Positions 1 through 53,722 of a stretch of 53,722 bases of DNA are shown piece by piece. Below the pieces are notes generated by a model. It did not search any database and had not been told where the DNA came from. It worked only from the letters and a program-made list of their open reading frames with translations. Source of the DNA: an uncultured Porphyromonadaceae bacterium (GTDB lineage: Bacteria; Bacteroidota; Bacteroidia; Bacteroidales; Muribaculaceae); NCBI GenBank assembly GCA_947175425.1, contig CAMWMR010000019.1:1-53722 (forward strand), read 5' to 3'. Every line of letters begins with the position of its first letter. The first letter of the stretch is position 1. Made by a program: the position numbers and the translations under genes.

Positions 1-2
1 AA

Positions 3-476
3 TTCAATATGTTGATGTGCTGGTGCATCGGCAAAGCCGCCTCTCAGATAAAAGAATTCTATATGCTTCCGGTCGGTGACAAACTCATCAGATATGACGA
101 GATTGCTGTCAATACAATTGTAACCAACTCGCAGGGGGAAGTAAGCTCATGCGATATTCCTTTCAGTGATGACCTCGCGAGTTTCAACGAATACTATCTT
201 CACCTGACACGCAAAGTTGCCGGTACCTGCGAGAATCATGACATCACCGACTGCATGGTAATCGGCACATCGGCGTTGGCTCAATACGACATCGACGGTG
301 CAGTCGGAATGTATAGCGGGATATTCAACAATCCATTCATGATATGGGGCGCATACCGCCGCCGATGGTTCAAGACAACCCTCACGGTATCATTCCAGTT
401 CCATCACACCCAAATGGACGGCGCCCATGCAGCCCGGTTCCTCGACCTGCTTCAAAAGGAAATTTCTAACATTTAG
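3..476 (+). CDS. Chloramphenicol acetyltransferase-like protein, 5' end cut off by window
   Basis: This is the C-terminal part of a CAT-family O-acetyltransferase, which moves an acetyl group from acetyl-CoA to a hydroxyl group. The last 25 residues carry the hallmark QFHHTQMDGAHAARF, in which the second His and the following DG match the catalytic HHxxxDG motif. About 155 residues are visible, against about 215 in full-length CAT, and the frame stays open to the window edge, so the true start lies upstream. Bacteroidota genomes carry many CAT-like proteins that do not confer chloramphenicol resistance, so substrate cannot be assigned. The gene runs convergently into the HxlR gene and overlaps its 3' end by 11 bases. 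Confidence 0.8.
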   Translation, partial: FNMLMCWCIGKAASQIKEFYMLPVGDKLIRYDEIAVNTIVTNSQGEVSSCDIPFSDDLASFNEYYLHLTRKVAGTCENHDITDCMVIGTSALAQYDIDGAVGMYSGIFNNPFMIWGAYRRRWFKTTLTVSFQFHHTQMDGAHAARFLDLLQKEISNI

Positions 477-834
477 CTATTGCATTATAATTGTCAAGTG
501 CCCATTCAATAAGATTGCCAAGTAACGGCATGAGGCTTTTGCCAAGATCTGTCAGTGAATACTCCACTTTTGGAGGAATCTCGGCATACAGTTTTCTTGA
601 AATCAGACCATCGGCTTCAAGGCTTTTTAGAGTTTCTGTAAGGACTTTAGGTGATATGTCGGGAATTGCCCTCCCGATTTCATTAAAGCGGGTTGCCTCG
701 TTCTCTGCAAGGACACAGAGAACGAGCATGGTCCATTTGCCGGAAAACCGGCTTATGACGTTTCGAACCGGACAAGATGCAATGCCGGTATATTTTTTCA
801 AATTTTCTTTCAAAGGTAATGCGTTCATACTCAA
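466..834 (-). CDS. HxlR-family winged-helix transcriptional regulator
   Basis: A 122-residue regulator with the HxlR layout: an N-terminal Cys in SCPVRNVISRFSGKW, the helix-turn-helix around TRFNEIGRAIPDISPKVLT, and the wing YAEIPPKVEYSLTDLG. Family members commonly sense reactive electrophiles or redox state through the conserved N-terminal Cys (here in CPVR). It is divergent from the cupin gene at 972 and very likely controls it through the shared intergenic palindrome. A second, broken HxlR gene of similar sequence lies at 1465-1832. The effector is unknown. Confidence 0.92.
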   Translation of the reverse strand: MSMNALPLKENLKKYTGIASCPVRNVISRFSGKWTMLVLCVLAENEATRFNEIGRAIPDISPKVLTETLKSLEADGLISRKLYAEIPPKVEYSLTDLGKSLMPLLGNLIEWALDNYNAIAKC

Positions 835-877
835 AAATAGTTACCTGAATGTAAGCGCCTTTCATCGGGGTAAGGTC

Positions 878-948
878 TTGCACGGCTCAAAAATGAGGAT
901 TAACTTTGCACTATCCAAACGAAAGCGGCTTACTGTCGCAAAGTTAAT
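878..948. promoter_or_regulatory. Overlapping face-to-face promoters and operator of the HxlR/cupin pair
   Basis: On the plus strand TTG at 878-880, 20 bp, then TAACTTTG at 901-908 matches the Bacteroidota -33/-7 promoter and points to the cupin gene. On the minus strand TAACTTTG lies at 946-939 and points to the HxlR gene; its -33 is weak. The two -7 boxes form a perfect 11-bp inverted repeat, ATTAACTTTGC at 899-909 and GCAAAGTTAAT at 938-948. Predicted start sites point at one another, so the two transcription units would interfere. The arrangement recurs at 1891-1984. Confidence 0.7.
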
Positions 949-971
949 ATTTTAATTTCAAATCAAGAAAT

Positions 972-1382
972 ATGAACGAAATTCCGACTCTCAATTCCGG
1001 CGAAAAGTTCGCCCACGTATCCATCGGCCAACTGAGTGGCTTCGAGGGTAAACAGTTTGTAAAGGAAGCCACAGGTGCCACTTCTTGCGAAATCTCATTC
1101 GGTACCCTACCCTCCGGCTCCTCTGTACCTTTCTTTCATAGCCACAAGGCAAATGAGGAAAACTACATTATTCTGTCAGGGAAAGGAAATTTTCAAGTTG
1201 ACGACAACGTTTTTGAAGTGGCCGAAGGATCGGTAATACGTGTCTCAACAAACTGCGACCGCAATCTCAAGTGTACATCTGCAGAAGCTATGACCTACAT
1301 CTGCATACAGGCAAAAGAAAACAGCCTCGAAGATTATACCATGACCGATGCTGAGATAACCGAGCGGAAAAGCCTGCTCTGA
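972..1382 (+). CDS. Small cupin-domain protein
   Basis: A 136-residue single-domain cupin. Motif 1 is seen in PFFHSHKANEENYIILSGKG (two His and a Glu as likely metal ligands) and motif 2 in FEVAEGSVIRVSTNCDRNL, where the usual His is not obvious. Such small cupins act as metal-dependent oxygenases, isomerases or quercetinase-like enzymes, but nothing here fixes the substrate. Divergent expression with an HxlR regulator suggests an inducible detoxification or stress role. The gene ends just before a strong hairpin. Confidence 0.85.
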   Translation: MNEIPTLNSGEKFAHVSIGQLSGFEGKQFVKEATGATSCEISFGTLPSGSSVPFFHSHKANEENYIILSGKGNFQVDDNVFEVAEGSVIRVSTNCDRNLKCTSAEAMTYICIQAKENSLEDYTMTDAEITERKSLL

Positions 1383-1404
1383 CAATATCCGGAAATACTC
1401 CTGT

Positions 1405-1450
1405 AAACAGAATGAAGATGACAGTTTTTTCTGCCATCTTCATTCTGTTT
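1405..1450. terminator. Bidirectional hairpin terminator, 16-bp perfect stem
   Basis: AAACAGAATGAAGATG at 1405-1420 is perfectly complementary to 1435-1450, with a loop containing six T. It lies between the cupin gene and the convergent broken HxlR gene. The AAAC...GTTT ends give U-rich tails in both directions, so it should end both transcripts. Confidence 0.85.
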
Positions 1451-1464
1451 GACGTATAAAATTC

Positions 1465-1832
1465 CTATTGATATTTTGAAAGAGATTTGGTTATATCGTT
1501 AAGATGCCTGCGTCCCCAATCTGACAACTGATTGAGTATTGGAATAAGAGTTTTGCCCAAATCGGTCAACTTGTATTCTGTGCGAGGTGGCACCTCGGCA
1601 TATAGAGTTCGTGTTACCGCCCAACTGATTCAAGTGTTTTCAGATGTCCTGACAATACCTTCGGTGATATGTCGGGGATTGCCCTCGACAATTCGTTGAA
1701 ACGCATTACGCCGAACTCGTCAAGTATGACAAGCAGGAGCATCGACCACTTGTTGGCGAAGTGTGCTATCACGTTTCTCATGGGACACGTGGCGACACAT
1801 GAATATTTTTCTGAATTTTTTTCTGTCTTCAT
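1465..1832 (-). pseudogene. HxlR-family regulator broken by a frameshift
   Basis: Reading from 1832 gives a normal HxlR start (Cys in TCPMRNVIAHFANKW, then the helix-turn-helix) that ends after LKTLESVGR at a stop at 1614-1616. In the next frame the reading continues with [20 protein letters not shown] and on to SLSKYQ, stopping at 1465, exactly the expected wing and C-terminal helix. One base is missing near 1614-1622, where GTT GGG CGG TAA would need one more base to read VGxVTR. The intact protein would be about 121 residues. It could be a real loss or a sequencing error. It is divergent from the DJ-1 gene. Confidence 0.85.
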
Positions 1833-1890
1833 CTGTCTGATTCTGACTAAAAGTGAGTTTAAAGTAAGTGGCTACTTCCAAAGTAACCTC

Positions 1891-1984
1891 TTGCAAAGCA
1901 ATGAATTGATGTATAACTTTGCACTATCCAAAGGGTAGCAGTTATCCTTTGCAAAGTTAACAAAAAACGACATAAACCCACAAA
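1891..1984. promoter_or_regulatory. Divergent overlapping promoters of the broken HxlR gene and the DJ-1 gene
   Basis: Plus strand: TTG at 1891-1893, 20 bp, TAACTTTG at 1914-1921, towards the DJ-1 gene. Minus strand: TTTG at 1984-1981, then TAACTTTG at 1959-1952, towards the HxlR gene. The plus-strand -7 and downstream bases, TAACTTTGCACTATCCAAA at 1914-1932, are identical to 901-919 of the first pair, so both pairs probably share a common ancestor or regulator. Confidence 0.75.
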
Positions 1985-1986
1985 TT

Positions 1987-2595
1987 ATGACTGAAAACAG
2001 TATCAGTATTCCTGCATCGGCTCAACATTCAGGCAAGGCAGTGTTCGTGATGCTTGGAACAGGCTTCGATGAAATCGAGGCTTTGGCACCTGTCGATGTC
2101 TTGCGACGTGCCGGAATGGAGGTATTCACCGTCTCAATGACAGATAACCGTCTTGTAAAAGGAGCTACCGGCAACCATGTAGTTGCAGACATGTGTATAT
2201 CCGATTTGTCCCCCGACAGGATAGACTGGCTCATATTCCCCGGTGCCGACAAATCGGAAGATGCGGTAAACCTTGACGAAAAGCTGAGCAACCTTGTGAA
2301 AGCCCATTGGGAAAAAGGAGGCAACATCGCCGCTATATGCGCCGCGCCGGCTCTTGTTCTCGGCCCGCTCGGTATCATCAACGGGGTAAAAGCCACCGGT
2401 TATCCGTTTCTCAAAGAAGACTTTGAAAATAATGGCGGAATCTACTCCGAAGAACCTGTGGTTATTGGAGAACGCCTGATAACATCAAAAGGACCCGGCA
2501 CAAGCCTCGAATTCGCTCTCGCCATTGTTCGCAAGGCAAAGGGAACAGACACAGAAAGTGCACTTCGTGAAGGTATGGTGATAGGTCATAGCTAA
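1987..2595 (+). CDS. DJ-1/PfpI family protein (YajL/ThiJ-like)
   Basis: A 202-residue DJ-1 superfamily protein with about 15 extra N-terminal residues. The conserved Glu lies in GFDEIEALAPVDVLRRAG, the nucleophilic elbow Cys in AAICAAPALVLGPLG, and the typical strand-turn is NGVKATGYP. Members are reported to act as redox-sensitive chaperones, glyoxalases or deglycases; those roles are debated, and none can be chosen here. Its divergent HxlR partner is frameshifted, so its control may now rest with the intact HxlR at 466-834. Confidence 0.9.
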   Translation: MTENSISIPASAQHSGKAVFVMLGTGFDEIEALAPVDVLRRAGMEVFTVSMTDNRLVKGATGNHVVADMCISDLSPDRIDWLIFPGADKSEDAVNLDEKLSNLVKAHWEKGGNIAAICAAPALVLGPLGIINGVKATGYPFLKEDFENNGGIYSEEPVVIGERLITSKGPGTSLEFALAIVRKAKGTDTESALREGMVIGHS

Positions 2596-2601
2596 CCTTT
2601 G

Positions 2602-2646
2602 AAAAGAGAATGATCTAATCATAACAATGATTGGTCATTCTCTTTT
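2602..2646. terminator. Long hairpin at the convergent ends of the DJ-1 and response-regulator genes
   Basis: AAAAGAGAATGA at 2602-2613 pairs with 2635-2646, and an inner AATCAT/ATGATT pair at 2617-2622 and 2627-2632 extends the stem. The right arm ends in TCTTTT. The minus-strand gene uses this arm as its last codons and stop, so coding and termination signal overlap. Confidence 0.8.
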
Positions 2647-3318
2647 AGCAGCCAGCATATACCCTATACCTCGTTGATTAAGCAGTGATATCGACGGATC
2701 ATAACGCAGGTAATGACGAAGTTTATGTATAAACCCATGAAGAGAATTACGGCTATACGGGTCATCGCGTTGCCATACAAGATGCATCATAGTGGAAGCG
2801 TCAACTGTACGGCCTGCATTTACAATCAGTTCCTTCAACAGTTTAGCTTCAATCAGCGACAGTTCGATGCTGCCGTTTTCTTTATGCGAAAGCATCTGTG
2901 TTGACAGGTCCAGAGTATAGTCGCCGATTTCAAATTTATTATCCTCATCCCTGACATTTCTGCGGAGTAATGCCTTGATTCGGACTATCAGTTCGAGCAT
3001 TTTGAAAGGCTTTTTAAGATAGTCGTTGCAACCAAGTTCAAATCCCTCCACAATATCGCCAATTTCGGATTTTGCGGTCAGGAACAACAACGGAACATTC
3101 CGGTTTATCTGTCGTATTCTACGCCCCATCTCAAATCCGTCCATCCGAGGCATCATAACATCGGCAACTATGAGGTCCGCTCCATGTCGGATAAACTTTT
3201 TAAGACCGTCCTCGCCATCACCGGCAGTCTGCACTTCAAAACCATCGCGTTGCAAGGTTTCGGAAATAATCATAGACAGTGTAGAATCGTCCTCTACCAA
3301 TAGTATTTTGTTGCTCAT
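2635..3318 (-). CDS. OmpR-family response regulator
   Basis: A 227-residue DNA-binding response regulator. The receiver domain shows acidic residues at about 10-11, phospho-acceptor Asp at about 53 in VADVMMPRMDG, Thr at about 81 and Lys at about 103. The C-terminal winged helix includes TVDASTMMHLVWQRD and NQRGIGYML. The start at 3318 is preferred over 3384 because ATG overlaps the kinase stop as ATGA. It pairs with the kinase just upstream and probably binds the 10-bp direct repeats at 4711-4740 before the outer-membrane barrel gene. It resembles Bacteroides RprY-type regulators, but that link is from memory. Confidence 0.94.
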   Translation of the reverse strand: MSNKILLVEDDSTLSMIISETLQRDGFEVQTAGDGEDGLKKFIRHGADLIVADVMMPRMDGFEMGRRIRQINRNVPLLFLTAKSEIGDIVEGFELGCNDYLKKPFKMLELIVRIKALLRRNVRDEDNKFEIGDYTLDLSTQMLSHKENGSIELSLIEAKLLKELIVNAGRTVDASTMMHLVWQRDDPYSRNSLHGFIHKLRHYLRYDPSISLLNQRGIGYMLAAKRE

Positions 3319-4649
3319 TGTCTTAAAAAATTTATGGTAAATGTACTTCCTTTCCCTTGTCGGCTTATTACGCTTATTTGCCACCCATGTTTGTCAACGA
3401 TAGATTTGACGTAGAACAGGCCGATGCCGTACCCTCTCACATCGGCTCGGTTACCATGAGGTACACGGTAGAATTTACTCCAAATATCGGGTAAGGATTT
3501 TTCAGGGATGCCGATTCCATTATCTGACACAGAAATACTTGACGAATTTGCCATTATTGCTATGTGAACAGAATCGCCGGAGTATTTTATACTGTTGTCA
3601 ATAAGATTTCCAATTACATTCGAGAAATGTGTGGGATCGGCTTCAACAATTGCATCCTCGGGACATTCCAGTGTTATATCACACGGTTTTTCGGCCTTTA
3701 GCTTTTGTTGTTCAATGATGTTGATTAGAAAATATTTAAGGCTTATGTTCTCCTTAGCCATGCTAAGGTGTTTTCTCCGCTCCATACTCATGGCAAGAAT
3801 ACTCTCTACAAGCCCCGAGAGTTTTGATAGTTGCTCAAGTGCCGCTGTCAGATATTTCTTTGTCCGTTCTTCATCAGTTGGGTCGGGAAACTGAAGCAAC
3901 GAATCGTTTGCGGCATACGCTATGGCAATTGGTGTTTTCAGTTCATGGGTCATGTTGTTGGTAAAGTCATCCTTCATCTCTTCAATGGTGCGCTGACGGG
4001 CTATTACATGAAGAAGATACCAGAATCCGAATGTCAATACCAAAGCAATGAGAACTGAAGTAGTGATAACTCCACCCATTTCCCTTAAGATATTGTCTGT
4101 CAGCGGGGAAATGTAGGCGTAATATGTAAGGTCTCCATTTACACGATACTCTATTTCCCATAAGTTCGACGGAGACTCCAATCTCCCGTCAGGTTCGGCT
4201 ATGTATACCTCTTGCGGATAATAGTCCGAAAAATTAAGGTCGCGCCGAAAGGCTTCCTCCATTTTGGACACATCGGGTTTCCCAATCCTGTTGATGTCGC
4301 TACAGTTATGAAGGTTTTGTGCAATCATTGACATAAGCTGCTTGTCAACGCGTCGAAACCCTTGAGAGTAATCCATTTCCCGTAATTTGTCAGCATTCAT
4401 AGTCGAACCGACATCCGATTTCTGTAATCCAATCGAAATCCAAACAACATCATCATCTCCGCTAAGTCCGGCGCCAATTATGCGGTCAACCATTTCAATC
4501 TGGTCGGCACGGCTCAGACATTGTTCCACATCGCTTATATATCGCTCTTTTATTGAATTATACAGCTGCACCATAAAAACCACATTTGCCGCAAACAGCA
4601 ACGTGACTATAATACGTATTGAGGTTAGTATAAGCTTAAAATGTTTCAT
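3315..4649 (-). CDS. Membrane sensor histidine kinase
   Basis: A 444-residue kinase. Transmembrane segments lie at about residues 9-28 and 192-214 and flank a periplasmic sensor of about 160 residues. The dimerisation/phospho-acceptor helix has His at about 235 in MTHELKTPIAIAYA. The ATPase domain shows N-box NLIDNSIKYSG, G1 DNGIGIP and G2 YGIGLFYVKSI. No HAMP domain is evident between the second membrane segment and the kinase core. It phosphorylates the co-transcribed regulator, with which it overlaps by 4 bases. The periplasmic signal is unknown; the adjacent barrel protein suggests envelope or nutrient sensing. Confidence 0.94.
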   Translation of the reverse strand: MKHFKLILTSIRIIVTLLFAANVVFMVQLYNSIKERYISDVEQCLSRADQIEMVDRIIGAGLSGDDDVVWISIGLQKSDVGSTMNADKLREMDYSQGFRRVDKQLMSMIAQNLHNCSDINRIGKPDVSKMEEAFRRDLNFSDYYPQEVYIAEPDGRLESPSNLWEIEYRVNGDLTYYAYISPLTDNILREMGGVITTSVLIALVLTFGFWYLLHVIARQRTIEEMKDDFTNNMTHELKTPIAIAYAANDSLLQFPDPTDEERTKKYLTAALEQLSKLSGLVESILAMSMERRKHLSMAKENISLKYFLINIIEQQKLKAEKPCDITLECPEDAIVEADPTHFSNVIGNLIDNSIKYSGDSVHIAIMANSSSISVSDNGIGIPEKSLPDIWSKFYRVPHGNRADVRGYGIGLFYVKSIVDKHGWQISVISRQGKGSTFTINFLRQ

Positions 4650-4656
4650 ATCAGCA

Positions 4657-4664
4657 CAAAGTTA
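4657..4664 (-). promoter_or_regulatory. Probable -7 element of the kinase/regulator operon
   Basis: TAACTTTG on the minus strand lies only 7 bases before the kinase start codon, so the leader would be almost absent. No convincing -33 TTG is seen at the usual distance. Confidence 0.4.
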
Positions 4665-4710
4665 CGAAAATCATGCCGGACATCAGATAACCCGATCGCA
4701 AGATTAAGAC

Positions 4711-4740
4711 TAAATAAGGATGAATAAGGATTGAATAAGA
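4711..4740 (+). promoter_or_regulatory. Three 10-bp direct repeats, likely response-regulator binding site
   Basis: TAAATAAGGA, TGAATAAGGA and TTGAATAAGA follow one another without gaps. A 10-bp period places each copy on the same face of the helix, the usual design for OmpR/PhoB-type tandem binding. The array lies in the kinase/barrel intergenic region. A TTG at 4731 and TAATTTTG at 4751-4758 downstream could be the barrel promoter, though its spacing (17 bp) and nearness to the ATG at 4763 are unusual. Confidence 0.55.
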
Positions 4741-4762
4741 CATAACGGCATAATTTTGCAAC

Positions 4763-6829
4763 ATGAAACATTATATACTATTATTGATTATGCTCCCTTT
4801 CGCAGCACCGGGGCAAACCACCGAGCCGGATACATTAAATGTCAAAGAGCTCGGAGAAATAACTGTTGTAGCCAGCGCTCAGCGCACAAGCGCTACAAAG
4901 ACTGTCTATATTCCTACCAAGAAGCAGAAGTCGACTGCCTCCGACGGCGTTTCTTTGTTATCACGAATAAATATTCCCCAACTAAGCGTTAATCCCATAA
5001 CTGAGACGGTAAAGACAGCCGACAATCAGAGCGTTAGCCTTTTTATAAATTTTCATCCGGCAACAAATGAGGATGTCGGCGGCCTGAATCCGAACAATGT
5101 GAAGCGAGTGGAATATCTTGACTTTCCGATAGATCCTCGATTTCAGCGGGCACAGCACGTTGTTAATTTCATCACTCATTCTTATTCTTACGGGGGTTAC
5201 ACAAAACTCAGCGGCAAAGAACGCTTCATGATTCGCAGCGGCGAGGCTTCGGTGTATTCTAAATTCGCCTCCAGCAGGATGGAATATGATGTCATGGTGT
5301 CGGGCGACTACGACTATAATTCTCATATCGGGTCTGTTTCAAACGAAACATACCGACTTGTGTCAGGAACCGTCAGCCGCGAGAGCGTAACAGAGACCGG
5401 AAAAAAACACCGGCGCGGCTTATATTCGGCATTACGGGCTTTGTGGAATAAGAGTGAGAATTTAACATTCCGCAATCTCGTTTCATACCGTCGAATCAAC
5501 ACTCCGATAAACCACACATCAGGGTACGTCAATTTTTCGAGTCTGTATCCTTCCGAAACATATCACACAGAATCACCGTTTACAAACAATGCCGTCAACT
5601 GGGATAGTGAACTGTATGCGGCTCCGGGCAGAGGTTGGTCAATCAACGGGAACTTTATGGCTGAATTTGCAAAAAACAACACAAGTTCAATTTATTCTGC
5701 GGGATCCGAATCAATTGATAATCTCGCCGATGAAGATTCGTGGTTTCTGCGAGGCTCAATACAGGTCAACAAATCATTGTCAGATAAATTTACATTATTC
5801 TCAAATGTTTTATCCGGCGGCGGACACACAAATATCGACTACGCAGGATCAAGCAACGCAGTCAACCGATTCCGCCAGACTTTTACAGGCCTAACAGTTG
5901 GCATGTCATTGAATTATCAAAAAGTATCGGGAAGTATTGACGGAGGCTATGCGTTCGAATCAAACTATATCAATGGCAAAACTATGGACGACCGTTATCC
6001 GTTTACTCACATTAACGTCCAATATGCTCCTAATCAGAAAAATTCAATCAGTCTTTGGTTCCAGTATGCAACATTCTCACCGGATGCAACAATGAAGAAT
6101 CCAAATGTAATCCGGCAATCAGAACTGATGTATATCTCCGGCAACCCCGACTTGCAATGTTCGCGCAATACATCTGCAGCACTGAGCTATACATGGTTGC
6201 CAAACAACACATGGCAATTATCGGCCTACGCTACAATGTTCTCCATTGCAAACCGACAAATTGCAGTCTATACTCCCGACGGGCCCAACGGAATGATGTT
6301 GAAGAAATATCAGAACGATGGTGATTACAATCATGGCCAGATTGGAACAAGCCTCACCGGGAAGTTTCTTGACGGGAATCTGTCATTTTCAGTTTCTCCA
6401 CGACTGTTGCTCTATAACACAACCGGAAGCAACAGCATATCACATTATCCTTTTACTGCAAGCCTCAACATCAACTATTATCTCGGCAAATTCTTCTTCA
6501 ATGCTTATTATGATACCGGCAACAGTTATGTCGATGGAGAGAACGCCTTTTTACGGAAGATGCCAATGAGCAATTCGGTAAGTGCGGGTTGGGCTTCTCG
6601 TGGCTGGAATATACAGCTATCATTAGTCAATCCTTTTCAGTCATCATGGGAAGTCAGCAAAGATACATTAACTACCAGCCGGTACGACAGCAATGTGACT
6701 CAATTTGGTTCTGATTATCACCGTCGTATATCTGTAACGGTTACCTATACCATTAATTATGGTAAAAAAGTCAATCAATACGGAGAACTAAGCGGTGAAA
6801 AAAACATTTCAACATCAATACTCAAATAA
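4763..6829 (+). CDS. TonB-receptor-like outer-membrane beta-barrel protein
   Basis: A 688-residue protein with a signal peptide (about residues 1-17, ending APG-Q). A short plug-like region follows, from VKELGEITVVASAQRTS to VKRVEYLDFPIDPRFQRAQH, then a long barrel rich in alternating aromatic strands. It lacks the CarboxypepD-like N-terminal domain of SusC proteins, and no TonB box is clear. It resembles the outer-membrane beta-barrel family (PF14905-like), which in Bacteroidota often lies beside a dedicated two-component system. Transport of a small ligand or an envelope role is plausible, with no evidence on substrate. Its stop codon directly abuts the remnant at 6830. Confidence 0.85.
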   Translation: MKHYILLLIMLPFAAPGQTTEPDTLNVKELGEITVVASAQRTSATKTVYIPTKKQKSTASDGVSLLSRINIPQLSVNPITETVKTADNQSVSLFINFHPATNEDVGGLNPNNVKRVEYLDFPIDPRFQRAQHVVNFITHSYSYGGYTKLSGKERFMIRSGEASVYSKFASSRMEYDVMVSGDYDYNSHIGSVSNETYRLVSGTVSRESVTETGKKHRRGLYSALRALWNKSENLTFRNLVSYRRINTPINHTSGYVNFSSLYPSETYHTESPFTNNAVNWDSELYAAPGRGWSINGNFMAEFAKNNTSSIYSAGSESIDNLADEDSWFLRGSIQVNKSLSDKFTLFSNVLSGGGHTNIDYAGSSNAVNRFRQTFTGLTVGMSLNYQKVSGSIDGGYAFESNYINGKTMDDRYPFTHINVQYAPNQKNSISLWFQYATFSPDATMKNPNVIRQSELMYISGNPDLQCSRNTSAALSYTWLPNNTWQLSAYATMFSIANRQIAVYTPDGPNGMMLKKYQNDGDYNHGQIGTSLTGKFLDGNLSFSVSPRLLLYNTTGSNSISHYPFTASLNINYYLGKFFFNAYYDTGNSYVDGENAFLRKMPMSNSVSAGWASRGWNIQLSLVNPFQSSWEVSKDTLTTSRYDSNVTQFGSDYHRRISVTVTYTINYGKKVNQYGELSGEKNISTSILK

Positions 6830-7262
6830 TTACTTTCCTGTCCCAAAGCGCGATGTATCAATTTTCGTATCTTTGGGCTCGAATCCGTTGAACCGCCAGA
6901 TGAATGTCAGTTTGAGGTTACGGGTCATGTCGCGCACTTTCATCTTATAATCCTGCTCGGCATGGTCGATAGTCATAGTAGGCGACCATTTGTTGAATAT
7001 GTCATCGGCTTTCAAATCAAGTTCACAGCATCGTTTCTTTCCGAACTGCCATTTTACACCCGTCATGTAGTTCCCAATATGAGGGATAGATGCGTTGGGT
7101 GCTGAAGTTCAGTTGAAATATGCTTTTTGGAGTCTTGTAGTAAGTTGACCCATACTGAGGGATGAAATTCCAGTTGTGTTGATACTTATTGTGATAATAC
7201 TCCCCTTTTGCCGATAGATTGAACGAAAGACCCCAATCGAACGACCGCTATGTGCCGGCGTA
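6830..7262 (-). pseudogene. Remnant of a second outer-membrane beta-barrel gene (3' part only)
   Basis: The minus strand from about 7250 reads FNLSAKGEYYHNKYQHNW and then, in the same frame, QRIYPSYWELHD, which is typical late-barrel sequence. It then shifts frame to TGVKWQFGKKRCCELDLKAD and ends FEPKDTKIDTSRFGTGK, a typical PF14905-type C-terminus. There is an in-frame stop near 7246, a frameshift or deletion near 7066-7085, and no N-terminal signal, plug or first strands. Its C-terminus differs from that of the intact barrel at 4763, so it derives from a different paralogue. Confidence 0.8.
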
Positions 7263-7281
7263 AAAACTCACTACGTCTTCG

Positions 7282-7482
7282 TTGAAAATCGGCAAGACTG
7301 TCGATGCTTCGGAACTAATGATCGCCGTATGGCAGCGCGATGAACAAAGCAACCGCAACTCTCTCCACGGCTACATCCACAAACTACGCCGAGCACTGCG
7401 CCACGATCCCTCAATTTCTATCATCAATCAGCGAGGCTTCGGCTATATGCTTGTAATCCGTAATCATCCACATTCGGACTAA
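7282..7482 (+). pseudogene. Remnant of an OmpR-family response regulator (DNA-binding end only)
   Basis: The 60-odd residues from KIGKTVDASELMIAVWQRDE to NQRGFGYMLV match the winged-helix end of the intact regulator at 2635-3318 almost position for position (by eye roughly two thirds identical). There is no receiver domain. Upstream, the sequence joins directly to the barrel remnant on the other strand, so receiver, kinase and barrel start have all been deleted. The TTG at 7282 is not a convincing start. Confidence 0.85.
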
Positions 7483-7517
7483 TACATGATGTAATTATTG
7501 AATACAACATCGCGGAA

Positions 7518-8123
7518 TTAGAGTGGCCCGGAGAATTTTTTGACGGGATTCCCGCGTTCGAGATTGTCGTGCATGCTCCATTGGCGCGCCTGTGAATCGG
7601 CAAGGGCTTTATCGTTTTGCTGCCGTAGTTTTAATAACAGTCTTTCCCGCGCAAGTGTTTTGTTTTGCAATTGGGAACGTTCATCGGAGCACTTCACCGA
7701 TAGTCCGGTAGGAATATGCACGGCACGGACCGTTGTCTCTACCTTGTTGACGTTTTGGCCGCCTTTACCACCCGACCGGCAGGTATCGTAAACAATGTCC
7801 GACTCATTAATCTGTGGCAATTCAAGTTCATCGAAGAAGTTGACCCCCACAAACCAATTGCTCCGCTTATGTGTAGGCCGATATGGATTTTTGGTTGAGC
7901 GCCAAAGCACACTACCCTGCCATTCTGTTACAAAATGTTGAGGAATTGCTTCTTCCGTTACAAGTGTTATTGACATGAAGCAATCGTTGACATGATTGTG
8001 AGGTTCACAATCTGTAAGCTGCAATGACGGCATTGCTTTAAGCAGCTCGCGCGCCACGAGCGTGACAGCCCTTGCACATTCCACCGGGCCACGTCCGGCT
8101 GTTATTTGAATATAGTGTTTCAT
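7518..8123 (-). CDS. prfH: Peptide chain release factor-like protein RF-H
   Basis: A 201-residue class-I release-factor-like protein. The peptidyl-tRNA hydrolysis motif GGQ lies at about 121-123 in SGGKGGQNVNKVE. The normal stop-codon-reading domain is replaced by a short N-terminal region, as in RF-H. RF-H is known to act with an RtcB-type ligase: it releases stalled peptide from ribosomes whose 16S rRNA has been cut in the decoding centre, so that the ligase can reseal the rRNA. Here its ATG overlaps the rtcB stop (ATGA), which supports a two-gene operon. Confidence 0.93.
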   Translation of the reverse strand: MKHYIQITAGRGPVECARAVTLVARELLKAMPSLQLTDCEPHNHVNDCFMSITLVTEEAIPQHFVTEWQGSVLWRSTKNPYRPTHKRSNWFVGVNFFDELELPQINESDIVYDTCRSGGKGGQNVNKVETTVRAVHIPTGLSVKCSDERSQLQNKTLARERLLLKLRQQNDKALADSQARQWSMHDNLERGNPVKKFSGPL

Positions 8124-9319
8124 TCTCCGTTGTCTTTAATGTTGAGTTTAGGCTTTATCATGGCAAGGACATCCACTGTCGGCCGGATAAGTTCAAGAAT
8201 CTCCTCGGTCGGTTTATACGCCATGGGCGATTCATCAATTGTGCCCGTACATACCGATGATGAGTATATTCCTTCCATTGAGTTCTCAAAGTCACTCAAT
8301 GATATTTGTTTTTTTGCTTGTGCCCGGCTCATTATACGTCCTGCTCCATGCGGCGCCGTGTTGAGCCATTGTTCATTCCCTTTCCCAATGCATATGGCAA
8401 TACCGTCGCGCATATTAAATGGTATTGCCACCTTCCGGCTTTCCGATGCGTCAATCGCGCCTTTTCGCAACACAGGCACTTCGTCACTAACCGAAATATA
8501 ATTGTGTGTGGTGAAAATGGATTCAACGCATTTGGCCTTACACAACTTTTTGAGAATGGCGAATATACGGTCTCGAATTATTTGATGATTATACATGGCA
8601 TATGCTTGGGCGATTGTCATATCCGAAAGATAACCTCGCAGGGAATCGCCCCAAAGATAGCCGATATATTTCGCTCGTTTTGGATTCTGCGCAATATTGT
8701 GCCAATGATTTGCGACCTTTACACCAAGATTGCGAGATCCCGTGTGAATAGTCAGCCATGCGTCTCCGGTTTCAACATCCTCTCCATATTCAATAAAATG
8801 ATTGCCTCCCCCAAGTGTTCCGAGGCTTTTATAGAATATTCCCTCCTGAAGTTTGATGCGGCGACAGAAATCGGTAATGAAACGTGCATCTATACGAGGG
8901 GCTTCATCAATAAAATCCGGGGCAACCGAACGAGCCTTCTGATACTGTGAATTTAAAAACCTGAACAATTCTCTCTCATTGAGTGAGTTCTTCGGGCAAA
9001 TCTCTTTACCTGTAGGGATTACATCGCGTATGCGATGATCGAGTAAGGGAAAGTCCTCGGGATTGACGGCACACGAAAGTCGGTGCATCGAAATGGTACA
9101 ACCTATGTCAACGCCAACATGGTCGGGATTAACATACATTCCAATGCGATAGGCTGTGCCTACGTTGCATGTGCTTCCTGCGTGCACATCGGGCATTTGC
9201 ACAATAGGCACACCTGCCATTGCAGGATGATCACAAAGTTCAGTCAGTCGGTCGAGCGCCGCCTGCTCTATATTATCGGTAAAAATTTCAGCCGATGTTG
9301 TTTCTCCTTTAATTTCCAT
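8120..9319 (-). CDS. rtcB: RNA 2',3'-cyclic phosphate/3'-phosphate-5'-OH ligase RtcB (RtcB2-type)
   Basis: A 399-residue RtcB ligase, which joins 3'-phosphate or cyclic-phosphate RNA ends to 5'-OH ends using GTP and Mn2+. Visible motifs are PDVHAG (43-48), GVDIGC with the metal-binding Cys at about 73, GGGNHFIE, HTGSRNLG and the C-terminal APHGAGR with the likely guanylylated His. The reading frame is open up to 9670, but family alignment starts at MEIKGETTSAEIF, so 9319 is preferred; the longer frame runs through the divergent regulator. It is the first gene of the operon with prfH and probably repairs nicked 16S rRNA rather than tRNA. Confidence 0.94.
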   Translation of the reverse strand: MEIKGETTSAEIFTDNIEQAALDRLTELCDHPAMAGVPIVQMPDVHAGSTCNVGTAYRIGMYVNPDHVGVDIGCTISMHRLSCAVNPEDFPLLDHRIRDVIPTGKEICPKNSLNERELFRFLNSQYQKARSVAPDFIDEAPRIDARFITDFCRRIKLQEGIFYKSLGTLGGGNHFIEYGEDVETGDAWLTIHTGSRNLGVKVANHWHNIAQNPKRAKYIGYLWGDSLRGYLSDMTIAQAYAMYNHQIIRDRIFAILKKLCKAKCVESIFTTHNYISVSDEVPVLRKGAIDASESRKVAIPFNMRDGIAICIGKGNEQWLNTAPHGAGRIMSRAQAKKQISLSDFENSMEGIYSSSVCTGTIDESPMAYKPTEEILELIRPTVDVLAMIKPKLNIKDNGE

Positions 9320-9339
9320 GCTGCAAAGTTGACACACAT

Positions 9340-9383
9340 GTGCGCAACATATTTGCGCACTGTTGGAGAATTTACTATTTTTG
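9340..9383. promoter_or_regulatory. WYL-gene promoter overlapped by an 8-bp inverted repeat operator
   Basis: TTTG at 9352-9355, 20 bp, TATTTTTG at 9376-9383 is a near-ideal Bacteroidota promoter for the WYL gene starting at 9401. A perfect inverted repeat, GTGCGCAA at 9340-9347 and TTGCGCAC at 9353-9360 with a 5-base spacer, covers its -33 box and sits 21 bases upstream of the rtcB start codon. It is the natural candidate operator for autoregulation and control of rtcB-prfH. Confidence 0.75.
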
Positions 9384-9400
9384 TAAAAAAATATCTGATT

Positions 9401-10447
9401 ATGCCTCTCAATCGCGCCACGCTTATCCGAATATCTACCATAGACAAATGCCTTCAGAACCATTATCGCCGTTGGACAATCAACGACTTGATTGACGCTT
9501 GTACCGATGCGTTGGCGGAATTTGAAGGACGAAGCAATCCGGTGAGCCGTCGCACATTTCAGAACGACCTTGCACTCATGCGTAGCGACCGCTTGGGCTA
9601 TAATGCTCCTATTGTCGTAAGAGAAAACAAATATTATGAATATGAAGACCCCGATTTCAGCATTACTCATCTTCCGTTGAATGATGAAGGACTCGATGCT
9701 CTCAACTCTGCTCTCGATATATTGCGCCAGTTACAGGGATTTCCGCAGCTCGCCTCATCTATCGACACAATAAGCAAGCTCAACGAGCAGATTTCGCGCT
9801 ACACGGGCACGTCGGCTCCGGCTATGGATATGGAGCATGTGGCAGGATATAAGGGTGCAAAATTCATAGGCGACATATACGATGCCGTGCGCAAACAGCA
9901 GACTATCATTATTGAATATCAATCGTTCAAGGCTCGTCAGTCCGAAGCATTGGTGGTGTATCCCTATTTATTGAAGGAGTATCGCAATCGATGGTTTCTT
10001 ATTGGCGAGAAAGCCTCCAATCGCGTACCGCAGGTCAATATCTTTGCACTTGACCGCATACAGTCGGTTGTGCTTGACAAAGAACATCAGTTTAAGAAAT
10101 GCGTTGACTTTGACCCTGAGCACTTTTTTGATGATACTATCGGTGTGACCAAGGGAATCCATGATAAAGCGCGAAGAGTTGTCATAAAAATCGACCGCCA
10201 GCAGGCACCCTACGTTGAATCAAAGCCATTTCATAAATCGCAGAAAGTGGAGCAACGTTTCCGCGACGGTTCAATACAACTATCACTCAAAGTTGTAATA
10301 AACAATGAATTGGAGCGTCTCATTCTCGGTTACGGAGGTCATGCCGAAGTAATAGCCCCGCCGGAGTTCCGCAAACGCATTGCCGAGAGCGTTAACATAG
10401 CCGCAAAGCACTATATTTGCAAAACCGACGACGGTAACAACTTTTAA
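9401..10447 (+). CDS. WYL-domain transcriptional regulator
   Basis: A 348-residue regulator. The N-terminal winged helix is around INDLIDACTDALAEFEGRSN and SRRTFQNDLALMRSD. A middle WYL domain covers IIIEYQSFKARQSE and YPYLLKEYRNRWFLIGEKA (the WYL signature is degenerate), and a WCX C-terminal domain covers VVIKIDRQQAPYVESKPFH onwards. The start at 9401 is chosen over 9083 because it follows a good promoter and the upstream frame lies antisense to rtcB. WYL proteins often bind nucleic-acid ligands and control DNA-damage or defence genes. Divergent placement makes rtcB-prfH its likely target. Confidence 0.9.
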   Translation: MPLNRATLIRISTIDKCLQNHYRRWTINDLIDACTDALAEFEGRSNPVSRRTFQNDLALMRSDRLGYNAPIVVRENKYYEYEDPDFSITHLPLNDEGLDALNSALDILRQLQGFPQLASSIDTISKLNEQISRYTGTSAPAMDMEHVAGYKGAKFIGDIYDAVRKQQTIIIEYQSFKARQSEALVVYPYLLKEYRNRWFLIGEKASNRVPQVNIFALDRIQSVVLDKEHQFKKCVDFDPEHFFDDTIGVTKGIHDKARRVVIKIDRQQAPYVESKPFHKSQKVEQRFRDGSIQLSLKVVINNELERLILGYGGHAEVIAPPEFRKRIAESVNIAAKHYICKTDDGNNF

Positions 10448-10514
10448 CAATCACATTTCGTCTATTTCCGCTAAATTCCGTCTTATTCTGTAGAAGCCGC
10501 AACAAAAAAACAGA

Positions 10515-11015
10515 ATGTTCAGGAAATCGAAACGGAATATTGCCGACAAGATAATTGAGGACAATCTCGATTACCTTGTCCGTTACGCATATTTTCGTCT
10601 TGGCAACCGTGTTGAAGCCGAAGACATTGTGTATGACGCAATTCTTCGTTTCTTTGAAAAGTGTCCCGGGAATATTAAAGCGGAGAGCGTAAAGCTGTAT
10701 CTCTTCAAGATTGTGCATAATCTTTGCCTTGACAAGGCTCGGGCGCAACATGGATATGCCGTTTCTCTTGACGGTATAGATGTAGAGGATAAAATACCGG
10801 ATGTGCTTGATTTGGAAGAAGCCGACCGTATTAATGCTTGTCTTGACAGCCTGCCGCAACGAGAGGCGGATGTAATAAGAATGAATGTGGTAGACAATCT
10901 TTCGTTTGTCGAAATAAGCGGAATCCTTTCCATTCCACAGTCAACAGCCAAATCCCGTTTTAAATCGGGAATGGATAAACTAAGGAAATTATTCATTAAC
11001 AATAAATTGTCATAG
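10515..11015 (+). CDS. ECF-type RNA polymerase sigma factor
   Basis: A 166-residue sigma-70 family factor with region 2 (YLVRYAYFRLGNRVEAEDIV) and region 4 (LDSLPQREADVIRMN and STAKSRFKSGMDKLRKL). Only one base separates its stop from the next gene, a putative anti-sigma factor, followed by an outer-membrane barrel. This is the familiar Bacteroidota ECF layout for envelope or nutrient signalling. It probably directs transcription of its own operon. No consensus promoter was found in the 67 bases upstream, consistent with an alternative-sigma promoter. Confidence 0.92.
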   Translation: MFRKSKRNIADKIIEDNLDYLVRYAYFRLGNRVEAEDIVYDAILRFFEKCPGNIKAESVKLYLFKIVHNLCLDKARAQHGYAVSLDGIDVEDKIPDVLDLEEADRINACLDSLPQREADVIRMNVVDNLSFVEISGILSIPQSTAKSRFKSGMDKLRKLFINNKLS

Positions 11016-11016
11016 C

Positions 11017-12171
11017 ATGGACGATTACAAAGAAATACAAGAGTTGTTAAAGCCTCGCCGTGACATAAAGGCTTCTGACGCACTTCGTCGAAAAGTAAGA
11101 ATAGCCTTGCACAACGAGCGCAGAAAACGCTCTGTGAGAAACCGGATATTCAGCGGAATTAGTCTTGGAGCTGTTGCCGCCATATTGGTGCTTGTGTTCA
11201 TTCCGTCGGGGATTTCTGCCAAGGAGATTCTCGCGCAGGCTATGGATGCGCTGGCAGGTGCCGGGAACATTGAAATGCTTGTTGACGTGAGAACTCGTCC
11301 CATAGAGAATTTCAGGTACATCAACCTTAACGATGAATTTGTAACTCACCATATTGATATTGCCGAAAACGACTCGCTGCTGAAATGGCGAATCGACAAA
11401 GGCGAACGAATTGCCCTGAGCACAGGCAAGGATATTTACACCTGGATACCCTCGGTGAAATTGGGATTTCATCTAAGCGACACACAAAATAAAGACATAT
11501 TGGGCTATATGGCGAATCTGCTCTCGCCACGAAAAATTATTGAGGCCGAATTGCAAAACTGTATAAACAATAAGAATACCGACTATAAGATAAACAAATC
11601 GGATTCCGACATAATTCTTACCGTTCATGCCGCAGCACAAGGGAACTTCGACAATCCGTATTTGCTCAACAGCTCCATTACCGAATCGGATAATGTGCGC
11701 AGATACATTATTGACGCAGTTTCCAAAAAATTGAAGAGTGCCACAGTAAGCGTAATTTCGGGAGGCAAAGAAATTGAAGTGCTCAAAGTTGTATCTATCA
11801 ATTATGGAAGTTACAACGACAACCCGTTCACGCTTGACAAAGACATTAAATTTGTAGAGACCGAAAACAGCCCCGCCGGATTAAAAGGACTGACCGCCGA
11901 AGAAACCGCAAGTGCCGTTCTAAATGCTTTTGCCGATTGGGACGAAACGATTCTTGACAGTGTGATGATTCCTGAAATATCGGAAGCCGTATATCGCGAA
12001 CAATACAGCGGCTCTAAATTAATCTCGATTGGACAATCTTTTACATCGGGATCGGGAAATTCCGTTTTCGTTCCATATACCTTGCGACTTCGCAGCGGCA
12101 CTCTGCGCCGTCATAATGTAGCACTGCAAAAAACCGACATGGGAGGCTGGATAGTCGTCGGCGGTCTTTAA
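11017..12171 (+). CDS. Putative transmembrane anti-sigma factor with large periplasmic domain
   Basis: A 384-residue protein. A charged cytoplasmic N-terminus of about 45 residues (rich in Lys and Arg) precedes a single membrane segment (about 47-67, ISLGAVAAILVLVFIPSGIS). A periplasmic domain of about 310 residues follows, starting AKEILAQAMDALAGAGNIEM; its strand-rich pattern recalls LolA/RseB-like lipid-binding folds. The N-terminal segment would hold the sigma factor. It is not a typical FecR protein. Position directly after the sigma gene supports the role; the fold match is by eye only. Confidence 0.7.
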   Translation: MDDYKEIQELLKPRRDIKASDALRRKVRIALHNERRKRSVRNRIFSGISLGAVAAILVLVFIPSGISAKEILAQAMDALAGAGNIEMLVDVRTRPIENFRYINLNDEFVTHHIDIAENDSLLKWRIDKGERIALSTGKDIYTWIPSVKLGFHLSDTQNKDILGYMANLLSPRKIIEAELQNCINNKNTDYKINKSDSDIILTVHAAAQGNFDNPYLLNSSITESDNVRRYIIDAVSKKLKSATVSVISGGKEIEVLKVVSINYGSYNDNPFTLDKDIKFVETENSPAGLKGLTAEETASAVLNAFADWDETILDSVMIPEISEAVYREQYSGSKLISIGQSFTSGSGNSVFVPYTLRLRSGTLRRHNVALQKTDMGGWIVVGGL

Positions 12172-12199
12172 TCAAGTAACAATCCAATAATTACGTATT

Positions 12200-14515
12200 A
12201 TGCCATTAAACAAATTAATGGCAGGGCTATTGCTCTGCCTGAGTTTCAACACTCTCCAGGCTTCCGACAAAACATATACCGGTTTTGTAAAAGATGATTC
12301 CGGTAATACTTTGGAATTTGTCAATGTCGCTCTTTTGTCGCTCAACGATTCAACGCTCATCGGCGCGAGCATAACCGATGAATCGGGTAAATTCAAAGTC
12401 ATTGGCAACAGTACTCCTGCATTCCTGCGCATAAGCGCTATTGGATTCGAAGACAAAGCAATAACGAATCCCGGGGGCAATGTTGGCGACATTATACTCT
12501 ACCCCACAAGCTATATGCTTGGCGAAATGGAAGTGAAAGCATCGCGGACTATGGCCAAGATGAAAAGCGACGGTGTACAAGTTGCAATAGCCGGCACCTA
12601 CCTTGCCAATACGGGAACTGCCCTCGAACTGCTTGGTAAAATGCCTTTTGTAACCAAATCGGGAGCCGAAATAGAAGTTCTCGGAAAAGGTTCTCCGCTG
12701 ATATACATAAACGGCCGACAGGTACGCGATATGTCAGAACTCGAGCAGCTGGCATCCTCCCAGATTAAAAATGTCGATATAGTAACCAATCCCGGCGCAA
12801 GATATTCGTCTACCGTCAATGCTGTAATACGAATCACAACAGCAAGTCCCGAGGGCGAAGGGTTTTCGTTCAACGACCGCACCACGGCAGGTTATAAGCA
12901 TTACGCTTATCTGTTTGAACAGCTTGATTTAAATTGGCGTAAAAACGGATTTGACATTTTCGGGATGCTTAATTATGAAAATTACAGGGAGCGTACAGCC
13001 GTCTCCAATCTCACTACCCAATATCTGAAAACAGGCACCGTGCAGCAATATAACCGTGGTTCCGATTTTGCCAAATATCCGTTATATCAGGGAAAAGCGG
13101 GAATGAATTTCAATTCAACAACCCATACATTCGGCGTGTACTACGACTTCTCATTTAAACCGTCCGGAATAGTCGGGAACTCGCTTACCGACCGATACAT
13201 TGACAATATTTTTAGCGAAAGACTTGACAATCGCTCCCGTTCAAAGCTACACAAGCGTCAACATCTGTTAAGCGCATATTACAACGGAAAAATCGGAAAA
13301 AGCTTGCTATCGGCCAATTTTGATGTACTGTGGCAACGCAACGATAACCGCTCATCGGAAAACGAAATTTCAACAGTTAACCCGCAAAGGCTGTTCGCTA
13401 CATTCAATAATGTAGGCAACAGGCTTATCGCCGGCAACATAACAGCAGAACTACCTGCGTGGAAAGGCATAGTACGATTCGGGGCAGACATCAGCAATGT
13501 TCATCGTACCGACCTGTATACAGGCAACGCCGATTATATCGCCGACAGCGATATTAAAACTGACGAAACAACAAGCGCACTGTTTGCAGAGACGGAGCAA
13601 ACATTCGGCATAATAACAACAAGTGCCGGACTAAGGTGGGAGTATACCGATTCAAAATATTGGCAATCGGCACAACTGCATGATGAACAAAGCCGTAAAT
13701 ATCATAATCTCGCCCCGGCTGCAGCTCTGTCCTTTCCTGTCGGTAATATCAAGGCACGCATTTCATATACACGCAAAACAACCCGCCCGGCTTTCGGACA
13801 ACTGAGTTCGGCTGTAAAGTACATCGACCGATACAGTTATGAGTCCGGCAATCCGAACCTGAAACCGATTTACCGCGACTATATATCTGCCTCGGCGGTA
13901 TGGAAAGACATTGTGCTGGAACTTGAATACTGCTCAACAAAAAACTATTTCATGTGGCAAACAACGGAATATCCAGGTAAAAACGATGTAACACTCCTTA
14001 CAATGGTGAATATGCCACGCTTTAATTCCTTTGGAGCATATGTCAATTATTCGCCGACATTCTTCGGGTGCTGGCATCCGGTTTTTATGGCAGGAATCGA
14101 CGCGCAGAATTTCAAGATAAACCACAACGGCAACATTGTAAAACTTAACCGCCCTTTAGGTATATTCCGTTTCAATAACGCCGTTCATATTCCGCAAGAT
14201 ATATGGCTAAACATCGATTTCTCGGCACGGACTTCGGGAAACGGCGATAATTTTTACATCAAACCCTATTGGCAATGTAACATAGCACTGTACAAATCTT
14301 TTGCCAATGACGCATGGAGCGTAAAACTACAACTCAATGATGTTTTTGATACATGGAAACAACAGTTGACTTTATACGATGCAATGAGTTGCTCAAAATT
14401 GGAAAAGATATACGATACACGCGACCTGTCGCTTACAATAAGATATAATTTCAATTCAGCAAAATCACGCTACAAAGGCCGTGGAGCAGGCAATACCGAT
14501 AAAAGCCGATTCTAA
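12200..14515 (+). CDS. TonB-dependent-receptor-like outer-membrane protein with CarboxypepD domain
   Basis: A 771-residue protein with a signal peptide (about 1-21). A carboxypeptidase-regulatory-like domain (about 25-100: YTGFVKDDSGNTLEFVNVAL) precedes a plug domain (about 115-215: LELLGKMPFVTK and IVTNPGARYSSTVNAVIRI) and a PF14905-type barrel to the C-terminus. It is the third gene of the sigma/anti-sigma operon, so it may be the regulated output or the signal receptor. The missing SusD partner argues against a polysaccharide-utilisation role. Confidence 0.88.
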   Translation: MPLNKLMAGLLLCLSFNTLQASDKTYTGFVKDDSGNTLEFVNVALLSLNDSTLIGASITDESGKFKVIGNSTPAFLRISAIGFEDKAITNPGGNVGDIILYPTSYMLGEMEVKASRTMAKMKSDGVQVAIAGTYLANTGTALELLGKMPFVTKSGAEIEVLGKGSPLIYINGRQVRDMSELEQLASSQIKNVDIVTNPGARYSSTVNAVIRITTASPEGEGFSFNDRTTAGYKHYAYLFEQLDLNWRKNGFDIFGMLNYENYRERTAVSNLTTQYLKTGTVQQYNRGSDFAKYPLYQGKAGMNFNSTTHTFGVYYDFSFKPSGIVGNSLTDRYIDNIFSERLDNRSRSKLHKRQHLLSAYYNGKIGKSLLSANFDVLWQRNDNRSSENEISTVNPQRLFATFNNVGNRLIAGNITAELPAWKGIVRFGADISNVHRTDLYTGNADYIADSDIKTDETTSALFAETEQTFGIITTSAGLRWEYTDSKYWQSAQLHDEQSRKYHNLAPAAALSFPVGNIKARISYTRKTTRPAFGQLSSAVKYIDRYSYESGNPNLKPIYRDYISASAVWKDIVLELEYCSTKNYFMWQTTEYPGKNDVTLLTMVNMPRFNSFGAYVNYSPTFFGCWHPVFMAGIDAQNFKINHNGNIVKLNRPLGIFRFNNAVHIPQDIWLNIDFSARTSGNGDNFYIKPYWQCNIALYKSFANDAWSVKLQLNDVFDTWKQQLTLYDAMSCSKLEKIYDTRDLSLTIRYNFNSAKSRYKGRGAGNTDKSRF

Positions 14516-15021
14516 AAACCACACAAGCATTGCGCTATAATTCGGATATTTGCGCACTATTACAGCATATAAACGCACATTTATTGAAAAAGATTCACTA
14601 ATTTTGCAATATGAACCCCGCGATGCGTGGTGCCTCAAAGGAGGATTAACACCGGGAAATCAACTTGCCGCTTACGCAGCAAGATTTTGGGCGGTTCGTA
14701 ATACATACGAAAGGCGTTACCTGACGCTTTATTTCTTGGCTATTCGAAACTACCACCTTTGAAATGCAACCAAGAATGAAGCAATAGTGGACGCCCCTTG
14801 GGTACGTTTATGTACTTCCGGCTCATTTCTTTATGAAGAGAGTTGGAAGTTATGCATATACATACTTCGCGGGGGGATTCTACCATTGCTCATTCAGTTG
14901 CAAGGGCTGTGGTAGGCCTCGAATAGCGGAATGGGCAAAGGTGTGGCTCCCCGACTTTCGTTCCTCCAAGTCATTTTTGCCATTATGGAGTCGATGGCCT
15001 CATTCAGACATCTATTGCTCC
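14516..15021 (+). other. 506-base segment without a convincing gene before the type III methylase
   Basis: The segment has TAATTTTG (14599-14606) as a possible -7 box, and ATATTTGCGCAC (14546-14557), shared with the WYL operator. From about 14607 it contains several short self-complementary elements, such as CTTGC...GCAAG, GTACGTTTATGTAC and ACTTCC...GGAAGT. Short frames here (for example 14550-14762) have no recognisable protein features. A structured RNA, a decayed mobile element or a long leader are all possible. Confidence 0.35.
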
Positions 15022-16917
15022 ATGATAACAAAACTCAAAATGCAAAGTCGTGATGTTGTGGGCGGTAATGTGGCAAAGATTGCCGCATTGTTCCCCCATT
15101 GCGTCACCGAGCGTATAGGCAAAAGCGGTACACCCGAACTTGCCATTGATTTCGACAAGTTGCGTGCTGAACTGTCTAACGATGTTTTGGATGACGGCGA
15201 GGAACGTTATCAGTTCACCTGGCCCGACAAACGGGCTGCATCCCGTCTTGCCAACGAGTCGGTCAATCTTACTCTACGTCCTTGTCGGGAGGAATCGGTG
15301 GACTTCGACACAACCGAAAATCTTTATATTGAGGGCGACAATCTCGATGTCCTCAAGGTTCTTCGCGAAACCTATCTCGGTAAAGTCAAGATGATTTACA
15401 TCGACCCACCATATAACACCGGTAACGACTTTGTTTATAACGATGATTTCGTTCAGGATAAGGAGGCCTTCGAACAAAGAAGCGGAGCGTTTGATGCCGA
15501 GGGTAACCGAACAATCGACCCCATGCAGCGCAACACCGAAGCCAACGGGCGCTTTCACACCGATTGGCTCAATATGATTTATCCTCGCCTAAAAGTCGCC
15601 CGAGACTTTCTAAGCGAGGATGGGGTTATCTTCATTTCGATGGACGATAACGAAGCGAAAAATTTGAAAGCCGTTTGCGACGAAATCTTTGGGGCTCAAA
15701 ACTTTCTCGCTCAGGTTGTATGGGAAAGAGCTTACTCTCCCATAAATTTAATGAAGCACTTTTCTCCATCTCATGACTACATTCTTGTTTATGCCAAAAA
15801 TCCGGAATTAGCAGAGTGCCGAGGGATTCCTCGCTCTCAAGAAGCTAACGACAGATATTCAAATCCGGATAATGACCCTCGTGGAGTATGGAAACCAAGT
15901 GATTTATCCGTTGGGCCTGCCGTTGAATCAAATGTATATCCTATAACTACACCATCCGGGCGTATTGTAGAGCCTCCAGCTGCTCGTAGCTGGAGGCTCT
16001 CGCGGAACGCGTTCCGCGAGAGACTCGCTGACAATAGAATTTGGTTTGGGCCAAATGGTGATAGCGTTCCGTGTATGAAGCGATTCCTTTCTGAATTGCG
16101 AAAAACCGGTATAACACCTATGACCATTTGGAAGTATACCGAAGTGGATCACTCCCAAGCTGCTACTCAGAAACTTGCAAAACTGTTTGACGGTAAAAAA
16201 TATTTCGATTATCCGAAGCCTGTCGAACTGCTTAAACGCTGTCTTGCACTATATACCTCTTCTGAAGAATGTCTCGTCATGGACTTCTTCAGCGGTAGCG
16301 GTACATTCGCACAAGCTGTTATGGAGTTAAATGCTCAAGATGGAGGAAAACGCAAGTACATTTTAGTGCAAACTCCTGAAAAAATGGAAAATCCTGCCAA
16401 TGTTTCCCTTACCTTTGACACAATTCCTCAATTTGCAGAGGAACGTATTCGACGTGCCGGAAAGAAAGTTAAGGACGAAGCGGGGCAAGCTGCCGAAGGC
16501 TTGGATATCGGCTTCCGTGTTCTAAAACTCGATTCATCGAATATGGAGGATGTGTTCTACACTCCCGATAAGTTTGAGCCGTCGCTGCTCGACAGTCTTG
16601 AGGATAACATCAAGGCTGACCGTTCCGGCGAAGACTTGCTTTTCCAAGTCATGCTCGACCTTGGCATCAAACTCTCGGCAAACATCAGGCGAGAGACCAT
16701 AAGCGACAAAGAATGTTGGATTGTAAATGACAGCGAACTCATTGCTTGTTTCGACACTGACGTTAACGAAACAACAATTGAGGAAATGGCCAAACGACTT
16801 CCGAATCACCTTGTTATTCGCGACGCGTCGGCTGCCAACGACAACGTGCTCGACAACTTCAACCAAATTATCGAATCGTACTCGAGCGAAAAGAAAATCA
16901 CAACCCATATCCTATAA
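15022..16917 (+). CDS. mod: Type III restriction-modification DNA methyltransferase (Mod)
   Basis: A DNA methyltransferase of 631 residues from the start at 15022 (MITKLKMQSRD); the frame extends to 14833 but those residues look unlike a protein start. The catalytic motif DPPY lies at about 128-131 (MIYIDPPYNTGNDF) and the AdoMet motif FSGSG at about 423-427, the DPPY-before-FxGxG order of beta-class enzymes. The target-recognition region lies between them. It should methylate adenine in an asymmetric site. The res gene follows 5 bases later. An odd pair of perfect hairpins lies inside the gene at 15969-16022. Confidence 0.93.
   Translation: MITKLKMQSRDVVGGNVAKIAALFPHCVTERIGKSGTPELAIDFDKLRAELSNDVLDDGEERYQFTWPDKRAASRLANESVNLTLRPCREESVDFDTTENLYIEGDNLDVLKVLRETYLGKVKMIYIDPPYNTGNDFVYNDDFVQDKEAFEQRSGAFDAEGNRTIDPMQRNTEANGRFHTDWLNMIYPRLKVARDFLSEDGVIFISMDDNEAKNLKAVCDEIFGAQNFLAQVVWERAYSPINLMKHFSPSHDYILVYAKNPELAECRGIPRSQEANDRYSNPDNDPRGVWKPSDLSVGPAVESNVYPITTPSGRIVEPPAARSWRLSRNAFRERLADNRIWFGPNGDSVPCMKRFLSELRKTGITPMTIWKYTEVDHSQAATQKLAKLFDGKKYFDYPKPVELLKRCLALYTSSEECLVMDFFSGSGTFAQAVMELNAQDGGKRKYILVQTPEKMENPANVSLTFDTIPQFAEERIRRAGKKVKDEAGQAAEGLDIGFRVLKLDSSNMEDVFYTPDKFEPSLLDSLEDNIKADRSGEDLLFQVMLDLGIKLSANIRRETISDKECWIVNDSELIACFDTDVNETTIEEMAKRLPNHLVIRDASAANDNVLDNFNQIIESYSSEKKITTHIL
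15969..16022 (+). repeat. Two adjacent perfect palindromes inside the mod coding sequence
   Basis: AGAGCCTCCAGCT at 15969-15981 pairs with 15988-16000 around a 6-base loop. Immediately after, and sharing bases, 15997-16022 is a perfect 26-bp palindrome centred on CG|CG (CGGAACGCGTTCCG core). Both are in frame and encode part of PPAARSWRLSRNAFRERLAD, which still reads as normal family sequence. Confidence 0.85.
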
Positions 16918-16922
16918 GCCTC

Positions 16923-19900
16923 ATGAAATTTCAGTTTAAGATACAAGGATATCAAACGGAGGCTGTTGAGGATACGGTGAATGTATTCCGAGGACAACCC
17001 AAGCTCCTTGTCAAACATTATCGCCGCAACATTGGCAACATCGCCGCCGGCACATTGTTCCCGGAAGACGAAGAAGCCTGCTACAGCAACGCCGAGGTAC
17101 AACTTGATGAAAAACAACTGCTCGCCAACATCCGTGAAATGCAAGTTAAAAACCAAATAACGCCGAGCACCGCGCTTGCAAAGGGACACGGTGTGGTGAA
17201 TCTCGACATTGAAATGGAAACCGGCACCGGCAAGACCTACGTCTACATCAAAACTATGTTCGAACTTAACAAGCAATACGGCTGGAGCAAATTCATTATT
17301 GTAGTGCCGAGCATTGCCATACGCGAGGGCGTAGCCAAATCGTTCCGAATGCTCGAAGATCACTTTATGGAGCATTACGGCAAAAAAGCGCGTTGGTTTG
17401 TCTATAACAGTTCGAACCTCAATCAGCTCGATCAATTCTCGCAGGATAGCGGAATATCGGTAATGATTATAAACACGCAGGCTTTTGCCGCTTCGCTCAA
17501 AGAGGGAAGCCGTTCCAAAGAGAGCCGCATAATCTACTCGAAACGTGATGAATTCGGCTCCCGCCGTCCCATTGACGTTCTTGCCGCAAACCGTCCGATA
17601 ATCATCATGGACGAGCCGCAGAAAATGGAGGGAGATGCCACACAGGCCGCTCTGTCCAAATTCAAGCCTTTGTTTGTACTCAACTACTCGGCAACGCACA
17701 AGACGAGGCACGATACAATATATGCGCTCGATGCCTACGACGCTTACCGCGAACAGCTTGTAAAGCGCATTCAAGTTCAGGGCTTTGAGCTTAAAAATCT
17801 AAAAGGCACAAGCGGATATATGTATATCGACAGCATTGAGCTTTCGCCCAATCGTCCGCCTGAGGTACGTATAGAACTGGAAGTAATGCGAAAAGACGGA
17901 AGCATAAAACGTGATGTTAAAAGGTTCGCTACCGGCGATTCCCTCTATGCCGCATCGGGGCTTAAACAGTACGAGGACTTTGTAATATCCGAAATAAATC
18001 CTCAAGGCAATTATGTAACCTTCCTTAACGGCATAACGGTTTATTGTGGCGATGTGATTGGCGATACCGGAGAAGAAGCCATGCAGCGCGTGCAAATACG
18101 GCAGACCATCATAGCACACCTCAACAAGGAAAAGGAGCTTTTCAACCTGGGAATCAAATGTCTGTCGCTTTTCTTTATTGACGAAGTGAGCCACTATCGT
18201 CAATACGACGAGGACGGTAACGAAATCAAAGGTAAGTTTCAGAGCATATTCGAGGAAGAATATGCCCGCATTATCAATGATTACATTACCATATTCGACA
18301 CTCCTTACGATATGTATCTGCGTCGATTAAAGCCTTATGAGACGCACAAGGGATATTTTTCTATCGACAAAAAAGGCCGCGCCGTCAATTCCGATACAAG
18401 ACGCGGCTCCGATATTTCGGATGACATCTCCGCCTACGACCTTATTTTGAAAAACAAGGAACGCCTGCTGAGCTTCGATGAACCGACGCGATTCATCTTT
18501 TCCCACTCAGCACTCCGCGAGGGCTGGGACAACCCTAACGTTTTTCAGATATGTACACTGCGCCACAGCAACTCCACCACCGCCAAACGTCAGGAGGTTG
18601 GCCGCGGATTGCGTATATGCGTTGATAAAAACGGTGTTCGGCAGGACAAAGAACTGCTTGGCGAGGATGTCCACAAGGTGAACCAACTCACCGTTATTGC
18701 CAACGAAAGCTATACCGACTTCACCACCGCTTTGCAGCGAGAAACTCGCGAGGCATTGCGCGAGCGCATAACAGCGGCTTCGCAGGATTACTTCTTTGGC
18801 AAAGTCGTTAAAAACCGGGACGGCGAAAAACACACTATCTCCCTACCCGAGGCAGCAACCATACTCGGCTATTTATTCCAAAATGATTATATAGATGATG
18901 ACGGAATATTGACGTCAACATATTATCAAGAGGCGGATGCAGGAACACTCAAAGCTTTGCCCTCAAAATTGGAGCCTGTTGCCGAAGATGTATTCCGTCT
19001 TATTGCAGGGATTTTCAACCCCAAGCTTATAGAAAATATGGTTGAGGAAGTTCCTGATACAACGGCTTCCAACGAGCTGAATGACAATTTCAACGACAAA
19101 CGTTTTCAGAAACTTTGGAACGAGATTAACCACAAATATGTCTATACCGTTCACTATGACAGCGACGAGCTGATAAACAAAGCTATAGACAATTTAAAGA
19201 ATAATCTTACCGTTGCCCGACTCCAATACGTAATGGTAACAGGCGAGCAGGACAAAGAAAATGTGACGGAGTTCGGAAATACCAAATCCACAACTCGCGA
19301 GCTGACCGATGTGTGCACTTCATCGGTTAGTTACGACCTTGTTGGTGATATTGCCCGCGGCGCACGCCTGACTCGTCGGTCTGTTGTGAAAATTCTCAAG
19401 GGCATAGGCATTAAAGCCTTGTTGTTCAAGAATAACCCCGAGGAGTTTATTCGCAATGTAATAAAGGCTATTCGCGAAGAAAAGGCTACCATGATTGTAG
19501 ACCATATTACCTACAATCCGACAAAGGCAGAGCCTTACGACAGTACGGTTTTCGTGCCCGAAAGGCGCTTGAACATCAACAAATCGCTTGAACTTTCAAA
19601 ACACATAACTCCGTATCTTTCGTTTGACAGCGCGGGCGAAAAGGAATTTGCCGAATCGCTTCAGAGTGCAAACGAGGTACTTATCTTTGCCAAGTTGCCG
19701 CGAAAACTCAAGATTCCTACTCCTGTTGGAAACTACGCTCCCGACTGGGCGATTGTATTCGATGACAATTGCGGAATTCGTCATGTGTTTTTTGTTGCTG
19801 AAACCAAGGGAACACTCGACAAAATGGAACTTCGCGGAGTGGAAAAAGCCAAAACCGAATGTGCCAAACGCCTGTTCAATTCAATATCCACCAACAACAC

Positions 19901-19961
19901 GCGCTATGGAGTTGTAGACCGCTTTGAACATCTCTACGACATTATAAACGGCATAAGCTGA
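16923..19961 (+). CDS. res: Type III restriction endonuclease subunit (Res)
   Basis: A 1012-residue helicase-nuclease. Walker A ETGTGKT lies at about 99-105, motif II MDEPQ at about 229-233, motif III LNYSATHK at about 254-261, and motif VI is seen in KRQEVGRGLRI. The C-terminal PD-(D/E)XK nuclease is seen in NYAPDWAIVF (about 936-945) and FFVAETKGTLD (about 955-965). It forms the Res2Mod2-type complex that cuts after ATP-dependent movement when two inversely oriented unmethylated sites meet. The frame is intact. Confidence 0.94.
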   Translation: MKFQFKIQGYQTEAVEDTVNVFRGQPKLLVKHYRRNIGNIAAGTLFPEDEEACYSNAEVQLDEKQLLANIREMQVKNQITPSTALAKGHGVVNLDIEMETGTGKTYVYIKTMFELNKQYGWSKFIIVVPSIAIREGVAKSFRMLEDHFMEHYGKKARWFVYNSSNLNQLDQFSQDSGISVMIINTQAFAASLKEGSRSKESRIIYSKRDEFGSRRPIDVLAANRPIIIMDEPQKMEGDATQAALSKFKPLFVLNYSATHKTRHDTIYALDAYDAYREQLVKRIQVQGFELKNLKGTSGYMYIDSIELSPNRPPEVRIELEVMRKDGSIKRDVKRFATGDSLYAASGLKQYEDFVISEINPQGNYVTFLNGITVYCGDVIGDTGEEAMQRVQIRQTIIAHLNKEKELFNLGIKCLSLFFIDEVSHYRQYDEDGNEIKGKFQSIFEEEYARIINDYITIFDTPYDMYLRRLKPYETHKGYFSIDKKGRAVNSDTRRGSDISDDISAYDLILKNKERLLSFDEPTRFIFSHSALREGWDNPNVFQICTLRHSNSTTAKRQEVGRGLRICVDKNGVRQDKELLGEDVHKVNQLTVIANESYTDFTTALQRETREALRERITAASQDYFFGKVVKNRDGEKHTISLPEAATILGYLFQNDYIDDDGILTSTYYQEADAGTLKALPSKLEPVAEDVFRLIAGIFNPKLIENMVEEVPDTTASNELNDNFNDKRFQKLWNEINHKYVYTVHYDSDELINKAIDNLKNNLTVARLQYVMVTGEQDKENVTEFGNTKSTTRELTDVCTSSVSYDLVGDIARGARLTRRSVVKILKGIGIKALLFKNNPEEFIRNVIKAIREEKATMIVDHITYNPTKAEPYDSTVFVPERRLNINKSLELSKHITPYLSFDSAGEKEFAESLQSANEVLIFAKLPRKLKIPTPVGNYAPDWAIVFDDNCGIRHVFFVAETKGTLDKMELRGVEKAKTECAKRLFNSISTNNTRYGVVDRFEHLYDIINGIS

Positions 19962-20019
19962 AAACACGCGGAAAAGACTTATAAAGATTTTATTAGCTGA
20001 ATTCAAACATTCTCTTAGA

Positions 20020-20049
20020 TTGTAATCTCAGAACTTATTCGTAATTTTG
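20020..20049 (+). promoter_or_regulatory. Promoter of the GIY-YIG-RAMA gene
   Basis: TTG at 20020-20022, 19 bp, TAATTTTG at 20042-20049 fits the Bacteroidota consensus. The small palindrome AGATTGTAATCT (20017-20028) overlaps the -33 box. The gene therefore has its own promoter apart from mod-res. A tiny frame (MDKKEIIE) starts at about 20090 in the leader. Confidence 0.6.
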
Positions 20050-20117
20050 CGAATAGCATCAATGAATCGTAAGCAATAAAGCATAGTCATGGATAAGAAA
20101 GAAATAATTGAATAACT

Positions 20118-20756
20118 ATGGCAAAAGATAATCATATTGGAATAGTATATGTACTTTCAAACCGAGCAATGCCCGGTTTGGTAAAGATTGGAATGACAAC
20201 GCGCCCCGAGCTTGACGCACGGCTCAAGGAACTATACACAACCGGCGTACCGGTGCCGTTTGATGTAGAGTATGCCTGCGAGGTAAAATCATGCAACTGC
20301 GCCAAGCTTGAAAAAGCCCTCCACACTGCTTTTGAGCCTAACCGACTAAATGCCAACCGCGAGTTTTTCCAGATAAAGAAGGAACAGGCTATTGCCATTC
20401 TTGAAATCTTCAACGAAAAAGAAATTACCACTGAAGTCAGCGATGAAATGAACAATGACCTCAGTGCCGACGATATAGCCTCCAAAAACAAGGCTACCAA
20501 GCACCGTCCGCCGCTTAACTATAGCCAAATGGATATCCCTGTTGGCAGTATTCTCACTTACAATGCCGACCCATCTATATCCGTTACAGTAATTGCCGAT
20601 AAAAAGGTGGAATATCTCGGAGAAGAAACGTCTCTTACAGCGGTAACAACCAAATTGCTCAACTCCAAATATGCAGTGCAGCCCACACCCCGCTGGAGCT
20701 ACAACGGAACCAATCTGCAAGAAATCTACGACGCAACCTATCCAATAGAAGACTGA
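20118..20756 (+). CDS. GIY-YIG (T5orf172/Mug113-like) nuclease-RAMA domain protein
   Basis: A 212-residue two-domain protein. Residues about 5-95 match the GIY-YIG-like T5orf172/Mug113 type (GIVYVLSN, LVKIGMTTRPELDARLKELY, NREFFQIKKEQ). After a polar linker, residues about 130-205 look like a RAMA domain (VGSILTYN, KKVEYLGEETSLTAVTTKLL, RWSYNGTNLQEIYDATYP). RAMA domains occur fused to or beside restriction enzymes and adenine methylases and are thought to read modified DNA. Its position just after the type III system suggests a linked defence role. Confidence 0.8.
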   Translation: MAKDNHIGIVYVLSNRAMPGLVKIGMTTRPELDARLKELYTTGVPVPFDVEYACEVKSCNCAKLEKALHTAFEPNRLNANREFFQIKKEQAIAILEIFNEKEITTEVSDEMNNDLSADDIASKNKATKHRPPLNYSQMDIPVGSILTYNADPSISVTVIADKKVEYLGEETSLTAVTTKLLNSKYAVQPTPRWSYNGTNLQEIYDATYPIED

Positions 20757-20764
20757 ATCCGGAA

Positions 20765-21072
20765 TTATATTATTGACATTGATTTTGCTATGCGGCACGC
20801 TTCATGAGAATTTTTCACATTGAGGCGTGCCAGAATTTCCTGACGATGCCGGTGCACGGTGTGGATGCTGATATTGAGGCAGAGGCAATGAATTTTTCCA
20901 TACGTGTCTCCTCGGTCATCAAGGAAAGGATTCTGCTTTCCCATATTGAATCCCCTGTTTCGTAATCGGACAACCCGATAGTGTCGCCGAACTTTCCTGC
21001 AATTATTCGGCTTCTGCATGTCCCGACGGCGACGGATTTGAGGTTACGTTCTCCGATTTTAAAGTTACTCAT
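20765..21072 (-). pseudogene. Broken LuxR-type helix-turn-helix regulator
   Basis: In one minus-strand frame the sequence reads SDYETGDSIWESRILSLMTE and EETRMEKFIAS, the run-up to a LuxR HTH. The recognition helix and tail, LNISIHTVHRHRQEILARLN, then appear in another frame and end ACRIAKSMSII. About 7-8 codons of the HTH (the GxxxKEIA turn) are missing at the junction, with a frameshift. Only the DNA-binding half is recognisable. It lies just before the pigment cluster and may be a lost regulator of it. Confidence 0.7.
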
Positions 21073-21127
21073 CTTCCCGATAAAGTTCGCACCGACTGGC
21101 TTTTGAAAAATGCCGAGTGAATTAATT

Positions 21128-21181
21128 TTATAATATCACGAAAATAAGCGCTATAACAAGAATGACTATTAAACTTTCCAT
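21128..21181 (-). CDS. Possible 17-residue hydrophobic membrane peptide
   Basis: ATG at 21181 opens MESLIVILVIALIFVIL and stops at 21128. It would be a single membrane segment with almost no flanks. An A-rich leader precedes the ATG, and a minus-strand TAACTTTG (-7 type) lies at 21216-21209, about 28 bases upstream; no good -33 box is seen. It could be a small membrane protein or a chance frame. Confidence 0.3.
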   Translation of the reverse strand: MESLIVILVIALIFVIL

Positions 21182-21423
21182 TTTTTAATTTAGTAAGGAT
21201 TTCACTCGCAAAGTTATAACCGCCCAAAATACTACGCCATACCCAAAAGTGTATGTTTGCAACAGAAGCATATAATTAGGGTGTGGCGTTTATGCGTCTA
21301 TGGCCGTAGCCGGGGTGAGGCTGTCGAGTATATATGAACTGAAATATAGCAGTTTAGAACATGTTCAGCCTTTTTATCGAAATTAATTAATGAAATATCT
21401 GCGTATATATCGGAAAATATTCA

Positions 21424-21431
21424 TAACTTTG
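21424..21431 (+). promoter_or_regulatory. Likely -7 element of the pigment operon
   Basis: TAACTTTG lies 53 bases before the first gene's start codon, giving a leader of about 45 bases. The -33 region has only CTG at 21399-21401 at near-correct distance, so the promoter may need an activator. No other strong promoter was seen until about 45.8 kb. Confidence 0.55.
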
Positions 21432-21483
21432 TAATGGACTAAGTATTGTAAAAATAACGGACTGAATATAGTAAACCGACAAA

Positions 21484-23007
21484 ATGAAGCTGAATTCTGT
21501 ATATGACATCCTTTTTCTGAATAAAAAACTGGCTGTTTCTCAAAATGAAATGGACGATGTGGCTTCGTGCTATGAATTCCTTAAAGAATTTGCCAACAAC
21601 AAGGTTATATACGGAATCAATACCGGGTTCGGCCCTATGGCTCAATGGCGCGTGGACGACAGCCGTTTAAAAGAGTTACAGTACAATATAATCCGCAGCC
21701 ACGCCACAGGTGCCGGCGAGCCTTTATCCGACATTCAGGTAAAAGCCGCCATGATAGCCCGTACAGGCACTTTCCTTCAGGCTCGGTCGGGTATAAATCC
21801 AAGCGTAATAACTCTGCTGCAGGAATTTGTTAATCGCGATATTTTCCCTTTTATTCCCAAGCACGGCAGCGTTGGCGCCAGCGGCGACCTTGTTCAGCTT
21901 GCACACATTGCTCTTTGCCTCATAGGCGAGGGCAACGTACATCACAAGGGTCAGTGGCGGAATTCCAAAGCGGTTATGGATGAATACGGCCTCGAGCCCA
22001 TGCAGATATTTGTGCGCGAGGGACTGTCGGTTACAAACGGCACTTCCGTAATGACAGGCATTTCAATCGTAAACCAGTATTATGCCGAGAATTTGCTCAA
22101 GTATGCAACCATTGCCGGCGCGTGGATTAATGAAATTGCCGATTCATTCGATGATTACATGTCGGTAGAAGAAAATATTTGCCGTCGTCAGCCCGGGCAA
22201 CAGACAATAGCACATTGGCTGCGCGAAACAAGCGCCGGCAGCAAACATCTTCAAAAACGTGAGCACGAGCTTTACGACCCCGAAAAGAACCGCGATACTT
22301 ATTTCGAACACAAAGTGCAGGCATACTATTCGCTGAGATGTATCCCGCAGATTTACGGACCGGTATACGACACGCTTAAAAACACCGCCGAAGTTTTGGA
22401 AAACGAGCTGAACTCGGCTTGCGACAATCCCATTGTGGATCCGGTTGCAAAAAACATTTATCACGGAGGCAATTTCCATGGCGATTATATTTCTTTGGAA
22501 GCCGATAAAGTGAAAATTGCAATGGTTCGTGTTGCAATGACAGCCGAACGACAGCTTAACTATCTGTTTCACGACCGTATAAACGGCATACTGCCCCCGT
22601 TCCTCAACCTCGGTGTATTGGGACTGAACTACGGCATGCAGGCATGTCAGTTCACCGCCACATCCACTACCGCCGAATGCCAGACCCTTGCAATGCCGAA
22701 CTATGTACACAGTATTCCCAATAATAACGATAATCAGGATATTGTGAGCATGGGTACTAACAGCGCATTATTATGCCAAAAGGTAATAGACAACGCATAT
22801 CAGGTTGTCGCAATTCTTTATATTGCTCTTGCTCAGGCTACCGATTGCCTTGAGCTGGCAGGCAAACTCTCGCCTCGAACACGAGAACAGTACGAAGCAA
22901 TAAGGGCCATTTGTCCCAAGTTCATAGAGGACACTCCTTTCTATAACGAAATAGCTCTTACCGAAGAATATCTCCGAAATAATCCCATCCAATATCTGAA
23001 CTCATGA
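21484..23007 (+). CDS. Aromatic amino acid ammonia-lyase, probably tyrosine ammonia-lyase
   Basis: A 507-residue HAL/PAL/TAL-family lyase. The self-forming MIO cofactor triad Ala-Ser-Gly is at about 132-134 (GSVGASGDLVQLAH) and the catalytic Tyr at about 43 (VIYGINTGFGPMAQ). The active-site segment QYNIIRSHATGAGEPL resembles Flavobacterium tyrosine ammonia-lyases as I recall them, rather than housekeeping histidine lyases. It would deaminate tyrosine to p-coumarate, the aryl starter of flexirubin and aryl-polyene pigments. It is the first gene of the cluster and overlaps the next gene by ATGA. Confidence 0.88.
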   Translation: MKLNSVYDILFLNKKLAVSQNEMDDVASCYEFLKEFANNKVIYGINTGFGPMAQWRVDDSRLKELQYNIIRSHATGAGEPLSDIQVKAAMIARTGTFLQARSGINPSVITLLQEFVNRDIFPFIPKHGSVGASGDLVQLAHIALCLIGEGNVHHKGQWRNSKAVMDEYGLEPMQIFVREGLSVTNGTSVMTGISIVNQYYAENLLKYATIAGAWINEIADSFDDYMSVEENICRRQPGQQTIAHWLRETSAGSKHLQKREHELYDPEKNRDTYFEHKVQAYYSLRCIPQIYGPVYDTLKNTAEVLENELNSACDNPIVDPVAKNIYHGGNFHGDYISLEADKVKIAMVRVAMTAERQLNYLFHDRINGILPPFLNLGVLGLNYGMQACQFTATSTTAECQTLAMPNYVHSIPNNNDNQDIVSMGTNSALLCQKVIDNAYQVVAILYIALAQATDCLELAGKLSPRTREQYEAIRAICPKFIEDTPFYNEIALTEEYLRNNPIQYLNS

Positions 23008-23732
23008 ATTATGCATTAGTCACAGGAGGCTCTCGCGGACTCGGCGCTGCAATATGCAAACGTCTCGCCCTTCAGGGTCTCGGAGTAATAATCAATTACA
23101 GGTCGAATGAGGCCGCTGCCAAAGCTGTCGCCGACGATATAGAGTGCGCGGGAGGCTGCGCCGAGCTTCTGCCATTTGATGTTAGCTCGGAAGCTGAAGT
23201 TGATGCTGCCCTTGAGGATTGGGAAAACCGTCATCCGGAGGATCGTATAACAGTGTTGGTGAACAATGCGGGCATACGAGAAGATAATCTTCTCATCTTC
23301 ATGCAAACCGAACAATGGCACAATGTTATCAATACCACTCTCGACGGATTCTTTTTTGTAACCCGCAGGATACTGAAAGGAATGCTTACAAAACGTTACG
23401 GACGTATAATAAACATAGCCTCGCTGTCGGGTTTGAAAGGACTTCCGGGACAAGCCAACTACTCTGCCGCAAAAGCGGCTTTGATTGGCGCAACAAAAGC
23501 ACTTGCCCAGGAAGTTGCGCCGCGTAAGGTTACAGTAAACGCCATTGCTCCCGGATATATCAAATCCGATATGACCAAGGATCTTGACGAAAGCACCCTC
23601 AAAAAACAAGTACCGCTTGGCCGGTTCGGCGAGCCCGAGGAAGTTGCAGCACTTGTGGCCTTTCTTGCATCAAATGATTCATCGTACATTACAGGCGAAA
23701 CAATTTCAATAAACGGAGGATTGTACTCATGA
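23004..23732 (+). CDS. FabG-like 3-oxoacyl-ACP reductase
   Basis: A 242-residue short-chain dehydrogenase. The NAD(P)-binding motif is TGGSRGLG at the N-terminus; NNAG lies at about residue 88, the catalytic Ser in NIASLSG and Tyr-x-x-x-Lys in YSAAKAAL. It would reduce the beta-keto group of the growing polyene on the carrier protein, before dehydration. It is the only ketoreductase seen in the cluster, so each extension cycle should use it. It overlaps both neighbours by ATGA. Confidence 0.93.
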   Translation: MNYALVTGGSRGLGAAICKRLALQGLGVIINYRSNEAAAKAVADDIECAGGCAELLPFDVSSEAEVDAALEDWENRHPEDRITVLVNNAGIREDNLLIFMQTEQWHNVINTTLDGFFFVTRRILKGMLTKRYGRIINIASLSGLKGLPGQANYSAAKAALIGATKALAQEVAPRKVTVNAIAPGYIKSDMTKDLDESTLKKQVPLGRFGEPEEVAALVAFLASNDSSYITGETISINGGLYS

Positions 23733-24301
23733 GGTTTATAGTATTATTTTCATTGTTAGCAATTTCCGTTTTGTTGCCTCTACCTTCATTCGCCGAATGG
23801 GATAATGATACAATGATAGAATTTTCAAAGGCTAAGGAGTATCGATACATATTCAGTATGGATGGTACTGACTATTGTGGCATGGATTCAGTTGACTTTG
23901 TGGAGTATAGTGCTGCAAAGAATAACACGACTCCTGAAGATTACTCATTTTTTTTAAAATATATCGGTTATGAGTTGAAGAAGTCATTAAAAGAAGAGAC
24001 CAATAAACAGTTTTCCGAGAGTTCTTCAAGTAAGTATATGATTTACATTCATTTGGATGAAATTACCGCAAAGGCAGGCATGAAGATCTCTGTAACTACA
24101 TATGTGGATACTCCTGAGAATGGACAAACATTTAGATTTAAGGTAAATGATGGACGCTGGAATAAATTCGGTGTTTTACTTCAGGAGAATGCAAAAACAC
24201 TTGCAGAAAAAATTGCATCTAATGCCGTTTTTAAACGAATAAGGAAGTCTGTTTTGACACGTTCGCATAGAGATTCTGATCACGATCCACTTTACGATTA
24301 A
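23729..24301 (+). CDS. Unknown secreted protein, AT-rich
   Basis: A 190-residue protein with a clear signal peptide (about 1-22, ending SFA-E). I do not recognise the family. It has a helical middle (FFLKYIGYELKKSLKEETNK), a strand pair (KYMIYIHLDEITAKAGMKIS) and a C-terminal helix (LLQENAKTLAEKIASNAVFK). The same order is seen in the 175-residue protein at 25546, so the two are probably distant paralogues. Its codon use is visibly more AT-rich than its neighbours, a sign of later arrival or different selection. It is probably periplasmic. Confidence 0.7.
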   Translation: MRFIVLFSLLAISVLLPLPSFAEWDNDTMIEFSKAKEYRYIFSMDGTDYCGMDSVDFVEYSAAKNNTTPEDYSFFLKYIGYELKKSLKEETNKQFSESSSSKYMIYIHLDEITAKAGMKISVTTYVDTPENGQTFRFKVNDGRWNKFGVLLQENAKTLAEKIASNAVFKRIRKSVLTRSHRDSDHDPLYD

Positions 24302-24303
24302 AA

Positions 24304-25524
24304 ATGAATAGACGAGTTGTAATAACAGGCATGGGAATATGGTCGTGCCTCGGAGAAAATAAAGACGAAGTTAAAAACTCTCTGTATCAAGGCAAGTCGG
24401 GCATTGGAATCGAAAATGTCCGTCTTGAATACGGCTATCGGTCGGCCTTGACGGGAATCGTAGGAAAACCGAAGCTAAAAGGAATTTTAGACCGCCGTCA
24501 GCGAGTTTCACTGTCGGAGGAAGCCGAATATGCTTTTATGGCAGCCCGCGAAGCTTTCGAAGAAGCCAAAATAGATGACGATTACCTCAAAAACAACGAA
24601 GTTGGCATAATCTTTGGCAACGATTCTTCGGCAAAAGCCGTAATTGAAGCTCACGAGATTATGAAAGAGAAAAAGGACTCGGCATTAATAGGCTCCGGCT
24701 CAATCTTCCAGTCCATGAATTCCACTGTAAACATGAACCTGAGCACAATATTCCACCTCCGAGGAATAAACCTCACTGTAAGTGCGGCATGTGCAAGCGG
24801 CTCTCACTCTATCGGGCTGGCATACCTGCTCATCAAGCAAGGCTTGCAGGATACCGTACTGGCCGGAGGAGCACAGGAAACGAACTTTTATTCAATGTCA
24901 TCTTTCGATGCCCTCGGAACTTTCTCCACTCGCATGGAACATCCCGAACAGGCATCACGCCCGTTCGATAAAGACCGCGACGGACTCATCCCGAGCGGAG
25001 GCGCAGCAGCTATAGTGCTGGAAGAATACGAACACGCCATTGCACGAGGTGCATGCATCCTCGGCGAAGTAGTTGGTTACGGATTCTCATCCAACGGAGC
25101 CGGTATTTCGCAACCGAGCGAGGAAGGCTCCTTCATTGCCATGCAACGCGCCTTGGACGATGCCGGACTGACTCCGGCCGACATCGACTATGTAAACGCC
25201 CACGCCACATCTACTCCTCAGGGCGATATGTACGAGGCTCTTGCGCTGGATCGTATTTTCAACGGAACAAAAGCATTGATAAGCTCTACCAAATCCATGA
25301 CCGGCCACGAATGCTGGATGGCCGGAGCAAGTGAAGTAGTATACAGCCTCATCATGATGCACAACAATTTCGTTGCGCCAAACATCAACCTTGACGAACC
25401 TTGCGAGGCTGCAAAAAATCTTAATCTCGCTCGCAAAACCACCGATTGCACGGTCGACATTGTTCTTTCCAACTCATTCGGCTTCGGCGGAACAAACAGC
25501 GCTTTGGTGTTACGCAAGCTTTAA
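24304..25524 (+). CDS. Beta-ketoacyl-ACP synthase (KS), FabF-like
   Basis: A 406-residue ketosynthase with a full catalytic triad: Cys at about 163 (VSAACASGSHS), His at about 300 (NAHATSTPQGD) and His at about 335 (MTGHECWMAGAS). It would condense malonyl-ACP with the growing chain. The motif GHECWMAGASE differs from the usual GHxxGAAG, which may shape partner choice. It lies early in the cluster with the ketoreductase. It is one of three complete KS genes here; which one starts and which extends cannot be decided by sequence alone. Confidence 0.92.
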   Translation: MNRRVVITGMGIWSCLGENKDEVKNSLYQGKSGIGIENVRLEYGYRSALTGIVGKPKLKGILDRRQRVSLSEEAEYAFMAAREAFEEAKIDDDYLKNNEVGIIFGNDSSAKAVIEAHEIMKEKKDSALIGSGSIFQSMNSTVNMNLSTIFHLRGINLTVSAACASGSHSIGLAYLLIKQGLQDTVLAGGAQETNFYSMSSFDALGTFSTRMEHPEQASRPFDKDRDGLIPSGGAAAIVLEEYEHAIARGACILGEVVGYGFSSNGAGISQPSEEGSFIAMQRALDDAGLTPADIDYVNAHATSTPQGDMYEALALDRIFNGTKALISSTKSMTGHECWMAGASEVVYSLIMMHNNFVAPNINLDEPCEAAKNLNLARKTTDCTVDIVLSNSFGFGGTNSALVLRKL

Positions 25525-25545
25525 TCCTCTAAATTACCTGTTACT

Positions 25546-26073
25546 ATGAAAAAAATCCTTGTATCAGCAGCATTGGCAGTTCTTGCGCTTCCTGTTTTTG
25601 CAGGAACTAAAACAGTATTCGGCACCACAGCCCTGCTCAACGGAGAGAAAAACATTCCCGTTACACTCGACTGGAAAGAAGCCGTTTATGCAAACGGCGG
25701 CGATATAAACGATTTTCTTCTCAGGGCACCGCGCGACGAAAATTGGGAAAGCAAATCTTTGGCGTATTTCCTTAAAGAGGCCAACGAAAAAGTTTTGGAA
25801 TACGGCATACGCTTAGTACCTGCCGAAGCCGGCGACAATGCCAAATACCGCATTGTAATTTCCCCTTCGTCAATCTCGAAAAGCGGCGATATAAAAGGTG
25901 AAATTCTCATTATGCCTGTCAACGGCAACGACCCTCTGACATCCGTTGCTTTTTCATCCGACGAACGCGATGATGACGACAAAATAGCTTTCCGCGACCA
26001 ACTCGAGAACATTGGCGAAAACTTTGGCAAGCTTATAAAGAAAGAGATAAAAGCGCAGCGCAAAGCCAAGTAA
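25546..26073 (+). CDS. Unknown secreted protein, 175 residues
   Basis: It has a signal peptide (about 1-19, ending VFA-G). The mature part has a strand pair (KYRIVISPSSISKSGDIKGE) and a Lys-rich C-terminal helix (ENFGKLIKKEIKAQRKAK). The order of elements follows the protein at 23729. Family not recognised. Location in the periplasm or outer membrane is likely. Its place among chain-building genes suggests a role in moving or shielding the hydrophobic product, which is inference. Confidence 0.7.
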   Translation: MKKILVSAALAVLALPVFAGTKTVFGTTALLNGEKNIPVTLDWKEAVYANGGDINDFLLRAPRDENWESKSLAYFLKEANEKVLEYGIRLVPAEAGDNAKYRIVISPSSISKSGDIKGEILIMPVNGNDPLTSVAFSSDERDDDDKIAFRDQLENIGENFGKLIKKEIKAQRKAK

Positions 26074-26126
26074 CAAAGCATTCGATTTGCACAACGGTAT
26101 AACCACACCTAATATCCGACCCTTGT

Positions 26127-27224
26127 ATGAACCTGTTCCCCGAATTAAAAAAGAAATATACAAAGGACAGCCTTTCGGCAAGAGAGGCCCAGCGCATGGC
26201 CGAATTCATTGCATTCGGGCCTGTAATTTTCCAAACCGCCCGTATAATGGCAAAGTGGGGAATTCTGGACATGCTACGCAACAGCGACAGCGGAATGACA
26301 ATAGCCGAAGTTGCCGAAAAAGCGTCAATATCGGTTTATGCGGCCAAATGCCTGCTGGAGGCTTCGTTGTGCATTGGCATTGTATTAGTAAACGATAATA
26401 CCGACAGGTTTACATTATCCAAAACCGGCTGGTTTCTAATCAACGACCCGGCAACTAAGGTAAACATCGACTTTAACCACGATGTCAACTACCTCGGTTG
26501 GTTCAATCTTGAAGAATCGCTGCAACAAGGAAAACCTATAGGATTAAAAACTCTCGGCGACTGGCCTACCGTTTACGAAGGCCTCTCCTCTCTCCCCAAA
26601 CATATTCAGGACAGTTGGTTCGGGTTCGATCATTTTTACTCCGACAACTCTTTTGATACCGCCTTGAAAATAGTTTTTGCCGACAAACCCCGTACACTGC
26701 TGGATGTTGGCGGAAATACCGGACGGTGGGCGCTCCGCTGCGTTGAACACGACAAAGATGTAAACGTTACTATTCTCGACTTGCCTCAGCAAATCGGGAT
26801 GATGAAAGAGAACATAAAGGGACACACCGGAGCCGAAAGAATCGAGGGGCTCGGCGTAAACCTGCTTGATGAAAACAGCCCTCTCCCTACCGACAAAAAA
26901 TTCGAGGCTATATGGATGAGTCAGTTCCTTGACTGTTTCAGCGAGGAACAGATTGTCGGCATTCTTCGCCGGGCCTCCAAAATGATGGACAATGATTCTC
27001 GTCTTTACATAATGGAAACCCTTTGGGATAGGCAGAAATATGAGCCGGCCGCTCTGTGCCTCACCCTTACAAGCCTCTATTTCACCGCAATTGCAAACGG
27101 CAACAGCAAAATGTACCACTCCGAGGACATGGAGCGGCTCATTGAAAACGCCGGTCTCGAAATAGAGACAATACACGATTTCATCGGCCAGGGTCACAGC
27201 ATAATTGTTTGTAAACTAAAATAA
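26127..27224 (+). CDS. SAM-dependent O-methyltransferase
   Basis: A 365-residue methyltransferase with a winged-helix dimerisation N-terminus (about 20-110: IAEVAEKASISVYAAKCLLE) and a Rossmann domain. The AdoMet motif DVGGNTG is at about 193-199, and the acidic loop is TILDLPQQIGMMKE. The pattern fits the O-methyltransferase family of PF00891 type. It probably methylates the aryl head group or its hydroxyl in the pigment, as seen in known aryl polyenes. The site is inferred. Confidence 0.85.
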   Translation: MNLFPELKKKYTKDSLSAREAQRMAEFIAFGPVIFQTARIMAKWGILDMLRNSDSGMTIAEVAEKASISVYAAKCLLEASLCIGIVLVNDNTDRFTLSKTGWFLINDPATKVNIDFNHDVNYLGWFNLEESLQQGKPIGLKTLGDWPTVYEGLSSLPKHIQDSWFGFDHFYSDNSFDTALKIVFADKPRTLLDVGGNTGRWALRCVEHDKDVNVTILDLPQQIGMMKENIKGHTGAERIEGLGVNLLDENSPLPTDKKFEAIWMSQFLDCFSEEQIVGILRRASKMMDNDSRLYIMETLWDRQKYEPAALCLTLTSLYFTAIANGNSKMYHSEDMERLIENAGLEIETIHDFIGQGHSIIVCKLK

Positions 27225-27244
27225 TATAATAAATCATTATCATA

Positions 27245-27490
27245 ATGGAACGCAAAGAAATTGAAAGCAAAGTTCGCGATTTTCTTATCGAAGATTTGGA
27301 AGTAGATGAAGAAAAAATTCTACCCGAAGCACGACTCAAAGAGGATGTCGGTATCGACAGCCTCGATTTTGTCGACATTGTGGTTATTGTAGAAAAAACT
27401 TTCGGCTTCAAAATCAAACCCGAAGAAATGGCCGGAGTGATAACTCTCGACGATTTCTACGCCTACATTGAGAAAAAGGTTAACGCCTGA
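27245..27490 (+). CDS. Acyl carrier protein 1
   Basis: An 81-residue acyl carrier protein. The phosphopantetheine Ser is at about 39 in DVGIDSLDFVDI. It carries the growing chain as a thioester. It lies between the methyltransferase and the LpxL-like acyltransferase, and a second carrier protein at 30928 suggests separate starter and extender carriers. No phosphopantetheinyl transferase was found in the window. Confidence 0.93.
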   Translation: MERKEIESKVRDFLIEDLEVDEEKILPEARLKEDVGIDSLDFVDIVVIVEKTFGFKIKPEEMAGVITLDDFYAYIEKKVNA

Positions 27491-27504
27491 TACTTAGCGG
27501 CTCA

Positions 27505-28398
27505 ATGGGAGAACTCAAGCACGACAAATGGGTAGGGACGACCTACGGCAACGACGGCATGCACAAATGGCTTATCAAAATGTTGAAAGTCGTTGATGTG
27601 CGGCTTATCTATGCCTTTGCATCCGTGTTTGTAGTTCCTCCCACAATGCTCATAAACGGCAAAGCGCGAAAGGCCATATACAATTTCTACCGCACCGGAT
27701 TCCGATACAACAAGCTGAAGTCTTTGTGGATGACATATAAAAATCATTGCGCTTTTTCACAGGTTGTTATCGATAAATTCGCCATGTATGCCGGCAAAAA
27801 ATTTCGCATAAGCATTACCGGCTACGAACATTTTCGTTCTTTGACGGAACAAACTCCGGGATTTGTCCAGTTGAGTTCGCATATAGGCAACTATGAAATT
27901 GCCGGATACTCTCTCGTAGCCGATAAAAAACGTGTGAATGCCTTGGTTTTCGGAGGGGAGAAAGCTGCCGTAATGATGAACCGCAGCAAACTGTTCCAAA
28001 AGAACAACATACGCATGATTCCGATGTCGTCCGATATGACTCACCTCTTCCTTTTGGACGAGGCTCTGTCGAACGGAGAAATACTCAGCATGCCTGCCGA
28101 CCGGATTTTCGGGTCTCAAAAAGCGTATTCTCTGGAGCTGCTGGGAAGAAAAGCGCAATTTCCTCAGGGGCCGTTTGTTATGGCTGCTATCCGAGATGTC
28201 CCCGTGCTGTTTGTATCGGTAATGAAAACCGGGCTCAAAAGCTACCATATAACAGTTAGTCCTATAGAGTGTCCCGCCTCGGGAAACTCTAAAAGCAAAG
28301 CCGCCGATATGGCTCGCCGATATGTGGAACTTCTGGAAGGGACAGTTCGCAAACATCCGGCGCAGTGGTATAATTATTTCAATTTTTGGGAAAATTGA
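27505..28398 (+). CDS. LpxL/HtrB-like lipid acyltransferase
   Basis: A 297-residue acyltransferase of the lauroyl-acyltransferase type. The HX4E motif lies at about 126-131 (SSHIGNYEIAG), with an N-terminal hydrophobic stretch (about 33-51) for membrane attachment. In LpxL this fold moves an acyl chain from ACP to lipid A. Here it may move the finished polyene from the carrier protein to a membrane glycolipid. It overlaps the next gene (TGATG). Confidence 0.85.
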   Translation: MGELKHDKWVGTTYGNDGMHKWLIKMLKVVDVRLIYAFASVFVVPPTMLINGKARKAIYNFYRTGFRYNKLKSLWMTYKNHCAFSQVVIDKFAMYAGKKFRISITGYEHFRSLTEQTPGFVQLSSHIGNYEIAGYSLVADKKRVNALVFGGEKAAVMMNRSKLFQKNNIRMIPMSSDMTHLFLLDEALSNGEILSMPADRIFGSQKAYSLELLGRKAQFPQGPFVMAAIRDVPVLFVSVMKTGLKSYHITVSPIECPASGNSKSKAADMARRYVELLEGTVRKHPAQWYNYFNFWEN

Positions 28399-28838
28399 TG
28401 GAATTTGATAAAATCGACATACACGAACTTCTCCCGCAGCAGGAGCCGTTTGTCATGATTGGCAAGCTGCTCTACTGCGACATGAAAAAAACGCAGACTC
28501 TCACCGAAATCAAAGCCGGCAACATATTCGTCGACAACAATGAATTTAGCGCGTCCGGTATTATCGAGAACATCGCCCAGACCTGCGCCGCCCGCATAGG
28601 TTACATCAATAAATACATTCTCAAAAAAGACATTCAGTTAGGATTCATAGGAGCTATACGGAATTTGAACCTGCATCGTTATCCCAAAACAGGCGAAACA
28701 ATAAGCACTTCAATTACTGCATTGGAAGAAGTTTTCGGGATGACACTGGTTACCGCCACCGTAAAGGCAGGCGACGAACTGATAGCCGAAGCAGAGATGA
28801 AGATAGCCGTAAAAGAGGAACCTGAAAAAAGCGAATAG
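28398..28838 (+). CDS. Hotdog-fold dehydratase-like subunit with Glu but no catalytic His (ApeP-like)
   Basis: A 146-residue FabZ-related hotdog protein; the start at 28398 (MEFDKIDIHELL) is preferred because ATG overlaps the previous stop. The catalytic Glu of FabZ is kept at about 57 (SGIIENIAQTCA), but the stretch that should hold the HFPG His reads VDNNEFSA with no His. The hotdog at 34844 keeps the His and lacks the Glu. The two would form one composite active site. Aryl-polyene systems are known to use a heteromeric ApeI:ApeP dehydratase; assignment to those names is by analogy. Confidence 0.8.
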   Translation: MEFDKIDIHELLPQQEPFVMIGKLLYCDMKKTQTLTEIKAGNIFVDNNEFSASGIIENIAQTCAARIGYINKYILKKDIQLGFIGAIRNLNLHRYPKTGETISTSITALEEVFGMTLVTATVKAGDELIAEAEMKIAVKEEPEKSE

Positions 28839-28839
28839 C

Positions 28840-29259
28840 ATGAAAAAACTATCGGCATCCCGTCAGTTCGATATACGCTTCAGCGAGGTCGATTCCATGA
28901 ACATTGTGTGGCATGGATCATATCCTTTGTATTTTGAGGATGCACGCGAGGCATTCGGCAAAAAGTACGGGCTCGGATACATGACAATTTTCTCAAACGG
29001 ATACTACGCGCCCCTGGTCGAGCTTTCGTTCAAATACAAAAAGCCTCTTGTATACGAAATGAAGCCCACCATAATTATAACATACGTGCCTACGGAATCC
29101 GCCAAGATTGTTTTCGACTACGAAATAGTTGACGAAAACGACGGCTCTGTTATTGCGACAGGTCGTTCAGTACAGGTTTTTATGGATAAAGACTATCAGC
29201 TCGTATGGGATAATCCCGAATTTTACCGTAAATGGAAAGAAAAATGGGAGGTATTGTGA
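28840..29259 (+). CDS. YbgC/4-hydroxybenzoyl-CoA-type acyl thioesterase
   Basis: A 139-residue hotdog thioesterase. The typical active-site segment is EVDSMNIVWHGSYPLYFEDA, with the catalytic Asp in EVDSMN and VWHGxY. It would release a chain from carrier protein or remove faulty products. The stop lies inside the start region of the next ketosynthase, so the two are translationally linked. Confidence 0.88.
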   Translation: MKKLSASRQFDIRFSEVDSMNIVWHGSYPLYFEDAREAFGKKYGLGYMTIFSNGYYAPLVELSFKYKKPLVYEMKPTIIITYVPTESAKIVFDYEIVDENDGSVIATGRSVQVFMDKDYQLVWDNPEFYRKWKEKWEVL

Positions 29260-30392
29260 TTACAAAAATAGCCGATAATATTATATCCCCTCTCGGAACA
29301 AGTACCGACGAGAATTTCCGTGCCATCTGTAACGGTAACAGCATGCTCCGCGGGCATTCCGGAGCTTTCGGCTTGCCCGAAGATTTTTGCGGTTCACTAT
29401 TTAACCGTAACGAGCTTGAGTCGCGTATAAATACGGAAATCGCCAATAGCGAAACTTTCACTTTTTTCGAAAAGCTGTGCATATTCTCGGCAAAAAAAGC
29501 TATTGAAGATTGCAGACTGTCGGCCTGCGAAGCCGATGTGCTTTTCATACTCTCCACTACAAAAGGAAACGTTGAATATCTTGCCGAGTCAGCAACAGAC
29601 GAACGTTGTTTCCTTGCCGGCTCTGCGAAAAAAATAGCGGAATATTTTAAAAACACAAATCCTCCGCTCGTAGTATCCAACGCCTGCATCTCAGGTGTTT
29701 GTGCACAAATTGCGGCTGTTCGGGCTTTGTTGAGCGGCCGATACCGCCATGCTATAGTAATCGGTTGCGATGTCCTTTCAAAATTCATTGTATCCGGGTT
29801 TCAGTCATTCAAAGCTCTCAGCCCCGAACCTTGCAAACCTTACGACAAGGAGCGTATAGGCCTCAACCTCGGAGAAGCTGCCGGTACTATTATTCTTAGC
29901 GCTACAGCCGACAATGAAAAAGCTCAATGGCAATATATTGCAGGAGCTATTCACAACGATGCCAATCATATTTCCGGCCCGTCACGTACAGGAGAAGGTG
30001 CATTCCGTGTAATTCTCGATATTCTCAAGGAAATTTCAACCGACGAAATAGCATTCATCAATACACACGGGACATCGACAGCCTACAACGACGAAATGGA
30101 ATCCATTGCACTCCACCGGGCGCAATTGGATGACGTTCCCGTAACCGGACTGAAAGGGAACTACGGACACACACTCGGGGCAGCCGGAATTATTGAAACT
30201 ATTTTATCGATGAAAGCGGTCGACAACAAGCTTGTTTTGCCTACAAAAGGCTTCGAAAATTCCGGGACAAGCTATCCTGTGAATGTTTCGGCCGAAACTC
30301 GCACAACCGACAAAACGGCATTTATAAAAATATTGTCGGGATTCGGCGGTTCAAATGCCGGAATAGCCTATCGGAAAGGAGGCCTGCAATGA
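29232..30392 (+). CDS. Beta-ketoacyl-ACP synthase (KS)
   Basis: A 386-residue ketosynthase if the first ATG is used; the ATG at 29244 (MGGIVITKIAD) is also likely. The catalytic set is complete: Cys at about 152 (SNACISGVCAQ), His at about 279 (INTHGTSTAYND) and His at about 313 (GNYGHTLGAAG). The N-terminus is more divergent than in the other two synthases. It may be the priming or a special extending KS. It overlaps both neighbours. Confidence 0.9.
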   Translation: MERKMGGIVITKIADNIISPLGTSTDENFRAICNGNSMLRGHSGAFGLPEDFCGSLFNRNELESRINTEIANSETFTFFEKLCIFSAKKAIEDCRLSACEADVLFILSTTKGNVEYLAESATDERCFLAGSAKKIAEYFKNTNPPLVVSNACISGVCAQIAAVRALLSGRYRHAIVIGCDVLSKFIVSGFQSFKALSPEPCKPYDKERIGLNLGEAAGTIILSATADNEKAQWQYIAGAIHNDANHISGPSRTGEGAFRVILDILKEISTDEIAFINTHGTSTAYNDEMESIALHRAQLDDVPVTGLKGNYGHTLGAAGIIETILSMKAVDNKLVLPTKGFENSGTSYPVNVSAETRTTDKTAFIKILSGFGGSNAGIAYRKGGLQ

Positions 30393-30916
30393 AAACACTT
30401 GCACATGTACGCATTACTCCGACCGATACAAGCGTTAACGGTGCTACTGTTTCCTCGGCATCGCTTGCGGGTCTATACAGGGAATTTGCAGGAGATTATC
30501 CCAAGTTTTTCAAAATGGATTCTCTTTGCAAACTCGGATTTATGGCGGCGGAATTGTGTCTTAAAAACTTGTCGGCCGACGAAAAAGAAAACACAGCCGT
30601 AATACTGTTCAACCGTAACGGTTCTCTTGTTACCGACCGGAACTATCAAAAAACCATAGAGTCCGACAACTATTTTCCAAGCCCGGCACTGTTTGTCTAC
30701 ACTCTCGCAAACATAGTGACAGGAGAAATTGCAATACGTCATAAAATATACGGAGAAACCTCTTTTTATGTTCTTGACTCTCGCGATGAAACACTTATGG
30801 ATGAAATAGTAAGCGACACATTGCTTACATCTTCTCCGCGGTATATTCTCACAGGATTCGTAGAATATGAGAACGAGCAAAATTATATCGCCGATATAAA
30901 ATTAGTAACAAAATAA
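30389..30916 (+). CDS. Ketosynthase-like stub protein without catalytic residues
   Basis: A 175-residue protein. The stretch YPKFFKMDSLCKLGFMAAE and FPSPALFVYTLANIVTGEIA recall the first half of the ketosynthase thiolase fold (the region up to the nucleophile elbow), but no catalytic Cys or His motif is present and the second half is absent. It may be a structural or chain-length partner of one KS. It starts inside the previous KS stop (ATGA). Function not known. Confidence 0.7.
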   Translation: MKTLAHVRITPTDTSVNGATVSSASLAGLYREFAGDYPKFFKMDSLCKLGFMAAELCLKNLSADEKENTAVILFNRNGSLVTDRNYQKTIESDNYFPSPALFVYTLANIVTGEIAIRHKIYGETSFYVLDSRDETLMDEIVSDTLLTSSPRYILTGFVEYENEQNYIADIKLVTK

Positions 30917-30927
30917 AAATACCACAT

Positions 30928-31185
30928 ATGGACAATCTGATTTTACAACTTAAAAATCAAATTATTGAAGTTCTCAATCTTGAGGACATGACTGCCGACG
31001 ACATCGCCACCGATGCGCCTCTGTTTGGCGAAGGCCTCGGGCTTGATTCAATCGATGCTCTCGAACTCATTGTTCTTCTTGAACGTGAGTACGGCATCAA
31101 GCTGTCGAATCCTGCCGAAGGAAAACAAATATTCAGCTCCGTAGCATCTATTGCCGATTTCGTTAGCAAGAACCGTAAAAAATAG
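30928..31185 (+). CDS. Acyl carrier protein 2
   Basis: An 85-residue acyl carrier protein with the phosphopantetheine Ser at about 41 in GLGLDSIDALELIV. It is clearly different from the carrier protein at 27245 (GIDSLD). It lies two bases before a ketosynthase gene. Two carriers in one cluster fit a scheme with separate loading and extension carriers. Confidence 0.93.
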   Translation: MDNLILQLKNQIIEVLNLEDMTADDIATDAPLFGEGLGLDSIDALELIVLLEREYGIKLSNPAEGKQIFSSVASIADFVSKNRKK

Positions 31186-31187
31186 AT

Positions 31188-32396
31188 ATGGGCAAAAGAG
31201 TATTCGTGACAGGAGCCGGAATTATTTCCGCTTTGGGCACCGGCAACGATGCCACCCTCAAGGCATTGCTTGAGGGGAAATCCGGTATCGGAAAAATTAC
31301 CTGCATCGACACCGAACACACCGAATTCCCGGTAGGAGAAGTTGCCATGTCCAATTCCGAAATGTCACGTATACTCAACGTCAATTACCCTGTTAACGGT
31401 CTCCGCACAGTCCTTCTTGGAATATTCGCTGCCCGGGAAGCCCTGGTGTCGGCCTCTCTGTCACCCGAGCTGCTTCGTTCGGCGGCATTCATAAGCGGAA
31501 CAACTGTCGGGGGCATGGACAAAACCGAACGTCATTTCAAAACTGTTTTCGATACCAACGTCGAAACCGAGGACAGTCTCGAGATGAAATTCAACGATTG
31601 CGGCTACTCTACCGAACTTATAGCCGACAGTCTCGGCAAATTCAGAATGGTAACCACAAGCTCCACTGCATGTTCATCTGCTGCAAACGCCATAATTCTC
31701 GGTGCCAACCTTATAAAGGCCGGTATCGTGGACATTGCTGTTGTAGGAGGGGCGGAGGCACTCACAAAATTTCATCTCAACGGCTTCAATACCCTCATGA
31801 TTCTCGACAAAGAACAGTGCCGGCCGTTCGATAAAAACCGTTCGGGTATAAACCTCGGAGAGGGTGCGGCTTATTTAGTTCTTGAAAGCGAAAAATCTGC
31901 CAAAAGCAGAGAAGTTGGTATTATGGCCGAACTGAGCGGATATGCCAATACTTGCGATGCATTTCATCAGACGGCGACTTCCGAAAACGGCGAGGGCGCA
32001 TATAAGGCCATGCTTAAGGCAATGGAAATGGCAAGGCTTACCCCAGCCGACATCGACTATATCAACGCTCACGGCACAGGAACTCCCAATAACGATGAAA
32101 CAGAACTGGCCGCCATGGAACGTATATGGACCGATAAATTGCCCCTATTCTCTTCCACAAAATCATTGACCGGCCACACGACAAGCGCTTCCGGATCTAT
32201 AGAATCCGTTATCTGTCTGCTGGCGCTACAAAACGGTTTTGTCCCAGGAAATTCCGGTTGGAGAACTCCCATTAAAGAAAATGCAAATCCGGTTGTCGAA
32301 AACACGCCACTCCCCGAAATACGGAACATAATAAACAATTCTTTCGGTTTCGGCGGCAACGACTCTTCTATTATATTCTCAAAATACATTCCATAG
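31188..32396 (+). CDS. Beta-ketoacyl-ACP synthase (KS alpha)
   Basis: A 402-residue ketosynthase with Cys at about 162 (TSSTACSSAANA), His at about 295 (NAHGTGTPNND) and His at about 330 (SLTGHTTSASG). It is followed within three bases by a KS-like protein that lacks the nucleophile, the arrangement of KS/chain-length-factor pairs in type II polyketide systems, and so is the best candidate for the main extending KS. Confidence 0.93.
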   Translation: MGKRVFVTGAGIISALGTGNDATLKALLEGKSGIGKITCIDTEHTEFPVGEVAMSNSEMSRILNVNYPVNGLRTVLLGIFAAREALVSASLSPELLRSAAFISGTTVGGMDKTERHFKTVFDTNVETEDSLEMKFNDCGYSTELIADSLGKFRMVTTSSTACSSAANAIILGANLIKAGIVDIAVVGGAEALTKFHLNGFNTLMILDKEQCRPFDKNRSGINLGEGAAYLVLESEKSAKSREVGIMAELSGYANTCDAFHQTATSENGEGAYKAMLKAMEMARLTPADIDYINAHGTGTPNNDETELAAMERIWTDKLPLFSSTKSLTGHTTSASGSIESVICLLALQNGFVPGNSGWRTPIKENANPVVENTPLPEIRNIINNSFGFGGNDSSIIFSKYIP

Positions 32397-32398
32397 AA

Positions 32399-33409
32399 AT
32401 GACTGCACGCTGTTTTGTAAACTCAATGGCTCAAGTATCATGCCGCCAACCGCTCTCCGATGAGTGGTTCGACAATCCATGCGCGCTCACTGCGGCATAT
32501 ACCCGCGCTCAGGAGCCCGATACCAAAGGATTGATTGTACCGTCGGAGGCAAGAAGAATGAGCAAAATTCTCAAGCGTGCTGTTGCAACATCCATAACCG
32601 CGTTAAACAATTCGTGCGTGGAGCAGCCCGATGCAATTATTACAGGCACAGGCATGGGTTGCATGGAAAACTCCGAGAAATTCCTTGTAGACATGTGCCG
32701 CTACGGCGAGAACTGCCTCAAGCCTTCACTGTTCATGCAGTCCACCCACAACACAATAAGCTCGCTTATTGCAATAATCCTGAAGTGTCACGGCTATAAT
32801 AATACCTACTCCCACAAAGGAATATCGTTTGAAAGCGCGTTGCTGGATGCTTTTGTGCAGATTAAGAACGGAAACATAGGAAATGCGCTCGTCGGCGCTC
32901 ACGATGAAGTAACCCCGTTCATGGCTCTGGTCATGAAACGTACACATCCCGAGTACACCAACATTACGGAAACTTCGGTATCGGCAATTCTCTCTTCAAC
33001 CGAAACCGATTCCAATATTTGCGAAATTACCGATGTAAACTTATTCCACAACCCGGAACCTGAATTTCTCGCCGGGATTCTGAATAAAACCGACGACTCG
33101 TTACTTCTTCTCGGAGTAAACGGTAACCAATTGAATGATACGCCATACATGAGTTTATTGGAAAAATTGTCGTACTCACCTTCCACTCTGCGTTATAAAA
33201 ATATTTTCGGCGATAATTTTTCTTCACCGGCACTCGCATTCTATGCCGCGGCAACCATTCTCAAACAACAGAGAATACCGGCGCCTCTTTATTGTGATAC
33301 GAGTAAAAACTACACCGGGAAAATCAACAATATAACAATACTGAATCATTGCGACAACACTGCTTGGTCGCTGATTCGGCTTAAAAAGTTTGATTTATGT
33401 GGCAGTTGA
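32399..33409 (+). CDS. Chain-length-factor-like KS-related protein (PF13723 type, ApeC-like)
   Basis: A 336-residue KS-fold protein. The region that should hold the active Cys reads YSHKGISFESALLDAF with no Cys nucleophile, and the His motifs are lost too (LVGAHDEVTPF is only reminiscent). SMAQVSCRQPL at the N-terminus and STHNTISSLIAIIL are typical of the beta-ketoacyl-synthase-like family found in aryl-polyene clusters. It should pair with the KS at 31188 and set chain length. It overlaps the next gene by 13 bases. Confidence 0.8.
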   Translation: MTARCFVNSMAQVSCRQPLSDEWFDNPCALTAAYTRAQEPDTKGLIVPSEARRMSKILKRAVATSITALNNSCVEQPDAIITGTGMGCMENSEKFLVDMCRYGENCLKPSLFMQSTHNTISSLIAIILKCHGYNNTYSHKGISFESALLDAFVQIKNGNIGNALVGAHDEVTPFMALVMKRTHPEYTNITETSVSAILSSTETDSNICEITDVNLFHNPEPEFLAGILNKTDDSLLLLGVNGNQLNDTPYMSLLEKLSYSPSTLRYKNIFGDNFSSPALAFYAAATILKQQRIPAPLYCDTSKNYTGKINNITILNHCDNTAWSLIRLKKFDLCGS

Positions 33410-33750
33410 TAGGATTATCCATATTGCAAAGCCTTATGCTGTCGTTCGGTCAGCTTACACTAAAACTGGCATTGGCAAAAATGCCTCCGTTTTCATGGTC
33501 GACACAGTTTTGGGGCGATTTGCTCACCAACTGGTGGTTCATGCTTTGCGGGCTGCTATTTGGCGGAGCCTCAATACTTTGGATGTATATTCTGAAGCAT
33601 TTTCCTCTCAGCATGGCATATCCAATGGCAAGTATGGGATACGTTTTCGGACTTATCCTTGCCGCATTTTTCCTTCATGAGGATATTGCCTGGAACAGGT
33701 GGCTGGGAGTCGCTTTCATTATGTTAGGATGTGTTTTTGTCGCTAAATAA
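33397..33750 (+). CDS. Small EamA/SMR-like four-helix membrane transporter
   Basis: A 117-residue protein with four predicted membrane helices (about 3-23, 43-63, 70-92 and 97-115). The motif YPMASMGYVFGLILAAFFLHE recalls the ArnE/EmrE-type small multidrug or undecaprenyl-sugar flippases (written in part: MAYPMASMGY). It may flip a lipid-linked intermediate or the pigment lipid across the inner membrane. EmrE-type proteins work as dimers. Confidence 0.8.
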   Translation: MWQLIGLSILQSLMLSFGQLTLKLALAKMPPFSWSTQFWGDLLTNWWFMLCGLLFGGASILWMYILKHFPLSMAYPMASMGYVFGLILAAFFLHEDIAWNRWLGVAFIMLGCVFVAK

Positions 33751-33757
33751 TATAAAT

Positions 33758-34405
33758 ATGACCCGTACAATCAAAATATTCGTTCTTTTCATATCTCTGT
33801 TTTGCTCAGGCATATTATTGTCGGATGCGGCTACATTGACAGCGCAACAACAGCAACAAATAATAAGCCGTATAAACACCGCTGCTTCGGAAATAAAAAC
33901 GATGACTTGCTCGTTTACACAAACGAAAAACCTGTCGATGCTGAACGACAAAATGGTGTCTCATGGAAAGATGATATACAGCCAACCCGACAAACTGCGT
34001 TGGGAGTACACCGAGCCTTATCAATATCTGTTCATTTTCAACGGTTCCAAGATTTATATAGGCAACAAATCCCGCAAGGATGTCATTGATACTAACAGTA
34101 ACAAGGTATTTAAGGAAGTAGCCCGTATTATGATGAGCACCGTAACCGGAAAAGCTCTTTCAAGTACCTCGGAATTTACCATAACTGTTGCCGACGAACG
34201 CGGTGCATACGTGGTAACAATGCTGCCTAAGAAAAAAGAAATACGACAGATGTTCTCGCGTATCGAGCTGGTATTCGACAAAACCGGCTCTATGATTTCG
34301 GAAATAAATATTTTCGAAAAAAACGGCGACTCTACAAATATCAAAATTACAAACATAAGCACCAACAAAGCTGTAGATGAGAGTAATTTCGCTATTCCTG
34401 AGTAG
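33758..34405 (+). CDS. LolA-like periplasmic lipid/lipoprotein carrier
   Basis: A 215-residue protein; the start at 33758 (MTRTIKIFVLF) gives a proper signal peptide (to about residue 25), unlike the frame opening at 33731. The mature part has the LolA pattern (AASEIKTMTCSFTQTKNLSM, KLRWEYTEPYQYLFIFNGSK). LolA carries lipid-anchored cargo through the periplasm, and pigment clusters often carry their own copy. It probably helps to move the polyene lipid to the outer membrane. Confidence 0.88.
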   Translation: MTRTIKIFVLFISLFCSGILLSDAATLTAQQQQQIISRINTAASEIKTMTCSFTQTKNLSMLNDKMVSHGKMIYSQPDKLRWEYTEPYQYLFIFNGSKIYIGNKSRKDVIDTNSNKVFKEVARIMMSTVTGKALSSTSEFTITVADERGAYVVTMLPKKKEIRQMFSRIELVFDKTGSMISEINIFEKNGDSTNIKITNISTNKAVDESNFAIPE

Positions 34406-34847
34406 CATTGTCGTTTTTCTCGCATTTGTAGCGAATGCCGGGAATGTGCCTGCCGACAGTATTGTTCCGGCAAGCTCTCGCTATGCTTTTGAAATTGAAA
34501 CCTCAAAAGCTGCTCTCTCAGGCTTTCTAATCACAAAAGAAAGCACCGCAAACATTGCCGGCAGCATGATAAATGAATTCGGGATTTCTGCAATAGACTT
34601 CATCTACGAACGCGAAAAGAACAAACTTGAACTGAAAAATGTAGTCGGTTTCCTGAATAAATGGTATATTCGCAAAGTACTGAAAAATGACCTCTTGTTT
34701 TGCCTTCATATTCTGTACGATATTCCTTACACCAAACGGCACCACTACATTGTGGAACGTAGTGAATCTTCAGTCACTATTATAAATAATAAAAGGCATT
34801 TAAAATATTCGTTTTCTTTACAAAACCCGGCCAGCCGAAACATATGA
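34377..34847 (+). CDS. Unknown exported protein, 156 residues
   Basis: It has a signal peptide (about 1-21, ending ANA-G). No lipobox Cys is obvious. The family is not recognised; it lies where some aryl-polyene clusters have a DUF3261-type outer-membrane lipoprotein next to LolA, but the match is positional only. It overlaps the LolA-like gene by 29 bases and the next gene by ATGA. A LolB-like acceptor role is a guess. Confidence 0.65.
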   Translation: MRVISLFLSSIVVFLAFVANAGNVPADSIVPASSRYAFEIETSKAALSGFLITKESTANIAGSMINEFGISAIDFIYEREKNKLELKNVVGFLNKWYIRKVLKNDLLFCLHILYDIPYTKRHHYIVERSESSVTIINNKRHLKYSFSLQNPASRNI

Positions 34848-35215
34848 AACTGAAAGATAATCTATACAGAATAATAAGTGCCGACACATCGACGAACACC
34901 TTCCGGATAGAGTTCGTTCCCGAAAGTTGCATATACAAAGCGCATTTCCCCGAAATGCCTGTTACCCCCGGTGTGTGCATTGTGCAGATTGCCGGAGAAC
35001 TCCTTGAAGAAAAAACAGGAGTACCCATGCGCCTCACAACAGTGAGTAATGCCAAGTTTTTAGCTGTGATTTCTCCGCAAGAAAACTCTTTGGTTACGTA
35101 TCAACTCGCCAAAATCGCCTGCGATGATGAATCCGGCATTTGCAAGCTTTCGGCAATTGTATCTAATAACGAAAAAGTTTTTGCAAAGCTGTCGTTGGTT
35201 TTCAGCACTAAGTAA
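34844..35215 (+). CDS. Hotdog-fold dehydratase subunit with His but no catalytic Glu (ApeI-like)
   Basis: A 123-residue FabZ/FabA-related hotdog. The catalytic His is kept at about 34 in YKAHFPEMPVTPGVCIVQ, but the residue 14 positions on, Glu in FabZ, is Gln at about 48. This complements the protein at 28398, which has the Glu but no His. In FabZ dimers the His and Glu of one site come from two subunits, so a heterodimer would build one full site. Confidence 0.82.
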   Translation: MKLKDNLYRIISADTSTNTFRIEFVPESCIYKAHFPEMPVTPGVCIVQIAGELLEEKTGVPMRLTTVSNAKFLAVISPQENSLVTYQLAKIACDDESGICKLSAIVSNNEKVFAKLSLVFSTK

Positions 35216-35218
35216 TAT

Positions 35219-37192
35219 ATGGAGCTTGAATATCGGAATATCAACGCTACAATGCGCAGTCACAATATATGCGTGCTCGTGCCTACGTACAATAACGCGG
35301 GCACTGTGGCCGACGTTGTGAATGAGATTCTGAATTATACCTCCCATGTTATAGTTGTGAACGACGGCAGCACCGACAACACCGCCGAAATACTCGCCGC
35401 ATTCGGCAATAAAATCCAACTTGTGACATACAAGGAAAATCAGGGAAAGGGAACTGCCTTGAAACGCGGATTTAAAAAGGCTGTCGAACTCGGCTACGAC
35501 TATGCAATTACTATCGACTCCGACGGGCAACATTATCCCTCCGATATCCCTTTGTTTGTAAAAGCAATTGTGGAAAATCCGGGCTGCATTATAATTGGTG
35601 AGCGGGACCTGTCCAATGTCGACATTAACGTCAAAAGTTCCTTCGCCAACAAATTCTCCAATTTTTGGTTTGCCGTTCAAACAGGAAGGCGCCTCAACGA
35701 TACCCAAACCGGATTCCGTGCATATCCTTTAAAAAACATGTATGGATTATCGCTTCTTACAAGCCGCTATGAAGCCGAGCTTGAACTTCTGGTTTTTGCG
35801 GCATGGAACGGAGTTGATATTATCCCTATACCTATTCGGGTATATTATCCGCCGCAGTCCCAACGGGTAAGTCATTTCCGCCCCACACTCGATTTTACAA
35901 GAATCAGTATACTTAACACCGTGCTATGTTTCGGTGCTGTTCTATACGGCCTCCCCGCACGATTCATTAATTGCATAAAACACCGTAAATTCTTCCGAAA
36001 CGAGTTTAAGCCGTTTGTATATAAAACCGGCAAGCCGAGGGAAGCATCTGTTACAATAGGACGAATATTCCGTTCGCTCTATGCCTTGTCGCATTTCATA
36101 TTCTGGTCGCTTTTCGTTTTCAAACCGTTCGTCGGCTTAAACTTTAATCTTACTGCTCCCGATGAACGGAAACGCCTGCGACTACACCGCATGCTGCAGC
36201 GCATCTCGGTATTTTTCTCCAAAAACTTTCCGGGAGGAAAAGTGCGTTTTGAAAACCCGCATAACGAAAGTTTTTCCAAACCGGCTATGATTATAGCTAA
36301 TCATCAGTCGCATCTCGACTTGCCAATTATTATGTCGGTTCACGAAAAACTAATATTCCTTACCAACGATTGGGTGTGGAATAACCGGTTTTTCGGGGAT
36401 ATAATACATCAGGCCGAGTTTATTCCTGTTTCATCGGGTATTGAAACCATTTTGCCGCATCTTAAGAATTTGACAGCTCGCGGGTTTTCAATTGTTGTTT
36501 TTCCCGAAGGCACACGTTCAGCCGACTGCTCCATACTTCGCTTTCATCAAGGGGCTTTTCACCTCGCTAACGAATTGGAACTTGATATTGTTCCTATGGT
36601 TATTCATGGAGCCGGGCACTATTTGCCTAAAAATGACTTCCTTTTGAGAAAAAATCCGCAGACTTTACGCATTCTCAAACGTATCCCGTACGGAACTTTC
36701 GGGGACATGCTGTTGCGAAAACAAGCGTCGGCATATCGCAAGCTTATAACGGACGAATATAATATCATGAGCCGGGATATCGAAAAACCGTCTTATTTCA
36801 AATCGCTTGTCCTTTATAAATATGCCTGGCGAGGATTCGATACCGTGGCGAAATGCAAGCACATTTTAAGCTGTCTTCCCGATTTCGAACACCTTATTTC
36901 GGGTCTTGACGGGAATATTTATTTCCTCAATGCCGGTATAGGCGTAATTCCGCTCCTGTGCGCACTCGCAAACAAGCATGCAAACATTTACGCATTTGTG
37001 GAAAACAGCCGGGAATACCAAATATTCTCCACCACCGCAAAGCTCCCGGAAAACCTGCATATAATCCATGCAATATGGGACGATGATTACAAAATCATCC
37101 CCGCCGGTTCAAAAAATTTTGTCATTCAATCGGAGAATCTTATGCAACGCTTCAGCGCATTATCTCCCGTGCATATTCCTTTAGAATCATGA
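35219..37192 (+). CDS. GT2 glycosyltransferase-PlsC acyltransferase-Rossmann-like fusion
   Basis: A 657-residue three-part protein. The GT2 domain (about 15-245) has NDGSTDN at 48-54 and ITIDSDGQH with the metal-binding DxD. Two hydrophobic segments (about 240-310) link to a PlsC acyltransferase (NHQSHLD at about 361-367, FPEGTRS at about 429). The C-terminal 140 residues look like a Rossmann-type methyltransferase without clear AdoMet motif (IYFLNAGIGVIPLLCALA). Another start at residue 12 is possible. It could build and acylate a glycolipid anchor for the pigment. The MMPL protein at 40904 carries the same last two modules. Confidence 0.88.
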   Translation: MELEYRNINATMRSHNICVLVPTYNNAGTVADVVNEILNYTSHVIVVNDGSTDNTAEILAAFGNKIQLVTYKENQGKGTALKRGFKKAVELGYDYAITIDSDGQHYPSDIPLFVKAIVENPGCIIIGERDLSNVDINVKSSFANKFSNFWFAVQTGRRLNDTQTGFRAYPLKNMYGLSLLTSRYEAELELLVFAAWNGVDIIPIPIRVYYPPQSQRVSHFRPTLDFTRISILNTVLCFGAVLYGLPARFINCIKHRKFFRNEFKPFVYKTGKPREASVTIGRIFRSLYALSHFIFWSLFVFKPFVGLNFNLTAPDERKRLRLHRMLQRISVFFSKNFPGGKVRFENPHNESFSKPAMIIANHQSHLDLPIIMSVHEKLIFLTNDWVWNNRFFGDIIHQAEFIPVSSGIETILPHLKNLTARGFSIVVFPEGTRSADCSILRFHQGAFHLANELELDIVPMVIHGAGHYLPKNDFLLRKNPQTLRILKRIPYGTFGDMLLRKQASAYRKLITDEYNIMSRDIEKPSYFKSLVLYKYAWRGFDTVAKCKHILSCLPDFEHLISGLDGNIYFLNAGIGVIPLLCALANKHANIYAFVENSREYQIFSTTAKLPENLHIIHAIWDDDYKIIPAGSKNFVIQSENLMQRFSALSPVHIPLES

Positions 37193-38697
37193 GCAAAACT
37201 TGTGTTATAATAGGAGGCGGTATCGGAGGACTTTTCACAGGAGCCTTTCTTGCAAAAAACGGATACGAAGTAACTGTTTTGGAAAAGAATGCAATAATCG
37301 GAGGCGGACTGCAGTGTTTTCGCCGACACGGCAAAGTTTTTGAAACCGGCATGCACATTGCCGGAGGTTTTATTGAGGGCGGAAGTCTTAACAAAATTTG
37401 CAGCTATCTCGGCATAATGGACAGGCTTAAGATTCAGCATGTCCCTGCCGAATGTATGGACGAGCTCTACTACCGGCGCACCGGCGAAGTATTCCGTATA
37501 GCTTCCGGCCGTGAAGGTTTCATCGACAGTCTCTCCGAATATTTCCCCGAAGAAAAGCAAGGCATAACAGCCTATGTAAATGAGCTGTACAGAATAAAGG
37601 ACGAAGTAAAACTCTTTTCCCTGCAGGAACAAAGCGACGATTCGTTCATGAATTGGGAAAAACTTCTTGTTCCTGCCGACGAACTTATCGAGAAATTCAT
37701 CAGTAATGAAAAACTCAGGGAAATACTGGCCTACCTGAATCCTTTGTACAGTGGCGTAAAAGGGCATACTCCCGCCTATATTCACGCACTGCTCAATGTC
37801 CTTTACATAAACGGAGCATCACGTTTTATAGGCGGAGCTCAACAGCTTGCCGCTCTCCTGAAAGAAGTTATAGAGAACAATGGCGGCCAGGTATTGGCAG
37901 GATGTGAAGCAGCCTACATCGATGTTACCGACAGACATTTGAATTTTGTTGAGGATACCGACGGAAATCGTTTTACTGCCGACTGTTATGTTTCGGCTAT
38001 ACATCCAGCAATGATGGCTAAAATGGTTACAACAGGGACTTTCCGTAAAAGCTTTATACATCGTCTCAATGAAATTCCGCTCACAAGTTCGGCATTCTCG
38101 GTGTACATCGACCTCAAGCCCGATTCGTTCCCGTATATAGACCACACCTGCTATTTCATGGAAGATTACGGAAATATGTGGAACCAGGAAAAACATAACT
38201 CCGACAAAGCTCCCGTATCTTTCATGTATATGACTCCTCCCGATGAAAACCAAGGCCGGTTTGCATCGCGATTGCTTATAATGTGCCTCATGGATTTTGA
38301 AGAGGTCCGCAAATGGGAGCACACCGAAACCGGAAAACGCGGCGAGGAATATGAGCACTGGAAAAATCATTTTGCCCAACAAGCCATAAACCTGCTGTCG
38401 CATCGCTACCCCGGGCTCCGCTCTCAAATTGAACGCGTATACGCTGCTTCTCCGCTGACAATCCGCGATTTCTACAACACCAAAAACGGAGCAATCTACG
38501 GTTATCGCAAAGATTGCCGCGACATGTTCTACTCACGCCTCCCGGTATACACAAAAGTTGATAATCTTTTTCTCACCGGCCAAAACATTATTCTTCACGG
38601 CATATGCGGAGTCCCTCTCACCGCCATAATAACAGCCGAAGAAATATTGGGCCGAAACGTTTTAATACGAGCAATTAATGAAGCTGTATCCCAATAA
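37189..38697 (+). CDS. CrtI/phytoene-desaturase-like FAD-dependent oxidoreductase
   Basis: A 502-residue flavoprotein. The dinucleotide motif is VIIGGGIGGLFTGAFLAKNG at 7-26, followed by VLEKN. The C-terminal flavin motif is NLFLTGQNIILHGICGVPL. It belongs to the phytoene desaturase/retinol saturase superfamily. In this cluster it may desaturate, isomerise or hydroxylate the polyene. It overlaps the GT2 fusion by 4 bases and the hydrolase by 20. Confidence 0.88.
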   Translation: MSKTCVIIGGGIGGLFTGAFLAKNGYEVTVLEKNAIIGGGLQCFRRHGKVFETGMHIAGGFIEGGSLNKICSYLGIMDRLKIQHVPAECMDELYYRRTGEVFRIASGREGFIDSLSEYFPEEKQGITAYVNELYRIKDEVKLFSLQEQSDDSFMNWEKLLVPADELIEKFISNEKLREILAYLNPLYSGVKGHTPAYIHALLNVLYINGASRFIGGAQQLAALLKEVIENNGGQVLAGCEAAYIDVTDRHLNFVEDTDGNRFTADCYVSAIHPAMMAKMVTTGTFRKSFIHRLNEIPLTSSAFSVYIDLKPDSFPYIDHTCYFMEDYGNMWNQEKHNSDKAPVSFMYMTPPDENQGRFASRLLIMCLMDFEEVRKWEHTETGKRGEEYEHWKNHFAQQAINLLSHRYPGLRSQIERVYAASPLTIRDFYNTKNGAIYGYRKDCRDMFYSRLPVYTKVDNLFLTGQNIILHGICGVPLTAIITAEEILGRNVLIRAINEAVSQ

Positions 38698-39580
38698 AAC
38701 GTCAATATTGCTTGTGCTGCTTTTCATAACGCACATCCTCTGCCCTGCCCGTAATTCCGCTGTAAATATATGGGAAGGTACCGAGTGTTCCGCCAATGTA
38801 AAGCTTACACCTTTCCCGGCCAAGAACGAAAATGCTCCGGCAATAATAGTATGTCCCGGCGGAAGCTATTTCTGGCTCGATCGCAAAACCGAAGGATATG
38901 GAGTTGCCCAATGGTTACAGGCTAACGGAATTTCGGCTTTCGTTCTTGAATATCGCGTCGGAGGCGTACCTGCATTCATAAGCCATTACCGTATACTCTC
39001 GCGTGGAAACCGATACCCCGATATGTTGCAGGACGTTCAACGAAGCATTCAGCTTGTCCGCGAAAATGCCGATGTATACGGAATAAATCCCGACAATGTA
39101 GGTGTAATGGGATTTTCGGCCGGAGGACATCTCACAATCATGGCCGGACTATTTTTCGATTCACACGTGCTCAACATTTTCGGCATAGAACCTGCGGTAT
39201 CTGTAAAACCCGATTTCATAGCCCCTGTCTACCCGGTGGTGAGCATGGTGGACAAAAGTACACACAAACGGTCGCGACGAGGTCTTCTTGGCGAGGGACG
39301 GCAGATAAGTCAACAAATGAAAGATTCGCTCTCATTGGAAAAACATATCCGTCCCGACATGCCTCCGTGTTTTCTAATGAATTGCATCGACGATCCCATT
39401 GTGCACTACCGCAACTCCGAGCTGCTCGATTCGGCAATGACTGCACAAAACATTCCGCATTTATATCTGCAATATAAAACCGGCGGACACGGATTCGGCG
39501 CTTCTCCCGAAAAAACATCTGCGGAGGCCGATAACTGGAAAAACGAATTTCTCGAATGGTTGAAAACAATTCTAAAATGA
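38678..39580 (+). CDS. Secreted alpha/beta-hydrolase (acetyl-esterase type)
   Basis: A 300-residue hydrolase with a signal peptide (about 1-25). The oxyanion motif CPGGSY is at 59-64, the nucleophile Ser at about 147 (GFSAGGH), and the C-terminal His in TGGHGFG. The closest patterns are BD-FAE/acetylxylan-esterase-like enzymes. Its location inside the pigment operon suggests an ester-cutting step in the periplasm, which is inferred. It overlaps the ligase gene by ATGA. Confidence 0.85.
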   Translation: MKLYPNKTSILLVLLFITHILCPARNSAVNIWEGTECSANVKLTPFPAKNENAPAIIVCPGGSYFWLDRKTEGYGVAQWLQANGISAFVLEYRVGGVPAFISHYRILSRGNRYPDMLQDVQRSIQLVRENADVYGINPDNVGVMGFSAGGHLTIMAGLFFDSHVLNIFGIEPAVSVKPDFIAPVYPVVSMVDKSTHKRSRRGLLGEGRQISQQMKDSLSLEKHIRPDMPPCFLMNCIDDPIVHYRNSELLDSAMTAQNIPHLYLQYKTGGHGFGASPEKTSAEADNWKNEFLEWLKTILK

Positions 39581-40881
39581 AATATTCCCATAACGACATA
39601 GAATTTTGCTCCCCAAGCGAAATTATCCATTTCCAAAACAGGAAATTGCAGGAAGCTCTACGTTACCTTGAACAGAATTCGCCTTTTTATCAACGAATGT
39701 TCCGTGAGAACAACATTGATATATCTGCGATTAAAACTGTCGAAGACCTTACTGCAATCCCTTTCACCGAGAAAAAAGATCTGCAAGAGTTTAACAGCGA
39801 TTTCCTTTGTGTCCCTGCCGATAAAATTGTGGACTACATAACAACCTCAGGAACTTTGGGCGACCCTGTTACATTCGGCTGCACCGACAACGACCTGGAA
39901 CGTCTCGCTTATAACGAAATGAAATCCTTCAGCTGTGCCGGTCTTGCTCCGGGAAACATAGTACAGCTAATGGTTACTCTCGACAAGCGTTTCATGGCCG
40001 GAATGGCTTATTTCCTCGGAATACGAAAGCTTGGCGCAAGCATAATCCGTGTAGGCAACGGAATGCCGGAACTGCAGTGGGACACAATTCTCAAACTCAA
40101 GCCCGATACCCTTATGTGCGTACCCTCATTTATTCTCAAACTTATAGAGTACGCCGAAGCACACAATATCGATTATAAAAATTCAAGCGTCAAACGAATA
40201 ATCGGTATAGGCGAAGGGCTGCGAAATCCCGATTTTTCTCTTAATCTGCTCGGAAACCGAATAAAAGAAAAATGGGATGTGGAGCTGTTCGCAACCTATT
40301 CTTCTACCGAAATGGGCGCTACTTTCTCGGAATGTCCTTTCGGGTGCGGAGGACATGTACATCCCGAGCTCATTATAGTGGAAATTATAGGCGACGACAA
40401 CAAACCTGTAAAAGACGGCGAAACCGGCGAAGTGGTTGTAACAACGCTTGGCGTGGAAGGCATGCCTTTGCTGCGCTTCCGCACCGGCGACCTCAGCAGC
40501 AAAATAAGCGAAAAGTGTGCCTGCGGAAGAAACTCGTTCCGGCTCACACCCTTAATGGGGCGAAAAAACAATATGATTAAACTGAAAGGCACAACCTTAT
40601 ATCCCCCCGCTATTAACGATGTCCTCGACAACACGCCATATGTTGTTAATTACGTTGTAATTGCACAGACAGGGTTCGCAGGCACCGACGAGGTAATTGT
40701 TAAAGCAGGAATAGCATCACGACAGAATTTCGATGTCATAAAGGATCTAAAGGACCGCTTCCGTTCACGAATTCGCGTGGCGCCAATCGTGGAAGTTCTC
40801 GACCCGGATGATGTTGCAAAAATAAACAACCCCGCCAACAATCGTAAACCGGTTAAATTCATCGACCGGCGAAGCTGCTGA
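39577..40881 (+). CDS. PaaK-like adenylate-forming ligase
   Basis: A 434-residue ligase starting at 39577 (MKYSHNDIEFCSP), chosen because ATG overlaps the hydrolase stop. The nucleotide-binding loop is TTSGTLGDPV; further motifs are TYSSTEMGATFSECPFG, RTGDLSSKI and the Lys-containing GRKNNMIKLKG. Phenylacetate-CoA-ligase relatives activate aryl acids. It should activate the p-coumarate made by the lyase at 21484 and load it on CoA or a carrier protein. Confidence 0.88.
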   Translation: MKYSHNDIEFCSPSEIIHFQNRKLQEALRYLEQNSPFYQRMFRENNIDISAIKTVEDLTAIPFTEKKDLQEFNSDFLCVPADKIVDYITTSGTLGDPVTFGCTDNDLERLAYNEMKSFSCAGLAPGNIVQLMVTLDKRFMAGMAYFLGIRKLGASIIRVGNGMPELQWDTILKLKPDTLMCVPSFILKLIEYAEAHNIDYKNSSVKRIIGIGEGLRNPDFSLNLLGNRIKEKWDVELFATYSSTEMGATFSECPFGCGGHVHPELIIVEIIGDDNKPVKDGETGEVVVTTLGVEGMPLLRFRTGDLSSKISEKCACGRNSFRLTPLMGRKNNMIKLKGTTLYPPAINDVLDNTPYVVNYVVIAQTGFAGTDEVIVKAGIASRQNFDVIKDLKDRFRSRIRVAPIVEVLDPDDVAKINNPANNRKPVKFIDRRSC

Positions 40882-40903
40882 ATTGCCAAACACACATGTT
40901 TCA

Positions 40904-45828
<4,925 letters not shown>

Positions 45829-45842
45829 GGATATTTGAATAA

Positions 45843-45940
45843 TAAGTAAGCGTTGTAAATCAGTCTATTATTATAGTTTGGTTGAAAATCGCCTGCAGGC
45901 TACCGGAATATGGTATAAACTAATTTTCAACACTTACTTA
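45843..45940 (+). repeat. 18-bp near-perfect inverted repeat with a third partial copy
   Basis: TAAGTAAGCGTTGTAAAT at 45843-45860 matches the reverse complement of 45923-45940 at 16 of 18 bases. Within the 62-base spacer, GTTGAAAAT at 45881-45889 also pairs perfectly with 45923-45931. The right arm can thus pair with either left copy. It lies between the esterase and the next gene. Confidence 0.7.
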
Positions 45941-45991
45941 CAATAATTGCCCTTGCAAAGCGTTTATCAGATAAATACAATTCTCTTCATC

Positions 45992-46669
45992 ATGAAACGC
46001 CTGCTAAAACCTATCTTCCTCATTCCCGCCATTATATCCTGCATCACACTCTCTGCTTCAGCTCAAAACGATGTCGCCGACACTCGTCCCATGTGGGGTA
46101 TCAAAGCCGCTTTCGACGTAAATATCCCTGGAAAATGGCACGGTGATGCAGGTAGCGTTTCCATGTTCAGGCACGGTTTCGGAGCTACTTTCGGTGCGGT
46201 ATATAACATATACTTGGGTAAAAGTTTTTACATCGAGCCGGGCGCTTCGTTGTTCTACGACTCCTACTCCTACAAAAATCTTGTAATATCGGGCGATGCC
46301 GGAAATATCATCGAAGAGGATCCGTCGCTGTACAAACTCGGAATCCGAATCCCCGTAGTAGTCGGATACTCTTTCAGTATCAGCGACAATTTCGCAATGT
46401 CGGTTTATACCGGCCCCGAGTTGAGCTACGCTTTCACAGGTGACATCAAAATAAAAGATTCCGAGCTGCAACACAGTTCCGATATTTCGTTGTTCGGCGA
46501 ATACGGAACCCAACGTCGTGTGGACTGTGCGTGGAAAGTCGGTGTAGGATTTCCCGTAAACCAATGGCTTGTAAGCATTGAAGCTGCCATAGGAATGACC
46601 GACCTCCTCAAATCAGGAATGTCATTCCGCGAAAACCGTTGCTCAGTTGCTCTTACACGCTATTTCTAA
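45992..46669 (+). CDS. Outer-membrane beta-barrel protein (PorT/OmpW-like family)
   Basis: A 225-residue protein from the ATG at 45992 (MKRLLKPIFLIP), which gives a signal peptide ending SASA-Q at about 25. The rest has alternating strands typical of an eight-strand barrel (GFGATFGAVYNIYLGKSFYI, NFAMSVYTGPELSYAF) and ends in aromatic F (RCSVALTRYF). It is the last gene on the plus strand and is separated from the esterase by 163 bases with the inverted repeat, so it may or may not belong to the cluster. Confidence 0.85.
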   Translation: MKRLLKPIFLIPAIISCITLSASAQNDVADTRPMWGIKAAFDVNIPGKWHGDAGSVSMFRHGFGATFGAVYNIYLGKSFYIEPGASLFYDSYSYKNLVISGDAGNIIEEDPSLYKLGIRIPVVVGYSFSISDNFAMSVYTGPELSYAFTGDIKIKDSELQHSSDISLFGEYGTQRRVDCAWKVGVGFPVNQWLVSIEAAIGMTDLLKSGMSFRENRCSVALTRYF

Positions 46670-46691
46670 TCAACCCCGCTTATTAAATTTA

Positions 46692-47669
46692 TCAGCACTC
46701 CATAGAAACCCAGTCCGATAAAACTTTCTCAAAATCAGACAACATACTCCCGAAATCGTAATCAAGTTTCTTATGGCGCTGAGCGATGCGACTCAATAAT
46801 GTCCTGAAATAATCGCTCATCCGCTCCTTTTGTTCTGTAAGAGACAACTCGCTGAATTCCTTTTCAAATACTACACGAGCATTCAATATTCCGCTGTCTT
46901 TTCGCAAAGGACCAATCTCGTATCTGGGACGCAAAAAAAGCCCTCGCGATTTTATTTCTTCCTCCGTGAACATTTCCCTCAATGCTCCGTAATATTCACT
47001 CTTCTTTAATTTCAGCGACTCATCAGCTATAACATAATTGGTCTTGCAGTGGTCGTTATCAAAATAACTCATACTGCAATTAATATATATACAATTGATA
47101 CTCCTCCCGTATAACTTCGGACGCATCATAGTATACAATCGAGGCATAAGATCACCAACAATGCTTTCTAAAACAGGCCGGCTCGATGGATAACAATTGT
47201 CAATCGTCCTGACTATACGGACAGGACATTTGGGTAGCCAATTACGTTGGGATAAAAGTTTGATTTTGGGTGAAACTTGGCGCACGATTTCACGGTCATT
47301 TAACGGATGAAAGAAACTGACTTTATCATCTATAATCATGCCTCCGTCCATTTGTCCCCAAACAGCATCCAAATACAATATTTTATCTTCACAAGTTCTG
47401 AAAAACGTATTAGGACTACCATTGAAATACCTGCCCGCAATAGCCTCTACACCAATATATTCGCCCCAACCGATTATTGCAAGACATTCACAAAGGCGTA
47501 CTGCTTTGTTCCATTCTGCAGGAGTGCTGTAATTAACATAATTCCGAAACTCCGCATACAATGCTTCTCGCAAATCTTCAATATTTTTTTTCGAATGGAC
47601 AAAGCTCTCTAGCTCGGAAAGCGTCTCTAATGAAAAAATCTTCGATATTTTGTAATTCGGTTCTAACAC
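46692..47669 (-). CDS. Unknown 325-residue protein
   Basis: No signal peptide, membrane segment or known motif was recognised. The start at 47669 is GTG, and no nearby ATG fits better. The middle has Cys-rich stretches (INCIYINCSMSYFDNDHCK), and the C-terminal half is charged and helical. Its start overlaps the end of the small Cys-rich gene by 7 bases, so it is the last gene of the mazG-topB run. It may be a lineage-specific protein of unknown function. Confidence 0.7.
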   Translation of the reverse strand: MLEPNYKISKIFSLETLSELESFVHSKKNIEDLREALYAEFRNYVNYSTPAEWNKAVRLCECLAIIGWGEYIGVEAIAGRYFNGSPNTFFRTCEDKILYLDAVWGQMDGGMIIDDKVSFFHPLNDREIVRQVSPKIKLLSQRNWLPKCPVRIVRTIDNCYPSSRPVLESIVGDLMPRLYTMMRPKLYGRSINCIYINCSMSYFDNDHCKTNYVIADESLKLKKSEYYGALREMFTEEEIKSRGLFLRPRYEIGPLRKDSGILNARVVFEKEFSELSLTEQKERMSDYFRTLLSRIAQRHKKLDYDFGSMLSDFEKVLSDWVSMEC

Positions 47670-47812
47670 TCGCGCCTCTTCTTGTTACATGTCGACGACA
47701 ACGGACAATCGCAACACGAATCCTTGCGCTTGCGCATGGCTCTGCGCACAAAAAATGCCACAGCACAAACGCACAACGCCGTCACAATTACCCATTGTAT
47801 AACATCGTTCAT
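47663..47812 (-). CDS. Small Cys-rich single-helix membrane protein (FeoB-associated type)
   Basis: A 49-residue protein starting at 47812 (MNDVIQWVIVTALCVCAVAF); the ATG overlaps the topB stop (ATGA). One membrane helix at about 6-23 is followed by a basic stretch and the cluster CCDCPLSSTC, which matches the FeoB-associated Cys-rich family. No feo genes are nearby, so a metal-binding or assembly role is only suggested. Confidence 0.75.
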   Translation of the reverse strand: MNDVIQWVIVTALCVCAVAFFVRRAMRKRKDSCCDCPLSSTCNKKRREC

Positions 47813-49857
47813 TTTCCCTTGCCAAGTTTCTTGTTTATTTGAGCCGGACTCGTATCGGCAGGACAATCATCAAACGATAGCCGGAAAGTACAACCCTCTG
47901 CATATCGGCTGCAACCGAATGCGGCGCGCCCTTTAAGCAAATGACCCTCACCGCAAACAGGACACTTAACCTGCTCAAGCTTCCTTATACGCGGCGCTCG
48001 CGGCTTTTTTGCACCCTCTTTGGCCTCGGCCGCCGATGACTTGGCTGCCTCAGGCGATTCCGATATAATTCGTTTGTTGCTGTTGTCGCACAACACATTG
48101 CTTACTATTCGCTGAATCATCTCGCTTATTTCGCGGATAAACAGCGCAGGCGAATAATCCCCGCGCTCTATACGCCGCAACTTATTCTCCCACAATCCCG
48201 TAAGCTTGGCCGACTTAAGCAGTTCCTCATTTATGGTCGCTATAAGGTCTGTTCCCGCCTGCGTGGGGATAATATTCTTTCGTTCGCGACGTATATAGTT
48301 GCGTTTGAAAAGAGTCTCTATAATCGCCGCACGTGTCGACGGACGCCCGATGCCGTTATCCTTCATTGCCTCGCGCAAAGTCTCGTCGTCAACATTGCGC
48401 CCTGCGGTTTCCATTGCTCGCAGCAAGGTGCCTTCGGTATAAGGCTTGGGCGCCTGCGATGTCTTTTTGGCAAGAAACGGCTCATGAGGTCCCTGTTCCC
48501 CGGGAGTGAATACGGGAAGAACGCTGTTGTCATCTTCTGCATTTTCAGCTTCTTGTCCGTCTGTCTTGCCCGACTTGTCAAACAATGCACGCCATCCGGG
48601 TTTTATTATCACCTTCCCCGTTGCCTTGAATCCGAATGTCCCTGCATGAGCTGTAACAGTAGTCGATTCAAATTCGCAATCGGGATAGAATGCGGCAATA
48701 AAGCGCATGGCTATCAGGTGATAAAGCTTCTTCTCATCCCCCTCCAAACCGCCGGGATACTGTCCGGTCGGAATAATGGCATGGTGGTCGGTAACTTTTG
48801 AGTTATCGAATATCTTTTTGCTCTTCGGAATCTTGTTGGCCAATATAGGCGCCGTTATATTGGCATAAGGCGTCATCTTTTGCAGAGTCGGACCTATCTT
48901 CGGATAGATGTCATCCGAAAGATAAGTAGTATCTACGCGGGGATAAGTCGTTAGTTTCTTTTCATACAGGCTTTGAATCATTTTCAGCGTCGCGTCAGCC
49001 GTCCAGCCGTAACGCTTGTTGCACTCAACCTGCAGCGAAGTGAGGTCAAATAATCGCAACGGCGATTCCTTGCCTTTTTTACGTGCCACGTCATCTATCA
49101 CCAAAGGCTGCTCGGATATCTGTGCTATAGCCTCTTTCCCCGATTCCTCGGTTTCGAATCTGTCGCCCGTATATGTAAAATTCGCCTTCCGGTACATCGT
49201 ATGAAGCTCCCATGTATCCTTCGGCACAAAATTGTTTATTTCATCCTGGCGCTTGACTATCAGCGCAAGTGTCGGAGTCTGTACGCGCCCTATCGAAAGT
49301 ACTTTCCCGGGCGAGGAATATTTAAGTGTATATAACCTCGTGGCATTCATCCCGAGAATCCAGTCGCCTATCGCTCGCGACATACCGGCATAGAAAAGAC
49401 TGTCGAAATCATCCTGCGGCTTGAGCGACTCAAATCCTTCGCGTATCGATTCATCGGTAAGCGACGAAATCCATAGTCGCTTTACAGGGCATGCCGTATT
49501 GGCCTTGCGCATTACCCAGCGTTGGATTAGCTCTCCTTCCTGCCCGGCGTCACCGCAGTTTATAATCTCGCTGGCCTGCCCTATCAGACTTTCAATTACA
49601 TGAAACTGTCGCTTTATGCCGGCATCATCTATTATCTTGATGTCGAACTTCCCCGGGAGCATGGGAAGTACGCTCAGCGACCAACGTTTCCACATGTCGG
49701 AATAATCGTGTGGCTCATAAAGGCAACACAAATGTCCGAAGGTCCACGTCACTCGGTAGCCGTTGCCTTCATAGTAGCCGTCATGGCGCTCGTTAGCGCC
49801 GAGTATGGCCGCTATGTCTTTGGCAACACTCGGTTTCTCGGTAATGCAAAGCTTCAT
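47809..49857 (-). CDS. topB: DNA topoisomerase III
   Basis: A 682-residue type IA topoisomerase. The Toprim domain starts MKLCITEKPSVAKDIA and has NCGDAGQEGELI with the acidic metal-binding residues. The active-site Tyr is in KKLTTYPRVDTTYLSDD, and SIGRVQTPTLALIV is the typical core motif. A C-terminal zinc-finger-like region is CPVCGEGHL...FGCSRYAEGC. It decatenates DNA and unlinks precatenanes. It overlaps mazG and the small Cys-rich gene by 4 bases. Confidence 0.95.
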   Translation of the reverse strand: MKLCITEKPSVAKDIAAILGANERHDGYYEGNGYRVTWTFGHLCCLYEPHDYSDMWKRWSLSVLPMLPGKFDIKIIDDAGIKRQFHVIESLIGQASEIINCGDAGQEGELIQRWVMRKANTACPVKRLWISSLTDESIREGFESLKPQDDFDSLFYAGMSRAIGDWILGMNATRLYTLKYSSPGKVLSIGRVQTPTLALIVKRQDEINNFVPKDTWELHTMYRKANFTYTGDRFETEESGKEAIAQISEQPLVIDDVARKKGKESPLRLFDLTSLQVECNKRYGWTADATLKMIQSLYEKKLTTYPRVDTTYLSDDIYPKIGPTLQKMTPYANITAPILANKIPKSKKIFDNSKVTDHHAIIPTGQYPGGLEGDEKKLYHLIAMRFIAAFYPDCEFESTTVTAHAGTFGFKATGKVIIKPGWRALFDKSGKTDGQEAENAEDDNSVLPVFTPGEQGPHEPFLAKKTSQAPKPYTEGTLLRAMETAGRNVDDETLREAMKDNGIGRPSTRAAIIETLFKRNYIRRERKNIIPTQAGTDLIATINEELLKSAKLTGLWENKLRRIERGDYSPALFIREISEMIQRIVSNVLCDNSNKRIISESPEAAKSSAAEAKEGAKKPRAPRIRKLEQVKCPVCGEGHLLKGRAAFGCSRYAEGCTFRLSFDDCPADTSPAQINKKLGKGK

Positions 49858-50642
49858 TTAGTCAGACTCTTGGCTTCATTCCATAATGCGTCCATTGCTT
49901 CAAGCGACATATCGGCCAATCGCAGACCCTGCTCTTTGGCCTTTGCCTCAACATAATTGAAACGCGCTATGAATTTGCGGTTGGTACGCTCAAGGGCATT
50001 TTCGGGGGTTACGCCGTATAGTCGGGCGGCATTTACAACACTGAACAGCAAATCACCGAATTCTTCTTCTATATCTTCGGTCTTACCCGAGGCAATAGCA
50101 TCAGCGGTCTCTGTCAGCTCTTCGTTTACCTTGTCCCATACCTGCGCGGGACTTTCCCAGTCAAAACCCACATTGGCGGCTTTCTCCTGTATTCGGTAGG
50201 CCTTGATAAGCGCAGGCAAGGTAGCGGGAACACCGGCAAGTACCGAACGGTTGCCGTCTTTTTCCTTTAGCTTGATTTGCTCCCAGTTACGGGTCACCTC
50301 GTCGGCGGTTTCGGCATTGACATCCCCGAATACGTGGGGATGACGGAATATCAGTTTGTTATTGATTGCATCGGCTACATCCGCTATATCAAACGATTCT
50401 GTTTCCGATGCTATCTTCGAGTAGAACAGCACATGAAGCAGCACGTCACCGAGTTCCTTCTTTATTTCGGCATTGTTGTTGTCAAGCAAGGCCTGGGTAA
50501 GCTCGTAAACTTCCTCTACGGTGTTGGGGCGCAGACTTTCATTTGTCTGCTTGGCATCCCACGGACATTTAACACGCAGTATATCCAGCGTGTCCATCAA
50601 TCGTCCCAGTGCTTCAAGTTTTTCTTCTCTTGTATGATTCAT
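49854..50642 (-). CDS. mazG: Nucleoside triphosphate pyrophosphohydrolase MazG
   Basis: A 262-residue protein with two MazG domains. The first is near the N-terminus (TVEEVYELTQALLDN, ELGDVLLHVLFYS) and the second near the C-terminus (EEFGDLLFSVVNAARLYG), both with the acidic metal-binding pattern EExxE...E(L/F)GD. It hydrolyses NTPs to NMPs and pyrophosphate for nucleotide-pool cleaning. It is at normal full length and starts the mazG-topB group. Confidence 0.95.
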   Translation of the reverse strand: MNHTREEKLEALGRLMDTLDILRVKCPWDAKQTNESLRPNTVEEVYELTQALLDNNNAEIKKELGDVLLHVLFYSKIASETESFDIADVADAINNKLIFRHPHVFGDVNAETADEVTRNWEQIKLKEKDGNRSVLAGVPATLPALIKAYRIQEKAANVGFDWESPAQVWDKVNEELTETADAIASGKTEDIEEEFGDLLFSVVNAARLYGVTPENALERTNRKFIARFNYVEAKAKEQGLRLADMSLEAMDALWNEAKSLTK

Positions 50643-50660
50643 TGTTATGTATGTTTCAAT

Positions 50661-50684
50661 ATTATCTGCAGTTATTATCTGCAG
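50661..50684. repeat. Direct 11-bp repeat ATTATCTGCAG
   Basis: Two identical copies at 50661-50671 and 50674-50684 lie in the short gap between mazG and dsbD, with a 13-base period. Each contains the palindrome CTGCAG. No function is evident. Confidence 0.5.
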
Positions 50685-50686
50685 TC

Positions 50687-52633
50687 TTACTTCTTATAGG
50701 CTGTAACACCGGCCTCGAGCCACTCCATAAATGCTCCCGCGTTCTCGTCATATACTCGAGGGGAACTCAACGGCATGCCGTCGTTATCAAGTATAATATA
50801 ATAAGGTTGGGAGTTTATGCCGAATTTGTGTCGCTGAAGATATGCCCACTTCTCGCCCACTGTGGTGAGTTTTATCTGTTTGCCCTCTTCCTCAACGTAC
50901 ATAGGCTCGGCAAGGGCGGTTTTGTCGTCTACCATCAGCTTTATCATCACATAGTCCTGTTCTATCAGGGTACGCACTGCAGGGGTATCGAATACTGCGC
51001 CTTCCATCTTGCGGCAGTTGACGCATGCATAACCCGAGAAGTCAAGCAGCACCGGACGGTTGTGGGCTTCGGCATAAGCCATGCCTTCGTCATAATTGTC
51101 GAATTCCTCGAACGTGCCGCCGTATAGATTGAAATCCTGGGTGTACAGCGGTGGTGCAAATGCACTCACGGCCTTAAGGGGTGCTCCCCATAGGCCTGGA
51201 ACAAGATAAACTGCAAACGAGAACGATGCTACGGCAAGGAAGAATCGGCTTACCGATGTATGTTCCTGCGGGCCGTCGTGGCTGAATCGCAGCTTGCCGA
51301 GCAAATAAACTCCAAGCAGAATAAAGAGTACAATCCAGATTGATATAAATACCTCGCGATCAAGAATATGCCAGCCATAGGCAAGGTCGGCTACCGAAAG
51401 GAACTTCAACGAAAGTATAAGCTCAACAAAGCCAAGAATTACCTTTACGGTGTTCAGCCATGAACCGGAACGCGGCAACTCCTTGAGCATCGACGGGAAG
51501 AATGCGAATAGGCCGAATGGCAACGCAAGTCCAAGGGCAAAACCGCCCATGCCCAATAGCGGGCCCAACAGATTGCTTTGCGAGAAGGCCTCTACAAGCA
51601 GCGTGCCGATAATGGGACCGGTGCACGAAAACGATACAAGCACAAGCGTAAACGCCATAAAGAATATGCTCAGTATGCCGGTTGTAGTCTCGGCCTTGTT
51701 GTCTATCGCATTCGACCATTTCCCGGGAAGCTTTATTTCAAATGCCCCGAAGAACGATATGGCAAAGAACACAAGTAACGCAAAGAATATCAGATTGAAT
51801 ACCGCTCCCGTCGCTATTTCATTTAGCTTGCCCGGGCCGAATATCAGCGTAAGAACTATGCCTAATATCAAAAATATGGCTATAATGCTTGCACTGTATA
51901 TGCTTGCGTCTATTATCGAACGTCGGCGCGATTTGTTCTTCTTCAGGAAAAAGCTCACCGTCATGGGAATCATCGGCCACACACACGGTGTCATCAATGC
52001 CACAAGGCCGCCAAGGAATCCGAACAGAAGAATTGCCCAGTACGATTGAGCGGCACTTTCACTTGTAACCTCAACAGGTGCCCACCAGCGGTTCGATTCC
52101 GATGCAACTACCTGTGTAACTGCAGGTGTCGCTGCTACAGTAGGCTCGCTCTGCTCTGCAGGTGCTGCGGCATTCCCGACTTGCAGACTGAAGTCATAAC
52201 GTGCCGGAGGGGTGCATGAGGTCTCTGTACACGCCATGTAACGAACTGTCCCGTTTACAACGCCGCCGGTAGTGGCAAGCTTTTGCTCAAAGGTAACTGT
52301 GCCGGTTAACCAGGGCAGATTCAGACTCATGAACTCGTCAAAGTGCATGGTCTCTGTGCCGCGCGTAATCAATGGACCAACCGATTCAACTCCATCGGGC
52401 AATTCAAGAATAAGCGATGTCGGGTCGGGAACTCCCGAGGCCGATTCAAGCTCGGGCATGTTAAACCCGTAAATATGCCATCCGTCGGCTATCGTTCCCG
52501 TTACTCGTATTGTTACTTCTCCCGAACCGTCTTTAACGGTCTCTGCGGTCCATTCCACAGGCTTGCTTGCACCGAATGCTGTCGCCAAGCCTAAGCTGAG
52601 GCAGAATAATAGCGATACTAATACCTTTTTCAT
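50687..52633 (-). CDS. dsbD: Thiol:disulfide interchange protein DsbD
   Basis: A 648-residue DsbD. It has a signal peptide (about 1-22), an N-terminal periplasmic domain with its Cys pair (MACTETSCTPP), eight predicted membrane helices with key Cys (TPCVWPMIP and SFSCTGPIIG), and a C-terminal thioredoxin domain with CVNC (SGYACVNCRKMEGAVF). It moves electrons from cytoplasmic thioredoxin to periplasmic partners. A separate copy of its N-terminal domain lies just upstream (52637). Confidence 0.95.
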   Translation of the reverse strand: MKKVLVSLLFCLSLGLATAFGASKPVEWTAETVKDGSGEVTIRVTGTIADGWHIYGFNMPELESASGVPDPTSLILELPDGVESVGPLITRGTETMHFDEFMSLNLPWLTGTVTFEQKLATTGGVVNGTVRYMACTETSCTPPARYDFSLQVGNAAAPAEQSEPTVAATPAVTQVVASESNRWWAPVEVTSESAAQSYWAILLFGFLGGLVALMTPCVWPMIPMTVSFFLKKNKSRRRSIIDASIYSASIIAIFLILGIVLTLIFGPGKLNEIATGAVFNLIFFALLVFFAISFFGAFEIKLPGKWSNAIDNKAETTTGILSIFFMAFTLVLVSFSCTGPIIGTLLVEAFSQSNLLGPLLGMGGFALGLALPFGLFAFFPSMLKELPRSGSWLNTVKVILGFVELILSLKFLSVADLAYGWHILDREVFISIWIVLFILLGVYLLGKLRFSHDGPQEHTSVSRFFLAVASFSFAVYLVPGLWGAPLKAVSAFAPPLYTQDFNLYGGTFEEFDNYDEGMAYAEAHNRPVLLDFSGYACVNCRKMEGAVFDTPAVRTLIEQDYVMIKLMVDDKTALAEPMYVEEEGKQIKLTTVGEKWAYLQRHKFGINSQPYYIILDNDGMPLSSPRVYDENAGAFMEWLEAGVTAYKK

Positions 52634-52636
52634 ATC

Positions 52637-53119
52637 CTACTTTTTGGGCTTGTATGTATATACAAAGTTCTCGCTTTTCGGAGGACGGCAGCTCTCGCCG
52701 TCACATGTCATATACGATACCTTGCACTTTATCACGGCATTATCCGGGTCAAGTATACGGAACGAACGCTTGAACTGCACGTTTGCATCCCACCAGCTCA
52801 GGGTCATATTGAACATGGCATCCTCTACCTTCAAGGCCGCACGCTCGGGCTTCAGCTCATCGGTAAATTCAACTCCGGTACTCCCGGCAAAATCGAAACT
52901 CGTTGCCTTCGGACCGCCCGCAGGCAGCTCAAGTCCGTACAAGTGCCATCCCGGCGTTATAAGGGCTTTCACTGTAAGCTCGCCGCTCTTTCCGTCGGCC
53001 GACGGTTTCACAATAAGGCGCCAACGAACAGGCGTTTCTACGCTCTGCTGGGCTGTCGCACTAAAACCTGCACACAGTACGAGCATAAACAGCGCAAACA
53101 ACAGTTTTCTTGCAGTCAT
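52637..53119 (-). CDS. Stand-alone DsbD N-terminal-domain-like secreted protein
   Basis: A 160-residue protein with a signal peptide (about 1-24, ending TAQ). The rest aligns by eye with the DsbD N-terminal domain encoded next door: GWHLYGLELPAGG against GWHIYGFNMPE, and SYMTCDGESCRPP against RYMACTETSCTPP, with both Cys kept. It may be an extra substrate or partner of DsbD. Three bases separate its stop from the dsbD start. A minus-strand TAATTTTG at 53180-53173 may serve as the -7 box. Confidence 0.85.
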   Translation of the reverse strand: MTARKLLFALFMLVLCAGFSATAQQSVETPVRWRLIVKPSADGKSGELTVKALITPGWHLYGLELPAGGPKATSFDFAGSTGVEFTDELKPERAALKVEDAMFNMTLSWWDANVQFKRSFRILDPDNAVIKCKVSYMTCDGESCRPPKSENFVYTYKPKK

Positions 53120-53315
53120 TATTTAAGCTTATTAATCAGTTACGGAAATATTTCCAATGCATAAATTGATTACAAAATTACGCATTATAACCCACTCCGT
53201 AAAATTATATTTCCTAAAAATATAAAACGCTCGGCCTGCATAACAAAACCTTTTCCCACAATGTCAATGTACTCTTTGCTGCTTAACCCCAACGGGCGCG
53301 GTGGCAGCTACCGCC

Positions 53316-53711
53316 TTACCAAAGGAAGGCTTTTAGCCCTCGCTTCCGCTCATAAATACTTAGTTCAAACAAAATATCCTCAAGATACGGGTCCTCATAC
53401 CCGTTAACTTCCCAATACGCCTCCAAAAACTCCGGAGGCAAAGGCGGAGGCGAACTCATCGCACGTTTGCGCACCTTCGGCAGATAATCCTCCAGCGGAC
53501 GATAATAATCCGGCACCTGGTGACACGGACGTATCAGCTGAATAATAATCACGGCATTCTCTAAGTGAATGGCCTCGCAGGCCACACGCAGCCAGTAGAA
53601 ATTCCACTCCGTAGTACGGATCCAAATCACATTGAACGTACCGCCGCGACAGCCGTAGAGACTGCGAGGAGTCGAATATCGACACCGAAACCTTCTGCGA
53701 CAATACTGCAT
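53316..53711 (-). CDS. Unknown protein, probably cut by the window edge
   Basis: At least 131 residues, with the frame open to the window end, so the start is uncertain. The C-terminal half looks like real protein (YYRPLEDYLPKVRKRAM, FLEAYWEVNGYEDPYLEDIL) and is rich in Pro, Tyr and acidic residues. The N-terminal part is Arg-rich and less convincing, and an overlapping frame (53404-53703) competes. No family recognised. Confidence 0.45.
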   Translation of the reverse strand: MQYCRRRFRCRYSTPRSLYGCRGGTFNVIWIRTTEWNFYWLRVACEAIHLENAVIIIQLIRPCHQVPDYYRPLEDYLPKVRKRAMSSPPPLPPEFLEAYWEVNGYEDPYLEDILFELSIYERKRGLKAFLW

Positions 53712-53722
53712 CGCAGGATCCT

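Follow-up and report, generated by a model that had tools for sequence, protein, structure and literature searches.

In Chitinophaga pinensis, the flexirubin (flx) cluster runs from flxA to flxY, and its FlxA and FlxY proteins have been assayed as a tyrosine lyase and a 4-coumarate-CoA ligase, respectively (PMC3992019). The E. coli ape gene table includes ApeD, ApeJ (glycosyltransferase/acyltransferase), ApeK, ApeL (LolA), ApeM (RND) and ApeN (LolB-like), and that table holds no lyase or esterase (PMC8253772). In the gut, the arylpolyene cluster pBGC-12 of Bacteroides xylanisolvens was described as similar and syntenic to the C. pinensis flexirubin cluster; the paper likens it to flexirubin, and its main text does not use the word resorcinol (PMC12940132).

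Here we analyzed a stretch of 53,722 nucleotides (the window) from an uncultured Muribaculaceae bacterium, in which we confirmed that the gene run at 21484-45828 is an flx-type aryl-polyene cluster. This kind of cluster is already known; what is new here is that it has no resorcinol half and includes two secreted esterases, which we term EstA and EstB. Like the flx cluster of C. pinensis and Flavobacterium johnsoniae, it has FlxA first and FlxY near the end, together with a ketoreductase (KR), several ketosynthases (KS), dehydratases, LolA, a glycosyltransferase, an acyltransferase and an exporter, but it lacks DarB and DarH and contains EstA and EstB. With E. coli apeA-R it shares a KS and chain-length factor (CLF), two dehydratases, two acyl carrier proteins, a thioesterase, an LPLAT, a GT/AT, LolA- and LolB-like proteins and an RND/MMPL exporter. 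It differs from the E. coli system in its lyase and CoA ligase for the starter, its second KS couple, its CrtI-like enzyme and its esterases; CrtI, EstA, EstB and the small proteins sp190 and sp175 have no counterpart in the E. coli model. The window cluster and pBGC-12, which we know from its description, both belong to gut-type Bacteroidales.

Layout and gene content of the cluster

Twenty-four ORFs, all on the forward strand, fill positions 21484-44530 from the lyase to the exporter, with neighbors overlapping by at most 29 bp or separated by at most 53 bp (Table 1). An earlier note on this DNA had described about 23 near-touching genes over 23 kb; this layout holds, but the count is 24. 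A 25th cluster gene, encoding EstB, begins 17 bp beyond the end of the exporter gene. As the same genes were found repeatedly, and in much the same order, in Bacteroidales, a chance grouping is excluded. Cultured relatives with related clusters include Prevotella amnii, P. aurantiaca, P. jejuni, P. histicola and Segatella baroniae. The beta-barrel protein gene that follows may lie outside the cluster; the gap in front of it contains an A/T-rich inverted repeat read from the sequence (GTTGAAAAT...ATTTTCAAC), and a terminator scan of this gap found none.

Table 1. Genes of the aryl-polyene cluster and the gene that follows it (bit scores are given with model cut-offs where available).
Feature	Position	Strand	Basis
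FlxA, tyrosine ammonia-lyase, starter 4-coumarate	21484..23007	+	NF053541 810 bits, cut-off 700
FlxB ketoreductase	23004..23732	+	NF053542 393/340
sp190, secreted small protein	23729..24301	+	signal peptide read from sequence
KS1, stand-alone FabB/F-like ketosynthase	24304..25524	+	family hits
sp175, secreted small protein adjoining KS1	25546..26073	+	no family match
FlxJ methyltransferase	26127..27224	+	NF053543 600/560
Acyl carrier protein 1	27245..27490	+	PF00550
LpxL-like acyltransferase, putative ApeD-like role	27505..28398	+	PF03279 50.6 bits
Dehydratase subunit 1, FabZ-like hot dog	28386..28838	+	NF000582 30.9 bits, below cut-off 113
4HBT thioesterase, putative ApeK-like role	28840..29259	+	PF13279
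KS2 ketosynthase	29232..30392	+	PF02801/PF00109
Small KS-like (CLF-like) partner of KS2	30389..30916	+	AlphaFold + Foldseek
Acyl carrier protein 2	30928..31185	+	PF00550; NF006617 82.2/70
KS3 ketosynthase	31188..32396	+	family hits
CLF partner of KS3	32399..33409	+	PF13723
EamA / ArnE-F-like small membrane protein, possible flippase	33397..33750	+	PF00892; NF002816 51.9, cut-off 99
LolA2 periplasmic carrier	33731..34405	+	NF053544 223/125
LolB2-like outer-membrane acceptor	34377..34847	+	NF053540 23 bits, below cut-off 60
Dehydratase subunit 2, FabA/Z-like	34844..35215	+	PF07977
GT2 - PlsC-like acyltransferase fusion, ApeJ-like layout	35219..37192	+	PF00535 + PF01553; AT tree
CrtI-like FAD oxidoreductase	37189..38697	+	PF13450; TIGR02733 108.7, below cut-off 549.7
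EstA, secreted BD-FAE-type serine esterase	38678..39580	+	PF20434
FlxY 4-coumarate-CoA ligase	39556..40881	+	NF053551 688/520
MMPL exporter + fused PlsC-like acyltransferase + C-terminal tail	40883..44530	+	PF03176 + PF01553
EstB, CBM48-CE1 ferulic-acid-esterase-like serine esterase with insert	44548..45828	+	6rzn E=9.1e-78; model + PDB match
Beta-barrel protein, last gene of interval, after 118-bp gap	45947..46669		

The gene content listed in the earlier note was borne out, with FlxA, FlxY, FlxB, FlxJ and LolA2 scoring above their NCBIfam cut-offs and the remaining parts recovered as well. In control searches of 14 genomes, the FlxA, DarB and FlxY models each exceeded the cut-off in one genome and the DarH model in none. 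The note had omitted the thioesterase (28840), the membrane protein (33397), the LolB2-like protein (34377), EstA, EstB and the genes at 23729 and 25546.

The aryl-polyene core (KS/CLF, KR, two dehydratases, carrier protein) is complete, and both dehydratase genes score under the NCBIfam cut-offs. Three full ketosynthases and two KS-like partners had been claimed, and we found the same: Cys-His-His residues can be read off the proteins encoded at 24304, 29232 and 31188, and the partners were identified by fold or Pfam. The 30389 protein had zero Pfam or NCBIfam matches; its AlphaFold model (pLDDT 90.6) matched KS/CLF folds in Foldseek, including ApeC (6qsp_B) and the ishigamide CLF. KS2 and the 30389 homolog form a single ORF in 35 of 82 loci (27 under a strict test), as do KS3 and the 32399 homolog in 47 of 87 (38 under the strict test). 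As these fusions in relatives pair the proteins, we assign two KS/CLF couples and one free KS to the cluster. For sp190 we found no family and, among loci L037-L198, no homolog beyond its own genome; sp175 has matches in 6 of 198 same-family genomes (its own included), five of them strong, and homologs at Prevotella jejuni and P. histicola loci (L079, L089).

The resorcinol branch and the attachment and export genes

A true flexirubin would require that a resorcinol half from unrecognized or unassembled genes be esterified to the polyene. The core genes are flexirubin equivalogs and the dar genes of C. pinensis lie elsewhere in its genome (PMC3992019), both of which fit this explanation. So does the presence of DarB over its cut-off in 30 of 58 sampled FlxA-positive Bacteroidales genomes, with none over the cut-off in the other 28; 7 of the 58 do not satisfy the limits of 90% completeness and 5% contamination, and DarB may therefore have been missed in some cases in these counts. 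DarH exceeded its cut-off in 34 of the 58. However, the genome that contains the window is 99.99% complete and has one KAS III (FabH), and a whole-genome search with the StlD/DarB family model (NF005293) returned only FabH pieces, the best at 38.6 bits against a cut-off of 450. DarH (NF053550) had zero matches in the same genome, and same-family genome G235 likewise has no DarB over the cut-off and no DarH. DarA-like queries from L083 and G224, which were called DarA by position and have no family-model hit, gave E >= 0.06 within the window. The earlier note had staked its reading on there being no resorcinol genes elsewhere, and neither DarB nor DarH was found genome-wide. We consider a true flexirubin highly improbable here, and the absence of both genes supports the prediction that no dialkylresorcinol ester of the polyene acid is formed.

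The three acyltransferase domains noted earlier were recovered, one LpxL-like (27505) and two PlsC-like (on the 35219 and 40883 products), and the APE-type export set (GT/AT, LPLAT, LolA, LolB-like, MMPL) is present, the LolB-like member weakly. Across loci, either GT2 or the exporter carries the acyltransferase domain, and in some loci both do. As 24 of 25 exporters without this domain occur in loci with an acyltransferase-bearing GT2 ORF, the domain appears to serve one pathway wherever it is placed; in the exception, L125, neither protein carries it. An orphan exporter module is also present on contig C18. In the Bacteroidota loci used for comparison, L132 and L040, GT2 carries DUF2062 and the exporter an intact methyltransferase. 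In contrast, the window GT2 lacks DUF2062 and instead forms a fusion with an acyltransferase. The tail of the window exporter had no family match at the place of the methyltransferase, and it looks like a decayed methyltransferase.

These genes do not fix the acceptor, as Dar-positive clusters own them too. In uncultured Prevotella RUG14357 (L083), DarB and DarH exceed their cut-offs and a DarA-like gene sits between the GT2-AT/CrtI and EstA/MMPL genes. In G224, DarB and DarH exceed their cut-offs beside FlxY in a cluster that also has LPLAT, LolA, GT2 and MMPL-AT. Thus, of the earlier proposal that the polyene is carried by a glycolipid and not by a resorcinol, the part excluding resorcinol stands, but the attachment set does not establish the glycolipid. 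We also rejected the lipid-attachment genes as a marker of Dar-less clusters, given L083 and G224, and found the GT2-acyltransferase fusion unsupported as a cause of Dar loss, since L083 has both the fusion and Dar genes.

Two esterases in the pigment operon

We observed that DarB over the cut-off was missing from 10 of 11 EstA-positive genomes (6 families) versus 18 of 47 EstA-negative genomes (Fisher p = 0.002, uncorrected for kinship). As kinship is uncorrected, and as G242 and L083 hold EstA and DarB together, we do not call this association causal.

The EstA residues S147/D239/H271 are invariant in 69 of 69 sequences. From FlxA-positive genomes alone, EstA had seemed confined to pigment loci; we dropped this claim, as 198 same-family genomes place 22 of 23 EstA-subfamily genes in such loci. 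The same genomes place all 11 EstB-subfamily genes in pigment loci, about 3 kb or less from the MMPL exporter gene. EstB has a CE1 fold and an N-terminal CBM48 (PF00756 and PF02922 over cut-off), and its triad S278/D380/H409 is present in 15 of 15 proteins (12 pigment-locus, 3 background). It resembles the CBM48-CE1 feruloyl esterases 6rzn and wtsFae1B (8bbp) in fold, triad and sequence (37-38% identity, Foldseek), but differs in its location in a pigment operon and in about 40 extra residues between the triad serine and aspartate. All 12 EstBs from pigment loci that could be measured have this insert (Ser-Asp spacing 92-97), whereas none of 15 background homologs does (spacing 53-57); in the window EstB it spans residues 307-350 or so.

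One alternative is that EstA and EstB play no part in the pigment pathway, being carbohydrate esterases of the ordinary kind that ended up in this operon. Both folds are those of carbohydrate esterases, EstB is missing from many clusters, the clusters retrieved for G416, G439 and G316 have no EstA, and the least similar EstA-subfamily gene (G369:C31, 47%) is not located near pigment genes. We regard this explanation as unlikely given the near-exclusive placement of both subfamilies in pigment loci, against 12 of 12 fetched background EstB homologs (of 101 listed) whose surroundings, out to about 5 kb, lack pigment genes. The invariant triads also argue against it, as do the fusion of EstA to GT2 in L086 and L125 and the 550-aa frame that the two share in G003.

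A second alternative is that EstB, and EstA, free ferulate or p-coumarate from plant fiber, and that FlxY loads a pigment starter derived in part from the diet. Feruloyl esterases are the nearest solved structures to EstB, and clusters in five same-family genomes (G025, G383, G481, G347, G305) combine EstA and EstB with no FlxY and another AMP ligase adjoining EstB. In the three of these clusters that show their 5' end, no lyase was seen, and G025 is without any FlxA-family match. Nevertheless, the window retains its own tyrosine lyase and has no xylanase among its Pfam-named genes, and three further FlxY-less clusters, those of G324, G393 and G386, have the ligase and no EstB. As, in addition, subfamily EstB is not universal (4 of 18 FlxY-positive family genomes) and the insert is missing from the background homologs, we find salvage quite improbable.

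Together, these features suggest that EstA and EstB may cut or move aryl-polyene esters. A CE1 enzyme could act on such an ester because coumaroyl esters are the shortest members of the aryl-polyene ester series. We tentatively propose, as a possibility that we rate below even chances, that they are dedicated envelope aryl-polyenoyl (trans)esterases, recruited from feruloyl/acetyl-esterase-like enzymes in host-associated Bacteroidales without the resorcinol branch. The insert-bearing CE1 enzyme behind the MMPL exporter would then cut the polyene acyl group from the exported lipid or move it to a final acceptor. Mycolyltransferases act behind MmpL3, and we liken EstB behind its exporter to these enzymes. 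A literature search for feruloyl esterases with aryl polyenes, with few subscription papers and no preprints in its scope, found no paper.

Proposed pathway and meaning

From the gene content, we think it probable that the operon makes an aryl-polyene acid that is transferred to an outer-membrane lipid rather than a dialkylresorcinol ester. We infer the chemistry, lipid anchor, function and order of steps as follows. FlxA would convert tyrosine to 4-coumarate, which FlxY would activate. The 29232+30389 and 31188+32399 couples, the free KS, the KR, the split dehydratase and two ACPs would extend this starter to an omega-(4-hydroxyphenyl)polyene acid, which FlxJ would methylate. The LpxL-like and PlsC-like acyltransferases would pass the acid to a lipid decorated by GT2; the MMPL protein would export this lipid, and LolA and LolB would deliver it to the outer membrane, in line with the model put forward for E. 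coli APE. The product would be a yellow pigment, for which the earlier note had suggested a possible protective role against oxidation in the gut. The structure of an APE lipid was reportedly described by Grammbitter et al.

Given the 28 FlxA-positive Bacteroidales genomes without DarB over the cut-off, many products must differ from flexirubin, and it is unsafe to name such clusters 'flexirubin'. The esterases offer a handle on what the polyene attaches to in Bacteroidales, and on the route by which it arrives at its eventual outer-membrane location.

Cluster layout and the absence of resorcinol genes

The window is an entire contig (G000:C19, 53,722 bases) of a 2.50 Mb genome (completeness 99.99%, contamination 0.58%). 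The nearest named loci come from uncultured Muribaculaceae, Porphyromonadaceae and Bacteroidales, and the genome probably belongs to Muribaculaceae. Gene calling placed 24 of its genes in one plus-strand run in which no gap exceeds 53 bp; the run begins with the tyrosine lyase FlxA and ends with the MMPL exporter. The earlier note described an aryl-polyene/flexirubin-like cluster here, and this description is sound: Pfam and NCBIfam give the names of that set to genes of the interval, and FlxA, FlxB, FlxJ, LolA2 and FlxY (4-coumarate-CoA ligase) exceed curated NCBIfam cut-offs.

Features of the window and of a related module in the same genome
Feature	Position	Strand	Remark
Type III restriction-modification pair	14833-19961		N6/N4 methylase (start 14833) and Res with endonuclease domain (start 16923), just upstream of pigment operon
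T5orf172-domain protein	20118-20756		just upstream of pigment operon
TAACTTTG	21424-21431		52 bp upstream of FlxA start codon; matches TAnnTTTG, the -7 element of Bacteroidales
Pigment gene run	21484-44530	+	FlxA start to exporter end
sp190	23729-24301	+	unnamed secreted protein, flanks KS1
KS1	start 24304	+	free ketosynthase
sp175	25546-26073	+	unnamed secreted protein, flanks KS1
KS2	start 29232	+	ketosynthase
KS2 partner	start 30389	+	175 aa, KS-like
KS3	start 31188	+	ketosynthase
KS3 partner	start 32399	+	KS-like
EstA	38678-39580	+	BD-FAE-type esterase
MMPL exporter	40883-44530	+	
EstB	44548-45828	+	17 bp 3' of exporter end
Orphan exporter module (L194, L195)	G000:C18:45923-54847		MMPL-acyltransferase, TonB-dependent-receptor-like protein, small lipoprotein-like protein, EstB paralogue, DUF4421 beta-barrel

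The earlier note favored a product without a dialkylresorcinol half. A genome-wide profile search found neither DarB (dialkylresorcinol synthase) nor DarH (an acyltransferase) above cut-off, and one KAS III in the whole genome; this genome-wide absence is newly added here. Among 58 genomes with FlxA above cut-off, out of 295 searched in the order Bacteroidales, DarB exceeded its cut-off in 30 and DarH in 34. Two Bacteroidales clusters (L083 of an uncultured Prevotella, and G224) carry DarB and DarH alongside the lipid and export genes found in the window, so the nature of the product cannot be read from the export set by itself.

As for the starter, a study of Chitinophaga pinensis reports assays of FlxA as a tyrosine lyase and of FlxY as a 4-coumarate-CoA ligase (PMC3992019). 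Aryl-polyene clusters are already in print, in reports on Muribaculaceae (PMC9007364), rumen Prevotella (PMC8241843) and gut Bacteroides (PMC12940132); the kind of cluster is therefore known, and the earlier interpretation is a sensible reading of it.

Ketosynthases and probable lipid attachment

A profile search of the genome returned four ketosynthase-family matches in the window and one elsewhere, presumably the housekeeping FabF. Homologues of KS2 and its partner form a single ORF in 35 of 82 loci, and those of KS3 and its partner in 47 of 87 (27 and 38, respectively, by a strict test based on identical complete ORFs), these being counts of loci, some near-identical, and not of independent events. 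The AlphaFold model of the KS2 partner (pLDDT 90.6, built with 31 sequences) matches ketosynthase and chain-length-factor (CLF) chains, including ApeC of the ApeO-ApeC complex (6qsp_B, E 3.8e-05). Because of these fusions and structural matches, the window ketosynthases are predicted to be two KS/CLF couples, newly added here, plus one free ketosynthase. Beside the latter, sp175 is also found close to pigment genes in the genomes G406, G025, G383 and G385 and in Prevotella jejuni/histicola loci; sp190 had no other occurrence among loci L037-L198.

The window GT2 is fused to an acyltransferase and is without DUF2062, and the exporter tail contains no recognizable methyltransferase domain. In a Fulvivirga locus (L132) and in L040 (G165), the exporter is an MMPL-acyltransferase-methyltransferase protein and GT2 occurs with DUF2062; GT2-borne and exporter-borne layouts are both present inside the window's family. 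A tree of 99 acyltransferase domains (45 on GT2 proteins, 54 on exporters) needs four label changes, at least two of them forced by starred branches (bootstrap not settled), so that the domain was probably joined to GT2 on more than one occasion. All but one (L125) of the 25 exporters without this domain share their locus with a GT2-acyltransferase ORF. This domain mobility, together with the late intermediates described for E. coli ApeD and ApeJ deletions (PMC8253772), makes the GT2- and exporter-borne acyltransferases the likeliest attachment enzymes.

Two further arrangements were observed. A same-family locus (L154 of G316, 14148-16919) encodes a 924-aa GT2-acyltransferase-methyltransferase fusion with a recognizable methyltransferase domain, apparently an independent event. 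Under genus label g196 (L215, L218, L219, L220 and L196, from G369, G350, G329, G399 and G385), a small separate LolA-LolB-like-EstA-MMPL module, mostly KS1-led, lies away from the FlxY contig or place.

Distribution and variants of the cluster

FlxY was above cut-off in 18 of 198 same-family and 2 of 16 same-genus genomes, and two more of these 16 (G481, G393) carry a FlxY-less form, a patchiness as expected from loss and transfer. Five relatives (G025, G383, G481, G347, G305) have a cluster without FlxY, in each of which a different AMP ligase adjoins EstB; the first three, with the 5' end in view, are also without FlxA. That ligase lies 3' of the exporter, without EstB, in G324, G393 and G386. 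The lyase-less, FlxY-less cluster adjoins Bacteroidales conjugative-transposon genes in G383 (L188/L189), where TraM and TraN are above cut-off beside it, and so it does in G025 (L186), where these genes lie at the margin of the stretch; G383 also holds a second partial copy (L199) with a CrtI piece, EstA, exporter, EstB and ligase.

The orphan module stops close to its contig end and shares 92-100% identity with the final part of a pigment cluster from another genus (G435). A genome-wide search of G000 found no second FlxY or KS set, and the module may be a recent transfer, a remnant or a mis-binned piece.

Two esterases at the pigment locus

A signal peptide is seen in EstA, and its Ser147, Asp239 and His271 are conserved in all 69 sequences aligned. 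Of the 67 named loci that have five or more core genes, 51 contain EstA at 40% identity or more, as do 55 of all 80 named loci, many of which end early. The 198 same-family genomes contain 23 EstA places (E ~4e-79 or better; next match only 2.6e-35), 22 of them beside pigment genes and one away from them (G369:C31, 47%). Close orthologues occur in 11 of the 58 FlxA-positive genomes, all in pigment loci as judged by neighbors; eight others match at 41% or less, distant from FlxA or on another contig (some assemblies are fragmented). EstA was not found in the fetched clusters of G416, G439 and G316, nor in the G385 main cluster. It is fused to GT2 across a hydrophobic stretch in L086 and L125; in G003 the two occupy a single frame of 550 aa.

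The best PDB match of EstB is a ferulic acid esterase (6rzn, E 9.1e-78), and feruloyl esterases are the top Foldseek hits of its model (pLDDT 85.0). The same 198 genomes hold 11 EstB places (E <1e-120; next match 9.4e-79), all within ~3 kb of an MMPL exporter gene of this type. Not every cluster has EstB: a copy of this subfamily occurs in 4 of the 18 family genomes that are positive for FlxY. The nearby exporter is without acyltransferase in G430, and two genes intervene in G435 and G000:C18. All 12 background homologues fetched, from 101 listed, had no pigment gene within ~5 kb (for L209, 1.9 kb on one side). The nucleophile and Asp motifs are 92-97 residues apart in all 12 distinct pigment-locus copies that could be measured (L079, L084 and L089 excluded) and 53-57 residues apart in each of the 15 background homologues; the insert is modeled as mostly helical (pLDDT ~60-75). 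Our literature search found no paper combining feruloyl esterase and aryl polyene. The pair of pigment-locus esterases is newly added here, and EstA and EstB may serve in aryl-polyenoyl transfer or hydrolysis, in fibre salvage, or in none of these.
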